This document shows positions 1-64,000 of a stretch of DNA of 64,000 nt, piece by piece; position 1 is the stretch's first letter; each line of letters begins with the position of its first letter. Under the pieces are notes generated by a model that saw nothing but the letters and a program-made list of their open reading frames with translations, did not search any database and was not told where the DNA came from. A program made the translations under genes and the position numbers. Origin of the DNA: Sugiyamaella lignohabitans (Eukaryota; Ascomycota; Dipodascomycetes; Dipodascales; Trichomonascaceae); NCBI RefSeq assembly GCF_001640025.1, contig NC_031674.1:1178001-1242000 (forward strand). Direction: 5' to 3'.

Positions 1-699
1 TCCATGGCCGAGGGTCTTTGTTCCGTGGGTTTGAAGGGAATTGCCATTCTCGATGTTCAGACCGATCTTGGTCTCGACGCTATTAAGAAGCTCCATGGAG
101 CTTATGGTGTTCAAGCTCAATTCTATAAAGTAGATGTTCGTGACGAGACTGCTGTCAACGATATTATGGACTCGATTGCCCGTGATTTGGGTGCTATTGA
201 CATTGTCGTCAACTCTGCTGGTGTTGCTGACCTCGTTCATGCTGAGGAGTATCCTTCCGAGAAGTTCAGAAGAGTCATTGATATCAATCTCAACGGTTCG
301 TTCCTGGTCACTCAAGCCGCTGCTAAGCACATGATTGCTCAAGGCAGAGGTGGTACTATTATCTTCATTGCCTCGATGTCTGGTTCTATTGTCAACTGGC
401 CCCAACCACAATCTGCTTACAACGCATCCAAGGCCGCTGTCAAGCACCTCATGAAGTCGCTGGCTGCCGAATGGGCCGTGCACCGCATCCGTTGTAACTC
501 GATCTCTCCCGGATACATGGACACTGCCCTCAACCGTTCGTACACCACTCTTTTCAACGAGTGGAAGGACCGCACCCCATTGGGCCGTCTCGGCGATCCC
601 GACGAGCTCACTGGCGCCTGCATCTGGCTCGCTTCCGAGTCATCGGCCTTCTGTACGGGCTCCGACATTGTCATCGACGGTGGTTACACTGTCTTGTAA
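1..699 (+). CDS. SDR-family polyol dehydrogenase (D-arabinitol/xylitol-type), 5' end cut by window
   Basis: Short-chain dehydrogenase/reductase, probably a cytosolic NAD(P)-dependent sugar-alcohol dehydrogenase interconverting a pentitol or hexitol and its ketose. The reading frame is open from base 1. The glycine-rich nucleotide-binding turn expected before AEGLCSVGLKGIAILD lies outside the window, so the ATG at 4 is internal rather than the start. Counting from that codon, NSAG is at 70-73, the catalytic Ser is about 126, and YxxxK is Y139/K143. The run WPQPQSAYNASKAAV is the signature I associate with yeast D-arabinitol 2-dehydrogenases and related mannitol or sorbose reductases, and the C-terminus DGGYTVL is intact. 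Substrate cannot be fixed from sequence. A xylulokinase gene lies about 39 kb away, but the two are not clustered. A GHE module begins 138 nt past the stop. Confidence 0.85.
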   Translation, partial: SMAEGLCSVGLKGIAILDVQTDLGLDAIKKLHGAYGVQAQFYKVDVRDETAVNDIMDSIARDLGAIDIVVNSAGVADLVHAEEYPSEKFRRVIDINLNGSFLVTQAAAKHMIAQGRGGTIIFIASMSGSIVNWPQPQSAYNASKAAVKHLMKSLAAEWAVHRIRCNSISPGYMDTALNRSYTTLFNEWKDRTPLGRLGDPDELTGACIWLASESSAFCTGSDIVIDGGYTVL

Positions 700-837
700 T
701 TCTAGTACTCCTCCTACCACATATAGACCGCCCTCGACGGGCCCTCACCACTCCTCCGCGTGCAACTCTGACTGCCCGGGGGTGGTCCTTTATCTTATTT
801 AATGTTATGTCTGCTTGTCACTACTTTGTCCCGGACT

Positions 838-898
838 GCCTCCGGCGGCTGGGGCTCCGCCCCAGACCCTGGTTGCTCCTCTCGCTGCGCTCGAGTCG
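838..898 (+). repeat. GHE module, L type
   Basis: GCCTCCGGCGGC end faces the SDR stop 138 nt away. Hairpin-1 loop TCC. It is followed by a core-like GCGTCGACGG, so a right half appears to be missing. Confidence 0.95.
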
Positions 899-1357
899 TT
901 GCGTCGACGGCGACGACGGTGCTGGGAGGGTTGTTGACGGGGAGTTGAGTTTGGACCCTGCTGTCTTTTGTTCTGCGTTACGTGTGTTCTGACATAAGCA
1001 GGTGGAGGTACAATATCAGCTCAATTTATACCACCGGTAATTCTATTATCTAAGCTGTAAAATACATAATTATGGAAAACCAAAAGAGTGTCTGTTGGAG
1101 CACTTATGGCTTTAAAATTGTTTTCTCAAAAAAATATCTTCAGAGCTCGGAGTCAAATTGGTAGCTAATGCAAATTCTTGAGAGAACGCCGAAAAAGGTG
1201 TTCTACAGAGGGTGAATCCGGTGGCTGGTGTCCTAATATTGAAGACACGAACCATTTAACAGTTAGTATACGTATTTTGGCATCGTTTAATATTAGATTT
1301 GGCTCCTATATTCTGGATTGACGTTGGGAATCATAACATATTCCACCCCCCCACGCA

Positions 1358-1418
1358 CGACTCGAGCGCAGCGAGAGGAGCAACCAGGGTCTGGGGCGGA
1401 GCCCCAGCCGCCGGAGGC
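1358..1418 (-). repeat. GHE module, L type
   Basis: Complete reverse-orientation module, not next to any minus-strand stop. It may be the far end of a long pair with 838-898. Confidence 0.95.
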
Positions 1419-1986
1419 AGACCCCCATCCACAGTGAAGCCCAGAGAAACCCCACGAATCCACCTGGCGGACCGGTGCTACCCCTGAGACTTCCCTATTG
1501 GGTTAGAGAGCTCGGTGCTCAGGGACCCTGAAAATAGGATTTAATTATGCAGTTGACTGCGGTCAGTAATAATTAATAATGAATGACAAGCGGGTGTCAA
1601 AGGTGTGGCGGTTATTAGAGAAAGAGCGGGTTTGGTAGGTCCGAGTGGTCACTGGCCGGAGTTGGGTGCCGGTGATACGCACGAGAAACTTCCAGCAATA
1701 GGCAGAATGCTTATCCGTACATGAGTGAGGCTGACAGATGGCCCAATAAATAAGCATGTATCAATCAGCATTTACTAAAGTCCATACAAAGAGAAGGATC
1801 GGCGGGATGAGAAGGCCGCGGAGTGTGTGTAGAGAGGGTACGGCGCTAGCAATTAGTTGTAAAGTTTCAGCTCAGTTTACTAAGACCTTACCAATGTGTG
1901 GAATAATGGAGAGACCATCACTGAAAGGGCCCAGATGCAGGTTCAAGGTGGAGTCGACAGGGTAATGGAGCAAAGGTGTCGATGAG

Positions 1987-1994
1987 TATAAATA
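1987..1994 (+). promoter_or_regulatory. TATA box candidate, pirin gene
   Basis: TATAAATA, 42 nt upstream of the ATG at 2036 and about 230 nt upstream of the ATG at 2225. It sits inside the longest open frame, which argues against the earlier ATG at 1982 being the start. Confidence 0.5.
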
Positions 1995-2035
1995 CAACAC
2001 AAGAGGCCAAGGATGGGGAACTTTTTTTTTTTAAA

Positions 2036-3154
2036 ATGACCAAACAAACTTCAAAGTCTAAAGAATCATCTTTCTCTTCAGACTCTAATAAAAAGGCTTA
2101 TTTTTCATATTCGCTTATTTCTGTTCTTATTGGATTATTCGCATTACTAGCGATTTTCATTAACGGTTCATTCCCATTGTCTTCCACCAGTTTAAACAAC
2201 AAAACAACAAACCAAACCCCCGCAATGTCTAATATTTCTGCTGCCGGAGCTACTGCTGTCAAGAAGTTCACTTCTAGAGGCATCGCCAAGAACTTCCTTG
2301 CCGTTGAGCAATCTGAGGGTGTTGGTGCCCGAGTCAGACGTGCTATTGGTTCAATGCAAGTTCGTAACTTCTCTCCTTTCTTAATGATGGATCATTTTGT
2401 TGTTGGTAAGAATGCTGGTTTCCCTGACCATCCTCACCGTGGTCAAGAAACTATTACTTATATCATCAAGGGTTACTTTGACCATGAAGACTTCACAGGA
2501 AGTTCTGGTACTATTGGCCCTGGTGATCTTCAATTCATGACTGCTGGTCGTGGTATTGTCCATGCTGAGATGCCACGAATTGGCGATGATGGTGTTCTTC
2601 CCGAGGGTATGCAATTATGGGTCGATCTTCCTAAGGAACTCAAGGCCTGTGAACCACGTTACAGAGATCTCAAGGCCGAGGAAATCCCTGTTGTACGTCC
2701 TTCTGACAAGGTTGAAATCAAGGTCATCTCGGGTCATTCTTATGGCGTCGAGTCTGTCAAGGATCTTGCCTATACTCCTATCTGGTACTTTGATGTCCGC
2801 ATGCAACCTGGTGGCAGCATTGAGCAAGAAATCCCCAAGGAGTTCAATGCTTTTGTCTATGTTCTGAACGGTAATGTCAAGGTTGACGGTGCCAACGTTG
2901 ACGAGCACCACTGTGCTCTTCTCGACCGAAACGGTGATGGTGTTCAAGTTTCTGTTGACTCTTCCGAGTCTAAGGAAGCCCGACTTGTCATCATCGGTGG
3001 TGAGCTCCTCAGCCAAGAGATTGTCCAGCACGGTCCTTTTGTCGAGACCTCTCGTGAAAAGATCATGCAAGCCTTCGTCGACTACCAGACCGGTTCCAAC
3101 GGTTTCGAGCGTGCTCGCGACTGGGAGTCCAAGATCGGTAAGAGAAACGGCTAA
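2036..3154 (+). CDS. Pirin-family cupin protein, alternative starts at 2036 and 2225
   Basis: Pirins are bicupin Fe(II) proteins, nuclear or cytosolic; some have quercetin dioxygenase activity, and the role in yeasts is unclear. Counting from the ATG at 2225 the protein is 309 aa, close to the roughly 290 aa of animal pirin. The four metal ligands are visible as H69 and H71 in PDHPHRG, and H113 and E115 in HAEMP. Starting at the ATG at 2036 adds 63 residues containing a strongly hydrophobic stretch (YSLISVLIGLFALLAIF) that would be a membrane anchor. A TATA box at 1987 lies too close upstream for an ATG at 1982. The A/C-rich run just before 2225 looks like a normal yeast leader, so the short form is probably the main one. 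A GHE pair follows the stop. Confidence 0.85.
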   Translation: MTKQTSKSKESSFSSDSNKKAYFSYSLISVLIGLFALLAIFINGSFPLSSTSLNNKTTNQTPAMSNISAAGATAVKKFTSRGIAKNFLAVEQSEGVGARVRRAIGSMQVRNFSPFLMMDHFVVGKNAGFPDHPHRGQETITYIIKGYFDHEDFTGSSGTIGPGDLQFMTAGRGIVHAEMPRIGDDGVLPEGMQLWVDLPKELKACEPRYRDLKAEEIPVVRPSDKVEIKVISGHSYGVESVKDLAYTPIWYFDVRMQPGGSIEQEIPKEFNAFVYVLNGNVKVDGANVDEHHCALLDRNGDGVQVSVDSSESKEARLVIIGGELLSQEIVQHGPFVETSREKIMQAFVDYQTGSNGFERARDWESKIGKRNG

Positions 3155-3304
3155 ACCCCATCTCTAGCCACTACCACTTGTCTACTCTGTTTCTATATAT
3201 ACATATTTATTTATTCACATTGTAATAAAAATCACATTGACAACTCCACTGCCACATGCCTCCGGTGGCTGACTGCTCTACTTTCTCCGTCGGCGGGACG
3301 GTCC

Positions 3305-3447
3305 GCCTCCGGCGGCTGGGGCTCCGCCCCAGACCCTGGTTGCTCCTCTCGCTTCGCTCGAGTCGTTTTTCGAGGAGCCGGCAGGGCAGAAATCTCCTGC
3401 GAAGCAGGAGCCACGGGGTCTGGGGCGGAGCCCAAGCCGCCGGAGGC
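3305..3447. repeat. GHE composite, L + R
   Basis: L module 3305-3365 on + and R module 3394-3447 on -, with a diverged core between them. The left GCCTCC end faces the pirin stop 150 nt away. One base of the right hairpin 1 is changed (GGAGCCCAAG). Confidence 0.95.
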
Positions 3448-4496
3448 ACATCTGGAGAGCTGAGACATGTGCCGGATTAACCCTGATCGGCAGTGCTAGC
3501 GCGACAGTTAATCCGAGACGCAGGGGCAGCGCCAGATCTCCTAACGGTTTTTGTGGACTGGTGAGATCTGCTCGTGACAGGGCCACACTGCTAGATACAA
3601 AAAAATTAATTAAATACGAATATAATAACAGCTACAGACTTGAGACAGATGGTCACCACAGCCAAATGCCGAATTTGGGCTTTACTTGGCTACATTTGTT
3701 TATTAGATTTAGATCGGGTGGCTCTGATACGTGTTAGGGGGGAGGTTCTGTTAAGTCTATAAAACGAAATAATTAACGAGTAGGAGCAGCCAATGAGTGA
3801 CACTTATTAAGGTATTATGCCATGCGGTTGTGAATAGGGCTGTCCTATAATTTTACGTGTAATTTTTAAGTTTCAGATGATGCATTTTGCTTAGTCCACA
3901 ATCCAAATATGTACAACAGCAGTGCATATTCATATTCGTACTCGTACTCTATCAGGCAAAAAAAATTGAATTTGCTCGCAACTCGGCTGTGCCATGGCAA
4001 CCGCAGTCAGACGCGCATCACAGCAAAGTATTTTGCAGTTCAGATCTTGTTTCCAGGTCGCGTAGCAGTCCTGCGAATGGTCGCCTATCCCCCACTCCCA
4101 CCATTGTAGTATGGCGAAGATCAGACAAGAGAGCGGAGCAGATTCAGACGATGCTTATTATGATGCCAGCAAGCAGGCCCACTATAGATCAGTTCGAAAG
4201 TGAGAAACAAGCTTAAAGCAGTTTAACTTCGAAAGACCAGAAAACTGTGTATAATCAACTTATTTCGGATACGACTGTTGACAAGGCGTCTGCAGTCAAA
4301 TGAAAAAAAAGGACTCGTCTCACCAAACTAAATCAAACTACTGAAAAATATGTAAGCACGACAACTGGCACGTCCACTAGCGCCAAAAGTGTTTCAAAAG
4401 CACATAAAGTAAAACATGCAGGGCCCAACGGAATACAAGCAGACCCCTGAGACATTGCTCGACAACCCGAGCAACAACCTTCACAAGAACCCAGCA

Positions 4497-4547
4497 GCTC
4501 GCGAAGCGAGCACAACCAGGTCTGGGCGGAGCCCAGCCGCCGGAGGC
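4497..4547 (-). repeat. GHE module, B type, short stem
   Basis: Second hairpin GCTCGC-GAA-GCGAGC. Hairpin 1 is one base pair shorter on both sides (CTGGGC..GCCCAG), so pairing is kept. Confidence 0.9.
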
Positions 4548-5243
4548 AAATCCTCACCCCCCAAAAAACCCCCACTACGGCCGGTTGGAGCACTACAACC
4601 GACCCGAGAAAGAGGTTTAGAAGCACCTGCAACGGGTACCTGATCACTGCTAAGATGCCCGTTTTAGTCGAAACGGGCATTTGCATTGGTGATATAAATA
4701 GCGACGAGGCGAGAATTTTTAGCCGCATCTGATATCATTTGATGCCTGAAAAAGCAAATGATGCTACCGATATGCTGGAGCCCATGTATCTAGAAATTTG
4801 CCAGGGAGTTTTTCGCGACCAGTCAGCTGAAGATCTGCTGTTGTTGCCTGCCTGAGTGCGTCATAAGATAGAGTGATTTTGTATATATAGTTAACACACA
4901 AGCCCCAGTGGCTGTAATTCGTAAGATATGAGTATTGCTTGAGGACATTTTGGAAAGAAAATTTTTTTGTTCATTCGAAGTTTCAAGTGATTAGCTCGAT
5001 AGAGATTGTTGGAAGAGGTAGTTAAAGAGTGTATTAAACTATCTGCATTGGTAGGGGAATTTTCTTTTCTGCGTATTTCGACATTACCCCTGAGTTCAAC
5101 TGGACGACTGGAATACGAGGCCAGTTCGGAATTGATTTTGGTTTAGATTTTGCCTTAGAATAGTAAAACGCGCTAGACTTTTAGTCTGTGTGTTAGAATC
5201 AGCGGGTGGAAATATTTGATATTAATACTTGATATTTACATCA

Positions 5244-8200
5244 ATGAGCTCGGATCATAATCAGACTCCTAACGCGGGTTACAGTACTCCGCCATTGGCG
5301 ACTGCTGGAGCTGGTGTTGGTAATAACAGTCCGAGATCTATTCCTCGACGAGCTGTTTCTACTGAGACTGCTGATTCATATCATAGAAAGCTGTATCAGC
5401 AGGCGCTTCCTGAACCGGGTCAAGAGCCATATCACCAGGAAGTCTCGAGTCCGAGTCAGTATGACCAGCACCATCAGTATCAGGACCATTATCAACAGAT
5501 CCAGAATCAGAGCCAGGGTCATGGTCAGCAACTGCAAGGACCACCAACTGAACAGTCGCTGCCAAATATCCCGCCATCAGCTCACCTGGCACCTCGTCCG
5601 GTACCACCATTGGCTCTAAATACCAAACATAGTCCCACAAGTCCCACAACGGCTACTTCAGTGGGTGTGGCTCATACCGAGGCACCTCCTAGCTCGCCGT
5701 TTACATCGGGTCCTACTGCCGAAGCAGCTGGCTTGCTTCCTGGAAGCGGTGCTAATGGCGGTGCAGACCTTCGTCCCCACCGGTCTATGAGATCTATGTT
5801 CTCCAGACGAGGTAGAGACGATAACTCCAGTCTTCATGTGACGTCTCCTCAAATCCAGGTTCAACCTGCTCATGAAGACAGTCAGTTGCATGACCAAGAA
5901 AAGCAACCATCTTCAGCCAGTCTACATCCGACCACCAGCATATTCAGTAGAAAGGAGATAGAACGCCATCTTCCTATTTTGATGGAAGAGTCAGATTCAG
6001 ATGAAGAAATGCCAGATATCAAGCAGGTAGTGAGCCAGATGGAACATGGTGAAGACCGAAGCGATGAAAGTGGTGATACTTCACGAGCATCTACTCCTGA
6101 TGGAGATGGCGATGGTGACCATCGTAAGAGACGTGGTCATCGTAGTAAACGTAGCAAACGGTCGCAGAAAAAGCGATCACAAACCCCTAGCAAGTTTGTT
6201 ACTTCGATGAGAAAGTTTTATGTGTCAATTATCTCGAAAACTCTCATCACAAGGGCGTTTATTTATTGGCTTCCATTGGGGCTTATTCTGTTTGTTCCTT
6301 TGGCAGTTGGTGCTTGGGGTAACCCAGATGCTTCAGTGGGTCATAGCAGTCTCATGTGGCTGTTCATCTGGCTGGAAGTGGTATGGGGTTCGCTGTGGAT
6401 TAGTAGGATTGTCGCTCATTATTTACCGTCTATAATGGGTGTTTTCTTGGGAATTGTCAGTCCCTCAATGAGAAAATATACTGCCATTCTTGCTGCATTA
6501 GAATTGCCAGTGACCCTGGTATTCTGGGCATTTGTGTCATTTATTACGTTTATTCCACTGCTATCGCTTAACCACAAAGCATTAAAAGATGCTACTCTGA
6601 CCCAACCATGGCAGAGAACCGTGAATAATATCATGGTTGCACTTCTCATATCTTCTCTTATTTTCCTAGCAGAACGTCTATTCATCCATCTTCTGTCTGT
6701 ATCATTCCACAAGACGAGATTTGCTAGCCGAATCAAGAACAATAAACAGGCTGTCAGCACTTTGTCTCTTCTACTCCAAGCAGCTTATCAAGTATTCCCT
6801 CAGTTTTGCGAGGAGTTTGAAGACGAAGACATGGCTCTTGAAGGTGGTGCCTTACTAGAAAAGGGAAAGAAGATGAAGGCATTCCAGGCTATTGCTGGTA
6901 ACGAAAACATGCAAAAAGTGGTTGGAACTGTTCATCGTGTAGTAGGGTCAGCTGCTAATGTCATTGGCAATGTTGCTCGTGACTTTAGAGGATCGCGTTC
7001 TAGACAGTCTTCAGCATATAAAGTTGTGTCGGATGCGCTAGAGAGCAGAGTCATGTCAGAGATTCTTGCCAGTCGTATTTGGAAATCACTGGTTCTCGAG
7101 GATTCGGAATCGCTAACTATTGAAGATTTGCTTGAAGTTATTGGTACCGAATACGAAGACGAAGCTCGTACATTGTTTGACTCGCTAGACAAGGATTCCA
7201 ATGGCGACCTGACTCTTGCTGAGATCATTGCATCAGTCAAAGATATCAGTAGAGAACGCAAGACCATCTACCGGTCACTACGAGATATGGACTCTGCAAT
7301 TGGTAAACTGCACTCAGTCTTATTATTTGTTGTTTTCATTATCATTATCATTGTGTTTATTGGTATGTTAGCACCCAGTGTTGGCACTGTGCTTGCCACG
7401 CTTGGTTCGACCCTCCTGGCTCTGTCGTTTGTGTTCTCAGTCACTGCTCAAGAGATTCTCGCTTCGTGTGTTTTCCTGTTCGTCAAACACCCATTGGATG
7501 TAGGAGATATCGTTACCATCGCCCTAAACGGAGTCAACTCGACCATGTCGGTAAGTGAGATTTCTCTTTTATACACTGTTCTCAAAGATACATCTACCGG
7601 AGTAGTCCGTCAAGCACCCAATGCTGTTTTGAATACCCTCTGGATTGACAACACCACCCGTTCTGGCCCTATGAGCACACCGTTCACATTCACCCTTGGT
7701 CTGCCAGAAACAAGCGCTGAGGACATTGAAGTGTTTAAGGATCGACTCAACCAGTTCCTTGCTGAGAACCACCGTGATTACATGCCCAATCCATATGTAC
7801 AAATTACCAACTACGAGGATCTGGATCGTATTGCTCTGACTGTCAGTGTTACATACCGCAACAACTTTGCCGATGGTACATTGCTTGGTAACCGTCGTAC
7901 CAAGCTGCTCAAGTTCTTCGCAGAATGTGTCAACAGCATTCCACTGCACATTCCTCGTCGTGCCGATACCTTCTCCAACCCAGATCTTCCAATGTTCAGC
8001 AACGGATCTCCACCCAACGAGAACACGAAGTTCACTGGTGGTCTACGGACCCGTCAAGCTTTCGGTATTCGACCAGTCGATCCACCAACCGAGTCTGACA
8101 ATGGCAATACCTTAGACGAGAAGAACGATAATGTCTTCACCGACGGTCCTCTCAGTGCCCGCGACCAAGCAATGCAGGACGTTGCCATGGCTCACAACGC

Positions 8201-8285
8201 CGACCGCACCGCCTCGACCACCTCCCGTGCCACCACCACCGGCATAAACAGGTCTACGTCCAGGGGTCTTCGGAGGAGAATCTAG
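5244..8285 (+). CDS. MscS-like mechanosensitive channel with EF-hand (fission yeast Msy1/Msy2 type)
   Basis: Predicted 1013-aa membrane channel. Fungal MscS homologues of this type sit in the ER or internal membranes and control Ca2+ during hypo-osmotic shock. The N-terminal 330 residues are polar and low in complexity, rich in Gln, Pro and Ser. Membrane segments begin near residue 337 (AFIYWLPLGLILFVPLAVGAW) and several follow up to about 500. An EF-hand loop, DKDSNGDLTLAE, is near 648-660. After two more hydrophobic helices (about 690-750) comes the MscS beta-domain with HPLDVGDIV and EISLLYT. The C-terminus is disordered. The first ATG is at 5244; upstream codons in the same frame lack an ATG. 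A GTAAGT at 7551 is not used as a donor, because the family sequence continues through it. Two GHE modules follow the stop, the first 39 nt away. Confidence 0.88.
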   Translation: MSSDHNQTPNAGYSTPPLATAGAGVGNNSPRSIPRRAVSTETADSYHRKLYQQALPEPGQEPYHQEVSSPSQYDQHHQYQDHYQQIQNQSQGHGQQLQGPPTEQSLPNIPPSAHLAPRPVPPLALNTKHSPTSPTTATSVGVAHTEAPPSSPFTSGPTAEAAGLLPGSGANGGADLRPHRSMRSMFSRRGRDDNSSLHVTSPQIQVQPAHEDSQLHDQEKQPSSASLHPTTSIFSRKEIERHLPILMEESDSDEEMPDIKQVVSQMEHGEDRSDESGDTSRASTPDGDGDGDHRKRRGHRSKRSKRSQKKRSQTPSKFVTSMRKFYVSIISKTLITRAFIYWLPLGLILFVPLAVGAWGNPDASVGHSSLMWLFIWLEVVWGSLWISRIVAHYLPSIMGVFLGIVSPSMRKYTAILAALELPVTLVFWAFVSFITFIPLLSLNHKALKDATLTQPWQRTVNNIMVALLISSLIFLAERLFIHLLSVSFHKTRFASRIKNNKQAVSTLSLLLQAAYQVFPQFCEEFEDEDMALEGGALLEKGKKMKAFQAIAGNENMQKVVGTVHRVVGSAANVIGNVARDFRGSRSRQSSAYKVVSDALESRVMSEILASRIWKSLVLEDSESLTIEDLLEVIGTEYEDEARTLFDSLDKDSNGDLTLAEIIASVKDISRERKTIYRSLRDMDSAIGKLHSVLLFVVFIIIIIVFIGMLAPSVGTVLATLGSTLLALSFVFSVTAQEILASCVFLFVKHPLDVGDIVTIALNGVNSTMSVSEISLLYTVLKDTSTGVVRQAPNAVLNTLWIDNTTRSGPMSTPFTFTLGLPETSAEDIEVFKDRLNQFLAENHRDYMPNPYVQITNYEDLDRIALTVSVTYRNNFADGTLLGNRRTKLLKFFAECVNSIPLHIPRRADTFSNPDLPMFSNGSPPNENTKFTGGLRTRQAFGIRPVDPPTESDNGNTLDEKNDNVFTDGPLSARDQAMQDVAMAHNADRTASTTSRATTTGINRSTSRGLRRRI

Positions 8286-8324
8286 ACTAATATATTACTG
8301 ATACATTGTACTTCTGAAGGGCCT

Positions 8325-8384
8325 GCCTCCGGCGGCTGGGGCTCTGCCCCAGACCCCGTGGCTCCTCTCGCTCCGCTCGAGTCG
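8325..8384 (+). repeat. GHE module, L type
   Basis: Begins 39 nt after the MscS stop with the GCCTCC end toward it. Hairpin-1 loop TCT, hairpin-2 loop TCC. Confidence 0.95.
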
Positions 8385-8450
8385 TTACCTGGGGTACACC
8401 CGCGAACTTGAACACCCCTTCCAAGGTCTAATCAGCTTCTGAAAGTGTCT

Positions 8451-8510
8451 GCCTCCGGCGGCTGGGGCTTTGCCCCAGACCCCGTAGCTCCTCTCGCTCC
8501 GCTCGAGTCG
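8451..8510 (+). repeat. GHE module, L type, tandem copy
   Basis: Head-to-tail second copy, 126 bp after the first. Hairpin-1 loop TTT; stem unchanged. Confidence 0.95.
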
Positions 8511-8535
8511 TTAAGGGGGTCTCCAGATCACAATT

Positions 8536-9120
8536 GAAACCCCAGCTGGCAGCACATTCGCCAACTAAACATCCCTGACCACTTCCAAGTGTCTGAATAT
8601 CTGAATACCTTGGGATGATTATTTTCTGTAATACCTGCTCCAGATCGTATACCTCCCGTAGCTTCGCTCAAGTCGTTCCGGGGATCCAGCTATTTCACTT
8701 GAAACCCCAGGTGGTGAACCGGATATCCCCTCTGAAAACAAGAATATTACCATTGTTTATATAGAATTTATATGTGACACTAATTACATGTGATTTAATA
8801 TAGTTACGGATTCCATGGAGCCAACTCTTCATTTAAGTTGAATCAATCAAGTTAGATTTATCTGGTGAAATTATAACATCTATTTCTAGAATAATATATT
8901 AATTATCCAAAACCATGTTACCAATAAATTTATTAATATATTGGCTGCTGGTGGACCTAGCAATTTCCAATCATCAAGCATTTGTTCGAGACAAATGAGA
9001 GATTATAGAATGGAGCCACTTACGAAAAATAATTTCTACCAGGGAGGGATCTAGGAAGAGTCCGTGTTACGAGAATCCGACACTGTTAGCTCGAACCCCA
9101 GCTGGCGAACTGGACACCCC
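8536..9120. repeat. Three copies of a secondary repeat (GAAACCCCAGCTGGC..)
   Basis: Copies at 8536-8575, 8701-8730 and 9093-9120 share GAA(A)CCCCAGCTGG followed by (C/T)GAAC.GGA.A.CCCC. The last copy ends 8 bp from a GHE module. A looser match may lie at 1446-1485, also next to a GHE. Confidence 0.6.
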
Positions 9121-9127
9121 CAAGTAA

Positions 9128-9187
9128 CGACTCGAGCGAAGCGAGAGGAGCCACGGGGTCTGGGGCGGAGCCCCAGCCGCCGGAGGC
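9128..9187 (-). repeat. GHE module, L type
   Basis: GCCTCC end faces the minus-strand stop of the DUF1776 gene, 44 nt away. Confidence 0.95.
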
Positions 9188-9231
9188 AGAACACGGTTAG
9201 AGAGAGTTAAATAGAATTAGCTAAAAGCAGG

Positions 9232-10617
9232 TCAGACCGTCTCCCAGCCCTTTTCGGGTTCGGGTGAGGCAGCACGGAGAGAAGCTGTCGGTGGTTGGAG
9301 GAGCCAGGACATAGCGGACTCGGGCAGCCAGCGGGTGAGGAAGTGGTATGCGTAACTGCCTTTTCCGACATACCATACTCGTCGTGGGTGAGCGGTGGTG
9401 AGTGCGTCAAAGACAGAGTAGTGGAGAACCCGTAGATTCGAGCCATAGGCACGGGTGGTTTGGAGGTATGCAGAGGCTTGATACTGTTGTGAGTAGAGAG
9501 AACGGACTCGTTGCGACCAGGACAGAATGTCGGCACGAACCGAATTCGCAATCTGTCTCTCTTGTGGTCTGCCATGAGATATATCGAACGAGCCCAGTTT
9601 CAAGTGGACAACAGGAATGCCTTGACCAGCGAGCTCTCGATGAAGACATAGAGCTAAGGACTCAATCGAACTGGCAGCTATGCTTTCAGGAGCATGGAAT
9701 GCAGGGCTTAAAGTACTCATAATTGAAGGAGACAGTATGAGGATTCGTGATTTGTGACGACGTACAAGATCAATAAGACCATTCGAAAGAAGGAAAATTG
9801 GTCCGAGAAGTTTGGAGTACATGAGATCGCTCCAAGTATCTACTCGCACTGATTCAATTGGTCCACACGGATAATACAAATCAGGTACGACCACTACACC
9901 AGCGAGTTCAAGTTCATGAGGAGTAGCGCCTTGAAAAGCAACTACAGGACTCGACAAAATGTGGTCTAAAGCTTGCATTGAAGCTTCAATAGACGAGGCA
10001 TCACTGACATTAATAGGCAGCTTTCGAATATCAGGCGAGTTCTCTCTTTGAACAAAAGCCTCTTCTTCAGGAGAACTGGTTGTCCAATAGATAATAAAGC
10101 CTCGTTTATTCAAATCCGCAGCAATTGCTCTTGTAATTGGCTCTGCAGGAGATCCTGCTAATATAACCACTTCTTTTCTACCATTATTAGCAGCCCGCTT
10201 AGCACGCCTTTTACCGGCTCTTCTACCATGTGAAGAAAGAAAAGATGATGTATATACGGAACCTGAAGAAGGACCATTGATGAGATAATCATATAACCCA
10301 CTGTTATACATGTAATAAGCAGAACCACCAGTAAGACCAAGAGCCACTGCACCAGCCAGCAGTTTATGTGAACTGATCCAATCTGAGCATTTAGACGTCA
10401 AAGTTTGTGTTGGTGGAGGAGGAGTTACAACCGTGACTCGAGATGATGGTAATGCTGCTATAGTGGAATCGCGAGTTCTAGCAAGGACTTTCTCGAGACT
10501 TTTATATGCCGAAGATTCGCTTATCGCCTCAACAGAGGTACTTATCAGAGACTGAGCATCACCTTTCCACTCCTGGACTTTGTCCATAATAATTGTAACA
10601 GGATCATGAGAGGTCAT
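9232..10617 (-). CDS. DUF1776 / Tda5-like SDR-fold protein
   Basis: 461-aa protein of the fungal DUF1776 family (Pfam PF08643; S. cerevisiae Tda5 is a member), related to short-chain dehydrogenases and of unknown activity. The N-terminus is soluble and Ser/Thr-rich. A hydrophobic segment (LLAGAVALGLTGGSAYYMY, about residues 85-110) is followed by a basic run, GRRAGKRRAKRAANNGRK, typical of a membrane anchor with a positive flank. A Rossmann-like part then begins VVILAGSPAEPITRAIAADL. The usual SDR YxxxK pair is not obvious, so catalysis is doubtful. The ATG at 10617 is the first in frame. Transcribed divergently from NOG2 and convergently with the MscS gene. Identification rests on overall family resemblance. 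Confidence 0.72.
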   Translation of the reverse strand: MTSHDPVTIIMDKVQEWKGDAQSLISTSVEAISESSAYKSLEKVLARTRDSTIAALPSSRVTVVTPPPPTQTLTSKCSDWISSHKLLAGAVALGLTGGSAYYMYNSGLYDYLINGPSSGSVYTSSFLSSHGRRAGKRRAKRAANNGRKEVVILAGSPAEPITRAIAADLNKRGFIIYWTTSSPEEEAFVQRENSPDIRKLPINVSDASSIEASMQALDHILSSPVVAFQGATPHELELAGVVVVPDLYYPCGPIESVRVDTWSDLMYSKLLGPIFLLSNGLIDLVRRHKSRILILSPSIMSTLSPAFHAPESIAASSIESLALCLHRELAGQGIPVVHLKLGSFDISHGRPQERQIANSVRADILSWSQRVRSLYSQQYQASAYLQTTRAYGSNLRVLHYSVFDALTTAHPRRVWYVGKGSYAYHFLTRWLPESAMSWLLQPPTASLRAASPEPEKGWETV

Positions 10618-11186
10618 TCTAACGGAGACGCCAAATACCAAAATATAGAATCACCAGAAGAATCAAGAAAATAATCAAATAAATCACCAGCAACCAACTT
10701 CTTTATATCATTCAGTAGTGGCAATCAGAAAGCTGCTGTGATCCGCACCGTTAGGCTGCAAGACCTCATCTCACCTAAATGGGTTAGGGTCCGCCAACTA
10801 GCGATAAGAGAACCAAGTCCGATAAAACCCGCTTCCCTTACCTAAAAAAATTTCCTCCAAATCCCAAAACCCGCTGGGACCGTGTACGAGACGACTCGAG
10901 CGCAGCGAGAGGAGCAACGGGGTCTGGGGCAGAGCCCCAGCCGCCGGAGGCATCTCACCCCCTGACTGATAAGGGCAAGGGCACACCCGATAGGACGGCT
11001 GAAAAAAATCTGCTCCCAAACAGGAAACTATTTTTTTTTTTTTTCAGAGATTCTGATTTCATACTTTTTCTCATTCCATTTGATCAGGAACAAGTTTGGA
11101 CAAAAAAGTTCCTCCGAGGTTGATTGGTTGATAGTTTCTTTGAGTTGCGGTTCTAGAAACAGAAGACAGACCAAACACACAAAAAA
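10618..11186. other. Divergent promoter region, DUF1776 / NOG2
   Basis: 569 bp shared 5' region. Contains one GHE L module (10892-10951) and a poly-T tract at 11031-11044. No open frame with support. Confidence 0.7.
10892..10951 (-). repeat. GHE module, L type, in a divergent promoter
   Basis: Complete module with the core remnant CGTGTACGAG on its open side. It is not near a stop codon, so it is an exception to the 3'-end pattern. Confidence 0.95.
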
Positions 11187-13331
11187 ATGGGAACTGGAAA
11201 GAAAGAGAAGAGCAGAAGAGCCCGAGAGGGCACTGAGCTCTCATCGCACGGAAACCTCCGTGTCAAGGGAGAGAATTTCTACCGCGATGGTAAGAAAGTC
11301 AAGAAACTGAGTATGTACAAGGAAGGTCGTGCTCAGAGAAACGCTAAAGGAGAAATCACGCAGGCCGCGTCGTTTCAATCGACCGAGATCCCTAATGCGC
11401 GAGTCGAGCCCAATCGTAAATGGTTTGGCAACACACGAGTCATTGCTCAAGACGCTTTAAACCATTTCAGAGAATCGCTAGGTGCTAAAACCAAGGATTC
11501 GTATCAAGTTCTGTTACGTCGAAACAAGCTGCCAATGTCGCTGCTTGAAGAAGCTTCACACGATGTGCCTACAGTAGACATTCTGAGTAATGAGCCATTT
11601 GACCAGACATTCGGTCCTAAATCACAGAGAAAGAAACCCCGAACCGTAGTATCCAGTTTAGACGACTTGGTGACGTCGGTTGACGAGGATCTGGAAAAGT
11701 ACGAGGAAAACGTCGAGCACCAGAAACTGCTGTCTGGCGCTCTTGGAGCATTTGGCGACAACTCGTCGACGGCCGGTGTGGCTAATACCGACGGGTTCTC
11801 GATCGAGGCTAAAGAACACATTTTCAGCAAGGGCCAGTCGAAACGTATCTGGAACGAGCTGTATAAAGTCATCGACTCTTCAGATGTGGTGATTCACGTG
11901 CTGGACGCCCGTGATCCCATGGGTACACGATGTACCTCAGTCGAGCAGTATATCAAGAAAGAAGCCCCACACAAGCACCTGATATTCGTGCTCAATAAGT
12001 GCGACTTGGTTCCTAACTGGGTCTCGGTAAGTTTTGGATATTACGGAGTCGGATTGCCTCCGGCGGCTGGGGCTGCGCCCCAGACCCCACTGCTCCTCTC
12101 GCTGCGCTCGAGTCGGTGATTCAGGGTGTTGTTGTGTTTGCGAGGGTCTTTTTTGCGAGGTTTGTGGATTTTTTTTTTGGGTCAGCTCGAGGCCGGGTGA
12201 CCCCCATCGTTAAGTCAAGACTCTCCTGGGTCCTAGGACCGTTTACCCATGAGGAGCAGCCTGTTACAACTTTGGAAGATCAAATGTCCGCCTAACCATA
12301 ATCCGCCCGTTTTGGGGGGATTCCTGGCGGAACGTTGGTTCGTTTTGAGTTGAGTTCTGAAGACGCAAGTCGCTCCATTTCAGCAACTCTTAGTTATGAA
12401 CCATACACTTCATCCCAACCGACCCGCAATTTTGACCCAGCAAATCAACGATCCACACCGCTCGCGAAGCGAGCACAATGGGGTCTGGGGCAGCGTCACA
12501 GCCGCCGTAGGCTCAACCCCCTCCTCCAAAGAGAAATACTAACACGTTCAGGCTGCCTGGGTCAAGCGACTGTCGAAAGACTACCCCACACTTGCATTCC
12601 ATGCTTCCATTACCAACTCGTTTGGTAAGGGAAGTTTGATCCATATTTTGAGACAGTTTTCGTCGCTGCATTCTGACAGAAAGCAAATCTCGGTTGGATT
12701 TATCGGGTACCCCAATACCGGTAAGTCGTCTATCATCAACACTTTACGAAAGAAGAAGGTGTGTACTGTAGCACCTATTCCTGGTGAGACTAAAGTCTGG
12801 CAATATATCACTCTTATGAAGAGAATCTTCCTCATTGATTGTCCTGGTATTGTTCCTCCTAATGCCAAAGACACCGAGGCCGATATTCTGTTCCGAGGAG
12901 TGGTCCGAGTGGAACATGTCTCGCATCCCGAACAGTTCATTCCCGTGCTACTAGAAAAGTGTAAACCACAGCATCTGGAGCGAACGTACGAGGTTTCTGG
13001 CTGGAAAAATGCCACTGAGTTCTTAGAACTGATTGCCCGAAAACACGGACGTCTGTTGAAGGGAGGCGAACCTGACGAGTCGGGTGTGGCTAAACTGGTT
13101 CTCAACGATTTCAACCGAGGCAAGATCCCCTGGTTCGTACCTCCTCCTTTCGATGACGACGAAGACAAAGACTCGAACGGTTTACAAGCACGAGCTGGTC
13201 GTCTGGGAGAAATGCGGAAACGGTCCAAACGAACTGACGACGATGACAGCCAACAAAAAGCCGAATCCAAAAAGACAAAAACCGCTGCCAGCGACGAAGA
13301 GGCCGAGGAGTGGACCGGGCTCTCGCAATAG
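11187..13331 (+). CDS. NOG2: NOG2, nucleolar GTPase of 60S assembly; exons 11187-12026 and 12552-13331
   Basis: Circularly permuted GTPase required for late pre-60S maturation and export. The spliced product is 539 aa (S. cerevisiae Nog2 is 486 aa). Exon 1 gives [27 protein letters not shown] (about 236) and the G4 motif NKCDLVP (about 271). Exon 2 restarts in phase with [19 protein letters not shown], followed by the G1 loop GYPNTGKSS (about 331) and G3 DCPG (about 376). The donor GTAAGT at 12027 and the branch/acceptor TACTAAC..CAG at 12538-12551 restore the conserved W-V-x-A-A-W-V-K run across the junction. The tail is acidic and basic. The intron is the longest in the window and carries repeat copies. 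The homologous S. cerevisiae intron encodes snR191. Confidence 0.95.
12056..12115 (+). repeat. GHE module, L type, inside NOG2 intron
   Basis: Starts 30 nt after the splice donor. Loops TGC in both hairpins. Confidence 0.95.
12223..12331 (+). ncRNA. Candidate intronic H/ACA-like RNA (snR191 position)
   Basis: Two hairpins joined by a hinge. The first, 12223-12256, pairs CTCC and TGGGT with ACCCA and GGAG. The hinge contains AGATCA (12277-12282), which fits the H-box pattern ANANNA. The second, 12287-12331, pairs TCCGCC with GGCGGA below and ATCCGCCC with the G-run below its loop, with an internal pocket. No ACA at the required spot was found, so this is weak. Support comes mainly from the known location of snR191 in the S. 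cerevisiae NOG2 intron. Confidence 0.3.
12460..12512 (-). repeat. GHE module, B type, decayed
   Basis: Stem of hairpin 1 is broken (CAGCGTCACAG instead of CAGCGCCCCAG) and the end reads GCCGCCGTAGGC. Confidence 0.85.
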
Positions 13332-13378
13332 ATAAAACTTAATTTATTATTTAGACCACTTTCACGGGGTGTGACGCT

Positions 13379-13516
13379 GCCTCCGGCGGCTGGGGCTTCG
13401 CCCCAGACCCCGCTGCTCCTCTCGCTTCGCTCGAGTCGTTGCGTCTCGACGGTGCTAGCAATCTCCTGCGAAGCAGGAGCTACGGGGTCTGGGGCAGAGC
13501 CCCAGCCGCCGGAGGC
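13379..13516. repeat. GHE composite, L + R, between convergent genes
   Basis: L module 13379-13438 faces the NOG2 stop (47 nt). R module 13463-13516 faces the cofactor C stop (12 nt). Core reads GCGTCTCGACGGTGCTAGCAA. One element serves both 3' ends. Confidence 0.95.
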
Positions 13517-13528
13517 AAACGGGGGAGG

Positions 13529-14742
13529 CTAATGAGCGAGTTTGGCGATTTGGTTAGTGAGGTAGTCTTTGGCCTGGTCGTGGAGTGGGCCCGGTGGTTG
13601 CGACGAGAAGACGAGGAGCGGCTGGAAGTTGTCGGGAGTGTCGCTGATTTCGTACCAGTTGACGCTGGGGGTCTTGCGGATCCAGTTGAAGTCGTCGACG
13701 CCTGTCCAGGCGGTTACGGGGCTGTCGGTCGCAGAGACGAGGTCAGACGGGTACTGGCCAAAGCCCAGGCGGAGACAGTGCTCGATGATGGGCCGTTTGG
13801 AGGCACAGCTGAGGTAGATTCGTAGGTCGGATGATTGGTGGATGCGGAACTGGTGGCAGTTGGCGATGACGAGCGAGTTCGTGACGTTAGAGGCGTGAAT
13901 GGGTCCGTGAACTGACGGTAGGAATATGATACTGCTGGTGATGTTGTTGAGATTGGCTGAATTGAACGTCCGTTTGAGAATGATGATGGAGTTGCGGACG
14001 TTGGAGAGCTGTAGAATAGGTCCGTTGTCTGATGACATGGTGATGAACTGGTCGTAATGGGTCACGATCTCGGGTCCGTTATTTGAATCCAGTACCGTCA
14101 CATTACTAGATCCACTACTAGAAACAGCACCAGGACCTGTACCGGTAGCAGGACCAGCACCACCGGCTGTTGAAGCAAATCCCCCGACATCAGTGGCTGG
14201 TACAGGTGCTGGATCAATGGTATCTGAGTGCTGATTGGCTGTAGTTTGGGTTTCAGAGATAGGAATTGTGTCGCTAGCTGGTTTTGATGTTTCCTTGTTA
14301 CGTCGAAACGAGAACCGAGGCTTGCTTTCTTTAGAGTTCTTTTCAGCCAAATCAGTCAATCGTTGTAGCTCGTCTGAATACAGCTTCTGGTCATGCTGTG
14401 GTAGATGGTGTCTGACGTTTCGGCATTCTGCCGTTAGTTTCGAAATATCCTCGAGAATCGCTGAATTGTCTTCATTTCCTGAACTGATACGAGTATCGAT
14501 TACTAAACTGTTAGTACTTTCCATAAATTAACTCGACTCCTACAGATCATGTGTTGCAGATACATTTCATGCCTGCTACTGTGAACTGAACCCAATCTCA
14601 GTTTGATCCTATGAAACACAGTATAAATAACTGAATAAATAAATTATGATTAGTTCGTCAATTGTAACTACTTACGCTGAGCCTGGTCATTGAACCATTT
14701 ATAAAAGTCGGCTGGTGATAAGTCTTTCACTGAATTGGCCAT
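13529..14742 (-). CDS. Tubulin-binding cofactor C; exons 14742-14676 and 14502-13529
   Basis: Tubulin folding cofactor C (Cin2 in S. cerevisiae), which stimulates GTP hydrolysis on beta-tubulin in the cofactor supercomplex. Read on the minus strand, exon 1 is 67 nt starting MANSVKDLSPADFYKWF. A GTAAGT donor (14675-14670) and TACTAAC plus AGTTTAG acceptor (ending 14503) join it in frame to LIDTRISSGNEDNSAILED. The product is 346 aa. Residues about 40-90 are predicted coiled coil, followed by a Thr/Ser/Gly-rich linker, then the beta-helix C-CAP/TBCC domain (about 165-295) with NCHQFRIHQSSDLRIYLSC and WTGVDDFNWIRK. The unspliced ATG at 14524 would give a 331-aa form whose first eight codons overlap the branch point, so splicing is preferred. 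An alternative AG two codons further on also keeps frame. Confidence 0.85.
14503..14675 (-). other. Cofactor C intron, 173 nt
   Basis: GTAAGT..TACTAAC..TTTAG, with 7 nt between branch motif and acceptor end. No GHE copy. Confidence 0.8.
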
Positions 14743-14988
14743 GTTGATGTGAGAAAGTAGACTGCAGTTGACGAACTATGATGAGCTCTGAGATAGCGAC
14801 AAAACGCGCTTTTAAAAGGTTTTCACGAGTATATGCATCAAGACAGCAACCTAAGGACCTTTCGACATCATAGATGAGATTTGGAATAGCGTCTAGGTCA
14901 GTTGTATTGCTAAAATATCAAGTTAGATGTTTAGATTGCTGATTGCGTCTGCGAGCTTTTGCACGTGAATTTCCATGCACCAGTTGAG

Positions 14989-15015
14989 GACCCTGCAGCG
15001 ACGGTTTGCAGGGTC
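14989..15015. repeat. Inverted repeat GACCCTGCA / TGCAGGGTC
   Basis: Nine perfect base pairs with a 9-nt loop; unrelated to the GHE. A similar ACCCTGC/GCAGGGT stem surrounds the VPS28 stop codon. Confidence 0.7.
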
Positions 15016-15387
15016 ATTGCATAGTCTGCAACAGGGTCCGCAACCTGCGTCGACCATGTGTAGTGGATTTGAGTATGACTGGTTGTGATAACAGAGAATT
15101 GGCGTTGTAGATTTTTGGCTTCCTGATTTACAGAGCTAGCAGGATAAATTGACTGAGTGTGAATGGTAAAAGTAAGTGAGAAGGGTGAGATGAGTTTCGT
15201 TTCAGAAGTGAAGAGACTGAGTTACGTGAGTGGGTTCCAGGACTCAACTCGAACGGCATCTCTCCCTGACTTATCAGCAGACTCGATTTAAAAGACTTTT
15301 ATAGAGAATTGGTTTCACAATTCTGTAGTTATATTATTTTTGATGTGAAACTGTGAATAAAAAAAATCCTCTGGCAGGCCCGACGTC

Positions 15388-15447
15388 CGACTCGAGCGCA
15401 GCGAGAGGAGCAGCGGGGTCTGGGGCGGAGCCCCAGCCGCCGGAGGC
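15388..15447 (-). repeat. GHE module, L type, in a divergent promoter
   Basis: Complete module with core remnant GGGCCCGACGTC on its open side. Confidence 0.95.
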
Positions 15448-15691
15448 AGTGCCCCAGAGAACCAATGAATTCACGAGACCCGGAATGTTCTTGAAGTTGT
15501 TATTGCTCAGATGTCGGTCGCGTCTCAGTGGTATCTCGCAGCACGGCTTAATTATATACATGCAGATACTTATGTCCATCCACCCCTGAGACCAGACGTC
15601 TGTCAGTTGCTGTTTATTGTGTGCACTTTGGCTAAATATTTACCTGGGCTTTTGTATTCTGGTGTTGTCACAGTTGGTTGGTGTGGATGTG

Positions 15692-18535
15692 ATGGATTCC
15701 GTGTCCAGTGCGGAACAGGCCATGTCAGACCTTGATTCGCCTTGTGCTCCGTTCCAGTCTGAACAAGTACCAGATCTGGTTCCCGACCGAATAAGACGAT
15801 TGTCTACAAAGCGGTCTGTCAGTATTAATACTGTGACTCCGACAGTTGCCAGGAGTAATCAATTTGAACCAGCAGAGAATAGTGCCACAGGGATCCAAGC
15901 TAATGGTAGTAACCACAGTGTTCATGGCAGTGGTCATGGCAGTGGTCATGGCAGTGGACATGACAGTCGACATGGCAGCATTGAAGAAGACCAACAAAAT
16001 GAACACAGTGAAGTAACTTCGCAATTGGATAATGAGAGCCAGATAGAACCGTCTGATGACGAGGACGATGTGTTTTCTCCTGTTGATAGTGATCAGAAAA
16101 GTATAGTCAGATCGCTTTTCGACGACGAGCTGCCAGAATCAGTTCCTGGTAACCTTCATTTGGCAAAGGACTCGACTATTGCTAGATTTGTCGAACGACA
16201 TGGACTGTTTACAGTGGTTAGACAGTTGGCTAAAGATCTTGCAGAACGAGAGGCTCAATTAGCTCTGATTAGAAGACAAAATGAAGATAGAGAGCGAGAA
16301 CTTAGAAAGATGCTGATTGAAGTAGGGGTTGCCAGATCGGACATTGACAAACGACTTATGAACATGAGTGCTACATCGGTGCGAAATCCAAGTGCTATCA
16401 TGGATGAACTGATGAATGAAGCATTAGAATCGCCATTACAACGAAGTTCTGAAAAGGTGTCGTCTGGTACAATGGTCACTTCGACTCCAGTAGCGAAACA
16501 AAAAAACGACTGGATCAAGATACTTTCAGGGATGGTCGACAATTCTTCTTTACCACCTCCTGCTCTTGGAAGAAGAAGTATTTATAGTAGAAGCAGCAGT
16601 CCTAGCTTGATGTCTGCCGATTATCAGAGTATTCCCGAGGTTGTTCCCGATAACAATACAGTAGAAAGCCCTGATCAGATACATTTGCAGCAGCAGCAGC
16701 AGCCGACATCCAACACTCCGGCATCGAAATTATACCGCAGTGGTCCTTTAGAACTGGAAACTATTGTTCCTCACGACAGTCAGCCTCCGACTTTACGGCC
16801 AAATGATCATATTGGTACACTTGTAGACAGGTTCGGTTTTATATACGATCGTCACCAACGAGCCAGTTCTAAAACGGTCACAAAAGACTCTTCTTTTGCG
16901 TCTGAAGATAGCAATAACTCTCTTGAATCGAGTGTGAGTGGGCTCAGTCTCAATGTGAAAAATGTACCTACTGTAACCACTGCCACGGCAACAACTGTCA
17001 GAGAAGAAAGTGACGGGTATACTAGCGACGACGAAACTGCCGAGAATGATGAGACCAAACTAGATAACAAACGAAGTGAAACCGAAACAAACTCTGTTAC
17101 TGACGAGATTCCCACTCTACCGTTAGCTGCTACTGCAACTCATCTATCTGGCATACCTGTAGCGGTTACTACTAGTCCTTCGACTGTCCTATCCACTACA
17201 GCCGTCACTACAACAGGAGTTACTACCACTACACCCACGTCCAATCTTCCCGACGTCGTCAAGGCTCGTAGTAGCGGGATTTCTAGTCCTTCTCCCAAAT
17301 CCAACCCCTTTGAGAGTCAATCCCCCCACCAAACACATCTACTACATGATCACGGTGACACTGAAAACACTACTCCAACCAGACAGCAGCTTCGTAACAA
17401 ACCACAATCAATGGGCCTGCTGCTTGCCAAGCTGTCTGATTTGCATGACGAGATGCAAAAATCTCAAATCCAAAAATGGGACGATTTCCTACAGAAAATC
17501 AATGCTCGCCATTCTGGTGGCACGAGCAACACAAGCATGGCGGCCGTCAACCTTCTTCTTAGCACTACTGCCAGCCTCTATAGCAGTAGTTCTCATAATA
17601 ATTCGTCCAAGGGCTCAAAAAATAATCATGATCAGGGCAAACTCTCTGAAGGAGACGACATTATCGAGGCTGGCCAACTCATAGGAGTCAAGGGATCACT
17701 CCTCGGACCTCCTAGTAGCCGTCTACATAAAGAGTTTACTGATCTTATTTATTCAGGAATCCCTATTGCATATCGACCAAAAGTCTGGGGCGAGTGTTCT
17801 GGAGCATGGATCCTCAAAGAACCTGGAACATACGATTCGCTCGTATCGAGAACAGGAAAAACTGAAGCTATTGACCAAATAGACCTGGATCTTCATCGGA
17901 CGATGCCTCATAACATATTTTTCGGTGGATCCGGTGCTGGAGTAGAGAAACTGCGTAGGGTTCTTGTGGCATACAGCTACTTCAACCCGGAAATCGGCTA
18001 CTGCCAAGGTATGAATATGATCGCTGCCATTCTTTTACTGACATATCCTACCGAGGAAGACGCGTTTTGGTCTTTAGTCAGTTTAGTCGAGAACATTCTC
18101 CCGCCTGGATTTTTCAGTCCGCCACTGCTCACTTCGCGAGCTTCTCAACAAGTACTAAAAGACTATTTCCAGAGACTGTTTCCGCAGTTGCATGATCACA
18201 TGGAACAACTCGATGTCGACATTCAGCACATCACTTTCGACTGGTTCCTATCATGCTTCACCGAAGCACTACCTGTAGAAGTGCTGTTCCGGAGCTGGGA
18301 CGTACTTCTGTGTGCTGCCGGAGAAGTGTATTTATTCCAACTTGCATTAGCGCTCTTCAAGATCCACGAGTCGCGTCTCCTAGGACTCAAATCCGGAGCC
18401 GAAGTCTACAGCTTCATGAAATCCCTCAACACATACCCCATCGGAGCGGACCTGGTCATCCGCCAGGCCAACGCCTTCTCCAATGCTGTTACCATCGGAG
18501 ACATCGAAAAGCTACGAAGCAAAGTAGACATATAA
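15692..18535 (+). CDS. TBC-domain Rab GTPase-activating protein
   Basis: 947-aa protein with a C-terminal TBC domain (about residues 685-930) that should accelerate GTP hydrolysis on a Rab in membrane traffic. The dual-finger motifs are present: the arginine finger in IDLDLHRTMP (R about 735) and the glutamine finger in YCQGMN (about 770). The first 680 residues are low in complexity, with a SGHGSGHGSGH tandem run (DNA about 15925-15975), a short Gln run, many Ser/Thr, and one predicted coiled coil near residues 180-215 (LAKDLAEREAQLALIRRQ). The start is the first ATG in frame; codons before it have no ATG. I cannot assign it to a specific Gyp protein. It ends 41 nt before a pair of tandem GHE modules. 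Confidence 0.85.
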   Translation: MDSVSSAEQAMSDLDSPCAPFQSEQVPDLVPDRIRRLSTKRSVSINTVTPTVARSNQFEPAENSATGIQANGSNHSVHGSGHGSGHGSGHDSRHGSIEEDQQNEHSEVTSQLDNESQIEPSDDEDDVFSPVDSDQKSIVRSLFDDELPESVPGNLHLAKDSTIARFVERHGLFTVVRQLAKDLAEREAQLALIRRQNEDRERELRKMLIEVGVARSDIDKRLMNMSATSVRNPSAIMDELMNEALESPLQRSSEKVSSGTMVTSTPVAKQKNDWIKILSGMVDNSSLPPPALGRRSIYSRSSSPSLMSADYQSIPEVVPDNNTVESPDQIHLQQQQQPTSNTPASKLYRSGPLELETIVPHDSQPPTLRPNDHIGTLVDRFGFIYDRHQRASSKTVTKDSSFASEDSNNSLESSVSGLSLNVKNVPTVTTATATTVREESDGYTSDDETAENDETKLDNKRSETETNSVTDEIPTLPLAATATHLSGIPVAVTTSPSTVLSTTAVTTTGVTTTTPTSNLPDVVKARSSGISSPSPKSNPFESQSPHQTHLLHDHGDTENTTPTRQQLRNKPQSMGLLLAKLSDLHDEMQKSQIQKWDDFLQKINARHSGGTSNTSMAAVNLLLSTTASLYSSSSHNNSSKGSKNNHDQGKLSEGDDIIEAGQLIGVKGSLLGPPSSRLHKEFTDLIYSGIPIAYRPKVWGECSGAWILKEPGTYDSLVSRTGKTEAIDQIDLDLHRTMPHNIFFGGSGAGVEKLRRVLVAYSYFNPEIGYCQGMNMIAAILLLTYPTEEDAFWSLVSLVENILPPGFFSPPLLTSRASQQVLKDYFQRLFPQLHDHMEQLDVDIQHITFDWFLSCFTEALPVEVLFRSWDVLLCAAGEVYLFQLALALFKIHESRLLGLKSGAEVYSFMKSLNTYPIGADLVIRQANAFSNAVTIGDIEKLRSKVDI

Positions 18536-18576
18536 TGACCTAATGAACCTGATTTACTTCTACCGGGTGTCGGACT

Positions 18577-18630
18577 GCCTCCGGCGGCTGGGGCTCTGCC
18601 CCAGACCCCGTGGCTCGAGCTTCGCTCGAG
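18577..18630 (+). repeat. GHE module, perfect CTCGAGC hairpin variant
   Basis: Second hairpin is CTCGAGC-TTC-GCTCGAG, a perfect 7-bp stem where the L type has two mismatches. 41 nt after the TBC stop. Confidence 0.95.
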
Positions 18631-18673
18631 TTTCGCGGGGATTCAACGCTGGACTTAAAGTACTCTCACGTCT

Positions 18674-18727
18674 GCCTCCGGCGGCTGGGGCTCCGCCCCA
18701 GACCCCGTGGCTCGAGCTTCGCTCGAG
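18674..18727 (+). repeat. GHE module, tandem copy of the previous
   Basis: Same hairpin variant, 97 bp downstream. The following bases (TTTCG.GGGGATT) are also shared, so the unit was duplicated with its flank. Confidence 0.95.
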
Positions 18728-18814
18728 TTTCGTGGGGATTCTTTGTGAACTTGTGAACTTGGGAAGACAAAAACCACTGTGGCCTGGGCCGATCCCTTTC
18801 AAATTCATTTAAAC

Positions 18815-18979
18815 TCATCTACGTCCATGCCAGATCTTCTGCGCGATCAGATATTAGTCGGGCAAGCCCATGTCGAGTCAACTACATAGTCGGGTAAGCC
18901 ATGTCGACTCATCCACGTCCATGCCAGATCCTCTGCACGATCAGACATTAGTCGGGCAAGCCCATGTCAAGTCATCTAC
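18815..18979 (+). repeat. 93-bp tandem direct repeat
   Basis: Units starting at 18815 and 18908 share ACGTCCATGCCAGATC and AGTCGGGCAAGCCCATGTC with a few changes. A shorter partial copy (AGTCGGGTAAGCCATGTCGA) lies in the middle. Confidence 0.85.
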
Positions 18980-19345
18980 CTCAAATTCATGGATGTCTGA
19001 AACCTCCAACAAGAATATATCCAACAAGTGAGATCGCGAAGAACTAATCAATATACATAAACTATTTCGTCTTTTATATAGCCAATCTACCTCAGATATC
19101 ACTATACTAGCATAACTCGTGATCCAACCTGATACAGGAATAGTTTCCACTCAGAAAATCTAGAATGGCTTCCTAAACGAAATGCAAAACTTGACTGGCA
19201 ATATCATTACTAAAAGACCGTTCAGGGTGCTGGATCAAGGACTCGAACAATCCAAGAAATACAGAGTCCATATGGAGCCCCTGAAGCCTGGAAGCGCCTT
19301 CAAAATGCGGTAATGTACATTTTCAGTATTAGCTACAATAAATAT

Positions 19346-19372
19346 ACCCTGCCAAAATGCTTATTGCAGGGT
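19346..19372 (-). repeat. Hairpin enclosing the VPS28 stop codon
   Basis: ACCCTGC / GCAGGGT, 7 perfect pairs with a 13-nt loop that contains the TAA stop (19361-19363). Confidence 0.6.
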
Positions 19373-20131
19373 CGTGTAGAAGGCTTTGTATGCACTGTCC
19401 AAATCAAACATAAGCTGGCGAACCTGCTCGTCCGACAGTTCTTCATTGATTTTCATGCCATTGAGGGTGATGAGCCACTGAACAATCTTACCACGGCCCT
19501 CAAAATCACTGTTAGTGACTTTGTTTAGACTGGTCATTAGCTCACTGAGTAGAGGATGCAATTGGTCTTTGGCTTTGAAATTGAGCTTGAGTCCATCCAT
19601 GGTGGTGATGAAGTTGCCAGTAGCTTCGGCAACTGCTTTAGCAGATACACCTCCATGAAGTGGTGTTGGACCGCCATTAGGCATTAATGCCGAGTTTACT
19701 TGAGAAGCAGGTGAGTCTACTGCCTGTTCAACCGTGGCTGGTACACCTATCTTCAGACGAGAGGTTGCACTGGCATGGTCCATGTTATATTTCCTCTTAA
19801 AAGAGTCTAAATCACCAAACTGATTTGATACTTCATCATTTTTCAGAATCGTGTTATATTGTGCTAAGAGCCTTAAACAGGCTGGTGTGTATTCAGAATG
19901 GGAAATTGAGTCTCGGAGATAGCCCTTCTCCAGCTTATCTAGAGTCACAATAATGGAGTATATCTCCGCCAATGACTCCCACAGCTCTCTCTGTTTTGCC
20001 GTAGTATACAGTTTGACCTCCTCATTGAGATTGATATTACTAACTCTACCATATGAGTTATTAGCTGGAGCGTATGGAGGTGGAATATTCATGAGGGGCA
20101 ATTTGGGTTCACCAACATGAACTTGCTTCAT
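19361..20131 (-). CDS. VPS28: VPS28, ESCRT-I subunit
   Basis: 256-aa ESCRT-I component needed to sort ubiquitinated cargo into multivesicular bodies (S. cerevisiae Vps28 is 242 aa). The N-terminal core carries NEEVKLYTTAKQRELWESLAEIYSIIVTLDKLEKGYLRDSI.. and EYTPACLRLLAQYNTIL, diagnostic for the family. This is followed by a short Pro/Asn linker and the C-terminal four-helix domain (about 165-256), which links to ESCRT-II and ESCRT-III. Intact, single exon, ATG at 20131. It is one of only two fully enclosed genes here whose 3' end has no GHE module; instead a plain 7-bp hairpin surrounds the stop. Confidence 0.95.
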   Translation of the reverse strand: MKQVHVGEPKLPLMNIPPPYAPANNSYGRVSNINLNEEVKLYTTAKQRELWESLAEIYSIIVTLDKLEKGYLRDSISHSEYTPACLRLLAQYNTILKNDEVSNQFGDLDSFKRKYNMDHASATSRLKIGVPATVEQAVDSPASQVNSALMPNGGPTPLHGGVSAKAVAEATGNFITTMDGLKLNFKAKDQLHPLLSELMTSLNKVTNSDFEGRGKIVQWLITLNGMKINEELSDEQVRQLMFDLDSAYKAFYTTLQ

Positions 20132-20956
20132 GAGACTGACCAGCTTGAGTCGAGATCATCCTGATTACAAGTCACATGACAAGCCCACCCGAAAGTATCT
20201 GTATCAGAGTGAAGAGATAATTCTGAACCACCTGGAAACTAATTGCCATCCAATTATATCGATTCTATCGGAATATTGAGAATTGACTTATTAGATTACA
20301 TTCCTCAAAAAAACTTCAGCTAAAAATTGGCTGTGAATTGTGAATTTGAGTGATTGGTACAAATGATAATGTAGACGCAGGGTCAGTAGCACATGCGTCA
20401 GTCTGCAAGTTCAATTTGATTTCTATGGCAGCTAAATTGGTTCCATAGCAGTAATATTGGTATTAAAGGCAGTCCAGAGCAAATGACCACGGATATAATC
20501 ACTTGAAACAGCAAAAATTAGTGAACCTCGGTTTCGAGATTAGAATATAGAGAGCAACCCATGAGTCTCAGAAAATCACCTGAGATGTGAACCGTGAAGT
20601 GGGTATTACTTTTGCCATGAACCGACCGGAAATAAAATAAAAAAACAAAAAAAAACAAAAGCCCACTAAACGCAGGAGTTCAACGGCCTGTCACAGGTGA
20701 CCGTAAAAGGGACAGTAATCCAGCCGTGAGACACTAACAGCTCTCACAGACCCATCCTGTCAGCTGCCGGCAGATAACCTAAACATGCATTGCATGCATT
20801 ATCAGCCACTCGGCCAGCCGAGAGAAGGTCTGTCGGTACCACGAGCCGACCCGAGCCCACCACCGGAAAGACCACTGGCAGTTCAATTACCCGAACCTAC
20901 TACCCACCAACACCACCTTCTCCTCCTCCCAAAAACTGCTGGCACTCTCGACGTAA

Positions 20957-21016
20957 CGACTCGAGCGTAGCGAGAGGAGCCACGGGGTCTGGGGCAGAGC
21001 CCCAGCCGCCGGAGGC
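20957..21016 (-). repeat. GHE module, L type, in a divergent promoter
   Basis: Complete module; the open side shows the core consensus CTGGCACTCTCGACGT. Confidence 0.95.
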
Positions 21017-21901
21017 AGGTCCCCCAAATCAGGTGAGAGAGAGAGAGAGCGACCTCGGTGCAGGAGATCACGGCAGCGAGAAACTCCGTGATCACGGGGT
21101 GTCGGTGGCCCTTTAGGGGGTGCTGGTGCGCACGGCTGAAGGATCCGCGGTGTAAGGCGTGAAGGAGAGGAATGGACCTCGGCAATCTGGATCAGGGGGG
21201 CTTGCAGTTAAATGCCGAAGTGGGCTATGGATTACCAGTTCTGGGCCGGTTGCTGCAAAACGGTCTGGCCACTTTTGACAGACGCCAAAATCCATGTGAA
21301 AAAAGGCTCGTTGTGAGACTCTGATGTATGAGGTGATCCTGGGTAGTATCACCGAGGTATTAGGAGGGAGGGTGGATGGTGTGAGTGGAATTCATGGAAT
21401 AAATAACTCAATGGAAATTGTTTGGCCATGGATTTGACGAAGTTGTTGATATGGCATGGACTGTGGAGAACTGTGGGGAAGAGGGGTATGATTTTCGGCA
21501 TGCTAGAGTGGTGGACCAGTTTCAATGTCGGAAGAGCTAGCGGTGAAAGCAGCAGTCATTAGACCGTGGCTGGTAGCCCATTTGTATTTTGTCTCATCAG
21601 AGATGCACTTGCATTTCCCCACAGCGTTAGAAGAGCTCAAAATTAAACTGATACCGCCCCGGTTTTTGATTTCTTTTTTCATTTTTTATGTTGTGGTATG
21701 ATATTTGACGGAGATGGTCATGGCAAAACGGATATCGAGACCGTGGCTCTATATTCAACCGTCTGGACGCGCCGATTATTCTCTTAGCGCCATCAGTCTC
21801 GGCTCATTACGAGGCTCGGCTATTTCTTTTTCAAACGCTTGTTAACCTATAACCCCACATGACCCCGAACCCTGGATGCCGGTCCGTCAGGCACCGGGCA
21901 C

Positions 21902-21909
21902 TATATAAA
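21902..21909 (+). promoter_or_regulatory. TATA box, acyl-CoA oxidase gene
   Basis: TATATAAA, about 200 nt before the ATG and followed by pyrimidine-rich sequence, as in a strong inducible yeast promoter. Confidence 0.55.
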
Positions 21910-22109
21910 TGATCTCGATTCCGTGGACTTATATACGATCTTTTCCTTTTTTTTGTAGTTTAATTTATTCTTTTGATTAAACATCAGTGTCTTTTTTCGA
22001 TTTTTTTTTCAACCGGTTTCATTTATTTGTCTTTTTGTTACGATTTGATTTTCCTGGTTGATTCTTGGAAATATTTATAAAAGAGAGAAGAAGAGCTTAA
22101 CATCACATA

Positions 22110-24251
22110 ATGTCTTCGGCTTCTCAACGTTTACAACAGTTGGCACTCAACCCAACTGCCAATGTCGTTATTGACGGCAAGAAATATGATACTTACACCG
22201 AGCCTCCCAAGGCTTTGGGTGGAGAACGTGCCAAGACTAAATTCGATGTACGTGAACTGACATATTTCTTGGATGGCGGCAAGGATAGTACTGAAAAGAA
22301 CGAGACTGTCATGGAAATGATTGAGAGAGACCCTATTTTCGAGAATGACGATTTCTATGATTTGTCCAAGGATGAGACTCGTGTTGTGTCCATGGCTAGA
22401 GTCGGTAAGATTTGTGATTATATTCTTGCTGCTGAGAGTGAAAAGGATATTTCTCGTAGACTATCGTTAATTGGTCTTGTCGACCCTGGTGCTTATACTA
22501 GAATCGGAGTTCACTTTGGTTTGTTTTTGAGTGGTGTTCGTGGAGGTGGTACTGCTGAACAATTGTCATACTGGATTTCAAAGGGTGCTGGTAACTTGAA
22601 GCAATTTTTTGGCTGTTTTGCCATGACCGAGATTGGTCACGGATCTAATGTTGCTGGTCTTGAGACTACTGCTACTTTTGACGAAGCTACTGACGAGTTT
22701 ATTATCAACACTCCTCACTTGGCTGCTACCAAGTGGTGGATTGGTGGAGCTGCTCACACTGCCACTCACACTCTTTGTTATGCTAGACTTATTGTGAAGG
22801 GCAAGGACTACGGTGTCAAGAATTTCGTTGTTCCCTTGAGAAACATCCACGACCACTCGCTAAAACCCGGTATTGCTGTGGGTGATATTGGTAAGAAGTT
22901 TGGTCGTGACGGTATTGATAACGGTTGGATCCAATTCTCTAATGTGCGTATTCCTCGTCAATTCATGTTGATGAAGTACAATAAGATCGATAGCCAGGGT
23001 AATGTTACCCAACCTCCTTTGGCCCAATTGGCTTATGGTGCTTTGATCGGTGGTAGAGTCAGTATGGTCAGTGATTCGTTCCAAGTTTCCAAGCGTTTCT
23101 TGACTATTGCTATCAGATATGCTGCTGCTCGTCGTCAATTCTCTGCTGTTGAAGGAACTCCTGAGACCAAGATTCTTGATTATACTTATCACCAGAGAAG
23201 GCTCTTGCCCCGTTTGGCATATGCTTATGGTATGAGAGCTGCTGCCGAGGAGCTGTATGATGTTTACTATTCTGCCACTGATAAGTTGGCCAGCACTTCC
23301 ACCAGTAACAAGGCCGAATTGCAGGCTGCTATTGAGGATGTCAAGGAGTTGTTCTCGCTTTCTGCCGGTCTTAAGGCGTTCTCGACTTGGGGTGCTGCCG
23401 AGATCATTGACCAGACCCGTCAAGCCTGTGGTGGTCACGGATACTCTGGATACAATGGATTCGGACAAGGATATGCCGACTGGGTTGTCAACTGTACTTG
23501 GGAGGGTGATAATAACATTCTTACTTTGTCAGCTGGACGTTCGCTCATCCAAAGTGGTTTGCAGCTTCGTAAGGGTAACAGAGTCGGTTCTGCCGTTGGC
23601 TACTTGAACCGTCTTGACTCTCTTAAGAAGGCCAAGCTCAATGGCCGAGACATTCTCGACCCCAAGGTTATTCAAGAGGCCTGGGAGTCTGTTTCCGCAC
23701 AAGCTATTGACCACACTGTCGACCAGTTTGTCAACCTGACCGAGAAGAAGGGATTGACTGCCTCGCAGGCTTTCGAGGAGCTGTCACAACAGAGATTCGA
23801 GATTGCCCGTATCCACACACGAAATTACGTTGTTCGAGCATTCTTCGACAAGATCGCCCATTCTGCCACTCCCGGAATCAAGGAGACCCTTACCGAAGTG
23901 GCTCTTTTGTTTGCTCTGTGGTCGATTGAGAATGACAGCTCGCTGTTCCTCAAGTACGGTTTCTTCAACTCCGAGGACCTCGACAAGGTCACCGAGCACG
24001 TCAACACGTACTGCAAGAAGGTCCGTGAGCAAGCCATTGGACTCACTGACGCGTTCAACCTCAGCGACTTCTTCATCAACGCCCCCATCGGTAACTTCGA
24101 CGGTGACGTCTACAAGCACTACTTCAACAAAGTGGTCCGCCGCAACCCCTCTCGCGACGCCAAACCCCACTATTATGAGTCATCGATGCGCCCCTTCCTG
24201 TTCAGAGAAGAGGACCCCGAGATCGATGTCTCGGAACTCGAAGAAGACTAA
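22110..24251 (+). CDS. POX1: Peroxisomal acyl-CoA oxidase
   Basis: 713-aa flavoenzyme of the first, H2O2-producing step of peroxisomal beta-oxidation (acyl-CoA to trans-2-enoyl-CoA). The order is typical: N-terminal ACOX domain, FAD-binding middle with CFAMTEIGHGSNVAGLETTATFD, then two C-terminal helical domains. The catalytic base is E465 in CTWEGDNNIL. Length matches yeast Pox proteins. The C-terminus is ..VSELEED, so there is no PTS1; yeast acyl-CoA oxidases are known to enter through Pex5 without one. Codon choice is strongly biased, suggesting high expression. A TATA box and several CCTCGG boxes lie upstream. Chain-length preference cannot be read from sequence. The symbol denotes the family; paralogues may exist elsewhere. 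Confidence 0.95.
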   Translation: MSSASQRLQQLALNPTANVVIDGKKYDTYTEPPKALGGERAKTKFDVRELTYFLDGGKDSTEKNETVMEMIERDPIFENDDFYDLSKDETRVVSMARVGKICDYILAAESEKDISRRLSLIGLVDPGAYTRIGVHFGLFLSGVRGGGTAEQLSYWISKGAGNLKQFFGCFAMTEIGHGSNVAGLETTATFDEATDEFIINTPHLAATKWWIGGAAHTATHTLCYARLIVKGKDYGVKNFVVPLRNIHDHSLKPGIAVGDIGKKFGRDGIDNGWIQFSNVRIPRQFMLMKYNKIDSQGNVTQPPLAQLAYGALIGGRVSMVSDSFQVSKRFLTIAIRYAAARRQFSAVEGTPETKILDYTYHQRRLLPRLAYAYGMRAAAEELYDVYYSATDKLASTSTSNKAELQAAIEDVKELFSLSAGLKAFSTWGAAEIIDQTRQACGGHGYSGYNGFGQGYADWVVNCTWEGDNNILTLSAGRSLIQSGLQLRKGNRVGSAVGYLNRLDSLKKAKLNGRDILDPKVIQEAWESVSAQAIDHTVDQFVNLTEKKGLTASQAFEELSQQRFEIARIHTRNYVVRAFFDKIAHSATPGIKETLTEVALLFALWSIENDSSLFLKYGFFNSEDLDKVTEHVNTYCKKVREQAIGLTDAFNLSDFFINAPIGNFDGDVYKHYFNKVVRRNPSRDAKPHYYESSMRPFLFREEDPEIDVSELEED

Positions 24252-24317
24252 ACCCCTGGCCACGATTTTTTTTCTGTATGCATATGAATTTAAAGTTATA
24301 TTCCACTCTCCTTCTCT

Positions 24318-24450
24318 GCCTCCGGCAGCTGGGGCGCTGCCCCAGACCCCGTTGTGCTCGCTTTGCGAGCGACTGGGAGTCCCCGGAAACGACTCGAGAG
24401 CAGCAACAGGGGCAGCCAGGGTCTAGGGAAGAGGCCTAGCCGCCGGAGGC
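24318..24450. repeat. GHE pair, B + degenerate L
   Basis: B module 24318-24370 (loops GCT and TTT) faces the oxidase stop, 66 nt away. The partner 24390-24450 is diverged, but hairpin 1 has changed on both arms (CTAGG..CCTAG), keeping pairs. Confidence 0.85.
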
Positions 24451-24522
24451 AGCGCCCCCTGTAATTGCCGTATACAGACACATGCAGGGACTGGACCCTG
24501 AGACGCAGGGACCCGGCGATCT

Positions 24523-24576
24523 CTCCTGCTTCGCAGGAGCCACGGGGTCTGGGGCGGAGCCCCAGCCGCCGGAGGC
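24523..24576 (-). repeat. GHE module, R type
   Basis: GCCTCC end faces the palmitoyltransferase stop, 48 nt away. The loop of hairpin 2 is flipped (TTC where the other reverse copies read GAA) while the stem is unchanged. Confidence 0.95.
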
Positions 24577-24624
24577 AGCGCCCTACCGCAGAATAAATAC
24601 GCACGTAAATTACAGAGTGAGATG

Positions 24625-25791
24625 CTAGGGCCCGCCGGGCTGGCGGGATGCAGGATAGCCCTCCTGGTGGGAGAGGAAGCGGGTTTGAAGTGTTTTGAGG
24701 AGAGTTGGGTTGATGCGAGGTGTTTGGCCGTTGCGGGACGAGCCGAGTGTGTTTGAAGGGATAGGGACGAACGGGAAGAGCCAATGTAAAGGGCTAGGGC
24801 CCATGAGAGATGTCCAGTTGAGCCATAGACCCTGGTTGTAGGGACTGAACCCGTTGTCGTCTTCGGGGAGAAGTCTTGTGACGACTCGTAGACCATTGCA
24901 GTTAATGTTGAAGATAGGGAGAACGCCTCGACGGGCTTGCATTTTCTCGATGGTGGTGAGATCGCAGAAAATGTATCGTATATGAACAGCCAAGAACGTC
25001 GTGAGCATGATACTCCAGGCTCCACAAAGAGCATACAAAGCAATAAATACTCCGTTCCGCGATAAAGGGCCGTTGTGGATGTAAACAATGGTAGTGATCA
25101 AAACGTACAGCACCAGAACCCAGAAATAGAACACCAGTTGGATGAACCATCGGTGGTTCCTCTCGCCAATAACGGCATATATAAGGCCACAGAAATGGTC
25201 CATTCGAGGAACACAGCGACCTAGTTGTGATGCATGATGACTTCTATCAAGCTTAATAGTCTGGCAATGACTACACCACAGAGGGTATCCATGAGGATCA
25301 CACAGAAACGCATCTGGCCACTGACTGTCAGCATCACCTGTACTTTTTGTGGTTTGAACAGGACTCACTGTTTCGCGACTTTTAGTGCCACTGGTAGATG
25401 GTCTTACGTCCTCAGATCCAAAATTTTGTTCATTATTCTCATTATTATTCACGTCCGTTTGATTAATTTCTGAACTTGGTTCAGTCCCCTCGTGCAGTTG
25501 ACTTGATCCGTGAGAAACTGCTGGTCCCGGCGAAAAAGAATGCCAGTTTCCCGGTTTGACTGTGGGAATATAACCAGGACCAACTGCTATAACCAGGACC
25601 CAGCAAAGAGCTACAAAGGCCATGAGCATCGCAAACACGCAAATCAGCGCGATACCGGCTCCTCCTCGAACATGCCGCCACGCCAGCCGCCAGCAAAAGG
25701 CATACAAAAAAAACCCAGCCAGCCCAACAATAACTACAGGGAACGGGTTCGGCACTGTCTTCAACTTCCGTGCTATCACCTGCTCCGACAT
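24625..25791 (-). CDS. PFA5: DHHC-family protein acyltransferase with DHFC motif (Pfa5-like)
   Basis: 388-aa polytopic membrane protein, probably S-palmitoylating cytosolic-side cysteines at an endomembrane. Four hydrophobic segments flank the Cys-rich domain (about 17-36, 47-70, 217-240, 248-270). The domain reads LWCSHCQTIKLDRSHHASQLGRC and continues PRMDHFC, so the usual DHHC is DHFC at 198-201. S. cerevisiae Pfa5 and Akr1/2 carry DHYC, and the HHASQLGRCVPR context resembles Pfa5. The cysteine that would carry the acyl group is present. An Asn/Ser/Thr-rich cytosolic insert separates TM2 from the Cys-rich domain. The first in-frame ATG is at 25791. The Pfa5 assignment is by motif context, so treat the symbol as provisional. 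Confidence 0.72.
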   Translation of the reverse strand: MSEQVIARKLKTVPNPFPVVIVGLAGFFLYAFCWRLAWRHVRGGAGIALICVFAMLMAFVALCWVLVIAVGPGYIPTVKPGNWHSFSPGPAVSHGSSQLHEGTEPSSEINQTDVNNNENNEQNFGSEDVRPSTSGTKSRETVSPVQTTKSTGDADSQWPDAFLCDPHGYPLWCSHCQTIKLDRSHHASQLGRCVPRMDHFCGLIYAVIGERNHRWFIQLVFYFWVLVLYVLITTIVYIHNGPLSRNGVFIALYALCGAWSIMLTTFLAVHIRYIFCDLTTIEKMQARRGVLPIFNINCNGLRVVTRLLPEDDNGFSPYNQGLWLNWTSLMGPSPLHWLFPFVPIPSNTLGSSRNGQTPRINPTLLKTLQTRFLSHQEGYPASRQPGGP

Positions 25792-25906
25792 TATTCCCCC
25801 TCCAACATAGTCTGTCACTCGGCTACCTCGATTGCTATCGTGAACTTCAGGTCATCTCCAGCTCAAAAACGGCCACTTATGCAAACTCAGGGGTAATTCG
25901 AGCCCT

Positions 25907-25966
25907 GCCTCCGGCGGCTGGGGCTCTGCCCCAGACCCCGTGGCTCCTCTCGCTGCGCTCGAGTCG
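25907..25966 (+). repeat. GHE module, L type
   Basis: Lies about 115 nt beyond the minus-strand start codon of the palmitoyltransferase gene, in its promoter. Confidence 0.95.
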
Positions 25967-26091
25967 GACTTGGGAGGTGCCTGTGGGCCCTGGGGACGTG
26001 GAGCTGGGTTTTGGAGCGGTTTCGACCCAGTCGGCGGACGCAGGGTCCGAATATGCAGGGACTGATCGGAGGACCCTCGCGGGGGTCTTTT

Positions 26092-26227
26092 GCCTCCGGC
26101 GGCTGGGGCTGCGCCCCAGGCGCCGTGGCTGCTGCTCCGCAGAAGTTGCTAGGAGTACCCCGAGCACCGACTCGAGCGCAGCGAGAGGAGCCGGGGGGTC
26201 TGGGGCGCAGCCCCAGCCGCCGGAGGC
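26092..26227. repeat. GHE composite, R-like + L
   Basis: 26092-26145 has a diverged second hairpin (TGCTGC-TCC-GCAGAAG) and link GGCGCCGTGG. Partner 26168-26227 is a normal L module. Confidence 0.9.
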
Positions 26228-26433
26228 AAACCAACTCGGTACGGCAGTACATTGATCCGGGACGTGGTCGGCGACGCGAGGTCGCCGGGTGTGGCAGGAT
26301 GACTAATGGGGTGGACAGAGGGGCTTTTTAGGGTTTGTGGGTTGAGTAAGGGCTGGAAAACAGGACATTTGTGGCAGATGGGTGGTAAGTTCGGACTAAT
26401 TTGGCTGGTAATGAGGTGGGTGTGGGTGTTAGA

Positions 26434-26439
26434 CCTCGG
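26434..26439 (+). promoter_or_regulatory. CCTCGG box upstream of acyl-CoA dehydrogenase
   Basis: CCTCGG is the core bound by FarA/Por1-type fatty-acid regulators in filamentous fungi and Yarrowia. Present 186 nt before the ATG. A six-base site can easily occur by chance. Confidence 0.3.
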
Positions 26440-26535
26440 TGACTTTTTAGCCGGGGAGCATCTTTTAGCCGCACCGGATTCGCTCCCCCACTATTCCCCC
26501 GCCGAAAAAATCTGGGGTACTGATCAGAATATTAA

Positions 26536-26597
26536 TATATAAAGAGACCACCTACCGTTTGTAGTAGGTATTATATATCGAACAAGACAGTTGTTCG
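26536..26597 (+). promoter_or_regulatory. TATA box followed by two leader hairpins
   Basis: TATATAAA at 26536-26543. Inverted repeats ACCTAC/GTAGGT at 26550-26569 and CGAACAA/TTGTTCG at 26579-26597 come before the ATG at 26625. They lie near or just after the expected transcription start. Confidence 0.45.
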
Positions 26598-26624
26598 AAA
26601 TATAAGTTTTTTTTTTTGGTTACA

Positions 26625-27914
26625 ATGTCGGATATCCCTGAATTAGTCATTGACAAGGTGTCGCCTCGAGCCCGTGAGGTGATTGCCAAGGTCAGGAGGT
26701 TTGTCGAGGAAGAGGTTCTTCCTGTCGAGGAACAGTATGAGACCGCTCTAGACGGTTTCACCGGCAGGGCTAATACGACTGGTGGACCATATCCTCGATT
26801 CTCGGCAGTTCCTTCGACAATTGAGACTTTGAAACAAAAGGCTCGTGCTCAGGGTCTTTGGAATTTGTTTTTACCTAAGAACTATAACGAAGGTGCTGGG
26901 TTCACTAATTTGGAGTATGCTCTCATGGCCGAACAGACTGGACGTGCTCATTTAGCTGCTGAGGCATTGAATTGTGCTGCCCCTGATACTGGAAATATGG
27001 AAGTATTTGCTCGATATGCCAATGAGCAACAGAAGAAACAATGGTTAGAACCACTGTTGGATGGCAAGATCCGGTCAGCGTTCTGTATGACAGAGAAAGG
27101 GGTTGCCAGTTCTGATGCTAAGAATATCCGACTTCAAATTACCAAGGATGGAAGTGATTATATCCTTAACGGAACTAAATGGTGGGCTTCAGGTGCCGGT
27201 GATCCTCGTTGTAAAGTGTTGCTTGTGATGGGTAAGACATCGAATACCGGTTCGGAGTATCGTCAACAGTCTGTGATTATTGTGCCTGTGGATACTCCCG
27301 GGGTGAACATTATCCGACCTATGAAGGTGTTTGGATATGATGATGCTCCTCATGGACATATGGAGATCAAGTTTGACAACTGTCGAGTTCCCCAAGCCAA
27401 TGTTGTTTGGGAAGAAGGAAGAGGTTTTGAAATCATTCAAGGCCGACTTGGTCCTGGCAGAATCCACCATTGTATGCGGACACTGGGAGCTGCCGAGCAG
27501 GCTCTTCAATGGATGTTGAAGCGAATCACCGATCCTAACCGAGTGACTTTCGGTCGACAATTGAAGGAGCATGGAACTATTATGGACTGGGTAGCCAAGT
27601 CGAGAATCGAAATTGACTACGGCCGATTGCTGGTGTTATCTGCTGCCAACAAAATTGACGTCGGTGGGCCTAAAGCCGCTCTTCTCGACATTTCTAAAGC
27701 CAAAATTGAGTGTCCTAACATCAGTCTCCGCGTCATTGACCGAGCCATCCAAGTCCATGGAGCCGAAGGTGTCTCGCAAGACACCCCTCTGGCCCGCATG
27801 TACGCTGGCAACCGTACCCTCCGCATTGCCGACGGTCCTGACGAGGTCCACCTCGATCAGCTCGCCCGTCGCGTCATCCACGCCTACGAGAAGTCCCGCC
27901 AAAGTAAGCTGTAA
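26625..27914 (+). CDS. Acyl-CoA dehydrogenase with C-terminal SKL (peroxisomal, ACAD10/11-like)
   Basis: 429-aa FAD-dependent acyl-CoA dehydrogenase. Family landmarks include FCMTEKGVASSDAKN (flavin/substrate contact), GTKWWASGAGDPRC, GRIHHCMRTLGAAEQAL, FGRQLKEHGTIMDW and the C-terminal QVHGAEGVSQDTPLARMY. It most resembles the ACAD10/11 dehydrogenase domain without a kinase part. The last residues are QSKL, a consensus PTS1, so import into peroxisomes through Pex5 is expected. That is unusual for acyl-CoA dehydrogenases, which are classically mitochondrial, although fungal peroxisomal examples are known. The ATG at 26625 is the first real ATG and lies 82 nt after a TATA box. Its electron acceptor and substrate are unknown. 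Confidence 0.88.
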   Translation: MSDIPELVIDKVSPRAREVIAKVRRFVEEEVLPVEEQYETALDGFTGRANTTGGPYPRFSAVPSTIETLKQKARAQGLWNLFLPKNYNEGAGFTNLEYALMAEQTGRAHLAAEALNCAAPDTGNMEVFARYANEQQKKQWLEPLLDGKIRSAFCMTEKGVASSDAKNIRLQITKDGSDYILNGTKWWASGAGDPRCKVLLVMGKTSNTGSEYRQQSVIIVPVDTPGVNIIRPMKVFGYDDAPHGHMEIKFDNCRVPQANVVWEEGRGFEIIQGRLGPGRIHHCMRTLGAAEQALQWMLKRITDPNRVTFGRQLKEHGTIMDWVAKSRIEIDYGRLLVLSAANKIDVGGPKAALLDISKAKIECPNISLRVIDRAIQVHGAEGVSQDTPLARMYAGNRTLRIADGPDEVHLDQLARRVIHAYEKSRQSKL

Positions 27915-27960
27915 GCTTTAACTGATTTATCTTTCTTTTGCTTCATCTTTTTGGCGGTCT

Positions 27961-28020
27961 GCCTCCGGCGGCTGGGGCTCCGCCCCAGACCCCGCTGCTC
28001 CTCTCGCTTCGCTCGAGTCG
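27961..28020 (+). repeat. GHE module, L type
   Basis: 46 nt after the acyl-CoA dehydrogenase stop. Followed by the core start GGCGTCGACG. Confidence 0.95.
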
Positions 28021-28076
28021 GGCGTCGACGTCCCTCCAACAGCTTTATTCTCCCAGAGATGGGTCGTTGAGCCCTG

Positions 28077-28583
28077 TTTAATTGAATGAACTCTCCCAAT
28101 TTTGGGAATTGGTAAGCTTCTGAAATTCAGTAAGACCGCGTCCGAATTACTACTACACTTCAACTCTACTGTGCATTTGAATTATATAACTTTGTAAATT
28201 TGACCATGACTCGTAGCTGAGCCATTTCCTGTGTACTCGTTGAGGCATCGGAAGTATACTTGATATTCAATGGGGAATCCACTGGGTCAAATATATTGAA
28301 ATCAAAAATAAGCAAAGTAATCAGCCTGCACTCAGATATACAAGAATAGTCCTCCTGGGGCATATAAATGACGGGATCAGAAATTGTTTGAATTGTATTA
28401 ATTATGTATAATATAGGACTTTTAACATGATTGATTGATACTAGTGATACTGTGACGAGTTCATGATCATTTTATTGCTATTGAATTGAACGAGTTATCC
28501 CGAGAACTAGCATTTTGGGCAGTTGGTGAAGTTCTGAGATTCGGTAAAGACTAACTCCGAATAACCATCCTTTAATTCAACTG
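28077..28583 (+). repeat. Diverged direct duplication of about 95-110 bp
   Basis: Segments 28077-28170 and 28476-28583 align over TTGAAT.GAAC, TTTTGGG..TTGGT, TTCTGA.ATTC.GTAA and TCCGAAT. About 400 bp apart, between the GHE modules at 27961 and 28660. Confidence 0.6.
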
Positions 28584-28659
28584 AGGCACCAGAAATTATA
28601 TGAACTGTATTAACACTGTATACTTTAAACAGAATTCGTTGTTTGGTTGGTGAATCAGT

Positions 28660-28714
28660 CTCCTGCGAAGCAGGAGCAACCAGGGTCTGGGGCGGAGCCC
28701 CAGCCGCCGGAGGC
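28660..28714 (-). repeat. GHE module, R type
   Basis: Faces outward relative to 27961-28020 and may close a 754-bp long pair. Confidence 0.95.
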
Positions 28715-29423
28715 AGACCCCTTGTCGGAGACCAGGAAGTCCAGGAGAGAAGACTCGATCGATCGCTGGCTGGCGATCTGTTGTCCTGTACCGTTTCGGA
28801 GCAGCCGATCACATCGTGAGATTCGGGCCGGGAGATGTGACTCCTCGGGAGTGAACTGACTCGGGTTTTGTGAGTTTGGCAGCTGGTTTGGCAGTTGGAG
28901 GAGAAATTGAGTCGACCGACCTACCCCTGAGAGGTGGACCTGATTCAAGCCATTTCGGTCCCGAAAAACGAGTGACATGATCCCACGTACCGTAACAGTT
29001 CGGTCTGTCGAATGGGGAAGGCACAGGTCGATGCCGAACGTCTGATCGAAGCTTTTCGAGAGATTATTATTGTGATTATAGCTGTGGAGATGTTTCGAAG
29101 GTGCTCCTGCAGGGGTGCTTCAGATCTGTATGCACAGACCATGTCAATCTGTTTATTTTTCACTCCTGCGTGAAGCGAAGATCTGGAGATCCAGATCGGA
29201 CTCGATTCACGCAGTCGCTCATTCCTGATGGCCCCTCTTGTCCGAGCTTGGCAATAGGTTATTACCGCTATTACTACTTATTACTATGTCTATTACTACT
29301 ACATTTCTATTATTATTATATTTCTACAGCACAATGAAACAGCGGGTGAAACATGCAACGGTCGTCAGTAGCTATGCGCATTGCGATACCAACCGTCGAG
29401 ATCACACAGGGGGATGGGCGACT

Positions 29424-29571
29424 GCCTCCGGCGGCTGGGGCTCCGCCCCAGACCCTGGTTGCTCCTGCTTCGCAGGAGATTTCAGTTTACAGCAGGGTCC
29501 GTCGACGAAACGACTCGAGCGAAGCGAGAGGAGCAACCAGGGTCTGGGGCGGAGCCCCAGCCGCCGGAGGC
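29424..29571. repeat. GHE composite, R + L (inverted order)
   Basis: R module 29424-29478 on +, L module 29511-29571 on -. Core read on the minus strand is TTTCGTCGACGGACCC. Flanks continue the palindrome (GACTGCC / GGCAGTC and beyond). Confidence 0.95.
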
Positions 29572-30019
29572 AGTCCCCCTCCCACCCCCGGACCCACGCT
29601 CGGGGCGGCACCAACTGAACGGGGTTAGTGTGCAGTTCGTTTCAGGTGCTATAGGTTTATAGGTTTCTGGAGCTATTGTTTATTGTGTTTTCCGGAGAGC
29701 AGCTGGGAGAATGGGTTGTATTGCATGTGCAGTTATAGCGAGAAGCAGCCCGTATCCGCTACGGGTGCGTGCAGCGGGCTGGCGATGTATGGCTCCAGGT
29801 CGAGACAGCAGCAAGGGCATGTGTCGCGAAAAAAAAAAATTAGACGGGGGTATGCTCTTTGTGTGGGAATGGCACCCGAGGGTGTTGTTCTGTGTGTGTG
29901 ATTGTGTGTGTGATGTGAGTGAGTGGTAGCCTCAACAACAGCGAAATCTGGAACGGGTACCAAGTGTGTACAACAGCTGCAAGAGCTAACTGGCGGGGGT
30001 GATACGGGGAGGTGGGTCT

Positions 30020-30073
30020 GCCTCCGGCGGCTGGGGCTCTGCCCCAGACCCCGTGGCTCCTGCTTCGCAGGAG
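30020..30073 (+). repeat. GHE module, R type
   Basis: Single module in the gene desert. Hairpin-1 loop TCT. Confidence 0.95.
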
Positions 30074-30112
30074 TTATCTTGTAGCATTGTTAGATCACAG
30101 TGAGTGGGCCAA

Positions 30113-30312
30113 TGCCTTACAGAGGTTCTGGTATGGAGCTGAGTCAGAGCACCATACAGACAATCTGTGATACAGAGAGTGCAGATAGAGAACCTGTGGT
30201 ACAGAGTGATAGGTAGTTACAGATACGGATACAGGGTACAGAGTACAGAGTACAGAGTACAGATACAGAGAATACAGATGCAGATACAGTTACAGATACT
30301 GGTATACAGAAA
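30113..30312 (+). repeat. TACAGA-rich degenerate microsatellite
   Basis: Many TACAGA, TACAGAG and GATACAGA units, densest at 30210-30300 (three GAGTACA repeats in a row). Confidence 0.8.
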
Positions 30313-30550
30313 ATAAGTGGAGTGAGAACACTATAGATTAGTCTACAGGCGGCAATACAGCAGAGTTAACCACGATACGGAAGTAGAATATTTATTGACC
30401 CAGGTGAGAATAGAATACTATTAACAAGGTCCTAAGTACAGAGTACATGCCAAGAACTGTAATTACAACACACTGGCAGAAAATGGTTGTTTACGAGTCG
30501 ACTCGCTAGTGTTTAGCGTGAGAAACTAGAAACTAGCGGCAGGTGGGCAG

Positions 30551-30573
30551 GCAGACAGACAGACAGACAGGAA
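30551..30573 (+). repeat. (CAGA)n microsatellite
   Basis: About five CAGA units. Confidence 0.75.
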
Positions 30574-30969
30574 GTGCGAGTCAGAGCCACTAGCGTTTGT
30601 TGAGTTGAGAACAGGACACGAACAAAGAAATTGCTGCTGTACACGTCTCAATCAACAATCTCCAATGCCCAATCTCCGGAACTGCTTTTTCCAGTAACGC
30701 CAGAACGAAATAAGACGGTAGGATAACAGTCCAGGCGGTTGACTGGCTGTCAATCACGAGCATGAGGCGGCGTGATACCAGATCTCGAGCCGTGGACTCG
30801 GGCATGCTGCCGTGCCTGATAACGACCCCACCTCACCTCTTCTCCCAGTGAGGTGAGCTTATTTCCGCCCCCAACCCTCCCACAACCCATTCTGCCTCAA
30901 CGGCAATGATTCGGACCCCGTCACTGGCCAGACCAAGCGGCACCAGCGACCCATCCCTACCGGCCAAAC

Positions 30970-31012
30970 CTGCGACAGACAAGCAGCAGCAGAGCAGCAG
31001 CAGCAGCAGCAG
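30970..31012 (+). repeat. CAG microsatellite
   Basis: Imperfect run of CAG/AGC units in the gene desert, with no supported reading frame. Confidence 0.75.
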
Positions 31013-31244
31013 ACAAACGGCACTCGACACCGCAGACCACCCGATCGACTGGAGCTTACCTGCCAACACACCAGCCCAAACGGTCAGGCCATACAGGGTG
31101 CGTCGTCGGCGGCCGTCGACGCTGACACCCGTAGTGGGCAACAGTGCATATTGCAACCTCACAAACGGTTTCTGCACCTGTATGCACCGAACGCACATGA
31201 ACGGTTTGCATCCTCTCTCGGGGAACCTGGGTGGGGTAGGGTCT

Positions 31245-31382
31245 GCCTCCGGCGGCTGGGGCTCCGCCCCAGACCCTGGTTGCTCCTCTCGCTGCGCTCG
31301 AGTCGTTTTCCCACGATCCCAGCCAATCTCCTGCGAAGCAGGAGCAACCAGGGTCTGGGGCGGAGCCCCAGCCGCCGGAGGC
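31245..31382. repeat. GHE composite, L + R, in extended palindrome
   Basis: L 31245-31305, R 31328-31382. The 15-18 bp outside each end are largely complementary (GGTGGGGTAGGG on the left, CCCCACCCC on the right). Confidence 0.95.
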
Positions 31383-31802
31383 AGGCCCCACCCCTCTCTC
31401 GGCTCCCTGAGGCCGAGGATGGGAGGGGGGTGTTCTTTTTAGTTGCCGAGTGAGGTTAGCAGAGGTTGCGATGTCGAGTCGACTTGCGGTTGCGATCCGC
31501 CAGCGGGCCTGGCTATCAGTTTTCATGCACCTTTTAATTTAACCCATTTGACAAATTTACCCTTCTGAGCCAAACCGGCCGCTCGCGTCGTCCCGTTCCC
31601 CTGGCAACCCGCATCTGCACTTCCTTCTTCTCCTCGAGGTGTTCTGAAAATTTTCGCTTATTAATTTTTTTTTTTGGTTCATTTCCGGTTTTATTTATTT
31701 TATTTTTTCTTCTCTTGTCTTCTTCGTTGTCAAAATCTCCTCCGCAAACTTGCTATCGCTCACAGGTGCGACCGGGTAATTCGTGGATGGGGGGTGGGTG
31801 CT

Positions 31803-31944
31803 GCCTCCGGCGGCTGGGGCTCCGCCCCAGACCCCGCTGCTCCTCTCGCTTCGCTCGAGTCGGTTGCGTCGTCGGTGGGTCCAGTAAAGTCTCCTGCGAA
31901 GCAGGAGCCACGGGGTCTGGGGCAGAGCCCCAGCCGCCGGAGGC
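31803..31944. repeat. GHE composite, L + R
   Basis: L 31803-31862, R 31891-31944. Flanks GGGGGTGGGTGC and GCAGCAGCACCCCC are complementary apart from a 3-base insertion. Confidence 0.95.
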
Positions 31945-32137
31945 AGCAGCAGCACCCCCGGCAAGCGAATAACGTCATCTGCGAGGTGGATTATTGTTAG
32001 ACCCGCTTTTACGCGGAAACGGTCTCGATGCCGCCAAGGCCAGATCTCGTTGACAGCCAAGATGACCAGACTTCTCAGGGGCCTGGCTGTCAACAGCGAA
32101 TATTGCCGTATTGGGCTCGCGAGACGGGTCGACAACT

Positions 32138-32276
32138 GCCTCCGGCGGCTGGGGCTCTGCCCCAGACCCCGTGGCTCCTCTCGCTTCGCTCGAGTCGGTT
32201 TCGGTCACGGACCCAGCGAAATCTCCTGCGAAGCAGGAGCTACGGGGTCTGGGGCAGAGCCCCAGCCGCCGGAGGC
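32138..32276. repeat. GHE composite, L + R, in extended palindrome
   Basis: L 32138-32197, R 32223-32276. GGGTCGACAAC (32126-32136) before it and GTTGTCGACCC (32278-32288) after it are a perfect inverted match. Confidence 0.95.
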
Positions 32277-32522
32277 AGTTGTCGACCCCCCAGAAGATGA
32301 CTGGTGGTGGAGGCCGGGTAAGCGGCGGTGAGACTCCTGCCGGCAGCCTGCGGATCAGTTGGTCCAAAAGAGATTTTCTCCTGCGGATGCAGGCAGTAAT
32401 GGCGCTACTGGCTACAGGATAATATTATATGTGGTACTTTACGTTTCATCTTGGCCAAAAAATATTTTTTGGAATTCTATAGAAGCCTCCTGGGTCGATC
32501 AGGCGTTTGTGACAGGAACCCA

Positions 32523-32550
32523 GGAGCAAGCCAGGAGCAAGCCAGGAGCA
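32523..32550 (+). repeat. Tandem 11-mer, about 2.5 copies
   Basis: GGAGCAAGCCA repeated, then GGAGCAAG. Confidence 0.8.
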
Positions 32551-32804
32551 AGAACGAAAAAAAAAACGAGCATGCGGTTTCAACTGTTGTTGAGTGGGTC
32601 CTCAGCAGGGGGGCCATTTGGGTTCACCACCAAAGCTAAATCTTATCTCAATAGAACTCCACGAGTTTGCCTTTCCCCGAAAGGGGAGAATGTGAGTGGC
32701 CTGACTCGTTCGTAGATAGCCGTGTAGAAATCTTGATAACAAGGTTTTAGAGTTTAACGTTAAAGTTAACCTCAGTTAAGGTGCAGACCGGCAGGGTTGG
32801 ACGT

Positions 32805-32942
32805 GCCTCCGGCAGCTGGGGCTTTGCCCCAGACCCCGCTGCTCCTCTCGCTTCGCTCGAGTCGTTAGCGTCGACAGCCCCAGCCAACTCCTGCGAAGCA
32901 GGAGCGACCAGGGTCTGGGGCGGAGCCCCAGCCGCCGGAGGC
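32805..32942. repeat. GHE composite, L + R
   Basis: L 32805-32864 (left arm GCCTCCGGCAGC), R 32888-32942. Core GCGTCGACAGCCCCAGCCAA. Confidence 0.95.
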
Positions 32943-33226
32943 AGACCCCGTCCCCCTGTGTCTGTATTACCCGGTCTGAACCTCAGGCAGGGGTAGGAAC
33001 GGGCAGGAACAGCACCAGGGGGAGAAATCTGGATAGTTTGGGTAATTTTTTTAATTTTCAATGCCATTTTTGCACCCGACTGACCGAGGCAGTGACCTCG
33101 ACTCGTGAGCTGTTCTGTTCCTGAACAATTCAATCAGGCCGAGTTCAGTTGGAGCTACTGAATCCAGCCAGCCAAACTGTCCGCGCTACTCGTCTCAGAC
33201 CCAGCGATCCAGGCACCGCCAACGCC

Positions 33227-33286
33227 CGACTCGAGCGAAGCGAGAGGAGCAGTGGGGTCTGGGGCGAAGCCCCAGCCGCCGGAGGC
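33227..33286 (-). repeat. GHE module, L type
   Basis: Single module. The open side keeps the core-like CAGGCACCGCCAACGCC. Confidence 0.95.
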
Positions 33287-34249
33287 ACACGACCACCCCA
33301 TCCCCCCATCAGCCCCCCTGGCCACCGCAAGGGGCCCCCCTTGAGCCCCCTGCAAGCAACAGGCATGAGGCAAGCGGTAGCGTTGTCGGGGTATCTCCGC
33401 AGGGCCGTAGAGTGGAGGGGGTTGGACCCTAACCGCCATCTTATTAAATCGACGATCCTCGCTTATCGGACTAGAAACCAAGCGCAGCAAAAAGCAACGA
33501 TGCAACCAGTGGCTGCATGGGTTTCTAGATTCAGGGAGTAATACTGGTACTGGTGAAAACGATTTCTGCATCGAGACCTGCACAGACCTGTATAGTTCCT
33601 AGACTAGCAGTGAGTGGTGGTAGGCCAGTAGGCAGTACTGCAATGCAAAATAGGTGCATTACATGGAACTGCAGCGGGCCACCAGTGACCAGACACCAAA
33701 TCCACTGAAAAATTAGTAAACGGGAGATACAGGAGGGAGGGAGGGGGCCTTGAAGTGTAGCGGTATGCGGTAAGCGAGCGGCAATAGCAGCAGCTGTACA
33801 TGCGAGGGAGAAATCCAGACAGTAGAGTCAGCGAGGGGAGAGGGATGTGTGCCTAATTCGACCATGAATAATAAATTTCCAAAATATATAATTATCCAGG
33901 TCTTTCCCATGTATAAGAGAGCAATTGACAAATAGAGAAAAAAAAAAACATTGTAGTTTTCAAGTGGTTTACCATTGGATTTTTGGATTTGGTTCAATTT
34001 ATTTTAAATTAATTGCAAAGTTCACACACAATCGATTGGAAATTTTTTATTGGTGCACTTTTGTTGACATCAGGGATTTTCAATTTTTTTTTATTTTGTG
34101 GTTTAGTGGTTTATTATTTTTTTTTTTTGATTTTATTTTCGAGGTACTGAAATTGATTGATTAGTATTCGACTGTTGTATTTGTAATATTCGGTCTCTTT
34201 TGGAAATTATTTAACTAGTTCTTTTATTATTATTTCTTCGACGACCGTT

Positions 34250-34328
34250 TACAGTATTACTACACCACCGCTTACAGTACTACGACCTCACCACAGCTTA
34301 AACAGCTACAGTATTACTACACCACCTC
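34250..34328 (+). repeat. Leader repeat CAGTATTACTACACCACC
   Basis: The 18-base motif occurs at about 34252 and 34310, with a shorter CAGTACTACGACC between, in the presumed 5' leader of the next gene. Confidence 0.6.
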
Positions 34329-34477
34329 TTTTACCAGTTGTCACTATCTTGTATCATTATCAACTACTACACATTCTGTGAACATTACTCAGCTCGACTT
34401 GGTCACTGGTATACCCTCTTTAAGATTCTTCTACTTATTCCATATTTATTTGTGCTTTCAGCTATCATTTTGACAAT

Positions 34478-35290
34478 ATGGCTCTCGGAAGATCACTCAC
34501 AAAAAGGCTTCAAAAGCTGAATAAATCAGTTCGGTCGAATAAATCCGACTCGGACGACGAAACCCTTTCTCCTATTAAAGAGTCGGTCAGTGGTGATGAG
34601 TTTGTGTCGATATCTTTTGAAGAGACTTCGGAAAACACTCGAGTGCCCAATCTCCATGACTCAGATGCCTCATCGATCACTTCGTTGAACAACAACAGTA
34701 ATCAAAACTTGCCTTCATATACTCGTACACCCTCGTCCTCGACCACTTCGAACTCTATTCTCACATTATCTGAGGAGCCTACACCACTTTCGTCAGGATT
34801 AAACACCCCTGGCGGTATCTCGCTCAACTCGTCACCTCCCTCTTCGTTCCTGTCTTCTACTAAAGCACTTGTCAACACCGGCAGCTTTTCAAGAGACCTG
34901 TTGCCATTATTAAATCAAAGCCATGGCGGACCCACTGCCAGCTATTTCAGTTCTATTGAAGCCAGTCCCGAACTTGCTCACGGCCCACTGCCTATTCATA
35001 CCCACCAATCGCAGCCATCGACCTCGTCCAGCCGCTACTCACCTGTGATCCCCCAAGGAGCACAAATGAACCTCAGCGAGTCACTTTTCGTTTCCGAGAC
35101 CGAACCATCTGCGACCTCGGGCCTTGTCCAACAGCTTCCAGCGGCCCTCGTCAAAGAAGACAAAACTCGAATCATGACCCACGAGGACGAACAGGATGCT
35201 CAGGCCGACGAAATGGCCATGTACATTCTAGAAAAGGTCAATGCCGACGACTATGTCCGGGAAATCAAGACCGGTTCTTGGTACATCTAA
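34478..35290 (+). CDS. Ser/Thr-rich protein of unknown function
   Basis: 270-aa protein I do not recognise. It starts MALGRSLTKRLQKLNKSVR, a short basic helix, followed by an acidic Ser-rich stretch (DSDDETLSPIKES) and about 170 residues dominated by Ser, Thr, Pro and Asn, probably disordered. The end, DEQDAQADEMAMYILEKVNADDYVREIKTGSWYI, is the only part that looks folded (amphipathic helix plus aromatic tail) and is the best region to search. Coding potential is credible: clean ATG, length, codon use like its neighbours. It has a very long upstream intergenic region and a T-rich, repeat-containing leader, as seen at highly regulated yeast genes. A GHE composite begins 197 nt after the stop. 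Confidence 0.7.
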   Translation: MALGRSLTKRLQKLNKSVRSNKSDSDDETLSPIKESVSGDEFVSISFEETSENTRVPNLHDSDASSITSLNNNSNQNLPSYTRTPSSSTTSNSILTLSEEPTPLSSGLNTPGGISLNSSPPSSFLSSTKALVNTGSFSRDLLPLLNQSHGGPTASYFSSIEASPELAHGPLPIHTHQSQPSTSSSRYSPVIPQGAQMNLSESLFVSETEPSATSGLVQQLPAALVKEDKTRIMTHEDEQDAQADEMAMYILEKVNADDYVREIKTGSWYI

Positions 35291-36194
35291 GTCGCCCGAC
35301 AGACCACCCCCATCAGCAAGCTTGTCCACCCCCAGCGACAGCTTGACCGATACTTATTTTATTAGTATGGCCCTGCCATGCATTACGACCCTTTACGACC
35401 ACCCCCACGACCTGCACGACCCTCTCTGCTACAGTTATATAAATGTAACAATACAGCACAAATATCTACTTCTTCTTCTACGGTGCTGCCTCCGGCGGCT
35501 GGGGCTCCGCCCCAGACCCCGCTGCTCCTCTCGCTTCGCTCGAGTCGGAGCGTCGACGGTGCCAGCAACTCCTGCGAAGCAGGAGCAACCAGGGTCTGGG
35601 GCGGAGCCCCAGCCGCCGGAGGCAAACACCCATCTCGGTTGTTTGGTTCCAGATACGAAAATAAGCTTTGTCGAGGAAACGGAACCGGTGGTTTTTAGAG
35701 TTGGCGATGATCCTGGAGGTCCAATTTGGGGTCGCGGTTGGGGGACCCATCAGGCCCGAATCTAAACATTTACAGGGATCGCTGGACCGTTTGGGAGGGG
35801 AGAAGTGTCAGCAGCGGGAGTGGATTGATGGCTGTGGGAACTGAATTGCGGTTGTGCCGTGTCCAAGGTCGGATTTTGCAGGCTGGTAACTTGACTGGCG
35901 GTTCGCGGGTTTGGATTACCTCGGAAAAATGACCAGAGTAGTCGAAATTTCAGTCGTTTTGAAGGACTTTTCACCCGTCTTGACGTCTTCGACGAGGCCC
36001 ATAGCAGGGTCCAGTTGTAACCCCGGTATATAGTATATTGGCAAATAATTCTAATAGCGAGGAAATCAGGAAGCTGACTGAGGCATGTTGCTGAAAAACA
36101 TTTCAAACTGATCCAGCGAGCTGTAGCAACAGCATTAAATAGCTTTAGACAGAGGTCTGCCGGATATTCGGGTGTATATATACCGTCTGAAAGG
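35291..36194. other. Intergenic between Ser-rich gene and DUS2
   Basis: About 900 bp. A GHE composite at 35488-35623; otherwise nothing recognisable. A GGTGTATATATACC palindrome lies just before the DUS2 start. Confidence 0.7.
35488..35623. repeat. GHE composite, L + R, near consensus
   Basis: L 35488-35547, core GCGTCGACGGTGCCAGCAA, R 35569-35623. One of the most regular composites and useful as the reference copy. Confidence 0.95.
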
Positions 36195-37629
36195 ATGCTG
36201 GACTACAGACGTAAACTTATTTTGGCCCCCATGGTAAGTTTTGAGAGATCCAGGGCATAAACAGATGTCGACCCCCTCCAACCCCCGCCCGTTCCCCCGA
36301 TTTCCCCCTGAAAAATAGCATCGAGCGACCGTTGACGCCCGACTCGAGCGCAGCGAGAGGAGCAGTGGGGTCTGGGGCGAAGCCCCAGCCGCCGGAGGCA
36401 AGACCCACCCAGAAAAAAACAGGACTAACAGGACACAGGTGCGGGTGAGCGAGCTGCCAGTCCGGCTGCTGTCGCTGAAGTATGGAGCTGATCTTGTGTA
36501 TGGTGAGTATTTTTAGAGAGGATGTGGATGAGGATGGAAGTTGAACGGAGACTAACAGGAGGCAGGGCCCGAGATCGTGGATAAGAAGCTGATCCAATGT
36601 AAGAGGGTGTGGAATGAGAAGATCCAGTGTGTGGATTTCGTCGAGAAGGAGAACGAGAAGGTGGTGTTCCGGACGTTTCCCAAGGAAGAGAGGGGCAAGC
36701 TGATTTTCCAGTTGGGCACTGCATCGCCTGAACTGGCAGTACAGGCTGCTAAAGTGGTTGCTGCAGATGTCGACGAGATCGGGGTCAACAGTGGGTGTCC
36801 TAAACACTTCTCTATCCATTCCGGTATGGGAGCTGCTCTGCTCAAGACTCCTGATAAACTCGAAAATATCTTGAGAGCTCTTGTTAAAGAAGTTGGTGAA
36901 CCGTTCGATATTCCTATCAGTGTCAAGATCCGCATTCTTGAAGACCGAGAGTCGACACTGGCGCTTGTTCGTCGACTGTCTAAAACTGGTATTAAATGTT
37001 TATCAGTGCACTGTCGTACGACTCCTATGAGACCTCGTGAACCAGTTATTCGTGATTATTTAGCGGGTATTGCTGACATCTGTCACGAGGCCGGTATTTC
37101 ATGTATCGTCAATGGCGACGTGCGAGGCCGATTTGATCTTGCTCCGCTAATGGAAAAGTATGGGGTCGATGGGGCCATGATTGCTCGTGCCGCCGAGAGC
37201 AACACGAGCTGTTTCGCTGCTACTAAACCAGGACCTGCTGGACTGGTCGACTGGAAAACCGTCGCCAGAGAGTACACCAACTTGTGTGCCCAGTTCGACA
37301 ACCATCACTCAAACACCAAATACTGTCTCCTGCAGATGATTCCCGGCAAAGACAAGCTCTACCAGACCGTCAGCAAGGCCAAATCAGTCGCCGAAATGGA
37401 CTCTGCCCTTGACGCGGCCATCTCCCAGTCCAACACTACCACCCCTATCGCCATCTCCACCAAAACTACTCCCACAACCACCTCTACCGTCACTTTCAAA
37501 ACTCCTACCTCTACTACATCTAATACTTCCACTGCATCTTCTGAAGAACTCCATCTTCCCAAACGGCCCCGCGAAGAGTCCCTATCAGAAACACCCCAAA
37601 AGCGTCCTCTCGCCGTCAACGCTGCTTAA
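36195..37629 (+). CDS. SMM1: DUS2/SMM1 tRNA dihydrouridine synthase; exons 36195-36233, 36439-36502, 36566-37629
   Basis: FMN-dependent enzyme reducing U20 of tRNAs (Smm1/Dus2). The 388-aa product needs three exons. Exon 1 encodes MLDYRRKLILAPM, exon 2 VRVSELPVRLLSLKYGADLVY, and exon 3 continues GPEIVDKKLIQC. Together these match the yeast Dus2 start, KLVLAPMVRAGELPTRLM. The catalytic Cys is C112 in NSGCPKHFSIHSGMG. VHCRT and NGDVRGR mark later FMN/barrel strands. The C-terminal 70 residues are Thr/Ser-rich, ending in KRPREESLS..KRP, a likely nuclear signal; no double-stranded RNA domain is present. Donors are GTAAGT and GTGAGT; both branch sites are GACTAAC, 9 nt before the acceptor end. Intron 1 contains a GHE module. 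Confidence 0.93.
36234..36438 (+). other. DUS2 intron 1, 205 nt, with GHE
   Basis: GTAAGT donor, GACTAAC branch at 36423-36429, acceptor CAG ending 36438. GHE at 36340-36399 fills a third of it. Confidence 0.9.
36340..36399 (-). repeat. GHE module, L type, inside DUS2 intron 1
   Basis: Antisense to the gene. The open side carries the core CGACCGTTGACGCC. Ends 39 nt before the acceptor. Confidence 0.95.
36503..36565 (+). other. DUS2 intron 2, 63 nt
   Basis: GTGAGT donor, GACTAAC branch, CAG acceptor; no repeat inside. Confidence 0.9.
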
Positions 37630-37696
37630 ACCCATGCATTTCCCTCTCACCTTATTTATAATAGACTTCTCTACCCCTTCTTCCAGGGGTCGGCCT

Positions 37697-37756
37697 GCCT
37701 CTGGCGGCTGGGGCTCTGCCCCAGACCCCGTGGCTCCTCTCGCTCCGCTCGAGTCG
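37697..37756 (+). repeat. GHE module, L type
   Basis: 67 nt after the DUS2 stop. Left arm GCCTCTGGCGGC. Confidence 0.95.
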
Positions 37757-37800
37757 GTTCTAGGGGGGCCCTTCTAAAACCTGGTTTCTTCAGTGGGTGT

Positions 37801-37899
37801 GCCTCCGGCGGCTGGGGCGCTGCCCCAGACCCCGTGGCTCCTCTCGCTTCGCTCGAGTCGAGCGTCTACGGTCCCTGCCAACTCCTACTAAATAGGAGC
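37801..37899. repeat. GHE composite, L + decayed R
   Basis: L module 37801-37860, core GCGTCTACGGTCCCTGCCAA, then only the second hairpin of the R half survives (CTCCTAC..ATAGGAG, A/T pairs replacing G/C). The rest has decayed to AT-rich DNA. Confidence 0.85.
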
Positions 37900-38344
37900 T
37901 ATATTAGAAAATAAATATAAGTCAAAGGTATCACTCTTACCTTCGCTTAAAATCCAAAAATATTAAATATAATTAGGATACCATTTATATTAGCGATGTT
38001 TTTTAGATGAATAGCAATCTACAACTGTCATCGATTAATTAATAAAATATATATTTTTTTTCTATTTTTATTACTTTGCACAATTCTAGTTCTAAAAATG
38101 GAAGTCAGACTAAAATGTTTTACCTATTTTAATTTACATTATTATCAAGTCTGGCACGAAGGGGAAAATAGAGCTAGGGAAATGTGTAAACCCCTTTTTT
38201 CCTGAAATATCGGCTGTCTGATCTTTTCGGATAAAATAGAAAAGTCGCTGAAGCTAATAAATCACTGAGTATTTCTACCTAATTTATTTTCAGAAGACAC
38301 AGCGCCAAACACACCTTCCCCGAGCTTCCGGGACCGTAGAAGCC

Positions 38345-38404
38345 CGACTCGAGCGAAGCGAGAGGAGCCACGGGGTCTGGGGCAGAGCCCCAGCCGCCGG
38401 AGGC
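38345..38404 (-). repeat. GHE module, L type
   Basis: Isolated. The open side retains GGGACCGTAGAAGCC from the core. Confidence 0.95.
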
Positions 38405-38827
38405 AGACCAGGGGTCGATAGGCGATCCTGCTGCACAGTGTTATCGGCATGCTTTATCTTGCATGACCGTGAGGCACTGAAGCGAGGCGATGAAGAGATC
38501 GCTTCTGAGGGCTCAGTCGGCCTGTAAAAGCAGTTTTGTTTGTAAAAACCTATAAAAACCTAAAACTAAACCAACCATACCAGGTCGAACCTCGCTCCAC
38601 TTTGTGTGTGAAACCCAGTCCGAGTCCCGTTTCCACCTGCTGGTGTACAAATTCAGTCAGGCATGAATAGCTCGGATGGCCGATACAACTCCATCCGAGC
38701 AGCGAGCGAGGTCTTTCGCCCCTGACACAGCGATTTAGGCCCTACAAGAGACCATCCGCACCAAAATCGAGGTTTCAGTCTTCCCCTTTAAACCCACAGG
38801 CCATAAAGTTTAATCTGGAGATTTTAC

Positions 38828-39156
38828 CCCCTAACGCTCGCGAAGCGAGCAGAACGGGGTCTGGGGCAGCGCCCCAGCCGCCGGAGGCAAAAAGTTCCGG
38901 GGCAACGTCGTCCATGGCGCCCCTAACTACCAGAGGATCGGGTTAGAACTTGTGACCACCGATTAATAATGAATGCTATCTAAAGGGTCATTAGACCCCG
39001 AAGCGGCAACGAGCCCCTGCCACGATCAGCAGTCTCCTGCACAGAGACGCATAGTACCCCGCAATCAGGCAGGGGCGTGGAGTTCTACACCTTGAACCAG
39101 CCGTTCCTGACGTTAAAAGAGCTAGCTGTATCGGGGGACTTTTCACCCTATAAATA
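38828..39156 (+). promoter_or_regulatory. STRE-like sites and TATA box of the small stress gene
   Basis: CCCCT at 38828, 38920 and 39014, AGGGG at 39071, and TATAAATA at 39149-39156. CCCCT is the Msn2/4 stress element core. The first site overlaps the edge of a GHE, so density is only suggestive. Confidence 0.4.
38836..38888 (-). repeat. GHE module, B type
   Basis: Second hairpin GCTCGC-GAA-GCGAGC; hairpin-1 loop AGC in this orientation. Confidence 0.95.
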
Positions 39157-39406
39157 CAGGCCAGTTTCCCTTGTAAGCAAGTTTTTCTCTTTCCTCTATC
39201 ATAGACACTTTTTTCAATTATCAATCCGAACAATTTTTGAATTTTTTGGTGTCTGTGTAGAGACTTTGTTTTCATAGCGAGCGAAGATATCTGCACCACA
39301 AGTCTAATAACTCTTCAAACCACAAACACAGAACTATTACAGTCGTAATATTCTCGCGGCACTTGCTACGGCCAGAAAACTGCTCGACTTCGATTCGATT
39401 CTCATT

Positions 39407-39595
39407 ATGAACCCCAATCAGAACCCCACTCAAATCCCACAACCCCGACGGAGGTCGTCGTTCATGGAGTGGGCCTTCTCTTGGGGTGGCTCTCCTACCG
39501 GCAACCACCACATCTCGCAGCGCGAGTACACGGGCAACCTGTGGACGTCGGACCGTAAGAGAAGAGCCTCTGCTGCATCCAATGCGTCCAAGTAA
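39407..39595 (+). CDS. Small basic protein with two PKA-type sites, unknown function
   Basis: 62-aa protein: Pro/Asn-rich start, RRRSSFMEWAFSWGG, an aromatic middle (REYTGNLWTSDRKRR) and a Ser/Ala-rich end. R-R-R-S-S (14-18) and R-K-R-R-A-S (50-55) fit the protein kinase A consensus. I do not recognise the family, although the RRxSSFxxWxF style recalls short stress-induced yeast proteins. Support for being real: a clean ATG, a TATA box 258 nt upstream, several STRE-like sites, a CT-rich leader, and a GHE module in the usual 3' position (100 nt after the stop, B type, shared with the convergent xylulokinase gene). Likely a regulated small gene; function open. Confidence 0.65.
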   Translation: MNPNQNPTQIPQPRRRSSFMEWAFSWGGSPTGNHHISQREYTGNLWTSDRKRRASAASNASK

Positions 39596-39695
39596 CCTCT
39601 CTTTTGTCGTGGTTCTAACTTAAATTATTGTTGAGGCTCACTCGCTTTTATACTTGATTATATTTGGTTGTTTTTTATTCGGGGTGGGAGGACCT

Positions 39696-39836
39696 GCCTC
39701 CGGCGGCTGGGCTCCGCCCAGACCCGTTGTGCTCGCTTCGCGAGCGTTCGGGGAGTGCCAGCAGACTCCTGGAGACGATCCAAGCTGCTCGCGAAGCGAG
39801 CACAACGGGTCTGGGCGGAGCCCAGCCGCCGGAGGC
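39696..39836. repeat. GHE composite, B + B, short stems, between convergent genes
   Basis: Two B modules (39696-39745, 39787-39836), both with 6-bp hairpin-1 stems CTGGGC..GCCCAG. Left end faces the small gene, right end faces the xylulokinase stop (37 nt). Confidence 0.95.
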
Positions 39837-39873
39837 AGGTCCCAGGGAAGAAGAGAAGCTTGGGTTTATTGGT

Positions 39874-41565
39874 TTAGAGGTGTTCATGCAGATACTTCTC
39901 GCTTTTGGTGAAGGTGTCGATGGCAGCGGCGTAGCGGTCTTGGGTGTGGTGGCCGCCGACCGACTGGGTGGTGCTGTAGTTGTATTTGGAGCTGATGAAG
40001 TGCTCCCAGGTGTCGGTGGTGGCCGACGCGCCGAAAACAGCCAGGTTGGCAGCACCTTTGGCACAAGCGTCGGCGAGATCGAGACGGAATGAACCTTCAG
40101 ACGGCATCAGCACTCGAGATAAGGCTTCACAGATGGCGTCGTTTCGACTGGTTCCTCCAACAAAGTACACTTTTCTGGGGGTTTTGGACTCGGTGGTCAG
40201 CATGGGTGCCAAACGGTATCGAATGGACAGAGCTTGTGATTCAAGGATTCGGAGAGCGTCGTCTTCGGGAGTCTGCCATTCAGAGGCACTGGCAGTGGAA
40301 GGTTGGGTCACATCTTGGGGCTCAGATTGGCCCTTTTTCCATACAAATCTCTTGAGAGTGCTGGGACAGTCGGGAATGATCTCGCTCAATGGGAAATAAA
40401 AGCCAATACTGCACTCGTCAGGGTTGTCGCCGAGAATTGGTCGGTTGAGGACAAACTCGTTGAACTTATCCCAACTTTGTGGGTCTGACACGTGGTACTT
40501 TTTATTGATCTCGTCACGAACTTGCTCACGAGCTAAGGCTCCGTTACAGTAACACAGCATGCCCATGTATCCCTTGCCGGTAGGATGGGTGAACATGTGG
40601 TACATGGCTGATGGAACATACTTTTCAGTCACAACAAGAGCAGTGGTACTGGTACCGAGTGAGATAATGACATCGTTGGTTTCAAGAGGCATGGACAGAA
40701 TAGTACCTGGATTGTCTCCAGTAAATGGTACAATCGAACACTTGTCAGATACACCATACTTTTCAGTAAAGTATGAACTGATATTGCCAATAGATTTGGG
40801 CTTGGGCTCGACTGGTCCTAGTTTATGCTTGACTTGCTCCACCGTCTCATCGTCACCAGCAATCAACTCGAGAAGTTTGGGTGACCACTCTTTTTTCTCT
40901 AAATCCCACAGGTTCATACCACATACATCACTAATATCAATGCCAACAAACTTACCAGCTAAAACACTGGCAATGAACGATGATACAAGCGCGATTCGAT
41001 CAGTGGCTTTATAAAGTTCAGGAGACTTGTGTTTCAATCTGAGAATTTGAGGACCTGTGAATCTACGATGAGGGCCACTACCAGTCACTTCAGCCAGTTT
41101 TTCTTTACCGCCAATAGCCTCTTCGAACTGTTTGCATTCTTTGGCAGTCGAGTGATCCTGCCAATTGGGACTCAATTGCCAGGAAAGTGAAGTCTGCAAA
41201 TTATTTTTTAAAGTTGTAGAAGGGGACAAGTCGGCCAAAGCAGCTTCAGCTCGAGAATTCCAGAAGACACTGCCATGTTGTTGACAAGCGCCGCTGATTC
41301 CCCGTAGTTTTGACAGATCGACTTTACCGGAATCAACAATTCTTTTAAATAGTAAATCAAGAGCATCAAGCCACATCACCACTGGTGCTTGGACCTCTTT
41401 TTCCGAGGGGTTGTTGTACACACCCTTGACAGTCTTGTATTCAGGGAGGTCTCCGTCAAACTCGACCTTGGTATGGAACACATGATCCAGCGACGAGTTG
41501 ACAATAATACCCTTGAGTTGTTGGGTGGACAAGTCCAGTCCTAAATATAGAGCATCGTCTGACAT
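39874..41565 (-). CDS. XKS1: D-xylulokinase (FGGY carbohydrate kinase)
   Basis: 563-aa kinase phosphorylating D-xylulose to D-xylulose-5-phosphate, the entry to the pentose phosphate pathway in the cytosol. FGGY N-domain: YLGLDLSTQQLKG (7-19), phosphate loop region, GISGACQQHGSVFW (89-102). Catalytic Asp candidate D284 in FTGDNPGTI. The nucleotide-binding C-domain has ISLGTSTTAL (301-310) and FVGGTSRNDAICEAL. Length fits yeast Xks1 (600) and Xyl3. Intact, one exon. Promoter and SPC1 3' end share 303 bp to the right, without a GHE. Its GHE lies 37 nt after the stop. Together with the SDR at the left edge it gives the strain parts of pentitol/xylulose catabolism, but the genes are far apart. 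Confidence 0.95.
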   Translation of the reverse strand: MSDDALYLGLDLSTQQLKGIIVNSSLDHVFHTKVEFDGDLPEYKTVKGVYNNPSEKEVQAPVVMWLDALDLLFKRIVDSGKVDLSKLRGISGACQQHGSVFWNSRAEAALADLSPSTTLKNNLQTSLSWQLSPNWQDHSTAKECKQFEEAIGGKEKLAEVTGSGPHRRFTGPQILRLKHKSPELYKATDRIALVSSFIASVLAGKFVGIDISDVCGMNLWDLEKKEWSPKLLELIAGDDETVEQVKHKLGPVEPKPKSIGNISSYFTEKYGVSDKCSIVPFTGDNPGTILSMPLETNDVIISLGTSTTALVVTEKYVPSAMYHMFTHPTGKGYMGMLCYCNGALAREQVRDEINKKYHVSDPQSWDKFNEFVLNRPILGDNPDECSIGFYFPLSEIIPDCPSTLKRFVWKKGQSEPQDVTQPSTASASEWQTPEDDALRILESQALSIRYRLAPMLTTESKTPRKVYFVGGTSRNDAICEALSRVLMPSEGSFRLDLADACAKGAANLAVFGASATTDTWEHFISSKYNYSTTQSVGGHHTQDRYAAAIDTFTKSEKYLHEHL

Positions 41566-41868
41566 TGTGAGTTTGTTGTGAATTCTGACAGCAGAATGCT
41601 GATGTGATAGTAATGAGTCTGAGTGCGACTGTGAATGTGACTAATGTGTGAGTAAATACAACTGGGATCAGTGCAAAATTAGTTCACAAAACGTAAAATC
41701 CGTTAATAATTAATACCTAAAATAACAGAAACAAAAACAATATCAAATGGACAGAGTACTTTCCAATTGATTTATATCTTTGTCTTAAATTTTTTTTTGG
41801 GTTCTATTTTTTCTTGGTTCTATTTCTGGAAGTACCAATAGTAGTAGCCCTAAATCTAGTCGGCGAAC
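41566..41868. other. Short intergenic, xylulokinase promoter
   Basis: 303 bp with a poly-T tract around 41790-41800; no GHE and nothing else recognised. Confidence 0.7.
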
Positions 41869-42156
41869 CTAGTTCTTAACTTCACCAATCTGAATATTCA
41901 CAGGGAGTTTAGAAACAACTTCCTGATAACGAACAGGATTCTTGTTATAAAAAGGGAATGCAGGAACTGTAGCAAGTAAAACAACAGCAAAGAACCCGCC
42001 AAACGAATAAACTGTGTATAAAATGTCTTGAAACAAGTATCCAAGAATGAAACTGACAATAGCTCCGATAGTCAATCCAACAGTAGCAACCTTTTCAACA
42101 GTCTTTTGTCCCTCGAAATCAATAGTACCTTCGATCAAATGATTTAACTGATCCAT
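41869..42156 (-). CDS. SPC1: SPC1, signal peptidase complex 12-kDa-type subunit
   Basis: 95-aa ER membrane protein of the SPC12 family, an accessory subunit that helps signal peptidase exclude transmembrane segments from cleavage. MDQLNHLIEGTIDFEGQKTVEK is the conserved cytosolic start. Two hydrophobic segments follow (about 26-47 and 50-69), then PFYNKNPVRY at the membrane exit and a short cytosolic tail. Size matches yeast and human homologues. The first ATG is at 42156; the preceding GTG is not used. Same strand as xylulokinase. Its 3' side has no GHE module. Confidence 0.9.
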   Translation of the reverse strand: MDQLNHLIEGTIDFEGQKTVEKVATVGLTIGAIVSFILGYLFQDILYTVYSFGGFFAVVLLATVPAFPFYNKNPVRYQEVVSKLPVNIQIGEVKN

Positions 42157-42502
42157 CACAAAAAAACTTCAACAGCAGCAGCAGCACAGCTTATAGATAT
42201 AATTGATTTTAAATAGCCAAACGCGGTAGAAATACATCCGTAGAAGGATTGACGCGACAACCGGGGAAATGTGGAGAGACCACCCTGGCCCACTGCACGC
42301 CGTGCACTGCGTACACCGGATAAATTTCTGGCTAAAAGGTTAATTCGGGTAAATGCATACTCCCCGCGCATGGTCGAGAACGGAATCGGATCCTGACTCT
42401 CTCGATCCTTCTGGGGGACTGCCTTCTGGTTTCCCTGCGAGCTCTCGTGTGAGCCTTGTTCGGTCCTTCGGAAAGGTTGCAGGAAATCCGGGGACGGAAT
42501 GT

Positions 42503-42557
42503 GCCTCCGGCGGCTGGGGCTCCGCCCCAGACCCTGGTTGCTCCTGCTTCGCAGGAG
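42503..42557 (+). repeat. GHE module, R type
   Basis: In the SPC1 upstream region; hairpin-2 stem perfect. Confidence 0.95.
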
Positions 42558-43032
42558 TTTTCCGTGGCCCTCTCAGCTTCAACTCAAATGCCATATGATT
42601 TGAAAGAATCACTATCCTCACAAGACCACGATCACCTCCGCTGACTGCCACTCTCAAGTAAAATAATTCTCAATTTCTTCTCAAAAAGAGTCGGTATCTG
42701 ATCTCAATTGACTCTGTTAGTCAGAATTTATACCCAATGGCACAAAATTATTTTATATAATTAAGAAAATGCCTTCTGAACATTACGTAAATAGAAGACA
42801 TATACTGCTGCTGATTCATCTCTGTATTGCAAATCTATATAAAATAGCTAAAGAGGAACCAAGATTGATATGGCTAACACTTTTTAGTGAAATTATTCTT
42901 AGCAAAAGCTCGGTAACTCACTTGTCAGAAAATGGTACTCTACGAACCCCGCAATCAGTGAGCTCTTTATAAACATGCGTCCAGTGACTACTTTGATGCA
43001 CCAGGGGTCTCACTTGCATCTTCACCATGCAG

Positions 43033-43122
43033 CTCGAGTCGTTCCGTCGACGGTTCCTGCAACTCCTGCGAAGCAGGAGCAACCAGGCCAGGGTCTGGGG
43101 CGGAGCCCCAGCCGTCGGAGGC
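43033..43122. repeat. GHE composite, truncated L + R
   Basis: Only CTCGAGTCG and the core (CGTCGACGGTTCCTGCAA) remain of the L half. R half 43063-43122 has a small duplication in the link and one change in its arm (GCCGTCGGAGGC). Faces the MCP2 stop, 55 nt away. Confidence 0.9.
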
Positions 43123-43177
43123 AAGGAGGGCGTGTCTATGATGGTGTCTATTTACATGTACAGATTGGGTGGTGGAT

Positions 43178-44974
43178 CTATAGCTCTTCGAGTGCCGACT
43201 GGACCTGGTCGTTGTACTCGTCTTCGGCCTGTTCAAAGGTGATGCTGCTCGAGGAGGAGAAGAGGTTGCGCACTCGCGTCAGGAAGTGGTAGATGTCGGT
43301 GAGGGACACTATGGTTATAAACAGGAAGTGGTTTTTCCAGGCCAAGAGCCGTCCGTGTAGGGATAAGTCTTTTTCTACAGTAGTGGCACGGGAGGCAGAG
43401 ACCGCGAATATCTTGACTCGGTTCACGGGCGACCCGAACATGCGGTTACATCCTTGGAGGATACGGATTGCTCGACCGAGAAAGATGATTTCAAGAGGGA
43501 TTTTAGTGGTATCCTTCATGAAATTCTGGAACCTGTTTTTTGACGCCTCTTCCATTTCAAACCTCTCTTCTTTGGTTAATGGTTTACTGGATTTCCCATC
43601 TGAATCTTCATTTCGATGGCCACCGGCACTGCCTCCTCGGTACGCTTGCATCATCGTGGACGAGGCAAACATCTCGGTATCGCCGAATCCCCAGTCAATA
43701 GCAACTTGTTTGACAGCTTCGGTATCAAGCAAAAACAAACCTCGCCATAATTGTGCGTACTGTTTACGGAACTTCTCTGCCTCATATATATACAATCCAT
43801 GGTCAATCAAGACCAGCTGCTGCCTTCCACGAACTCGCCGTAAAATCATGTTACCAGGATGCGGATCACAATGAACTAATCCCCATTCAAAGATCTGTTT
43901 GGCAAATAACTTGGTCATACTGTCAATGGCCTGACTTGTGTTATAACGTTCTTTCTTCAACCCTTCACGATTACTGAGACTGACACCCTCGATCCACTCG
44001 GATACAATGACCCGTTCAGTACACAGTTCTGGATACACTTTCGGTACGTGGATCTTGTCTTTTAAACCGGGATCACTTTCTACAAGCACTCTCAGTCTTT
44101 CAGAATTATCAACCTCGTGATGGAAATTCACTTCTTCCTGTAACTGATTAGCTACATGTTGAGCAATGAAATAAATGGGGAACTTGAACAGGAACTTTTC
44201 AAATATATACATAAGTCCTTTGTACGAAGCCAGATCCCAAGAAACCTGTTTTTTCAAATCACAATGCTGGATCTTGACTGCTACAACTTCACCAGTTCCC
44301 TTGAGTACTGCCTTGTGTACCTGTGAAATACTCGCACTGGCTATAGCCCTATGATCTATATACGCAAAGATCTCATCTGGACTCTTTCCATCAAACTCTT
44401 CTTTAAACAGCTTTTCAATATCGACCCAGCTGTCTTGAGGAGCATTGTCGAACAATTGAGCGAATATCTCACGAAACTGAGGTGGGAAAACACCTGCTTG
44501 GATGGCTATAGCCTGACCCATCTTTATATACAAACCTTTATTAGCCGAGATCAGAGCAAACAATCTATCAGCAGATCGTTTATGAAGTGCCTCAATATCT
44601 TTACCTTTTTCGAAATTGAACTTATAATCCAGTCCTATAAACAGAATATCATAAACACACCGGGCACTTCGAGTAATAGCCGACGCATTGAAATACCGGT
44701 CAAACGAGTAAAAAGCGGCACCTGCGATTCCAACACCTATCAACCGGTTTCTCCACTTGTGACCCGACTTCGACTTTCGAGGAGGTTTTGGTTTTGGCAA
44801 CGACTGAGGCGAAACCGCCGCGACATTCTGAAAAGCCGGTTCGTAGTGCCGTTTAAACTTCAAACCCGAACTGTGAAATCTGTTCGTCCAAAAGCGGCTG
44901 CTGCTGCTACTACCACTTCTCCAAATCACCCTCGAGCCCACCGCCCGAGGAATCGCTTTTCCAAACACAATCAT
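43178..44974 (-). CDS. MCP2: Mitochondrial ABC1/UbiB-family atypical kinase (Mcp2/Cqd2-like)
   Basis: 598-aa protein of the ABC1/COQ8/UbiB family; Mcp2 (Cqd2) sits in the inner mitochondrial membrane and influences lipid homeostasis and coenzyme Q distribution. The N-terminus is rich in Arg and Ser without acids (MIVFGKAIPRAVGSRVIWRSG), a presequence. A membrane segment follows at about 77-92. UbiB motifs: KxGQ (KMGQ, 151-154), IASASISQVHKAVLKGTGEVVAVKIQ (Ala-rich loop and the conserved Lys), HCDPHPGN and IDHGLY. It matches the ADCK1-like branch (YLR253W) better than Coq8. The C-terminal extension has a further hydrophobic segment (FLFITIVSLTDIYHFL). The first ATG is at 44974. Divergent from RMT2. 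Confidence 0.87.
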   Translation of the reverse strand: MIVFGKAIPRAVGSRVIWRSGSSSSSRFWTNRFHSSGLKFKRHYEPAFQNVAAVSPQSLPKPKPPRKSKSGHKWRNRLIGVGIAGAAFYSFDRYFNASAITRSARCVYDILFIGLDYKFNFEKGKDIEALHKRSADRLFALISANKGLYIKMGQAIAIQAGVFPPQFREIFAQLFDNAPQDSWVDIEKLFKEEFDGKSPDEIFAYIDHRAIASASISQVHKAVLKGTGEVVAVKIQHCDLKKQVSWDLASYKGLMYIFEKFLFKFPIYFIAQHVANQLQEEVNFHHEVDNSERLRVLVESDPGLKDKIHVPKVYPELCTERVIVSEWIEGVSLSNREGLKKERYNTSQAIDSMTKLFAKQIFEWGLVHCDPHPGNMILRRVRGRQQLVLIDHGLYIYEAEKFRKQYAQLWRGLFLLDTEAVKQVAIDWGFGDTEMFASSTMMQAYRGGSAGGHRNEDSDGKSSKPLTKEERFEMEEASKNRFQNFMKDTTKIPLEIIFLGRAIRILQGCNRMFGSPVNRVKIFAVSASRATTVEKDLSLHGRLLAWKNHFLFITIVSLTDIYHFLTRVRNLFSSSSSITFEQAEDEYNDQVQSALEEL

Positions 44975-45265
44975 AGTCAACCGTGTTCAATTGCGTTCAG
45001 ATATCCCCCAAACACAATCGCCCGTCGACTCTACTTCAAACGGTCAGATCGGATCTCATCACCCACTTTCGCCACTTCCTTCTGCTGCATATCCCCGATC
45101 TACACCGATAAGATAACGACCCTCGGTCCCGGAACCATTCTCAGCCGTGCACCCTACCTAAACCTTTCGGTGAACCACTCTTCACTCTCCACTCAACTCA
45201 CGAGGTACTTTTCACTGTTGGGGTGGTCTGACGGTCGGGGGATGGCCTGCGAGCCTGGGGGTGCT

Positions 45266-45326
45266 GCCTCCGGCGGCTGGGGCTCCGCCCCAGACCCTGG
45301 TTGCTCCTCTCGCTGCGCTCGAGTCG
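45266..45326 (+). repeat. GHE module, L type
   Basis: Loops TCC and TGC. 292 nt from the MCP2 start codon. Confidence 0.95.
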
Positions 45327-45491
45327 TTTTTTGGGAGTCCCAGAAGCGTGAAGTGGTGTGAATTGAGCGTTTTCGGGGTGGTTGGTTGCCAGAAAATGGC
45401 CATTCAGCCCGAAATTTCACAGCAGAACCAGGGCTCAAGCCCGAAATCCTGCACAGCTGGGTTCCCCGGGCATACGAGGGTGCCCGACACC

Positions 45492-45551
45492 CGAATCGAG
45501 CGCAGCGAGAGGAGCAGCGGGGTCTGGGGCGGAGCCCCAGCCGCCGGAGGC
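45492..45551 (-). repeat. GHE module, L type
   Basis: 117 nt before the RMT2 ATG, the closest GHE to any start codon. It is open in the RMT2 frame, so the open frame runs back through it. Confidence 0.95.
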
Positions 45552-45667
45552 AGACCCTGCATTTACCCCTGAGATATACGGCTACGGAAACTTTTCCCGC
45601 CGATCGCGATCAGCGGGAAAATTTCAGGTTCTCCGTTGTAACTGAGAGTGGTAGAAGAGAAAGAGAA

Positions 45668-46993
45668 ATGGAGAAAGCGGAGCTGTTGTTTCGGTTGTGC
45701 TCGTTTGAGGAGTCACCGGTTGAGAAGAAGGAGTATGTCAAGCGTTTGAGAGAGTGTTTGGACGAGGTTCCTGCGACTGTGTCGACGAAAGATGTTGAGC
45801 TTGCGAAGGAGGCAGGGGTGGAGGACGTTTCTGAGGTCGATGGTGGTGATACGGGAACCAGTCCGTTGCACAAAGTGTGTGAGTCTTTTAAACTGGAATG
45901 GAGTGAAGACGAGAAGATAATGGAGACTGCTCTTGGACTGATTGATAATCTTTTTTATTACGGAGCCAATTGGATGATGCTCGACGATAACAACGAGACT
46001 CCAGGCTGTATAGCGCTCCGAAGGGGGCTGCCGGACTCAATTTACCAGCGATTCGTGGCTGCTGGTGTGCGTGCTGAGGTGTTTCTACGGAAGATCAAGG
46101 ATATGATGGTTGATGACGAGGACGAGGTCGAGGACGAAGATGTGGAAGTGGCTGATGATGATGAAGAAGAGAGTGGTGACAAGGACAAAGCTGATACTGA
46201 ACCAAGTGCTGAAGTCGTGGATGAGACTGAGAAAACAGAAACCGAAGACAAAATTGAAGTTCAAGAAGAGAACGGCGAGCAGTCGAGAGAAGGAGATACC
46301 GCACAAGACCAGACTGCCTATCTCAGCTCGTCCCTGCAGTACGAAGACGGCCGACTGGTCACTGAAAACCAGAAAGACGGCGTGATGATGGACTGGGAGA
46401 CTCCTATTATGGAGAAAAGCGCCGAGATCATCTGTACCGCAGCTGAAGACCCTGCTTCTGAAAACATTGTGCTCAATGTGGGTTTTGGTATGGGTATCAT
46501 TGACACCATAATCGAGGACAAATACCACCCTACCAAGCATTATATCTCCGAAGCACATCCCGATGTGCTAGCCAAACTCAAGACCGACGGATGGTACGAG
46601 AGACCCAACGTTGTGATTCTTGAGGGTCGCTGGCAAGACACCCTGCCATCACTGATCAGTCAAGGTGTGAATTTCGACGGGATCTACTACGACACCTTCT
46701 CCGAACACTACCAAGATATGTTAGAGTTCTTCGACCTGGTAGTAGCACTTCTCAAACCCACGGGAGTTTTCTCGTTCTTCAACGGTCTTGGAGCCGACAG
46801 ACAGATCTGCTACGACGTATACAAACAAGTGGTCGAACTGGACATGCAAGACTATGGTTTCGAAGTCTCATACACAGCTATGCCCATCGACGACCACCAG
46901 GCCGACCAAACCTGGGATGGCATCCGCAGACCCTACTGGACTCTCAAAGAGTTTCTTCTCCCGAAAATCAAGTTCCTCACCATCGGTATCTAA
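45668..46993 (+). CDS. RMT2: RMT2, protein arginine N5 (delta) methyltransferase
   Basis: 441-aa fungal type IV arginine methyltransferase; it methylates the delta nitrogen of an Arg in ribosomal protein uL11 (Rpl12). The N-terminal part (about 64-135) is ankyrin-like (TSPLHKVCESF, NLFYYGANWMMLDDNNETPGCIALRRG). A long acidic insert at 148-212 is followed by the Rossmann methyltransferase domain with the SAM loop LNVGFGMGI (269-277), ISEAHPDVLAKL, EGRWQD and YYDTFSEHY. S. cerevisiae Rmt2 is 412 aa, so the acidic insert explains the extra length. The open frame extends 94 codons upstream of this ATG, but only through a GHE module; the family starts at MEKAELLFRL. A GHE pair follows 31 nt after the stop. 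Confidence 0.95.
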   Translation: MEKAELLFRLCSFEESPVEKKEYVKRLRECLDEVPATVSTKDVELAKEAGVEDVSEVDGGDTGTSPLHKVCESFKLEWSEDEKIMETALGLIDNLFYYGANWMMLDDNNETPGCIALRRGLPDSIYQRFVAAGVRAEVFLRKIKDMMVDDEDEVEDEDVEVADDDEEESGDKDKADTEPSAEVVDETEKTETEDKIEVQEENGEQSREGDTAQDQTAYLSSSLQYEDGRLVTENQKDGVMMDWETPIMEKSAEIICTAAEDPASENIVLNVGFGMGIIDTIIEDKYHPTKHYISEAHPDVLAKLKTDGWYERPNVVILEGRWQDTLPSLISQGVNFDGIYYDTFSEHYQDMLEFFDLVVALLKPTGVFSFFNGLGADRQICYDVYKQVVELDMQDYGFEVSYTAMPIDDHQADQTWDGIRRPYWTLKEFLLPKIKFLTIGI

Positions 46994-47024
46994 TTTATTT
47001 AATTCACTTTCTACGGGCCGAACT

Positions 47025-47182
47025 GCCTCCGGCGGCTGGGGCTCCGCCCCAGACCCCGCTGCTCCTCTCGCTTCGCTCGAGTCGTTTCGTGGGAATCTGG
47101 CAGCACTGGGGGACGCAACGCTCGACTCGAGCGAAGCGAGAGGAGCAGTGGGGTCTGGGGCGGAGCCCCAGCCGCCGGAGGC
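47025..47182. repeat. GHE pair, L + L
   Basis: L modules 47025-47084 (+) and 47123-47182 (-), one of the few tight pairs made of two L halves. Left end 31 nt after the RMT2 stop. Confidence 0.95.
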
Positions 47183-47231
47183 AGTTTCAGGGGAAATCAG
47201 GGCACCCCTGCAGGGGCGATCTGCTGCGGGC

Positions 47232-47238
47232 TCGTATA
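47232..47238 (+). promoter_or_regulatory. Sterol regulatory element candidate (TCGTATA)
   Basis: Exact match to the 7-base Upc2/Ecm22 site of S. cerevisiae, followed at once by TCGTATC (47240). About 620 nt upstream of ERG11, whose yeast homologues are Upc2 targets. Confidence 0.5.
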
Positions 47239-47477
47239 GTCGTATCGGTCGTCTGGTGGGTGCGCCGTGCCACTGCTGTTTTGGGCAGGAGGGGATCTTT
47301 TACCCCTGTGAAATAATCGTCTAATCAACGGGCACATGAAGTGATATTTAGCTTGGTGCTCAGTGGCCTGTTTGAAAAGTACGCCTCGCATCACCTGTTT
47401 TTGGTTCCCGACTGTTGGCTTCTCGACCGTCCGTTGTTATCGACCCATTTTGTGTCTCGGATCTTTCGTACAATCCG

Positions 47478-47485
47478 TATATAAA
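47478..47485 (+). promoter_or_regulatory. TATA box, ERG11
   Basis: TATATAAA, about 370 nt before the ATG; implies a long leader. Confidence 0.5.
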
Positions 47486-47846
47486 GACTGGTTGGCCGAT
47501 TCCAAAAAATAAAAACTTAGTTTTTTTTCCACTTCGTGACTCGTGTTTATTGCGTGTTGACTGTCGCAAACTGCTAGCTGCGTTTGATCTGGCGTGATTT
47601 CTTGTTCGGGTCTCTCATCTTTATTCAGTATTGGTTCTATTAGCAATCAACTGATTTCAGAAAAAAAAATAGTCCCATCACCTGCTTGGTTTGATCTGTG
47701 TCTCATTCGTTTCTGTGAACATTCGTTCGTTCGCTAGAATAAATATAAATAACTGTGCTTATCCGTTGGTGATCTGATTAGGTACAAACTCAGATTTATC
47801 GATATTCAAAGAAAAAAAAAGAAGAACATAAAAGAAAAGGAAATAA

Positions 47847-49454
<1,608 letters not shown>

Positions 49455-49506
49455 ACTCCCCGCTGTAATAATTAATTGATAGACTACCCTTTTACTGGTG
49501 GGGCCT

Positions 49507-49560
49507 GCCTCCGGCGGCTGGGGCTCCGCCCCAGACCCTGGTTGTGCTCGCTTCGCGAGC
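49507..49560 (+). repeat. GHE module, B type
   Basis: 52 nt after the ERG11 stop; second hairpin GCTCGC-TTC-GCGAGC. Confidence 0.95.
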
Positions 49561-50063
49561 GGCTTGGACCGCGGTGGCTAGAATTATCAATCGTGGAACT
49601 CATTCCTCAGATACTGATGGACCATGATACTCTTAATTCGTTAAATTGATAGCTTTTTTGATGCTGCTATGGTTATTAATAAAAGTGAAAGAGTCCTAAC
49701 CGAGGGTTCTAAATCTCGTACTGATTCTGTCAACAATCCTGGTGATCGCAAAAATATTTCTTTGAATTGTAGAAAGCAACCACATTCCCCAGGGATTATA
49801 AGCACTTTAGAAGGTCCGAAGAGGACAATGACAACTCTCTTACGGATCATGCCCTTTGTGACCTGTGACGCTTAAATTAATAGTTCCTCGAGCCTGGATC
49901 TAGTGAGGACTGGTACGGGCGTCTGTTGAATCAGGAGAATACTTCTTGACCACTACGAGTGATTTCTCCTGGCGTCTTACAGGGGTTCTGTTGATACCAA
50001 GGGTGGATCCTACTTTACACTGGGGATCATGACTTTAGGGAAATGCGAGTCCAAGGGTCATAA

Positions 50064-50117
50064 GCTCGCGAAGCGAGCACAACCAGGGTCTGGGGCGGAG
50101 CCCCAGCCGCCGGAGGC
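50064..50117 (-). repeat. GHE module, B type
   Basis: Mirror of 49507-49560; 33 nt after the CorA gene stop. The two may bound a 611-bp unit. Confidence 0.95.
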
Positions 50118-50150
50118 AGTCCTGTAATTAGAATGCTAATGATATTATGA

Positions 50151-53100
50151 TTAGATCTTGTAAATGCGACGGGCGACCCAGAAGCATAGGACGGCCATGA
50201 CGACGAGCAGCGAGCAGATGCCGCCGAACCAGTAGAGGTTGGGCACGTCTTGGCCAGGAACGAGTACGTTCATGCCCCAGAGGCCCGTGATGACGTTCAT
50301 GGGGACGACGATGGTTCCGAGCACGGTGATACGGCCAAGGACATCGTTCATGTCGTTGTTAGCTCGTGTCATGTCGATGTTGATTTGCGCGAGGTAGTTG
50401 GAATGGCTTCGTGCGAGGAGCTTTTCGTAGTGGTTGAGTGATTGAACCATGGTGATGATGTGGTCCTGGATATCGCCAAGATAAAGCGCGATCTCGTTTC
50501 GTGGAGCTACTTCCCATTGCTCGTTACACCGTTTAGAAAAGCCTTTGATGACGTCTGCTTTGTTTCCAAGAAGACGTAGCAGACTCATGACTCGTTTACG
50601 GCATTCGCCAATTTGCCTCAACATATCACCTTTTTGCTTCCATTTGCCTCGGTTACTAATGTTGGTGGATCGGCTGGATGTGGATGTCGACTTGCTCGAA
50701 TCGTCTTCGTCGTCCTCGCTGTCGTCGTCAGAATCGTCTTCACCAGAATGCATCTTCAAAATGGCTTCTTCAATGAGGTTTACATCGTCCTCGATCGACT
50801 CGATCAGTGGTGCAAAACCATCGGTGATGTCGTCGATAAGTGCATACGAGATCCAGTCCGACGAGACATTGAGATAGTCTTGAAGGAGTCGGGCTCTTCG
50901 TCGGACATTGATGGGATGGGCAGTAGGCGCAAAATGGAATGATAAAACTCCTTCGTGGAATACAATAATGTACATGTTGAGTGGTTTCAGCTCGTTGGCA
51001 CGGTCCTTTCGTCGTTTTTTACTGGAAACAGATCGAACAGATGAACCGCGGCGATTTCGCAGCTCGCTGCCACCGCCACCGCCAAATAAGTCTTGGAATG
51101 TTCCACGGGCAGTTCGTGAACTGGAGACGGAATTAATGTTGGGGTTGTTAGAGGTGCCATTACCACCGTCGACTTCGGTCGTCTGACCACGACGGGTACG
51201 TTGTTTTTCGTAATTAGTGTCAATACTGCGGAAACAAACAAGATAATAGTTGCGGAAAAGCTCGACTTTTTCTCTTGTTTCTCCTAGGAAAATGTCTTCA
51301 GTTGTCAACGGGTGAATTCCAAAAGTCTTACTGATGACTTTCATTTCTTCCTCGGTCGGATTCAGAACGTCAAGCCAGAATGGAGACGGGTCGATGTGGC
51401 CATTGGCATGGTTATTGCCATTGCCCATGTTACTGTACGAGGCTTGAGATTCTCGGTGTTCAGCAGGTATGGGACCTCCATTACCTCCAGCAGTAGCAGT
51501 GCTGGAGGTGTTGTTGGGTTGGGTCTGACCATGCTGTGTGAAAGAACTCGGTTGGGCCTGAATATGGGTGAGAGAGGGCGATTGAGGGACTGACGATAAC
51601 GGTTCCTGAACAGGTGTTTGTTCTAAAGTCGATGCATGTGGTGCGTGCTGTTGAGCAGTGTGGGTCGTGGGTTGAGGTGTTTGCGAGGTCACCGGTTGAG
51701 CTGATTGTGGAGTTCTGTTCACCCCGCTCGTCTCGGACTCGGCAGGTTCGTATGCAGGAGTTGAACCTCTGGCAGCAGAATCGAATGGCGAACGATGTGC
51801 TAATCGGGGAGGAAACAAACTGGCAAAAGTTTGACCAGGTTGAAGTAGTCCGGAAATGGTAGGTGAATGGATAGTAGCCTCCATTTCTTCGGAAAAGTAC
51901 GTGAATCTGAAATCCATGGCAGCCTTTTCGTCGACTCCAGGAATGTGTCTATCACCCGATGGGAAAGTTATACGATTAGCATAAGTGTTCATGGCACTGT
52001 TGTTCCTGTTTTTATTCTTTTGTCCTCGAGAATTAGAGTTGGCCCATGGAATCACCCTATGAGGACGCAAACGTCCGCCAGCTGCTTCTGCTTCATTAAT
52101 GGCATACCTGCCACGGTCGGGAATGCCACTGGTGAATGGTGAGACCGATCTCTCGTTATCATCTACCAGTCGACTTGTAGCAAGATCCTCACTGCAAAAA
52201 TCTTCAATGGCTACTGGTCTATTAGCAGCAGCTGCTTCAGTAGCAGAAAGTTCTTTCAATTCTTGCTCAGCAAATTCGGTAAGAATCGATAAATCAGGCC
52301 ATACTTTGGGTCCTCCAGTAGTAGAGTCAGGACGCGGTGAGTCAATAGGATAACATACATCATCTAAAGACGAAGCGTCACTGCCTCGACGAGAAGATGG
52401 TTTCGAATTCAACGATTCAATCTCACTCGAACTATCAGGGAACCCGCCAGCACCACCAGACGCACCACTAGAAAATCCCAGTCGTGAAGGACGATGCGAA
52501 ATAGGTAGAAACTGCTGTCGATAACTGTTACTACGAGCATTGCGACCACCACCATCCACATCATTGTCATCATCATCAATAGCATCTTCATCCACAGCAA
52601 TAGCAAAACTGTCTTCATCACCCTGACCAAGCGATGTATAATCGACAGTTCTATTACCAGCATGAATTACATCTGGAGTATGAGGATGAAGAAGAGGCAG
52701 TTGTGACAACGACCGACGATTCTTGACCCATCGTTCAACCAGACCCTGGTTATTATATCTGTTGCTGCTATTATTCCCATTACCACTGGAGCTAGCACCT
52801 CCACTGGCAAAATTAGTAGCTTTACCAATCATATCAGCGACAACACTCTTGCTCTTGCTCTTATTCTTGGGTCGGTTATTACCACTAGCACCCGCATTAA
52901 TATTGCTGTTGATGATACTGTTGCTATTTTTAGTGATACTACTAGTATTCCCTCCGTGAAGCAGAGACGACCGTTCATCAGCAGCTCGACTCATTTTACG
53001 GTACGTGCTAGGAGAAACACCTGCCATTGACGGACGATGGTCCATAAGATCATTTGATTCCAACGACGAGGTTTCTGCCTCCATACCAGCAGTCGACTGG

Positions 53101-53531
53101 CCAGCAAACCTAGCATTCATAATGCCTCGAATCACGTCGTCTCCACTATTACTCCCCGACCGGCCATTTGCACCAGACCCACCTATAATACCCAGACCCT
53201 CTTCATACTCGTTATACAATGAGCCATTGTCGTCATTATCGACGTTTCTAAAAGAATCTCCGGCAATCTGGTAGTATCCTGTCGATTTATACACACCGCT
53301 CGAGGGTAGCAAGGGGCTTTGATGACCCGCTGACCGGAATCCAGATCCAGCACCCTCGCCATTTTCACCGTCTCCTCCATCTCTGCCACCGTCTCTTCCG
53401 CCATCTCTTCCGCCATCTCTTCCTCCATCGCGAGAACCTCCCACACTGTCTTCAGGAGCATGGCGGCCATGAGGCTCCAAAGCGGCAATGTTGCTAAAAG
53501 TAGATCTTCTAGCCCGTCTCTTGCCGGCCAT
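50151..53531 (-). CDS. CorA-family Mg2+ transporter (Alr1/Mnr2 type)
   Basis: 1126-aa eukaryotic CorA channel; Alr1 imports Mg2+ at the plasma membrane, Mnr2 releases vacuolar Mg2+. The first 650 residues are disordered and Asn/Ser/Gly-rich, including five RDGG repeats near the start. The cytosolic CorA funnel (about 670-1060) contains HPLTTEDIFLGETREKVELFRNYYLVCFR and an acidic insert. The pore has the signature G-M-N at 1086-1088 (TGLWGMNVLVPGQ), with TM1 about 1066-1085 and TM2 about 1099-1120. The tail after TM2 is only a few residues (RRIYKI), unlike Alr1's longer tail, so Mnr2 is somewhat more likely. The opening MAGKRRARRSTFSNIAAL is conserved among fungal members as far as I recall. 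Confidence 0.9.
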   Translation of the reverse strand: MAGKRRARRSTFSNIAALEPHGRHAPEDSVGGSRDGGRDGGRDGGRDGGRDGGDGENGEGAGSGFRSAGHQSPLLPSSGVYKSTGYYQIAGDSFRNVDNDDNGSLYNEYEEGLGIIGGSGANGRSGSNSGDDVIRGIMNARFAGQSTAGMEAETSSLESNDLMDHRPSMAGVSPSTYRKMSRAADERSSLLHGGNTSSITKNSNSIINSNINAGASGNNRPKNKSKSKSVVADMIGKATNFASGGASSSGNGNNSSNRYNNQGLVERWVKNRRSLSQLPLLHPHTPDVIHAGNRTVDYTSLGQGDEDSFAIAVDEDAIDDDDNDVDGGGRNARSNSYRQQFLPISHRPSRLGFSSGASGGAGGFPDSSSEIESLNSKPSSRRGSDASSLDDVCYPIDSPRPDSTTGGPKVWPDLSILTEFAEQELKELSATEAAAANRPVAIEDFCSEDLATSRLVDDNERSVSPFTSGIPDRGRYAINEAEAAGGRLRPHRVIPWANSNSRGQKNKNRNNSAMNTYANRITFPSGDRHIPGVDEKAAMDFRFTYFSEEMEATIHSPTISGLLQPGQTFASLFPPRLAHRSPFDSAARGSTPAYEPAESETSGVNRTPQSAQPVTSQTPQPTTHTAQQHAPHASTLEQTPVQEPLSSVPQSPSLTHIQAQPSSFTQHGQTQPNNTSSTATAGGNGGPIPAEHRESQASYSNMGNGNNHANGHIDPSPFWLDVLNPTEEEMKVISKTFGIHPLTTEDIFLGETREKVELFRNYYLVCFRSIDTNYEKQRTRRGQTTEVDGGNGTSNNPNINSVSSSRTARGTFQDLFGGGGGSELRNRRGSSVRSVSSKKRRKDRANELKPLNMYIIVFHEGVLSFHFAPTAHPINVRRRARLLQDYLNVSSDWISYALIDDITDGFAPLIESIEDDVNLIEEAILKMHSGEDDSDDDSEDDEDDSSKSTSTSSRSTNISNRGKWKQKGDMLRQIGECRKRVMSLLRLLGNKADVIKGFSKRCNEQWEVAPRNEIALYLGDIQDHIITMVQSLNHYEKLLARSHSNYLAQINIDMTRANNDMNDVLGRITVLGTIVVPMNVITGLWGMNVLVPGQDVPNLYWFGGICSLLVVMAVLCFWVARRIYKI
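53373..53432 (-). repeat. 12-bp coding minisatellite (RDGG x5)
   Basis: In-frame tandem repeats near the N-terminus of the CorA transporter. Multiples of 12 bp keep frame, so copy number can vary. Confidence 0.85.
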
Positions 53532-54332
53532 CTCGAACAGTCTCTCTCAGCACTTGACTCGCTGTCCTGATTACTCTTGTTCACGCTGATCTCTCCTAAT
53601 CACTCTTTTAATCACTTCTGATCACTTCTGATCATTAATTTATAAACAGATCCAATCTGGATACTGGATACTGGATACTGGATATCTAACCTGTTAGTAG
53701 CAGATCACTCGACCTCACCTCCCCTGCCCGCTCTCACCTAACAAGAGTCTACTTCACAAACTAACCACCCAAACTCACCACTGAATCAACACTGAACTTC
53801 AAACGATACTGTTGGATCACAACTGAACGTTCAATCACTAAAATAGATTACTCAAACTTCACGAAATCCGACACTTTTGTGGTCCTAAACCTGATCCAAA
53901 GCTAATGCAAATTTGGTATTCATCTAACGAGAAAGCTTATCGAAATAAACCGCTGCTGCTGATGCTGATGCTGATTCAGATTGTCCGCTCATTTACTGAA
54001 AGATCAAAGTCAGATTGAAAACTCAAAGTCAAATGAGCAATAGAAAAATACATAACAGACTCACAAAAAGCGCGCTAACGACCCTACTGTAAAACCGATT
54101 TACCATGCGCACTTGTTCGTCCAAAGAAGCTCATTCCGGCAGCAAGCAGCTGCTGCAACCTGCTCCTCGAGTTTAATTTCCATGCGCAACCACTGCCCGC
54201 CAGCTCCAGCCTCAGGCAGACCTAATGCACCCTGCGGGCTGGTGCATTTCGCCTGGACTTGCTCTTGCCGCCCGGGTCTCTGATCCCCCTACAAACTCTA
54301 ATTTTCCAGCTGACTGTGGCCTGGGGGGTTTT

Positions 54333-54393
54333 GCCTCCGGCGGCTGGGGCTCCGCCCCAGACCCTGGTTGCTCCTCTCGCTTCGCTCGAGTCG
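54333..54393 (+). repeat. GHE module, L type
   Basis: Flank CCTGGGGGGTTTT; a possible partner is 54743-54802. Confidence 0.95.
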
Positions 54394-54742
54394 GGTTTGG
54401 GCGTCCCAGGAGAGCTTGAAATGGGGTTGGTTGGCGGGTGGGAAAGTCTGCAGTTGGGACTGACTTTTATTCGGTTTATCGGTGTTTCTCGCTCTTAGCA
54501 TCCCGTCTGGGCGCATGAATCCCGTGCATTCTGCTGCCTCTGCTGCTGATACCTGGTCTTCCACTGGCCAATAAACCCCCAATAACGCCGTTATCGCACC
54601 ACCGCCACCATCACCACCACCCACTTCGACCCCCGACCCCCGCTCTTCCCGGCAGTCTAGCCCAAAACACCCCAAAACACCCCAAATCACACCCACCAGC
54701 CTCACTCCCACTCCCAAAAGAACCCCACCGTCCCCCCAAACC

Positions 54743-54802
54743 CGACTCGAGCGTAGCGAGAGGAGCCACGGGGTCTGGGGCAGAGCCCCAGCCGCCGGAG
54801 GC
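54743..54802 (-). repeat. GHE module, L type
   Basis: Outward-facing relative to 54333-54393; 470 bp overall. Confidence 0.95.
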
Positions 54803-54932
54803 ACCAGCCCCTCCCCCGCCAACTCAGGGGGTTATTGTTCCCATTCAAACGGGTCCTGCTGCTGCTCATCACTAATTTAACCTTGCATGTGGATCGGCGT
54901 CCAGGGGCGGGGGCGGGGCGGGGGCGGGGTGT

Positions 54933-54987
54933 GCCTCCGGCGGCTGGGGCTCCGCCCCAGACCCTGGTAGCTCCTGCTTCGCAGGAG
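54933..54987 (+). repeat. GHE module, R type
   Basis: Immediately preceded by a G-rich tract that could form a quadruplex. Confidence 0.95.
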
Positions 54988-55315
54988 TCACGGATTCTGG
55001 AGTCATGTGGATTTGGATTGGGATGAGGAGAAACGGGTTTGAGGCTTTTTTTCACGGGTTCAGAGACGGGGAGGCGATGTGGGGTGACCGGGATCCCGGA
55101 TATAAAAATGTCGATCAATTCATTTACCCCATTGAAAACGGCCTTCCCGACTTGCTACGCTTTTAAGTCTAAATTAGCTATACTCTCTGTGCGGTCCTAA
55201 AGACATCAAACCTGGTCTCAAAATACGTGCTACTTTGTGGCCCCGACACCAGGTGCTCAAACTTCATCATACCCCGCTACAAGCATACCAGCAATTAGCG
55301 ACTTTTCAAGGGTCT

Positions 55316-55456
55316 GCCTCCGGCGGCTGGGGCTCTGCCCCAGACCCCATGGATCCTGCTCTGCAGGAGTCCTCTTGACCTCTACCCCGGCGAAACGACT
55401 CGAGCGTAGCGAGAGGAGCAACCAGGGTCTGGGGCGGAGCCCCAGCCGCCGGAGGC
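55316..55456. repeat. GHE composite, R + L (inverted order)
   Basis: R-like 55316-55369 (second hairpin TCCTGC-TCT-GCAGGA), L 55397-55456. Flank GGTC / GACC continues the palindrome. Confidence 0.95.
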
Positions 55457-56102
55457 AGACCCCGACCGCAAGTGGACCCTGAACCCCGGATCGGCGAAGC
55501 CGCGCGAGCGCGTAGGGATGGGGTTAGGGGAGCGCATGTCACGTTCGGGTCTTTATCAAGTGATGATGTGACTAGGATTGCGGTTAGTAGAAATATAAAC
55601 ATACTTGAGAGGGTTGTGTTAGTGAACCGACGTTGGGAATTAGACTACGCCTGCTTGTCACTAGACCGTGTGTGCCGTAACCCCTTGGATTTATATAAGA
55701 TAGACCTGTGTGAAAGCGGGTGTGAATTGAGTGTTACTTAACAACTGCAACTGCGACTGAGACTGCAACCAGGTGCGACATTGCTGACTGGCGCTCATCT
55801 CGTGAACCGATTATTATTTCGCCGCAGATACACCAGGAGACAGCTGCTGCTGGTTATGAGGTTGCCGAGTGGACTCGATTTGAGACTTTTTGTGCGTGAC
55901 ATTGCCAATTGACAGAGACTATTCGAGTCGTATCCAGGCTTGTGGGGTTGTACCAGTATCAGTGGATTAATTTATCTCAACGGCTTTTTTTTTGAGTAGA
56001 ATCGAAGTTGTCATTGGCATTTTTTGTCTGTTGACTGATTGATTGATTGACTGATTGTCACAGGGTGGTTGTTGCGAGTTTGCGGTTCGAGTCACGTTCG
56101 CA

Positions 56103-58961
56103 ATGATTGAGCCGACACAAATTCCCTTGCCCGTGTCGGTCAAGTTTCCCGTGGTGATTACGGGCTTTTTACAGTCGGAACAAACAGAAGTTGTTAAACA
56201 CACGCCGCTGTTCAAGTATAAATACTGGGATTATGTTGAAGAGCCCATTCTTGCTGGCGAAGAGGATGACGATGAAGATGAGGTGGCTGACCAACAGGCT
56301 AACGATAATAATAAACGTAATACTCATGACCCAGGTGCCGGTGCTGATATTGGTCCGGTAGCCACTGGTCCCATTGCTGATAGCGATCTAGAGTCGAATG
56401 GGTTTGATTCGGCTGGTTTAAGAGGAACTAATTCTGGTGGGGAGTCGAAAGAGAGTGCTAAAGAGAGGAGATCTCATAGTCCAGCGAACAGCAGTTCGGA
56501 GCAGAAAACTCGGCGGGTCAAGAAAGAGTTCTTTTCATCGTTTGAAGCGCCTGTTAAAGGGGTTATTGACTCGTTTCTGTTTTGTGTGGGTGATAGAGTC
56601 GATAGTAGCCATCAGCCGGTGGTGTCGATTATTGAGCCCTGTACCCACTCTGTTCAGTATGGTGGGTTATGTGCTTTATGTGGTGCCAGTCTGGATGAAC
56701 AAGATTATACTGAGTTCAACAATACTGACAGGGCTCCTATATCCATGTCTCATGATACCAGTGGGTTAAAAGTGTCGTATAACGAGGCTGAGAGGATCGA
56801 AAAGTCGTCGTCTCAGAGACTATTAGACGAGAAAAAACTGATTCTCGTTGTGGATCTCGATCAGACCGTCATTCATGCTGCTGTCGACCCCACTATAGGA
56901 GAGTGGATGAGAGACGAAAAGAATCCTAATCATGCTTCTTTAAAAGATGTTCGCACTTTTTGTCTAGAAGAGACAGTACCTATGCCACCACGAGCTCGTG
57001 CTAATTCTCCAGATAAACCACTAGTAAATCCACCTACATCACTTTGTTGGTATTATGTTAAACTAAGGCCTGGTCTCGACTCGTTTCTCAAATCTTTGGC
57101 TGAACTGTATGAAATGCATATATACACCATGGCCACCAAGTCATATGCCAAGGCCATTGCCAATATTATAGATCCAGATGGCAAGTATTTTGGAGATCGC
57201 ATTTTATCCCGTGATGATAGTGGAAGTCTGCTGCAAAAGTCGCTTAAACGGTTGTTCCCAGTGTCGACTTCGATGGTTGCGATAATCGATGACCGTGGAG
57301 ATGTGTGGAAATGGAGCAATAACCTGATCAAGGTGGTGCCATACAACTTTTTTGTCGGCATTGGAGATATCAATTCGAGCTTCCTTCCCCAGCGTACTGG
57401 AATTATTGAGTCGTCTATGAAGAAGAAGCGAAATAGTATTACTGCTGGTACTGCTCCTGCCGCTGCAAGTACTACTTCTTCAGCATCAAACACAGATTCG
57501 GTTGATACCACCGACAAGGATGCCAATACAGCGACCAGCCAAGATGTTTCTGGTGATATGGATGTCGATAAAAGCACGACCTCAAACGATAAAGATAGCT
57601 CTGATTCAAATTCCACAGAAACTCCCACAGCCGATGGCGAGTCTAAAATCAAAGGTTACGTCAACGGACTTGAAACCGAAGCCGACCAAGAGGTAGAAGA
57701 GTCGGTCGAACTATCACCTGTTGAGCAGCTGGTGACTATTGGAGGAGGCGAGGATAATGTCGAGCTGCTCAGTGTACAAGCTAGTGAACGGTCGGCATCT
57801 TTAGAAGCACAGCAAATAGAACGTCCTCTGGCCAAACTTCAAAGAGACCTGGATAGAAAATTGCATCACGAAGACTCGGAGTCAACGAAATCCAACAGTA
57901 CCACGCCTAGTTCTTCTCCAGACGGCACTCCCAATAGCAGCTCTACCAATGATGGTAATACCGACTCGAACACACCTGCCACTAGTACTGACGATATCGA
58001 AGATATCCCATCCGACCATGTTTTAAACGATAACGACAATGAGCTAGAGCATCTAGAAAACGCGCTGCGTATGATTCATACCAAGTTCTATTCAGACTAT
58101 GAAGCTAAATCCAATACTAAACTAAAGCATCGCTACCCAGTGGACGACCAAGAGTCGACCCCAGACCTGTCAGAAATCATTCCCCATCTCAAAAGCAAGG
58201 TATTCGATGGATGTGTATTCCTATTCTCGGGAATCGTTCCTTTGGGCCGCAACTTTGACACGTATGACATTGTCCAGTGGGTTCGCAGTTTTGGAGCTGT
58301 TGTTGTTGCAGACCTGATAGACTCAGTTACTCACGTTATCGCCACATCAGGTGGTACATTCAAGGTCCGTATGGCTGCTGGCCACCCGAAAATCAAAATC
58401 GTGTACTCGGACTGGGTGTACGCCTGTATAGCGGCCTGGAAACGAGTGCCGGAAGACGAGTACCTGATCGAAGTACCCGACCCACTTTTCGTGTCTGAAG
58501 GTGGTGAAGAGTCCAACCCGCAAGACCACTGGATCAAAGAGCCCGTAACGCAACCAGAAGAGGCCGTAGTAGAAAAGTTCCGCCAATCGCTCACTGACGG
58601 CGACATCGATTGGGATGAAGCCGATAAAGAGCTCGAAGAGTTCATGGCTTCTGACGATGACGATGATGACGACGAAGACGACGATGGCGATGATGAGACC
58701 AGTGACAATGACGAAAATAAAAACGAGAATATCGACCAGAACGACAATGACGACCGCCATGACAACGAAACCCCCAGCAAACCCGACGAAACGGTCTCGC
58801 GAAAGCACGACCGCACCGACGATTCTGCCGACGAACCACCCTCTTTCAAAACAGCCCGTCTTGATCCCGACGACGCCAACCGCCAAGACGACGACGACGA
58901 CGACGGCGACAGCTACGACGAAGACGAGTTTGCCAAAGAGCTCGAAAACGATCTATTGTAA
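56103..58961 (+). CDS. FCP1: FCP1, RNA polymerase II CTD phosphatase
   Basis: 952-aa nuclear phosphatase that removes Ser2 phosphates from the Rpb1 tail and recycles Pol II. A beta-rich N-terminus is followed by the FCPH catalytic domain with DLDQT (251-255), whose first Asp is the nucleophile, and with YEMHIYTMATKSYAKAI and IIDDRGDVWKWS. A long Ser/Thr/Asp linker carries an insertion. The BRCT domain (about 698-793) contains FLFSGIVPLGRNFDTYDIVQWVRSFGAVVV and IVYSDWVYACIAAWKRV. The C-terminus is very acidic with a final basic patch and ends EDEFAKELENDLL, matching the TFIIF-binding helix of Fcp1. It is larger than S. cerevisiae Fcp1 (732 aa) because of low-complexity inserts. The first in-frame ATG is at 56103. 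Confidence 0.95.
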   Translation: MIEPTQIPLPVSVKFPVVITGFLQSEQTEVVKHTPLFKYKYWDYVEEPILAGEEDDDEDEVADQQANDNNKRNTHDPGAGADIGPVATGPIADSDLESNGFDSAGLRGTNSGGESKESAKERRSHSPANSSSEQKTRRVKKEFFSSFEAPVKGVIDSFLFCVGDRVDSSHQPVVSIIEPCTHSVQYGGLCALCGASLDEQDYTEFNNTDRAPISMSHDTSGLKVSYNEAERIEKSSSQRLLDEKKLILVVDLDQTVIHAAVDPTIGEWMRDEKNPNHASLKDVRTFCLEETVPMPPRARANSPDKPLVNPPTSLCWYYVKLRPGLDSFLKSLAELYEMHIYTMATKSYAKAIANIIDPDGKYFGDRILSRDDSGSLLQKSLKRLFPVSTSMVAIIDDRGDVWKWSNNLIKVVPYNFFVGIGDINSSFLPQRTGIIESSMKKKRNSITAGTAPAAASTTSSASNTDSVDTTDKDANTATSQDVSGDMDVDKSTTSNDKDSSDSNSTETPTADGESKIKGYVNGLETEADQEVEESVELSPVEQLVTIGGGEDNVELLSVQASERSASLEAQQIERPLAKLQRDLDRKLHHEDSESTKSNSTTPSSSPDGTPNSSSTNDGNTDSNTPATSTDDIEDIPSDHVLNDNDNELEHLENALRMIHTKFYSDYEAKSNTKLKHRYPVDDQESTPDLSEIIPHLKSKVFDGCVFLFSGIVPLGRNFDTYDIVQWVRSFGAVVVADLIDSVTHVIATSGGTFKVRMAAGHPKIKIVYSDWVYACIAAWKRVPEDEYLIEVPDPLFVSEGGEESNPQDHWIKEPVTQPEEAVVEKFRQSLTDGDIDWDEADKELEEFMASDDDDDDDEDDDGDDETSDNDENKNENIDQNDNDDRHDNETPSKPDETVSRKHDRTDDSADEPPSFKTARLDPDDANRQDDDDDDGDSYDEDEFAKELENDLL

Positions 58962-59011
58962 TTTCTCTAATTTATAATCTGTATATACTGTACTCTATAT
59001 CTTCGCCCGCT

Positions 59012-59071
59012 GCCTCCGGCGGCTGGGGCTGCGCCCCAGACCCCGCTGCTCCTCTCGCTTCGCTCGAGTCG
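59012..59071 (+). repeat. GHE module, L type
   Basis: 50 nt after the FCP1 stop; hairpin-1 loop TGC. Confidence 0.95.
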
Positions 59072-59452
59072 TTGCGTGGGGGTCCCATGCAGGGGCTGGG
59101 CGATCGTTTCTGGAATAGGAAATAGTTTATTCTTATCTGGCTGCCTTATCGCTGCGATCAGCATTCACCAGCCGGGTACCAACGAGACCTATCGGCTGCG
59201 ACTGGTGCCTGTGAAGGACAGATCAGTCTAGAAAACACTCAGACAACCTTCGAAAGCGTTAATGGCTCCTTGCAACTGCTTATTTATCACTGTTACGGCT
59301 GAATAGGATTCGTGTGGTCACCTGAGAAGGACATTAAACGGCAGCTTTATGGCAGCTCTTCAATTAATAGACTGAGCATTAATTCTCAGACCAGAGACTG
59401 AGCAATCCGCTCAATTGTATTCTTTTTTTTTCTTGAGGGGGGGTCCGACTCC

Positions 59453-59506
59453 CTCCTGCGAAGCAGGAGCCACGGGGTCTGGGGCGGAGCCCCAGCCGCC
59501 GGAGGC
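59453..59506 (-). repeat. GHE module, R type
   Basis: Possible far partner of 59012-59071 (495 bp overall). Confidence 0.95.
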
Positions 59507-59737
59507 AGACCCCTCCCCTCAGTTCTTCCAGAAACCCCAAAACAGGTCTGAATCAGACCCCCAGGCCAAAGAGGACCGAAATGGTTCGTGAAGAGGGTCT
59601 GGGAGGCGGAGCGGCATGGCACCCACTTATCCGCCAGTGGCCGATCGGTAGACAACACCAACAGATCCCGTTATTAACGGTAGCAACCGTTAGAGACTAG
59701 CAACATTTGATTTGAGAGTTACAGAGTTTGAATTGCC

Positions 59738-61839
59738 ATGTTTTGCGGGCGAGTGGACAACTCGACAGATATCGACAAGCAGGTGATTGCCTGGCTCGAG
59801 CTGGACAGAGTAAGTGGCCAAACTCCCCATGTCATCTGGGGTGGTCCGACCAGGACTAACAACTCAACTCTAGAACGAAACCACCCGAAACGAGATCAAA
59901 GAACTTGCCAAAGCCAATGACCGTAAAGAACTGGAGAACCGGTTGGGCAAAAGTAAGTGGTGGTGGGGGTATGCCTCCGGCGGCTGGGGCTCTGCCCCAG
60001 ACCCCGTGGCTCCTCTCGCTTCGCTCGAGTCGGGCGTCGACGGTCCTAGCCACCTCCTGCGAAGCAGGAGCTACGGGGTCTGGGGCAGCGCCCCAGCCGC
60101 CGGAGGCATGTCCCATCGACCTGTGGTCTAACGGTTTAGGAATCCAGTTTGGTACTGCCGGTTTGAGGGGCCGGATGGAGGCCGGGTTCGACCGTATGAA
60201 CGATTTGACGGTTTTGCAGGCTTCGCAGGGTCTGGTGAGTTATGTCCGGAATACAGTTCCAAATGCCGAAGCTCAGGGCGTTGTGATTGGGCATGATCAT
60301 AGACACAATTCCAGCCGATTCGCAGAATTGACGGCCTTGGCGTTTGTCACTAAAGGGTTCAAGGTGTACACATTGGGCCAATGTCATACTCCTTTGGTCC
60401 CGTTTGCTATTGACGAGTTTCGTGCTAGCTGTGGTGTTATGGTGACAGCTAGTCATAATCCGGCTCAGGATAATGGTTATAAGGTTTATTGGCAGAACGG
60501 GTGCCAGATTATTCCACCTCATGATGTGGGTATTGCCCAGTCTATTGAAGAGAATGCTGAACCGTGGACATGGGACGTATCGGTTTTGAAAGATAACCAG
60601 CTGGTAGTGGATATTGGTTCTCAGTCTTCGGCAGTGCTGGTGTCGAAATATTTCGCGAAAATGAACCAGGTCCTTGGATTTACAGACGGTCATACTGGTG
60701 GCCGTAGAGCCAGTGCTGTTGGACCGGGAGCCGCAAGGGATTCAATTCAGTTTGTTTATACCCCAATGCATGGAGTGGGTCTTCCTTATCTTCATGAAGC
60801 AGCCAGTCAGTTGGGTTTGTCGGCAAACTCAGTAGTTACGGTCAACGAACAAGCCCAGCCCGACCCAGACTTTCCTACTGTATCGTTTCCAAACCCAGAA
60901 GAAAAAGGAGCATTGGATTTGGCAATGAAACTAGCCGATTCGAGGGGAATTTCTATTGTTCTTGCAAATGATCCTGATGCTGATAGGTTTGCAGTGGCTG
61001 TTAAGGATACCAGATCCGAATCTGGCAAATGGATCCAGTTAACTGGCAACCAAGTGGGCGCGATATTTGCTGACCATTGGAGAACTCGTTGGAAGAAAAA
61101 TGGGGATAAAAAGCTCGCGATGCTGAACTCAACAGTTTCCAGTCAATTGATTGCCAGCCTGGCTGCTAAGTATGGGTTTCATTATGAGGATACTCTGACC
61201 GGGTTCAAATGGATAGGTAATCGTGCTATTACGTTAGAGTATCAGGGATATGATATTCCTTTTGCTTTTGAAGAGGCTCTGGGATACATGTTCGCTGTAG
61301 TACATGACAAAGACGGCATTAGTGCAGCATATGTATTTATTCAGATCTTACTGGAGCTACAAGAACAGTCGACCACTGTATTAGATAAACTAGAGTCGAT
61401 CTACCAGGATGTGGGATATTTCGAGGAGCACAATTCTTATTACATTGTCAATAATCCGTCGACCACTGATACTGTTTTCGAATACATTCGCACTGCCGGT
61501 ACTAGTCCGTCTAATCCACATTACCCTCGCACAATTGGTCGATTCGACGTATCCAGCTGGCGTGATCTGACTACTGGCTACGATTCCAGTACCCCCAACA
61601 ATGTACCCACTTTACCAGTCTCAAACTCGTCACAGATGATTACCGTGACACTCAGTTCACCGGCAAACGAAACTGTGCGATTCACCGCTCGCGGCAGCGG
61701 CACCGAACCCAAACTCAAGGTGTATATTGAAGCCAAGGGCTCTACCCGTTCATCAGCCCAACAACTGGCCGACGAAGTATGGGATCTTCTTCTGAACGAG
61801 TGGTTCCGACCACCTGTGACGGGACTTGTGCCGGTCTAA
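59738..61839 (+). CDS. PGM3: PGM3-type phosphoribomutase/phosphoglucomutase; exons 59738-59809, 59874-59952, 60140-61839
   Basis: 616-aa alpha-phosphohexomutase related to S. cerevisiae Pgm3/Prm15 (622 aa) and human PGM2, acting mainly on pentose-1-phosphates in the cytosol. Exon 1 starts MFCGRVDNSTDIDKQVIAW and exon 2 NETTRNEIKELAKAND. Exon 3 restores the family core as LGKRIQFGTAGLRGRM. The phosphoserine is S155 in TASHNPAQDNGYKVYW, the metal loop D328-P-D-A-D-R. GFKWIGNRA and FEEALGY form the sugar-binding loop, and RGSGTEPKLKVYIE binds phosphate. Both introns have GTAAGT donors and CTAAC branch sites. Intron 2 is mostly a complete GHE composite; retaining it would lead to a TAA at the branch region. 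A GHE pair begins 53 nt after the stop. Confidence 0.94.
59810..59873 (+). other. PGM3 intron 1, 64 nt
   Basis: GTAAGT..GACTAAC..CTCTAG; no repeat. Confidence 0.9.
59953..60139 (+). other. PGM3 intron 2, 187 nt, mostly GHE
   Basis: GTAAGT donor, TCTAAC branch, TTTAG acceptor. The composite 59973-60107 takes up 135 of 187 nt; without it the intron would be 52 nt. Confidence 0.9.
59973..60107. repeat. GHE composite, L + R, inside PGM3 intron 2
   Basis: L 59973-60032, core GGCGTCGACGGTCCTAGCCA, R 60054-60107. Near-consensus. Starts 20 nt after the donor, ends 32 nt before the acceptor. Confidence 0.95.
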
Positions 61840-62466
61840 ATTTTGTATTCTATTTTTATTTTATTTATTATCTCAGGGTCCAGTCAGGGTGTGCCTCCGG
61901 CGGCTGGGGCTCTGCCCCAGACCCCGTAGGTCCTGCTTCGAAGGAGATGGCTGGGACCGTGGACGCCCGACTCGAGCAAAGCGAGAGGAGCCAGGGGGTC
62001 TGGGGCAGCGCCCCAGCCGCCGGAGGCAGACCCTGACTGGACCCTTTTTCGATATTCGGCTAACCGGTCAACCGGTCCTCCGGCACGTGCAGCAACGAAA
62101 CGCAGGGGGAAGGTACATAAGGCTGACGGTGCTATTAACGTGGCTTCGGCAGATCAATATTTGGACTGCTGAGAACAGTAGTGAGCAGGCAGGTCTGAGA
62201 GACAATTCTAGTCACAGTCGAACTTGCGTGGTTTCAAACGTTGTTTTTTTTGGGTGCAGGCACATCAGCAGACGGTGGAGAAAGACACGCGAGCTTTTGA
62301 AATAACCACCGACAAAAACACCCAAGTTCTGTTTTTTACTTGCATTCCGTCCGTCGGTAGTACTTATCCGTTTGGGTGTCATTTTCCAGTTTCTACCGTC
62401 GCTTGTCACGGGTCCTAAACATTGGGTCTGGACCACACAGCCGAGTGGGTCTCGCTGTTGTAAATT
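61840..62466. other. Intergenic PGM3 / ANP1
   Basis: GHE composite in a 16-bp extended palindrome, then the ANP1 promoter with a CACGTG box near 62083-62088 and two ACCGGTC repeats just before it. Confidence 0.75.
61875..62045. repeat. GHE composite R + L with 16-bp perfectly inverted host flanks
   Basis: Element 61893-62027 (R-like 61893-61946, L 61968-62027). Outside it, AGGGTCCAGTCAGGGT (61875-61890) and its exact reverse complement (62030-62045) continue the palindrome. Confidence 0.95.
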
Positions 62467-63889
62467 ATGTCGTCGCTACCGCGATATGAACCCGCTGTAA
62501 AGTAAGTTCCTCAATTCACGGGTTCGAGCAAAGCGAGCAACGAGGTCTGGGGCGGAGCCCCAGCCGCCGGAGGCAATCCGGGGACTCGGACATGCCTCCG
62601 GCGGCTGGGATCCGCCCAGACCGGGTTGTGCTCGCTTCGCAAGTTTTGCGGGAACTGGTGCTAACGTCGGGTTTAGTCAGTATAAGGAGAAGGATGAGAG
62701 GTTTCAGCCGAAGTCGAATAAGAGCTGGTTTGGTAGGTCGGGCGTGTTGGGGTTTTTGAGACCTTATTCGCCTCTGGGGAGAAAGTTTAAAGAACATCGT
62801 AAACTTGTGGCTGCGGTGATATCGTTTATTTTTCTTTTGAAAGTTTATTTGACTTCGCCAGCTGATCTGGCTTGGGCTTTAGATAGTACCGGTCTGAGCC
62901 TCGGCTCGTCCGATACTAATATCCATTTCTATGATTTGGGATTATACAATGGAAATACGAATGGCAAGGAGACCGGTGATATGCTGCTTATGTGTATTCC
63001 TCTAAGAAATGCCGCTCCGGTAATCCCTATGATGTTCTCACATCTGAAAAATTTAACATATCCACATCAGTTGATTGATATTGCATTCATGGTATCTGAT
63101 TCTGATGATACTACTTTGGAAGATTTAAAAGCGAATATTGCTGCCCTAGATAAAGTCACTGACAAGGGAATACAGCCATTTCATGAAATCGCCATTTTCG
63201 AAAAAGACTTTGGTGCTGTAATTGGCCAGGGTTTCGACGTCCGTCATGGCGTCAAAGTACAAGGTGTACGCAGAAAATTAATGGGCCGCGCCAGAAATTG
63301 GCTGCTGGGCTCGGCTTTAAAGCCATATCATAGCTGGGTTTATTGGCGAGATGCCGATATTGAAACGTCTCCAGTGACTATTATCGAGGATCTGATGAAA
63401 CATGATCGTGACGTCATTGTTCCTAATGTCTGGAGACCTCTTCCGGAATGGTTAGGAGGTGAGCAGCCATATGATCTTAATTCATGGCAAGAGAGTGACG
63501 CTGCTTTGGAATTAGCAAGAACTTTACACGAAGACGAGGTTATTGTTGAGGGATATGCCGAATATCCTACATGGAGACCACATCTGGCGTATTCCCGAAG
63601 CGAAGATGGCGATCCAAATGAAATCATTGATTTGGATGGTGTGGGTGGTGTATCCATTCTGGCGAGAGCCAAAGTCTTTCGCCACGGCGCAAACTTTCCT
63701 GGTTTTGCGTTTGAAAACCACGCTGAAACTGAAGCATTTGGTAAAATGTCTCGTAAAATGGGCTTCAGTGTTGGCGGCTTAGTACACTATACTGTATGGC
63801 ACCAGTATGAGCCCAGTGAAGACGACTTGAAGCATATGAAGGAGATGGAAGAGGCCGAGAAGGCTACAGCCACAATGATTTCTTTATAA
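62467..63889 (+). CDS. ANP1: ANP1-family mannan polymerase II subunit; exons 62467-62501 and 62677-63889
   Basis: 415-aa Golgi type II membrane mannosyltransferase of the Anp1/Van1/Mnn9 family, extending the alpha-1,6-mannan backbone. Exon 1 encodes MSSLPRYEPAV; the split codon then joins NQYKEKDERFQPKSNKSW. The signal-anchor is about 54-70 (AAVISFIFLLKVYLTS). The GT domain includes FYDLGLYNG, IPLRNAAPVIPMMFSHL, the DxD motif D237-A-D239 in YWRDADIE, VPNVWRPLPEWLGG and VEGYAEYPTWRPHLAY. The last two motifs fit Anp1 better than Van1 or Mnn9. The long Gln-rich tail of S. cerevisiae Anp1 (500 aa) is absent. Donor GTAAGT, branch GCTAAC, acceptor TTTAG. The intron holds two GHE modules. Confidence 0.88.
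62502..62676 (+). other. ANP1 intron, 175 nt, with two GHE modules
   Basis: GTAAGT donor, GCTAAC branch 11 nt before the acceptor end. Without the modules and their linker about 55 nt would remain. Confidence 0.88.
62525..62643. repeat. Two GHE modules facing inward, inside ANP1 intron
   Basis: Reverse module 62525-62574 then forward B-like module 62594-62643, with GCCTCC ends toward each other. This is opposite to every other tight pair. Both are worn (CTGGGATCCGCCCAG). Confidence 0.85.
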
Positions 63890-64000
63890 AGCTTTTGAAA
63901 CACGCCTAGCTAATGACATGATATTTATCTTTTGAATATAGAGGAACATAGTTACTTTTAGAAAACAAAGTATGGGTTGAATAAAAAAAAGGCTTTGAGG
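63890..64000. other. ANP1 3' flank, to window end
   Basis: 111 nt of AT-rich DNA with a GAATAAA-like signal near 63978; no GHE before the window ends. Confidence 0.6.

Follow-up and report, generated by a model that had tools for sequence, protein, structure and literature searches.

Outward-facing GC-rich modules and a strand-asymmetric silent-site footprint in the genome of Sugiyamaella lignohabitans

Genes and modules of the window

The window, positions 1,178,001-1,242,000 of the forward strand of Sugiyamaella lignohabitans NC_031674.1 (64,000 nt), contains genes such as NOG2, tubulin cofactor C, acyl-CoA oxidase, PFA5, an FGGY kinase, dihydrouridine synthase, P450 (ERG11), a CorA-like and a phosphoglucomutase-like gene, with short GC-rich repeats, the modules, dispersed between them. 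Mechanical ORF calling gave 22 ORFs in the window and 91 in a larger sample, a 264 kb block formed by the window and the next 200 kb. The search for modules, with up to 4 mismatches to TGCCTCCGGCGGCTGGGGC, gave 68 matches in the window and 67 once the match at 26042 was discarded as spurious; the reversed pattern gave 0 matches in the 264 kb block. Genome-wide, the exact core shows 5342 copies (2675 forward and 2667 reverse), and its reversed control 0.

A module is a GC-rich unit of about 62 nt with three small hairpins, and its head, TGCC, is preceded by a G-rich flank. A composite contains two modules tail to tail in one long foldback of about 138 bp with GCCTCC at both outer ends, i.e. heads outward; 15 such units are in the window. 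The 264 kb block shows 170 modules, 90 of them paired into 45 composites (inverted doublets), which have their heads outward and a modal length of 138 bp, and 34 of the 45 belong to class A/B. Two of the 170 modules are inside called ORFs, one of these in an intron that was read through. The features of the window are the following.

Composites (no strand)
3304..3448, tail-to-tail module pair with heads outward
13378..13517, where NOG2 and tubulin cofactor C genes converge
24317..24451, past acyl-CoA oxidase stop
26091..26228, from module search
29423..29572, from module search
31244..31383, from module search
31802..31945, from module search
32137..32277, palindrome extended 11 nt by flanks
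32804..32943, from module search
35487..35624, from module search
39695..39837, C/C type, where small gene and FGGY kinase gene converge
47024..47183, A/A type, from module search
55315..55457, from module search
59972..60108, in intron (about 59953-60139) of phosphoglucomutase-like gene
61892..62028, past phosphoglucomutase-like stop; palindrome extended 16 nt by flanks
Solo modules
837..898, +, type A, faces stop 699
1358..1419, -, type A
4487..4548, -, type C
8324..8385, +, type A, faces stop 8285
8450..8511, +, type A, 34 nt identical to Solidesulfovibrio copy
9127..9188, -, type A, faces stop 9232
10891..10952, -, between divergent genes, faces NOG2 start
12055..12116, +, NOG2 intron, faces exon 1
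12452..12513, -, NOG2 intron, faces exon 2
15387..15448, -, between divergent genes, faces a start
18576..18637, +, type D, faces stop 18535
18673..18734, +, type D, tandem copy of 18576..18637
20956..21017, -, between divergent genes
24516..24577, -, type B, faces stop of PFA5 (gene of the initial annotation)
25906..25967, +, type A
27960..28021, +, type A, faces stop 27914
28654..28715, -, type B
30019..30080, +, type B
33226..33287, -, type A
36339..36400, -, type A, upstream of dihydrouridine synthase gene
37696..37757, +, type A, faces stop 37629
37800..37861, +, type A, 80-nt inverted repeat with 38405
38344..38405, -, type A, inverted-repeat partner of 37800..37861
38828..38889, -, type C
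42502..42563, +, type B
43062..43123, -, type B, faces stop 43178
45265..45326, +, type A
45491..45552, -, type A, faces gene at 45668
49506..49567, +, type C, faces P450 (ERG11) stop 49454
50057..50118, -, type C, faces CorA-like stop 50151
54332..54393, +, type A
54742..54803, -, type A
54932..54993, +, type B
59011..59072, +, type A, faces stop 58961
59446..59507, -, type B
62514..62575, -, unclassified tail
62593..62654, +, type C
Exon
60139..61836, +, exon 3 of phosphoglucomutase-like gene, worked footprint example

Position and orientation relative to genes

The initial annotation placed a module past the stop codon in 20 of 23 window genes. The recount agrees, after adding PFA5 (ORF 24625-25791, module head 24577) and the small gene that precedes XKS1 (stop near 39594, module head 39695), both overlooked by the mechanical caller, and dropping an artefact: a 19th window ORF with a module at 334 nt pointing away, rejected because its end, 12119, falls within the NOG2 intron. 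The exceptions are again VPS28, SPC1 and ANP1; the last had been described as running off the window, and it is still an exception in the 264 kb block, where 7694 nt separate it from the first module downstream. Among the 22 window ORF stops, 16 show a module within 150 nt and 18 within 300 nt, and all 18 modules within 300 nt (10 solo and eight composite) point toward the stop. In the 264 kb block a module is within 150 nt of 51 of 91 ORF ends; the adjacent 200 kb alone show 35 of 69, with 11 solos toward the stop and three away. Counted by unit centre, 45 of 91 ORFs have a unit no more than 150 nt past the stop, versus 12 of 91 with one no more than 150 nt before the start. A unit centre is within 400 nt of the ORF end in 58 of 91, the rest being tallied as 27 of 91 without a unit centre in that range and six with one only beyond about 250 nt. 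In many genes AT-rich, poly(A)-signal-like sequence separates the stop from the module. Two window genes contain modules in introns: NOG2 (12055+ and 12513-) and the phosphoglucomutase-like gene (composite 59972-60108).

Since composites are symmetric, their orientation toward a stop is automatic and solos alone are informative; the chance odds of 1 in 2^20 given earlier are thus too strong, 15 window units being composites. The claim that modules always point toward the stop holds for most solos, whose orientation is non-random (21 of 24 in the 264 kb block have GCCTCC at the stop), but three point away. Nor is the orientation tied specifically to stop codons: within 400 nt of a coding boundary, solos face stops in 29 of 33 cases and starts in 14 of 16. 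Beyond 400 nt, 14 solos face the boundary and 17 look away, and the seven tandem gaps holding one solo include three facing the stop and four facing the next start. As a rule, heads point out of non-coding DNA, and the 3'-end orientation is a special case of this.

The silent-site footprint and its possible origins

At silent sites up to about 400 bp from a module, C replaces T chiefly on one strand, the one that runs 5' to 3' toward the module, and this footprint is mirrored on the two module sides. All 47 testable genes show a C gain at pyrimidine-ending silent sites in codons up to 350 nt upstream of a module (mean +0.36), and G at purine-ending sites is up in 26 of the same 47; downstream of a module, G gains at purine-ending sites in eight of nine genes and C gains in three of nine. 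Of 1000 circular shifts of the module positions, 0 match both gains; 107 and 900 match the two complementary fractions. The pattern is kept in codons well inside ORFs (3' side 0.709 and 0.446, 5' side 0.330 and 0.674), and the footprint decays on a scale of about 430 bp. In intergenic DNA, C/(C+T) on the pointing strand is 0.55-0.56 at 40-120 nt versus 0.39-0.40 beyond 1 kb, and G/(G+A) is 0.46-0.41 versus 0.39-0.40 at the same distances. Gene ends with a module (n=47) show a median gain of 0.32 and a minimum of 0.06, and gene ends without one (n=24) a median of 0.03 and a maximum of 0.28, the next being 0.16; the maximum belongs to an ORF whose end itself contains a module. GC3 is higher near modules, and first and second codon positions change little. 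The footprint is replicated in a second contig, C1 (62.8 kb).

Exon 3 of the phosphoglucomutase-like gene shows that the intronic composite is a footprint centre within a gene: G at purine-ending silent sites is 0.81 beside the composite and 0.33 by 750-900 nt, and farther on C at pyrimidine-ending sites climbs toward the 3' composite. The footprint switches strand across the module where transcription does not, and it is therefore a DNA-level property.

Recurrent single-strand exposure centred on modules, by breakage and resection or by lagging-strand gaps, fits these patterns best. The chances seem to us evenly balanced that modules are fragile, structure-forming sites at which biased repair of the exposed strand leaves the mirror T-to-C trail. 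A module or composite would repeatedly expose several hundred single-stranded bases of the strand with its 3' end toward the module, much as breakage with 5'-to-3' resection does, and biased or error-prone repair would change T to C in coding and non-coding flanks. Heads would be outward because module polarity follows the exposed strand and not transcription, modules would gather past stop codons because this is the nearest non-coding DNA that tolerates them, and exchange of sequence between copies would keep the cores alike. Breakage, resection, the type of repair, homogenisation, and modules causing rather than marking the exposure are the steps that we infer.

In favour of this reading, the one composite tested (59972..60108) has the strong foldback of a break-prone inverted repeat (-71.1 kcal/mol as single-stranded DNA, z -13.3). 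Several observations count against it. The two solos tested fold only weakly (z -1.2 and -2.4). C gain is small in the 3' UTR that separates stop from module, perhaps due to poly(A)-signal constraint, and close to modules, at 12-40 nt, the pointing strand is rich in G (0.527). Both C and G rise in NOG2 exon 1 beside the intronic module, and on the 5' side in contig C1 G is 0.588 versus 0.427, yet C is raised too (0.455 versus 0.326). One-sided changes are more numerous than paired ones in the HP2 arms, and the footprint is not clearly seen in the bacterial copies described below.

Secondary structures stall replication forks, and stalling at module hairpins could leave the lagging-strand template on the approach side single-stranded for a few hundred bases, to be refilled with a T-to-C bias. 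A fork from either side would expose the module-pointing strand, so the same mirror pattern would arise without a break. The strand prediction equals that of resection and the scale of about 430 bp suits a fork gap better than long resection, but solos fold weakly as single strands, and we consider this origin possible though rather doubtful. Capture of modules at pre-existing break sites, which they would mark and not cause, would suit a footprint that looks saturated beside near-identical, young-looking cores (perfect in 33 of 47 stop-proximal modules); it is improbable, as module-free gene ends are nearly without footprint. Composites might also be terminal-inverted-repeat DNA transposons or MITEs, with solos as decayed ends; they resemble terminal repeats in class, length and outward heads, and excision would break the DNA at the right place and make the footprint. 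However, target-site duplications in 44 composites (offsets 0-3, sizes 2-10) show no excess over shuffled flanks, though old copies could have lost them, flanks are instead inverted in five of 45 composites, extending the palindrome, and the RAYT-type Y1_Tnp search found no match in the yeast genome (control positive in 5 of 14); such an element is quite improbable. A search of the genome for the hAT dimerisation domain also found no match, with controls equally silent.

The initial annotation suggested a role at the 3' end. In this reading a module in or just past the 3' UTR would serve termination, cleavage or mRNA stability, and its orientation would be under selection at the RNA level. The enrichment past stops over starts, the AT-rich signals and the non-random solos speak in its favour. 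Starts are faced alike, however, modules occur in introns far from gene ends, many ORF ends show no nearby unit and the strand switch of the footprint is left unexplained, and we judge it clearly improbable; with poly(A)-like sequence ahead of modules in many genes, they may still contribute secondarily to 3'-end formation. The higher GC3 near modules would suit codon preference, isochores or strand-symmetric GC-biased conversion, but these are hardly credible where one side gains C and not G, the other G and not C, intergenic DNA has the footprint too and first and second codon positions are little changed.

Relation to known repeats and break sites

The yeast core TGCCTCCGGCGGCTGGGGC..GCCCCAGACCC is identical in 34 of 34 bases to one Solidesulfovibrio copy, and the core is also found in dispersed intergenic repeats of some Alphaproteobacteria. 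The bacterial units are mostly tandem or convergent, and Y1_Tnp is found in two of nine bacterial carriers, none of them the multi-copy ones. As bacterial REP/BIME, yeast modules are short, palindromic, extragenic and in more than 100 copies per genome, form inverted doublets that pair different types, and share their core with alphaproteobacterial repeats. Unlike REP/BIME, they are in a nuclear genome without a RAYT-type Y1_Tnp match, and their head shows no GTAG or similar tag of the REP sequences described in the excerpt of PMC2817692. Their third hairpin and linker are found in yeast modules only, unlike in the bacterial core-bearing copies. It is unlikely, if conceivable, that modules are a nuclear RAYT-free REP relative, possibly from bacteria, with about one copy per gene, in which a break-and-copy cycle and T-to-C rewriting shape codon usage genome-wide. 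In such a cycle a unit would open the chromosome, other units would serve as repair templates and keep cores identical, and the resected strand would be rewritten T to C. If the reading of recurrent strand exposure at modules is right, one repeat family would record strand-specific single-stranded DNA exposure at silent sites across a large part of a eukaryotic gene complement, the length of resection or fork gaps, their polarity and repair bias would be readable from plain genome sequence, codon bias in S. lignohabitans would partly be a scar of adjacent repeats, and bacterial extragenic palindromes would be tied by sequence to a nuclear genome.

Mitochondrial GC clusters are linked to recombination. 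Those of Saccharomycotina are GC-rich palindromic clusters in AT-richer intergenic mtDNA, according to the excerpt of PMC5499181; modules resemble them and the double-hairpin elements of yeasts and fungi in composition and setting, but are nuclear and gene-facing, with a strand-specific flanking footprint. In S. cerevisiae, the part of PMC3681665 consulted describes inverted repeats that break and mutate both flanks in a Sae2- and Pol zeta-dependent manner, and modules share the long foldback, the predicted breakage and the presumed both-flank mutagenesis. The motifs there are engineered, a 320-bp Alu or a longer palindrome, and act over kilobases, unlike the thousands of natural 62-138 bp units here, and the same part gives up to 8 kb for break-induced mutagenesis, more than the evolutionary footprint of about 430 bp, which also counts against breakage. 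Around the centres of human meiotic breaks, the excerpt of PMC7615360 describes substitutions whose strand asymmetry is mirrored between the two flanks, as at modules; the substitution spectrum and scale are others, and here the asymmetry is bound to a fixed repeat. The S. cerevisiae and human cases are precedents in favour of the breakage reading, as is a Spo11-type TP6A_N match in the genome of S. lignohabitans.

Structure and associations of the modules

The 264 kb block, which joins the window (contig C2, 1178001-1242000) to the adjacent 200 kb (L031-L050), contains 170 modules with up to four mismatches to a 19-base core; the yeast genome has 15,932,016 bases in four contigs. Each module shows the same order: TGCCTCCGGCGGC, TGGGGC-NNN-GCCCCA and GACCC; after a short linker comes a third hairpin, which exists in several forms and distinguishes types A-D. 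The end carrying GCCTCC is called the head. Ninety modules form 45 composites, in which two modules lie tail to tail with heads outward (mostly 135-146 bp, mode 138 bp; A plus B pairing in 34), and the other 80 are solos. Nearly every combination of linker variant and third hairpin is present (CNNNG and TGGTT: 65 and 12 in type A, 29 and 17 in type B, 3 and 7 in type C), and this free mixing suggests that copies exchange sequence. As single-stranded DNA, the one composite tested folds at -71.1 kcal/mol (z -13.3), and folding is weak for both solos tested. Covariation in hairpin HP2 is weak, with 142 of the 170 copies unaltered and one-sided changes outnumbering paired ones.

The stop-distal halves of composites are not decayed relative to the proximal halves (1.42 vs 1.46 mismatches, 26 composites), and target-site duplications flanking composites were tested and rejected. 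Palindromic extension of the flanks was also rejected as a general feature, since five of 45 composites attain the 99th percentile of shuffled pairs (direct control, one of 45). Locus-specific inverted flanks lengthen some composites by 11-27 nt (window 61892-62028 and 32137-32277, block 244174-244311), as template switching would produce. The approximately 12 nt directly before the TGCC head are G-rich (GGGGG..TC), opposite to the C gain found farther away. Searches of the literature by sequence string gave no paper for two 23-mers and, for shorter strings, nothing relevant in the 20 titles listed of 82; keyword searches listed no account of the repeat, from which its absence from print is not claimed. 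In Rfam the modules have no match, and snR191 is the sole one. Individual elements of the window are as follows, with the splice sites of both introns predicted from sequence rather than RNA:

About 12027-12551, intron of NOG2
12055, + strand, module with its head to one of the two flanking exons
12200-12410, snR191 H/ACA snoRNA (Rfam), flanked by the two outward-facing modules
12513, - strand, module with its head to the other exon
37800-38405, two type A modules forming an 80-nt, 95% inverted repeat that encloses 454 nt of unrelated AT-rich DNA, with a degraded type B hairpin after the left module
59972-60108, composite making up most of the approximately 187 bp intron of a phosphoglucomutase-like gene (Pfam PGM_PMM domains)

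The phosphoglucomutase-like protein shows no PDB match at a cut-off of 1e-20.

Position and orientation relative to genes

Mechanical ORF calling, which ignores introns and overlooks some genes (in the window, it misses two genes of the initial annotation, and one of its ORF ends is an artefact of an intron), gave 91 ORF genes in the block. A module lies within 150 nt of the ORF end in 16 of 22 cases in the window and 35 of 69 in the adjacent 200 kb. The initial annotation described modules past stop codons with heads toward the stop, and this observation is right. In a separate check sample of 62.8 kb of contig C1, the module nearest to a stop, where it lies no more than 150 nt off, points toward that stop in 13 of 15 cases (five solo, eight composite) and away in the other two, both solos. 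Its odds of 1 in 2^20 against chance orientation are rejected because composites are symmetric. Over the 264 kb, the solos no more than 150 nt from a stop comprise 21 pointing toward it and three pointing away (binomial p 0.0003), and unit positions in tandem gaps are skewed to the stop side (KS p 0.008). The link to gene ends stands as an enrichment, since a unit centre lies at most 150 nt past the stop in 45 of 91 ORFs versus the same distance ahead of the start in 12, but as a property of stop codons it is too narrow. When each of the 80 solos is paired with its nearest coding boundary, those within 400 nt face stops in 29 of 33 cases and starts in 14 of 16 (together 43/49, p 6e-8), which rules out an orientation tied specifically to stops. 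At greater distances the overall totals (58 facing, 22 away) give 15 of 31 facing the boundary and 16 not. Modules are patchy on C1, and among the forward copies listed there are gaps of tens of kb without any, such as 116-165 kb and 262-293 kb.

A mirrored, strand-specific silent-site footprint

The key feature of the modules is this outward orientation together with a mirrored, strand-specific footprint at silent sites. Among genes with a 3' module, 44 of 45 have higher third-position GC in their final 100 codons than at codons 150-250 counted from the stop; this is also true of 14 of 20 module-free genes (p 0.09). When C and G are counted separately, only one of them rises on each side. If a module lies downstream, C at two-fold Y sites increases from 0.39 to 0.79 and G at two-fold R sites is flat (0.41-0.53); with a module upstream, G increases from about 0.45 to 0.69 and C is flat (0.32-0.40). 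Both sides are T-to-C changes on the strand that points to the module with its 3' end. The footprint is present in 47 of 47 genes with a 3' module and eight of nine with a 5' module, was matched by none of 1000 circular shifts, and persists after leaving out codons near ORF starts and ends. It occurs on both faces of solos (head side 0.673, n=1622; tail side 0.598, n=244) and at composites (0.731, n=1535), against a baseline of 0.344, and decays on a scale of about 430 bp. Neighbouring 5' and 3' bases have little effect, the gain being weakest after G, and footprint strength is not clearly related to how many mismatches the core has (Spearman -0.24, p 0.10). Intergenic DNA carries it too, except the G-rich first 12-40 nt; from stop to module, the 3'UTR shows little C gain.

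Exon 3 of the phosphoglucomutase-like gene begins 31 nt past the intronic composite, and G at its R sites runs 0.81, 0.63, 0.68, 0.54, 0.43 and 0.33 in successive 150-nt bins and is noisy after; close to the 3' composite, C at Y sites increases to 0.50 and 0.69. Exons 1-2, ahead of the intronic composite, show C at 0.76 (n=21). NOG2 is less clean, both C and G being raised in exon 1 beside the intronic module. In the C1 sample, replication is good for the 3' side (C 0.676 vs 0.388; G 0.468 vs 0.411); on the 5' side G is raised (0.588 vs 0.427), but so is C (0.455 vs 0.326).

The pattern is what would be predicted if the module were a centre at which the inward-pointing strand becomes single-stranded and T on that strand is replaced by C. 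Such exposure could come from resection from a break or from lagging-strand gaps at stalled forks, and both fit. Breakage at modules followed by resection is the favoured source, at about even odds; one report describes inverted repeats of S. cerevisiae that break and mutate both flanks (PMC3681665), another a mirror strand asymmetry left behind by human meiotic breaks (PMC7615360), and a third treats G:T mismatches as a special case in repair (PMC9001825). Gaps at stalled forks are a less probable source, and modules may mark exposed sites instead of making them. Codon choice and strand-symmetric GC bias predict that C and G rise together and are rejected on the one-sided rise, also seen in intergenic DNA; transcription cannot account for the way the affected strand changes from one side of a module to the other in tandem genes. 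A Spo11-type TP6A_N domain match is located at 270434-270613 of contig C2 (E 1e-15).

Similar repeats in bacteria and viruses

Searching prokaryote contigs for the 19-base core gave at least 120 stretches. Among the matches listed, 115 exact copies run on into CCCCAGACCC, and their consensus, TGCCTCCGGCGGCTGGGGCCnnnGGCCCCAGACCCC, has one stem pair more than the yeast hairpin. Exact cores number 107, 77, 16, 14, 11, 3, 2, 1 and 1 in the genomes of nine carriers among these matches. A Sphingomonadales MAG and an alphaproteobacterial MAG have the highest two counts; 14 is the count of the isolate Polymorphobacter multimanifer. After leaving out five chance matches in coding DNA, 118 listed loci were kept (116 of 120 bacterial, two of three viral), with 226 modules and 85 inverted pairs. 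Module sites in them are tandem gaps (85), convergent gaps (49), divergent gaps (7), the inside of predicted ORFs (45) and edges (40), and solos within 150 nt face stops in 21 of 25 cases and starts in six of nine. The composite has no match in phage and plasmid collections. With gene ends controlled, no clear bacterial footprint is found: C gain at 3' ends is 0.030 with a module (n=80) versus 0.015 without (n=173; Mann-Whitney p 0.051), and the 5' side shows no difference. Raw distance tables, in which gene ends are uncontrolled, lean toward a footprint.

One Solidesulfovibrio copy equals the yeast module at 8450 over 34 of 34 bases, and a close pattern occurs in two of 199 genomes of its order, in single copy each. 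Yeast and bacterial modules could be homologous by transfer or could have converged on one hairpin design; a common origin seems favoured because the 34 identical bases include unpaired ones. Across the bacterial and viral contigs L052-L173, Alphaproteobacteria carry the yeast core in repeats dispersed through intergenic DNA, and Desulfovibrionales carry it in single copies. One Desulfovibrionales copy (L177) starts a few bases from a TAA, the apparent stop codon of a gene, with its head toward it.
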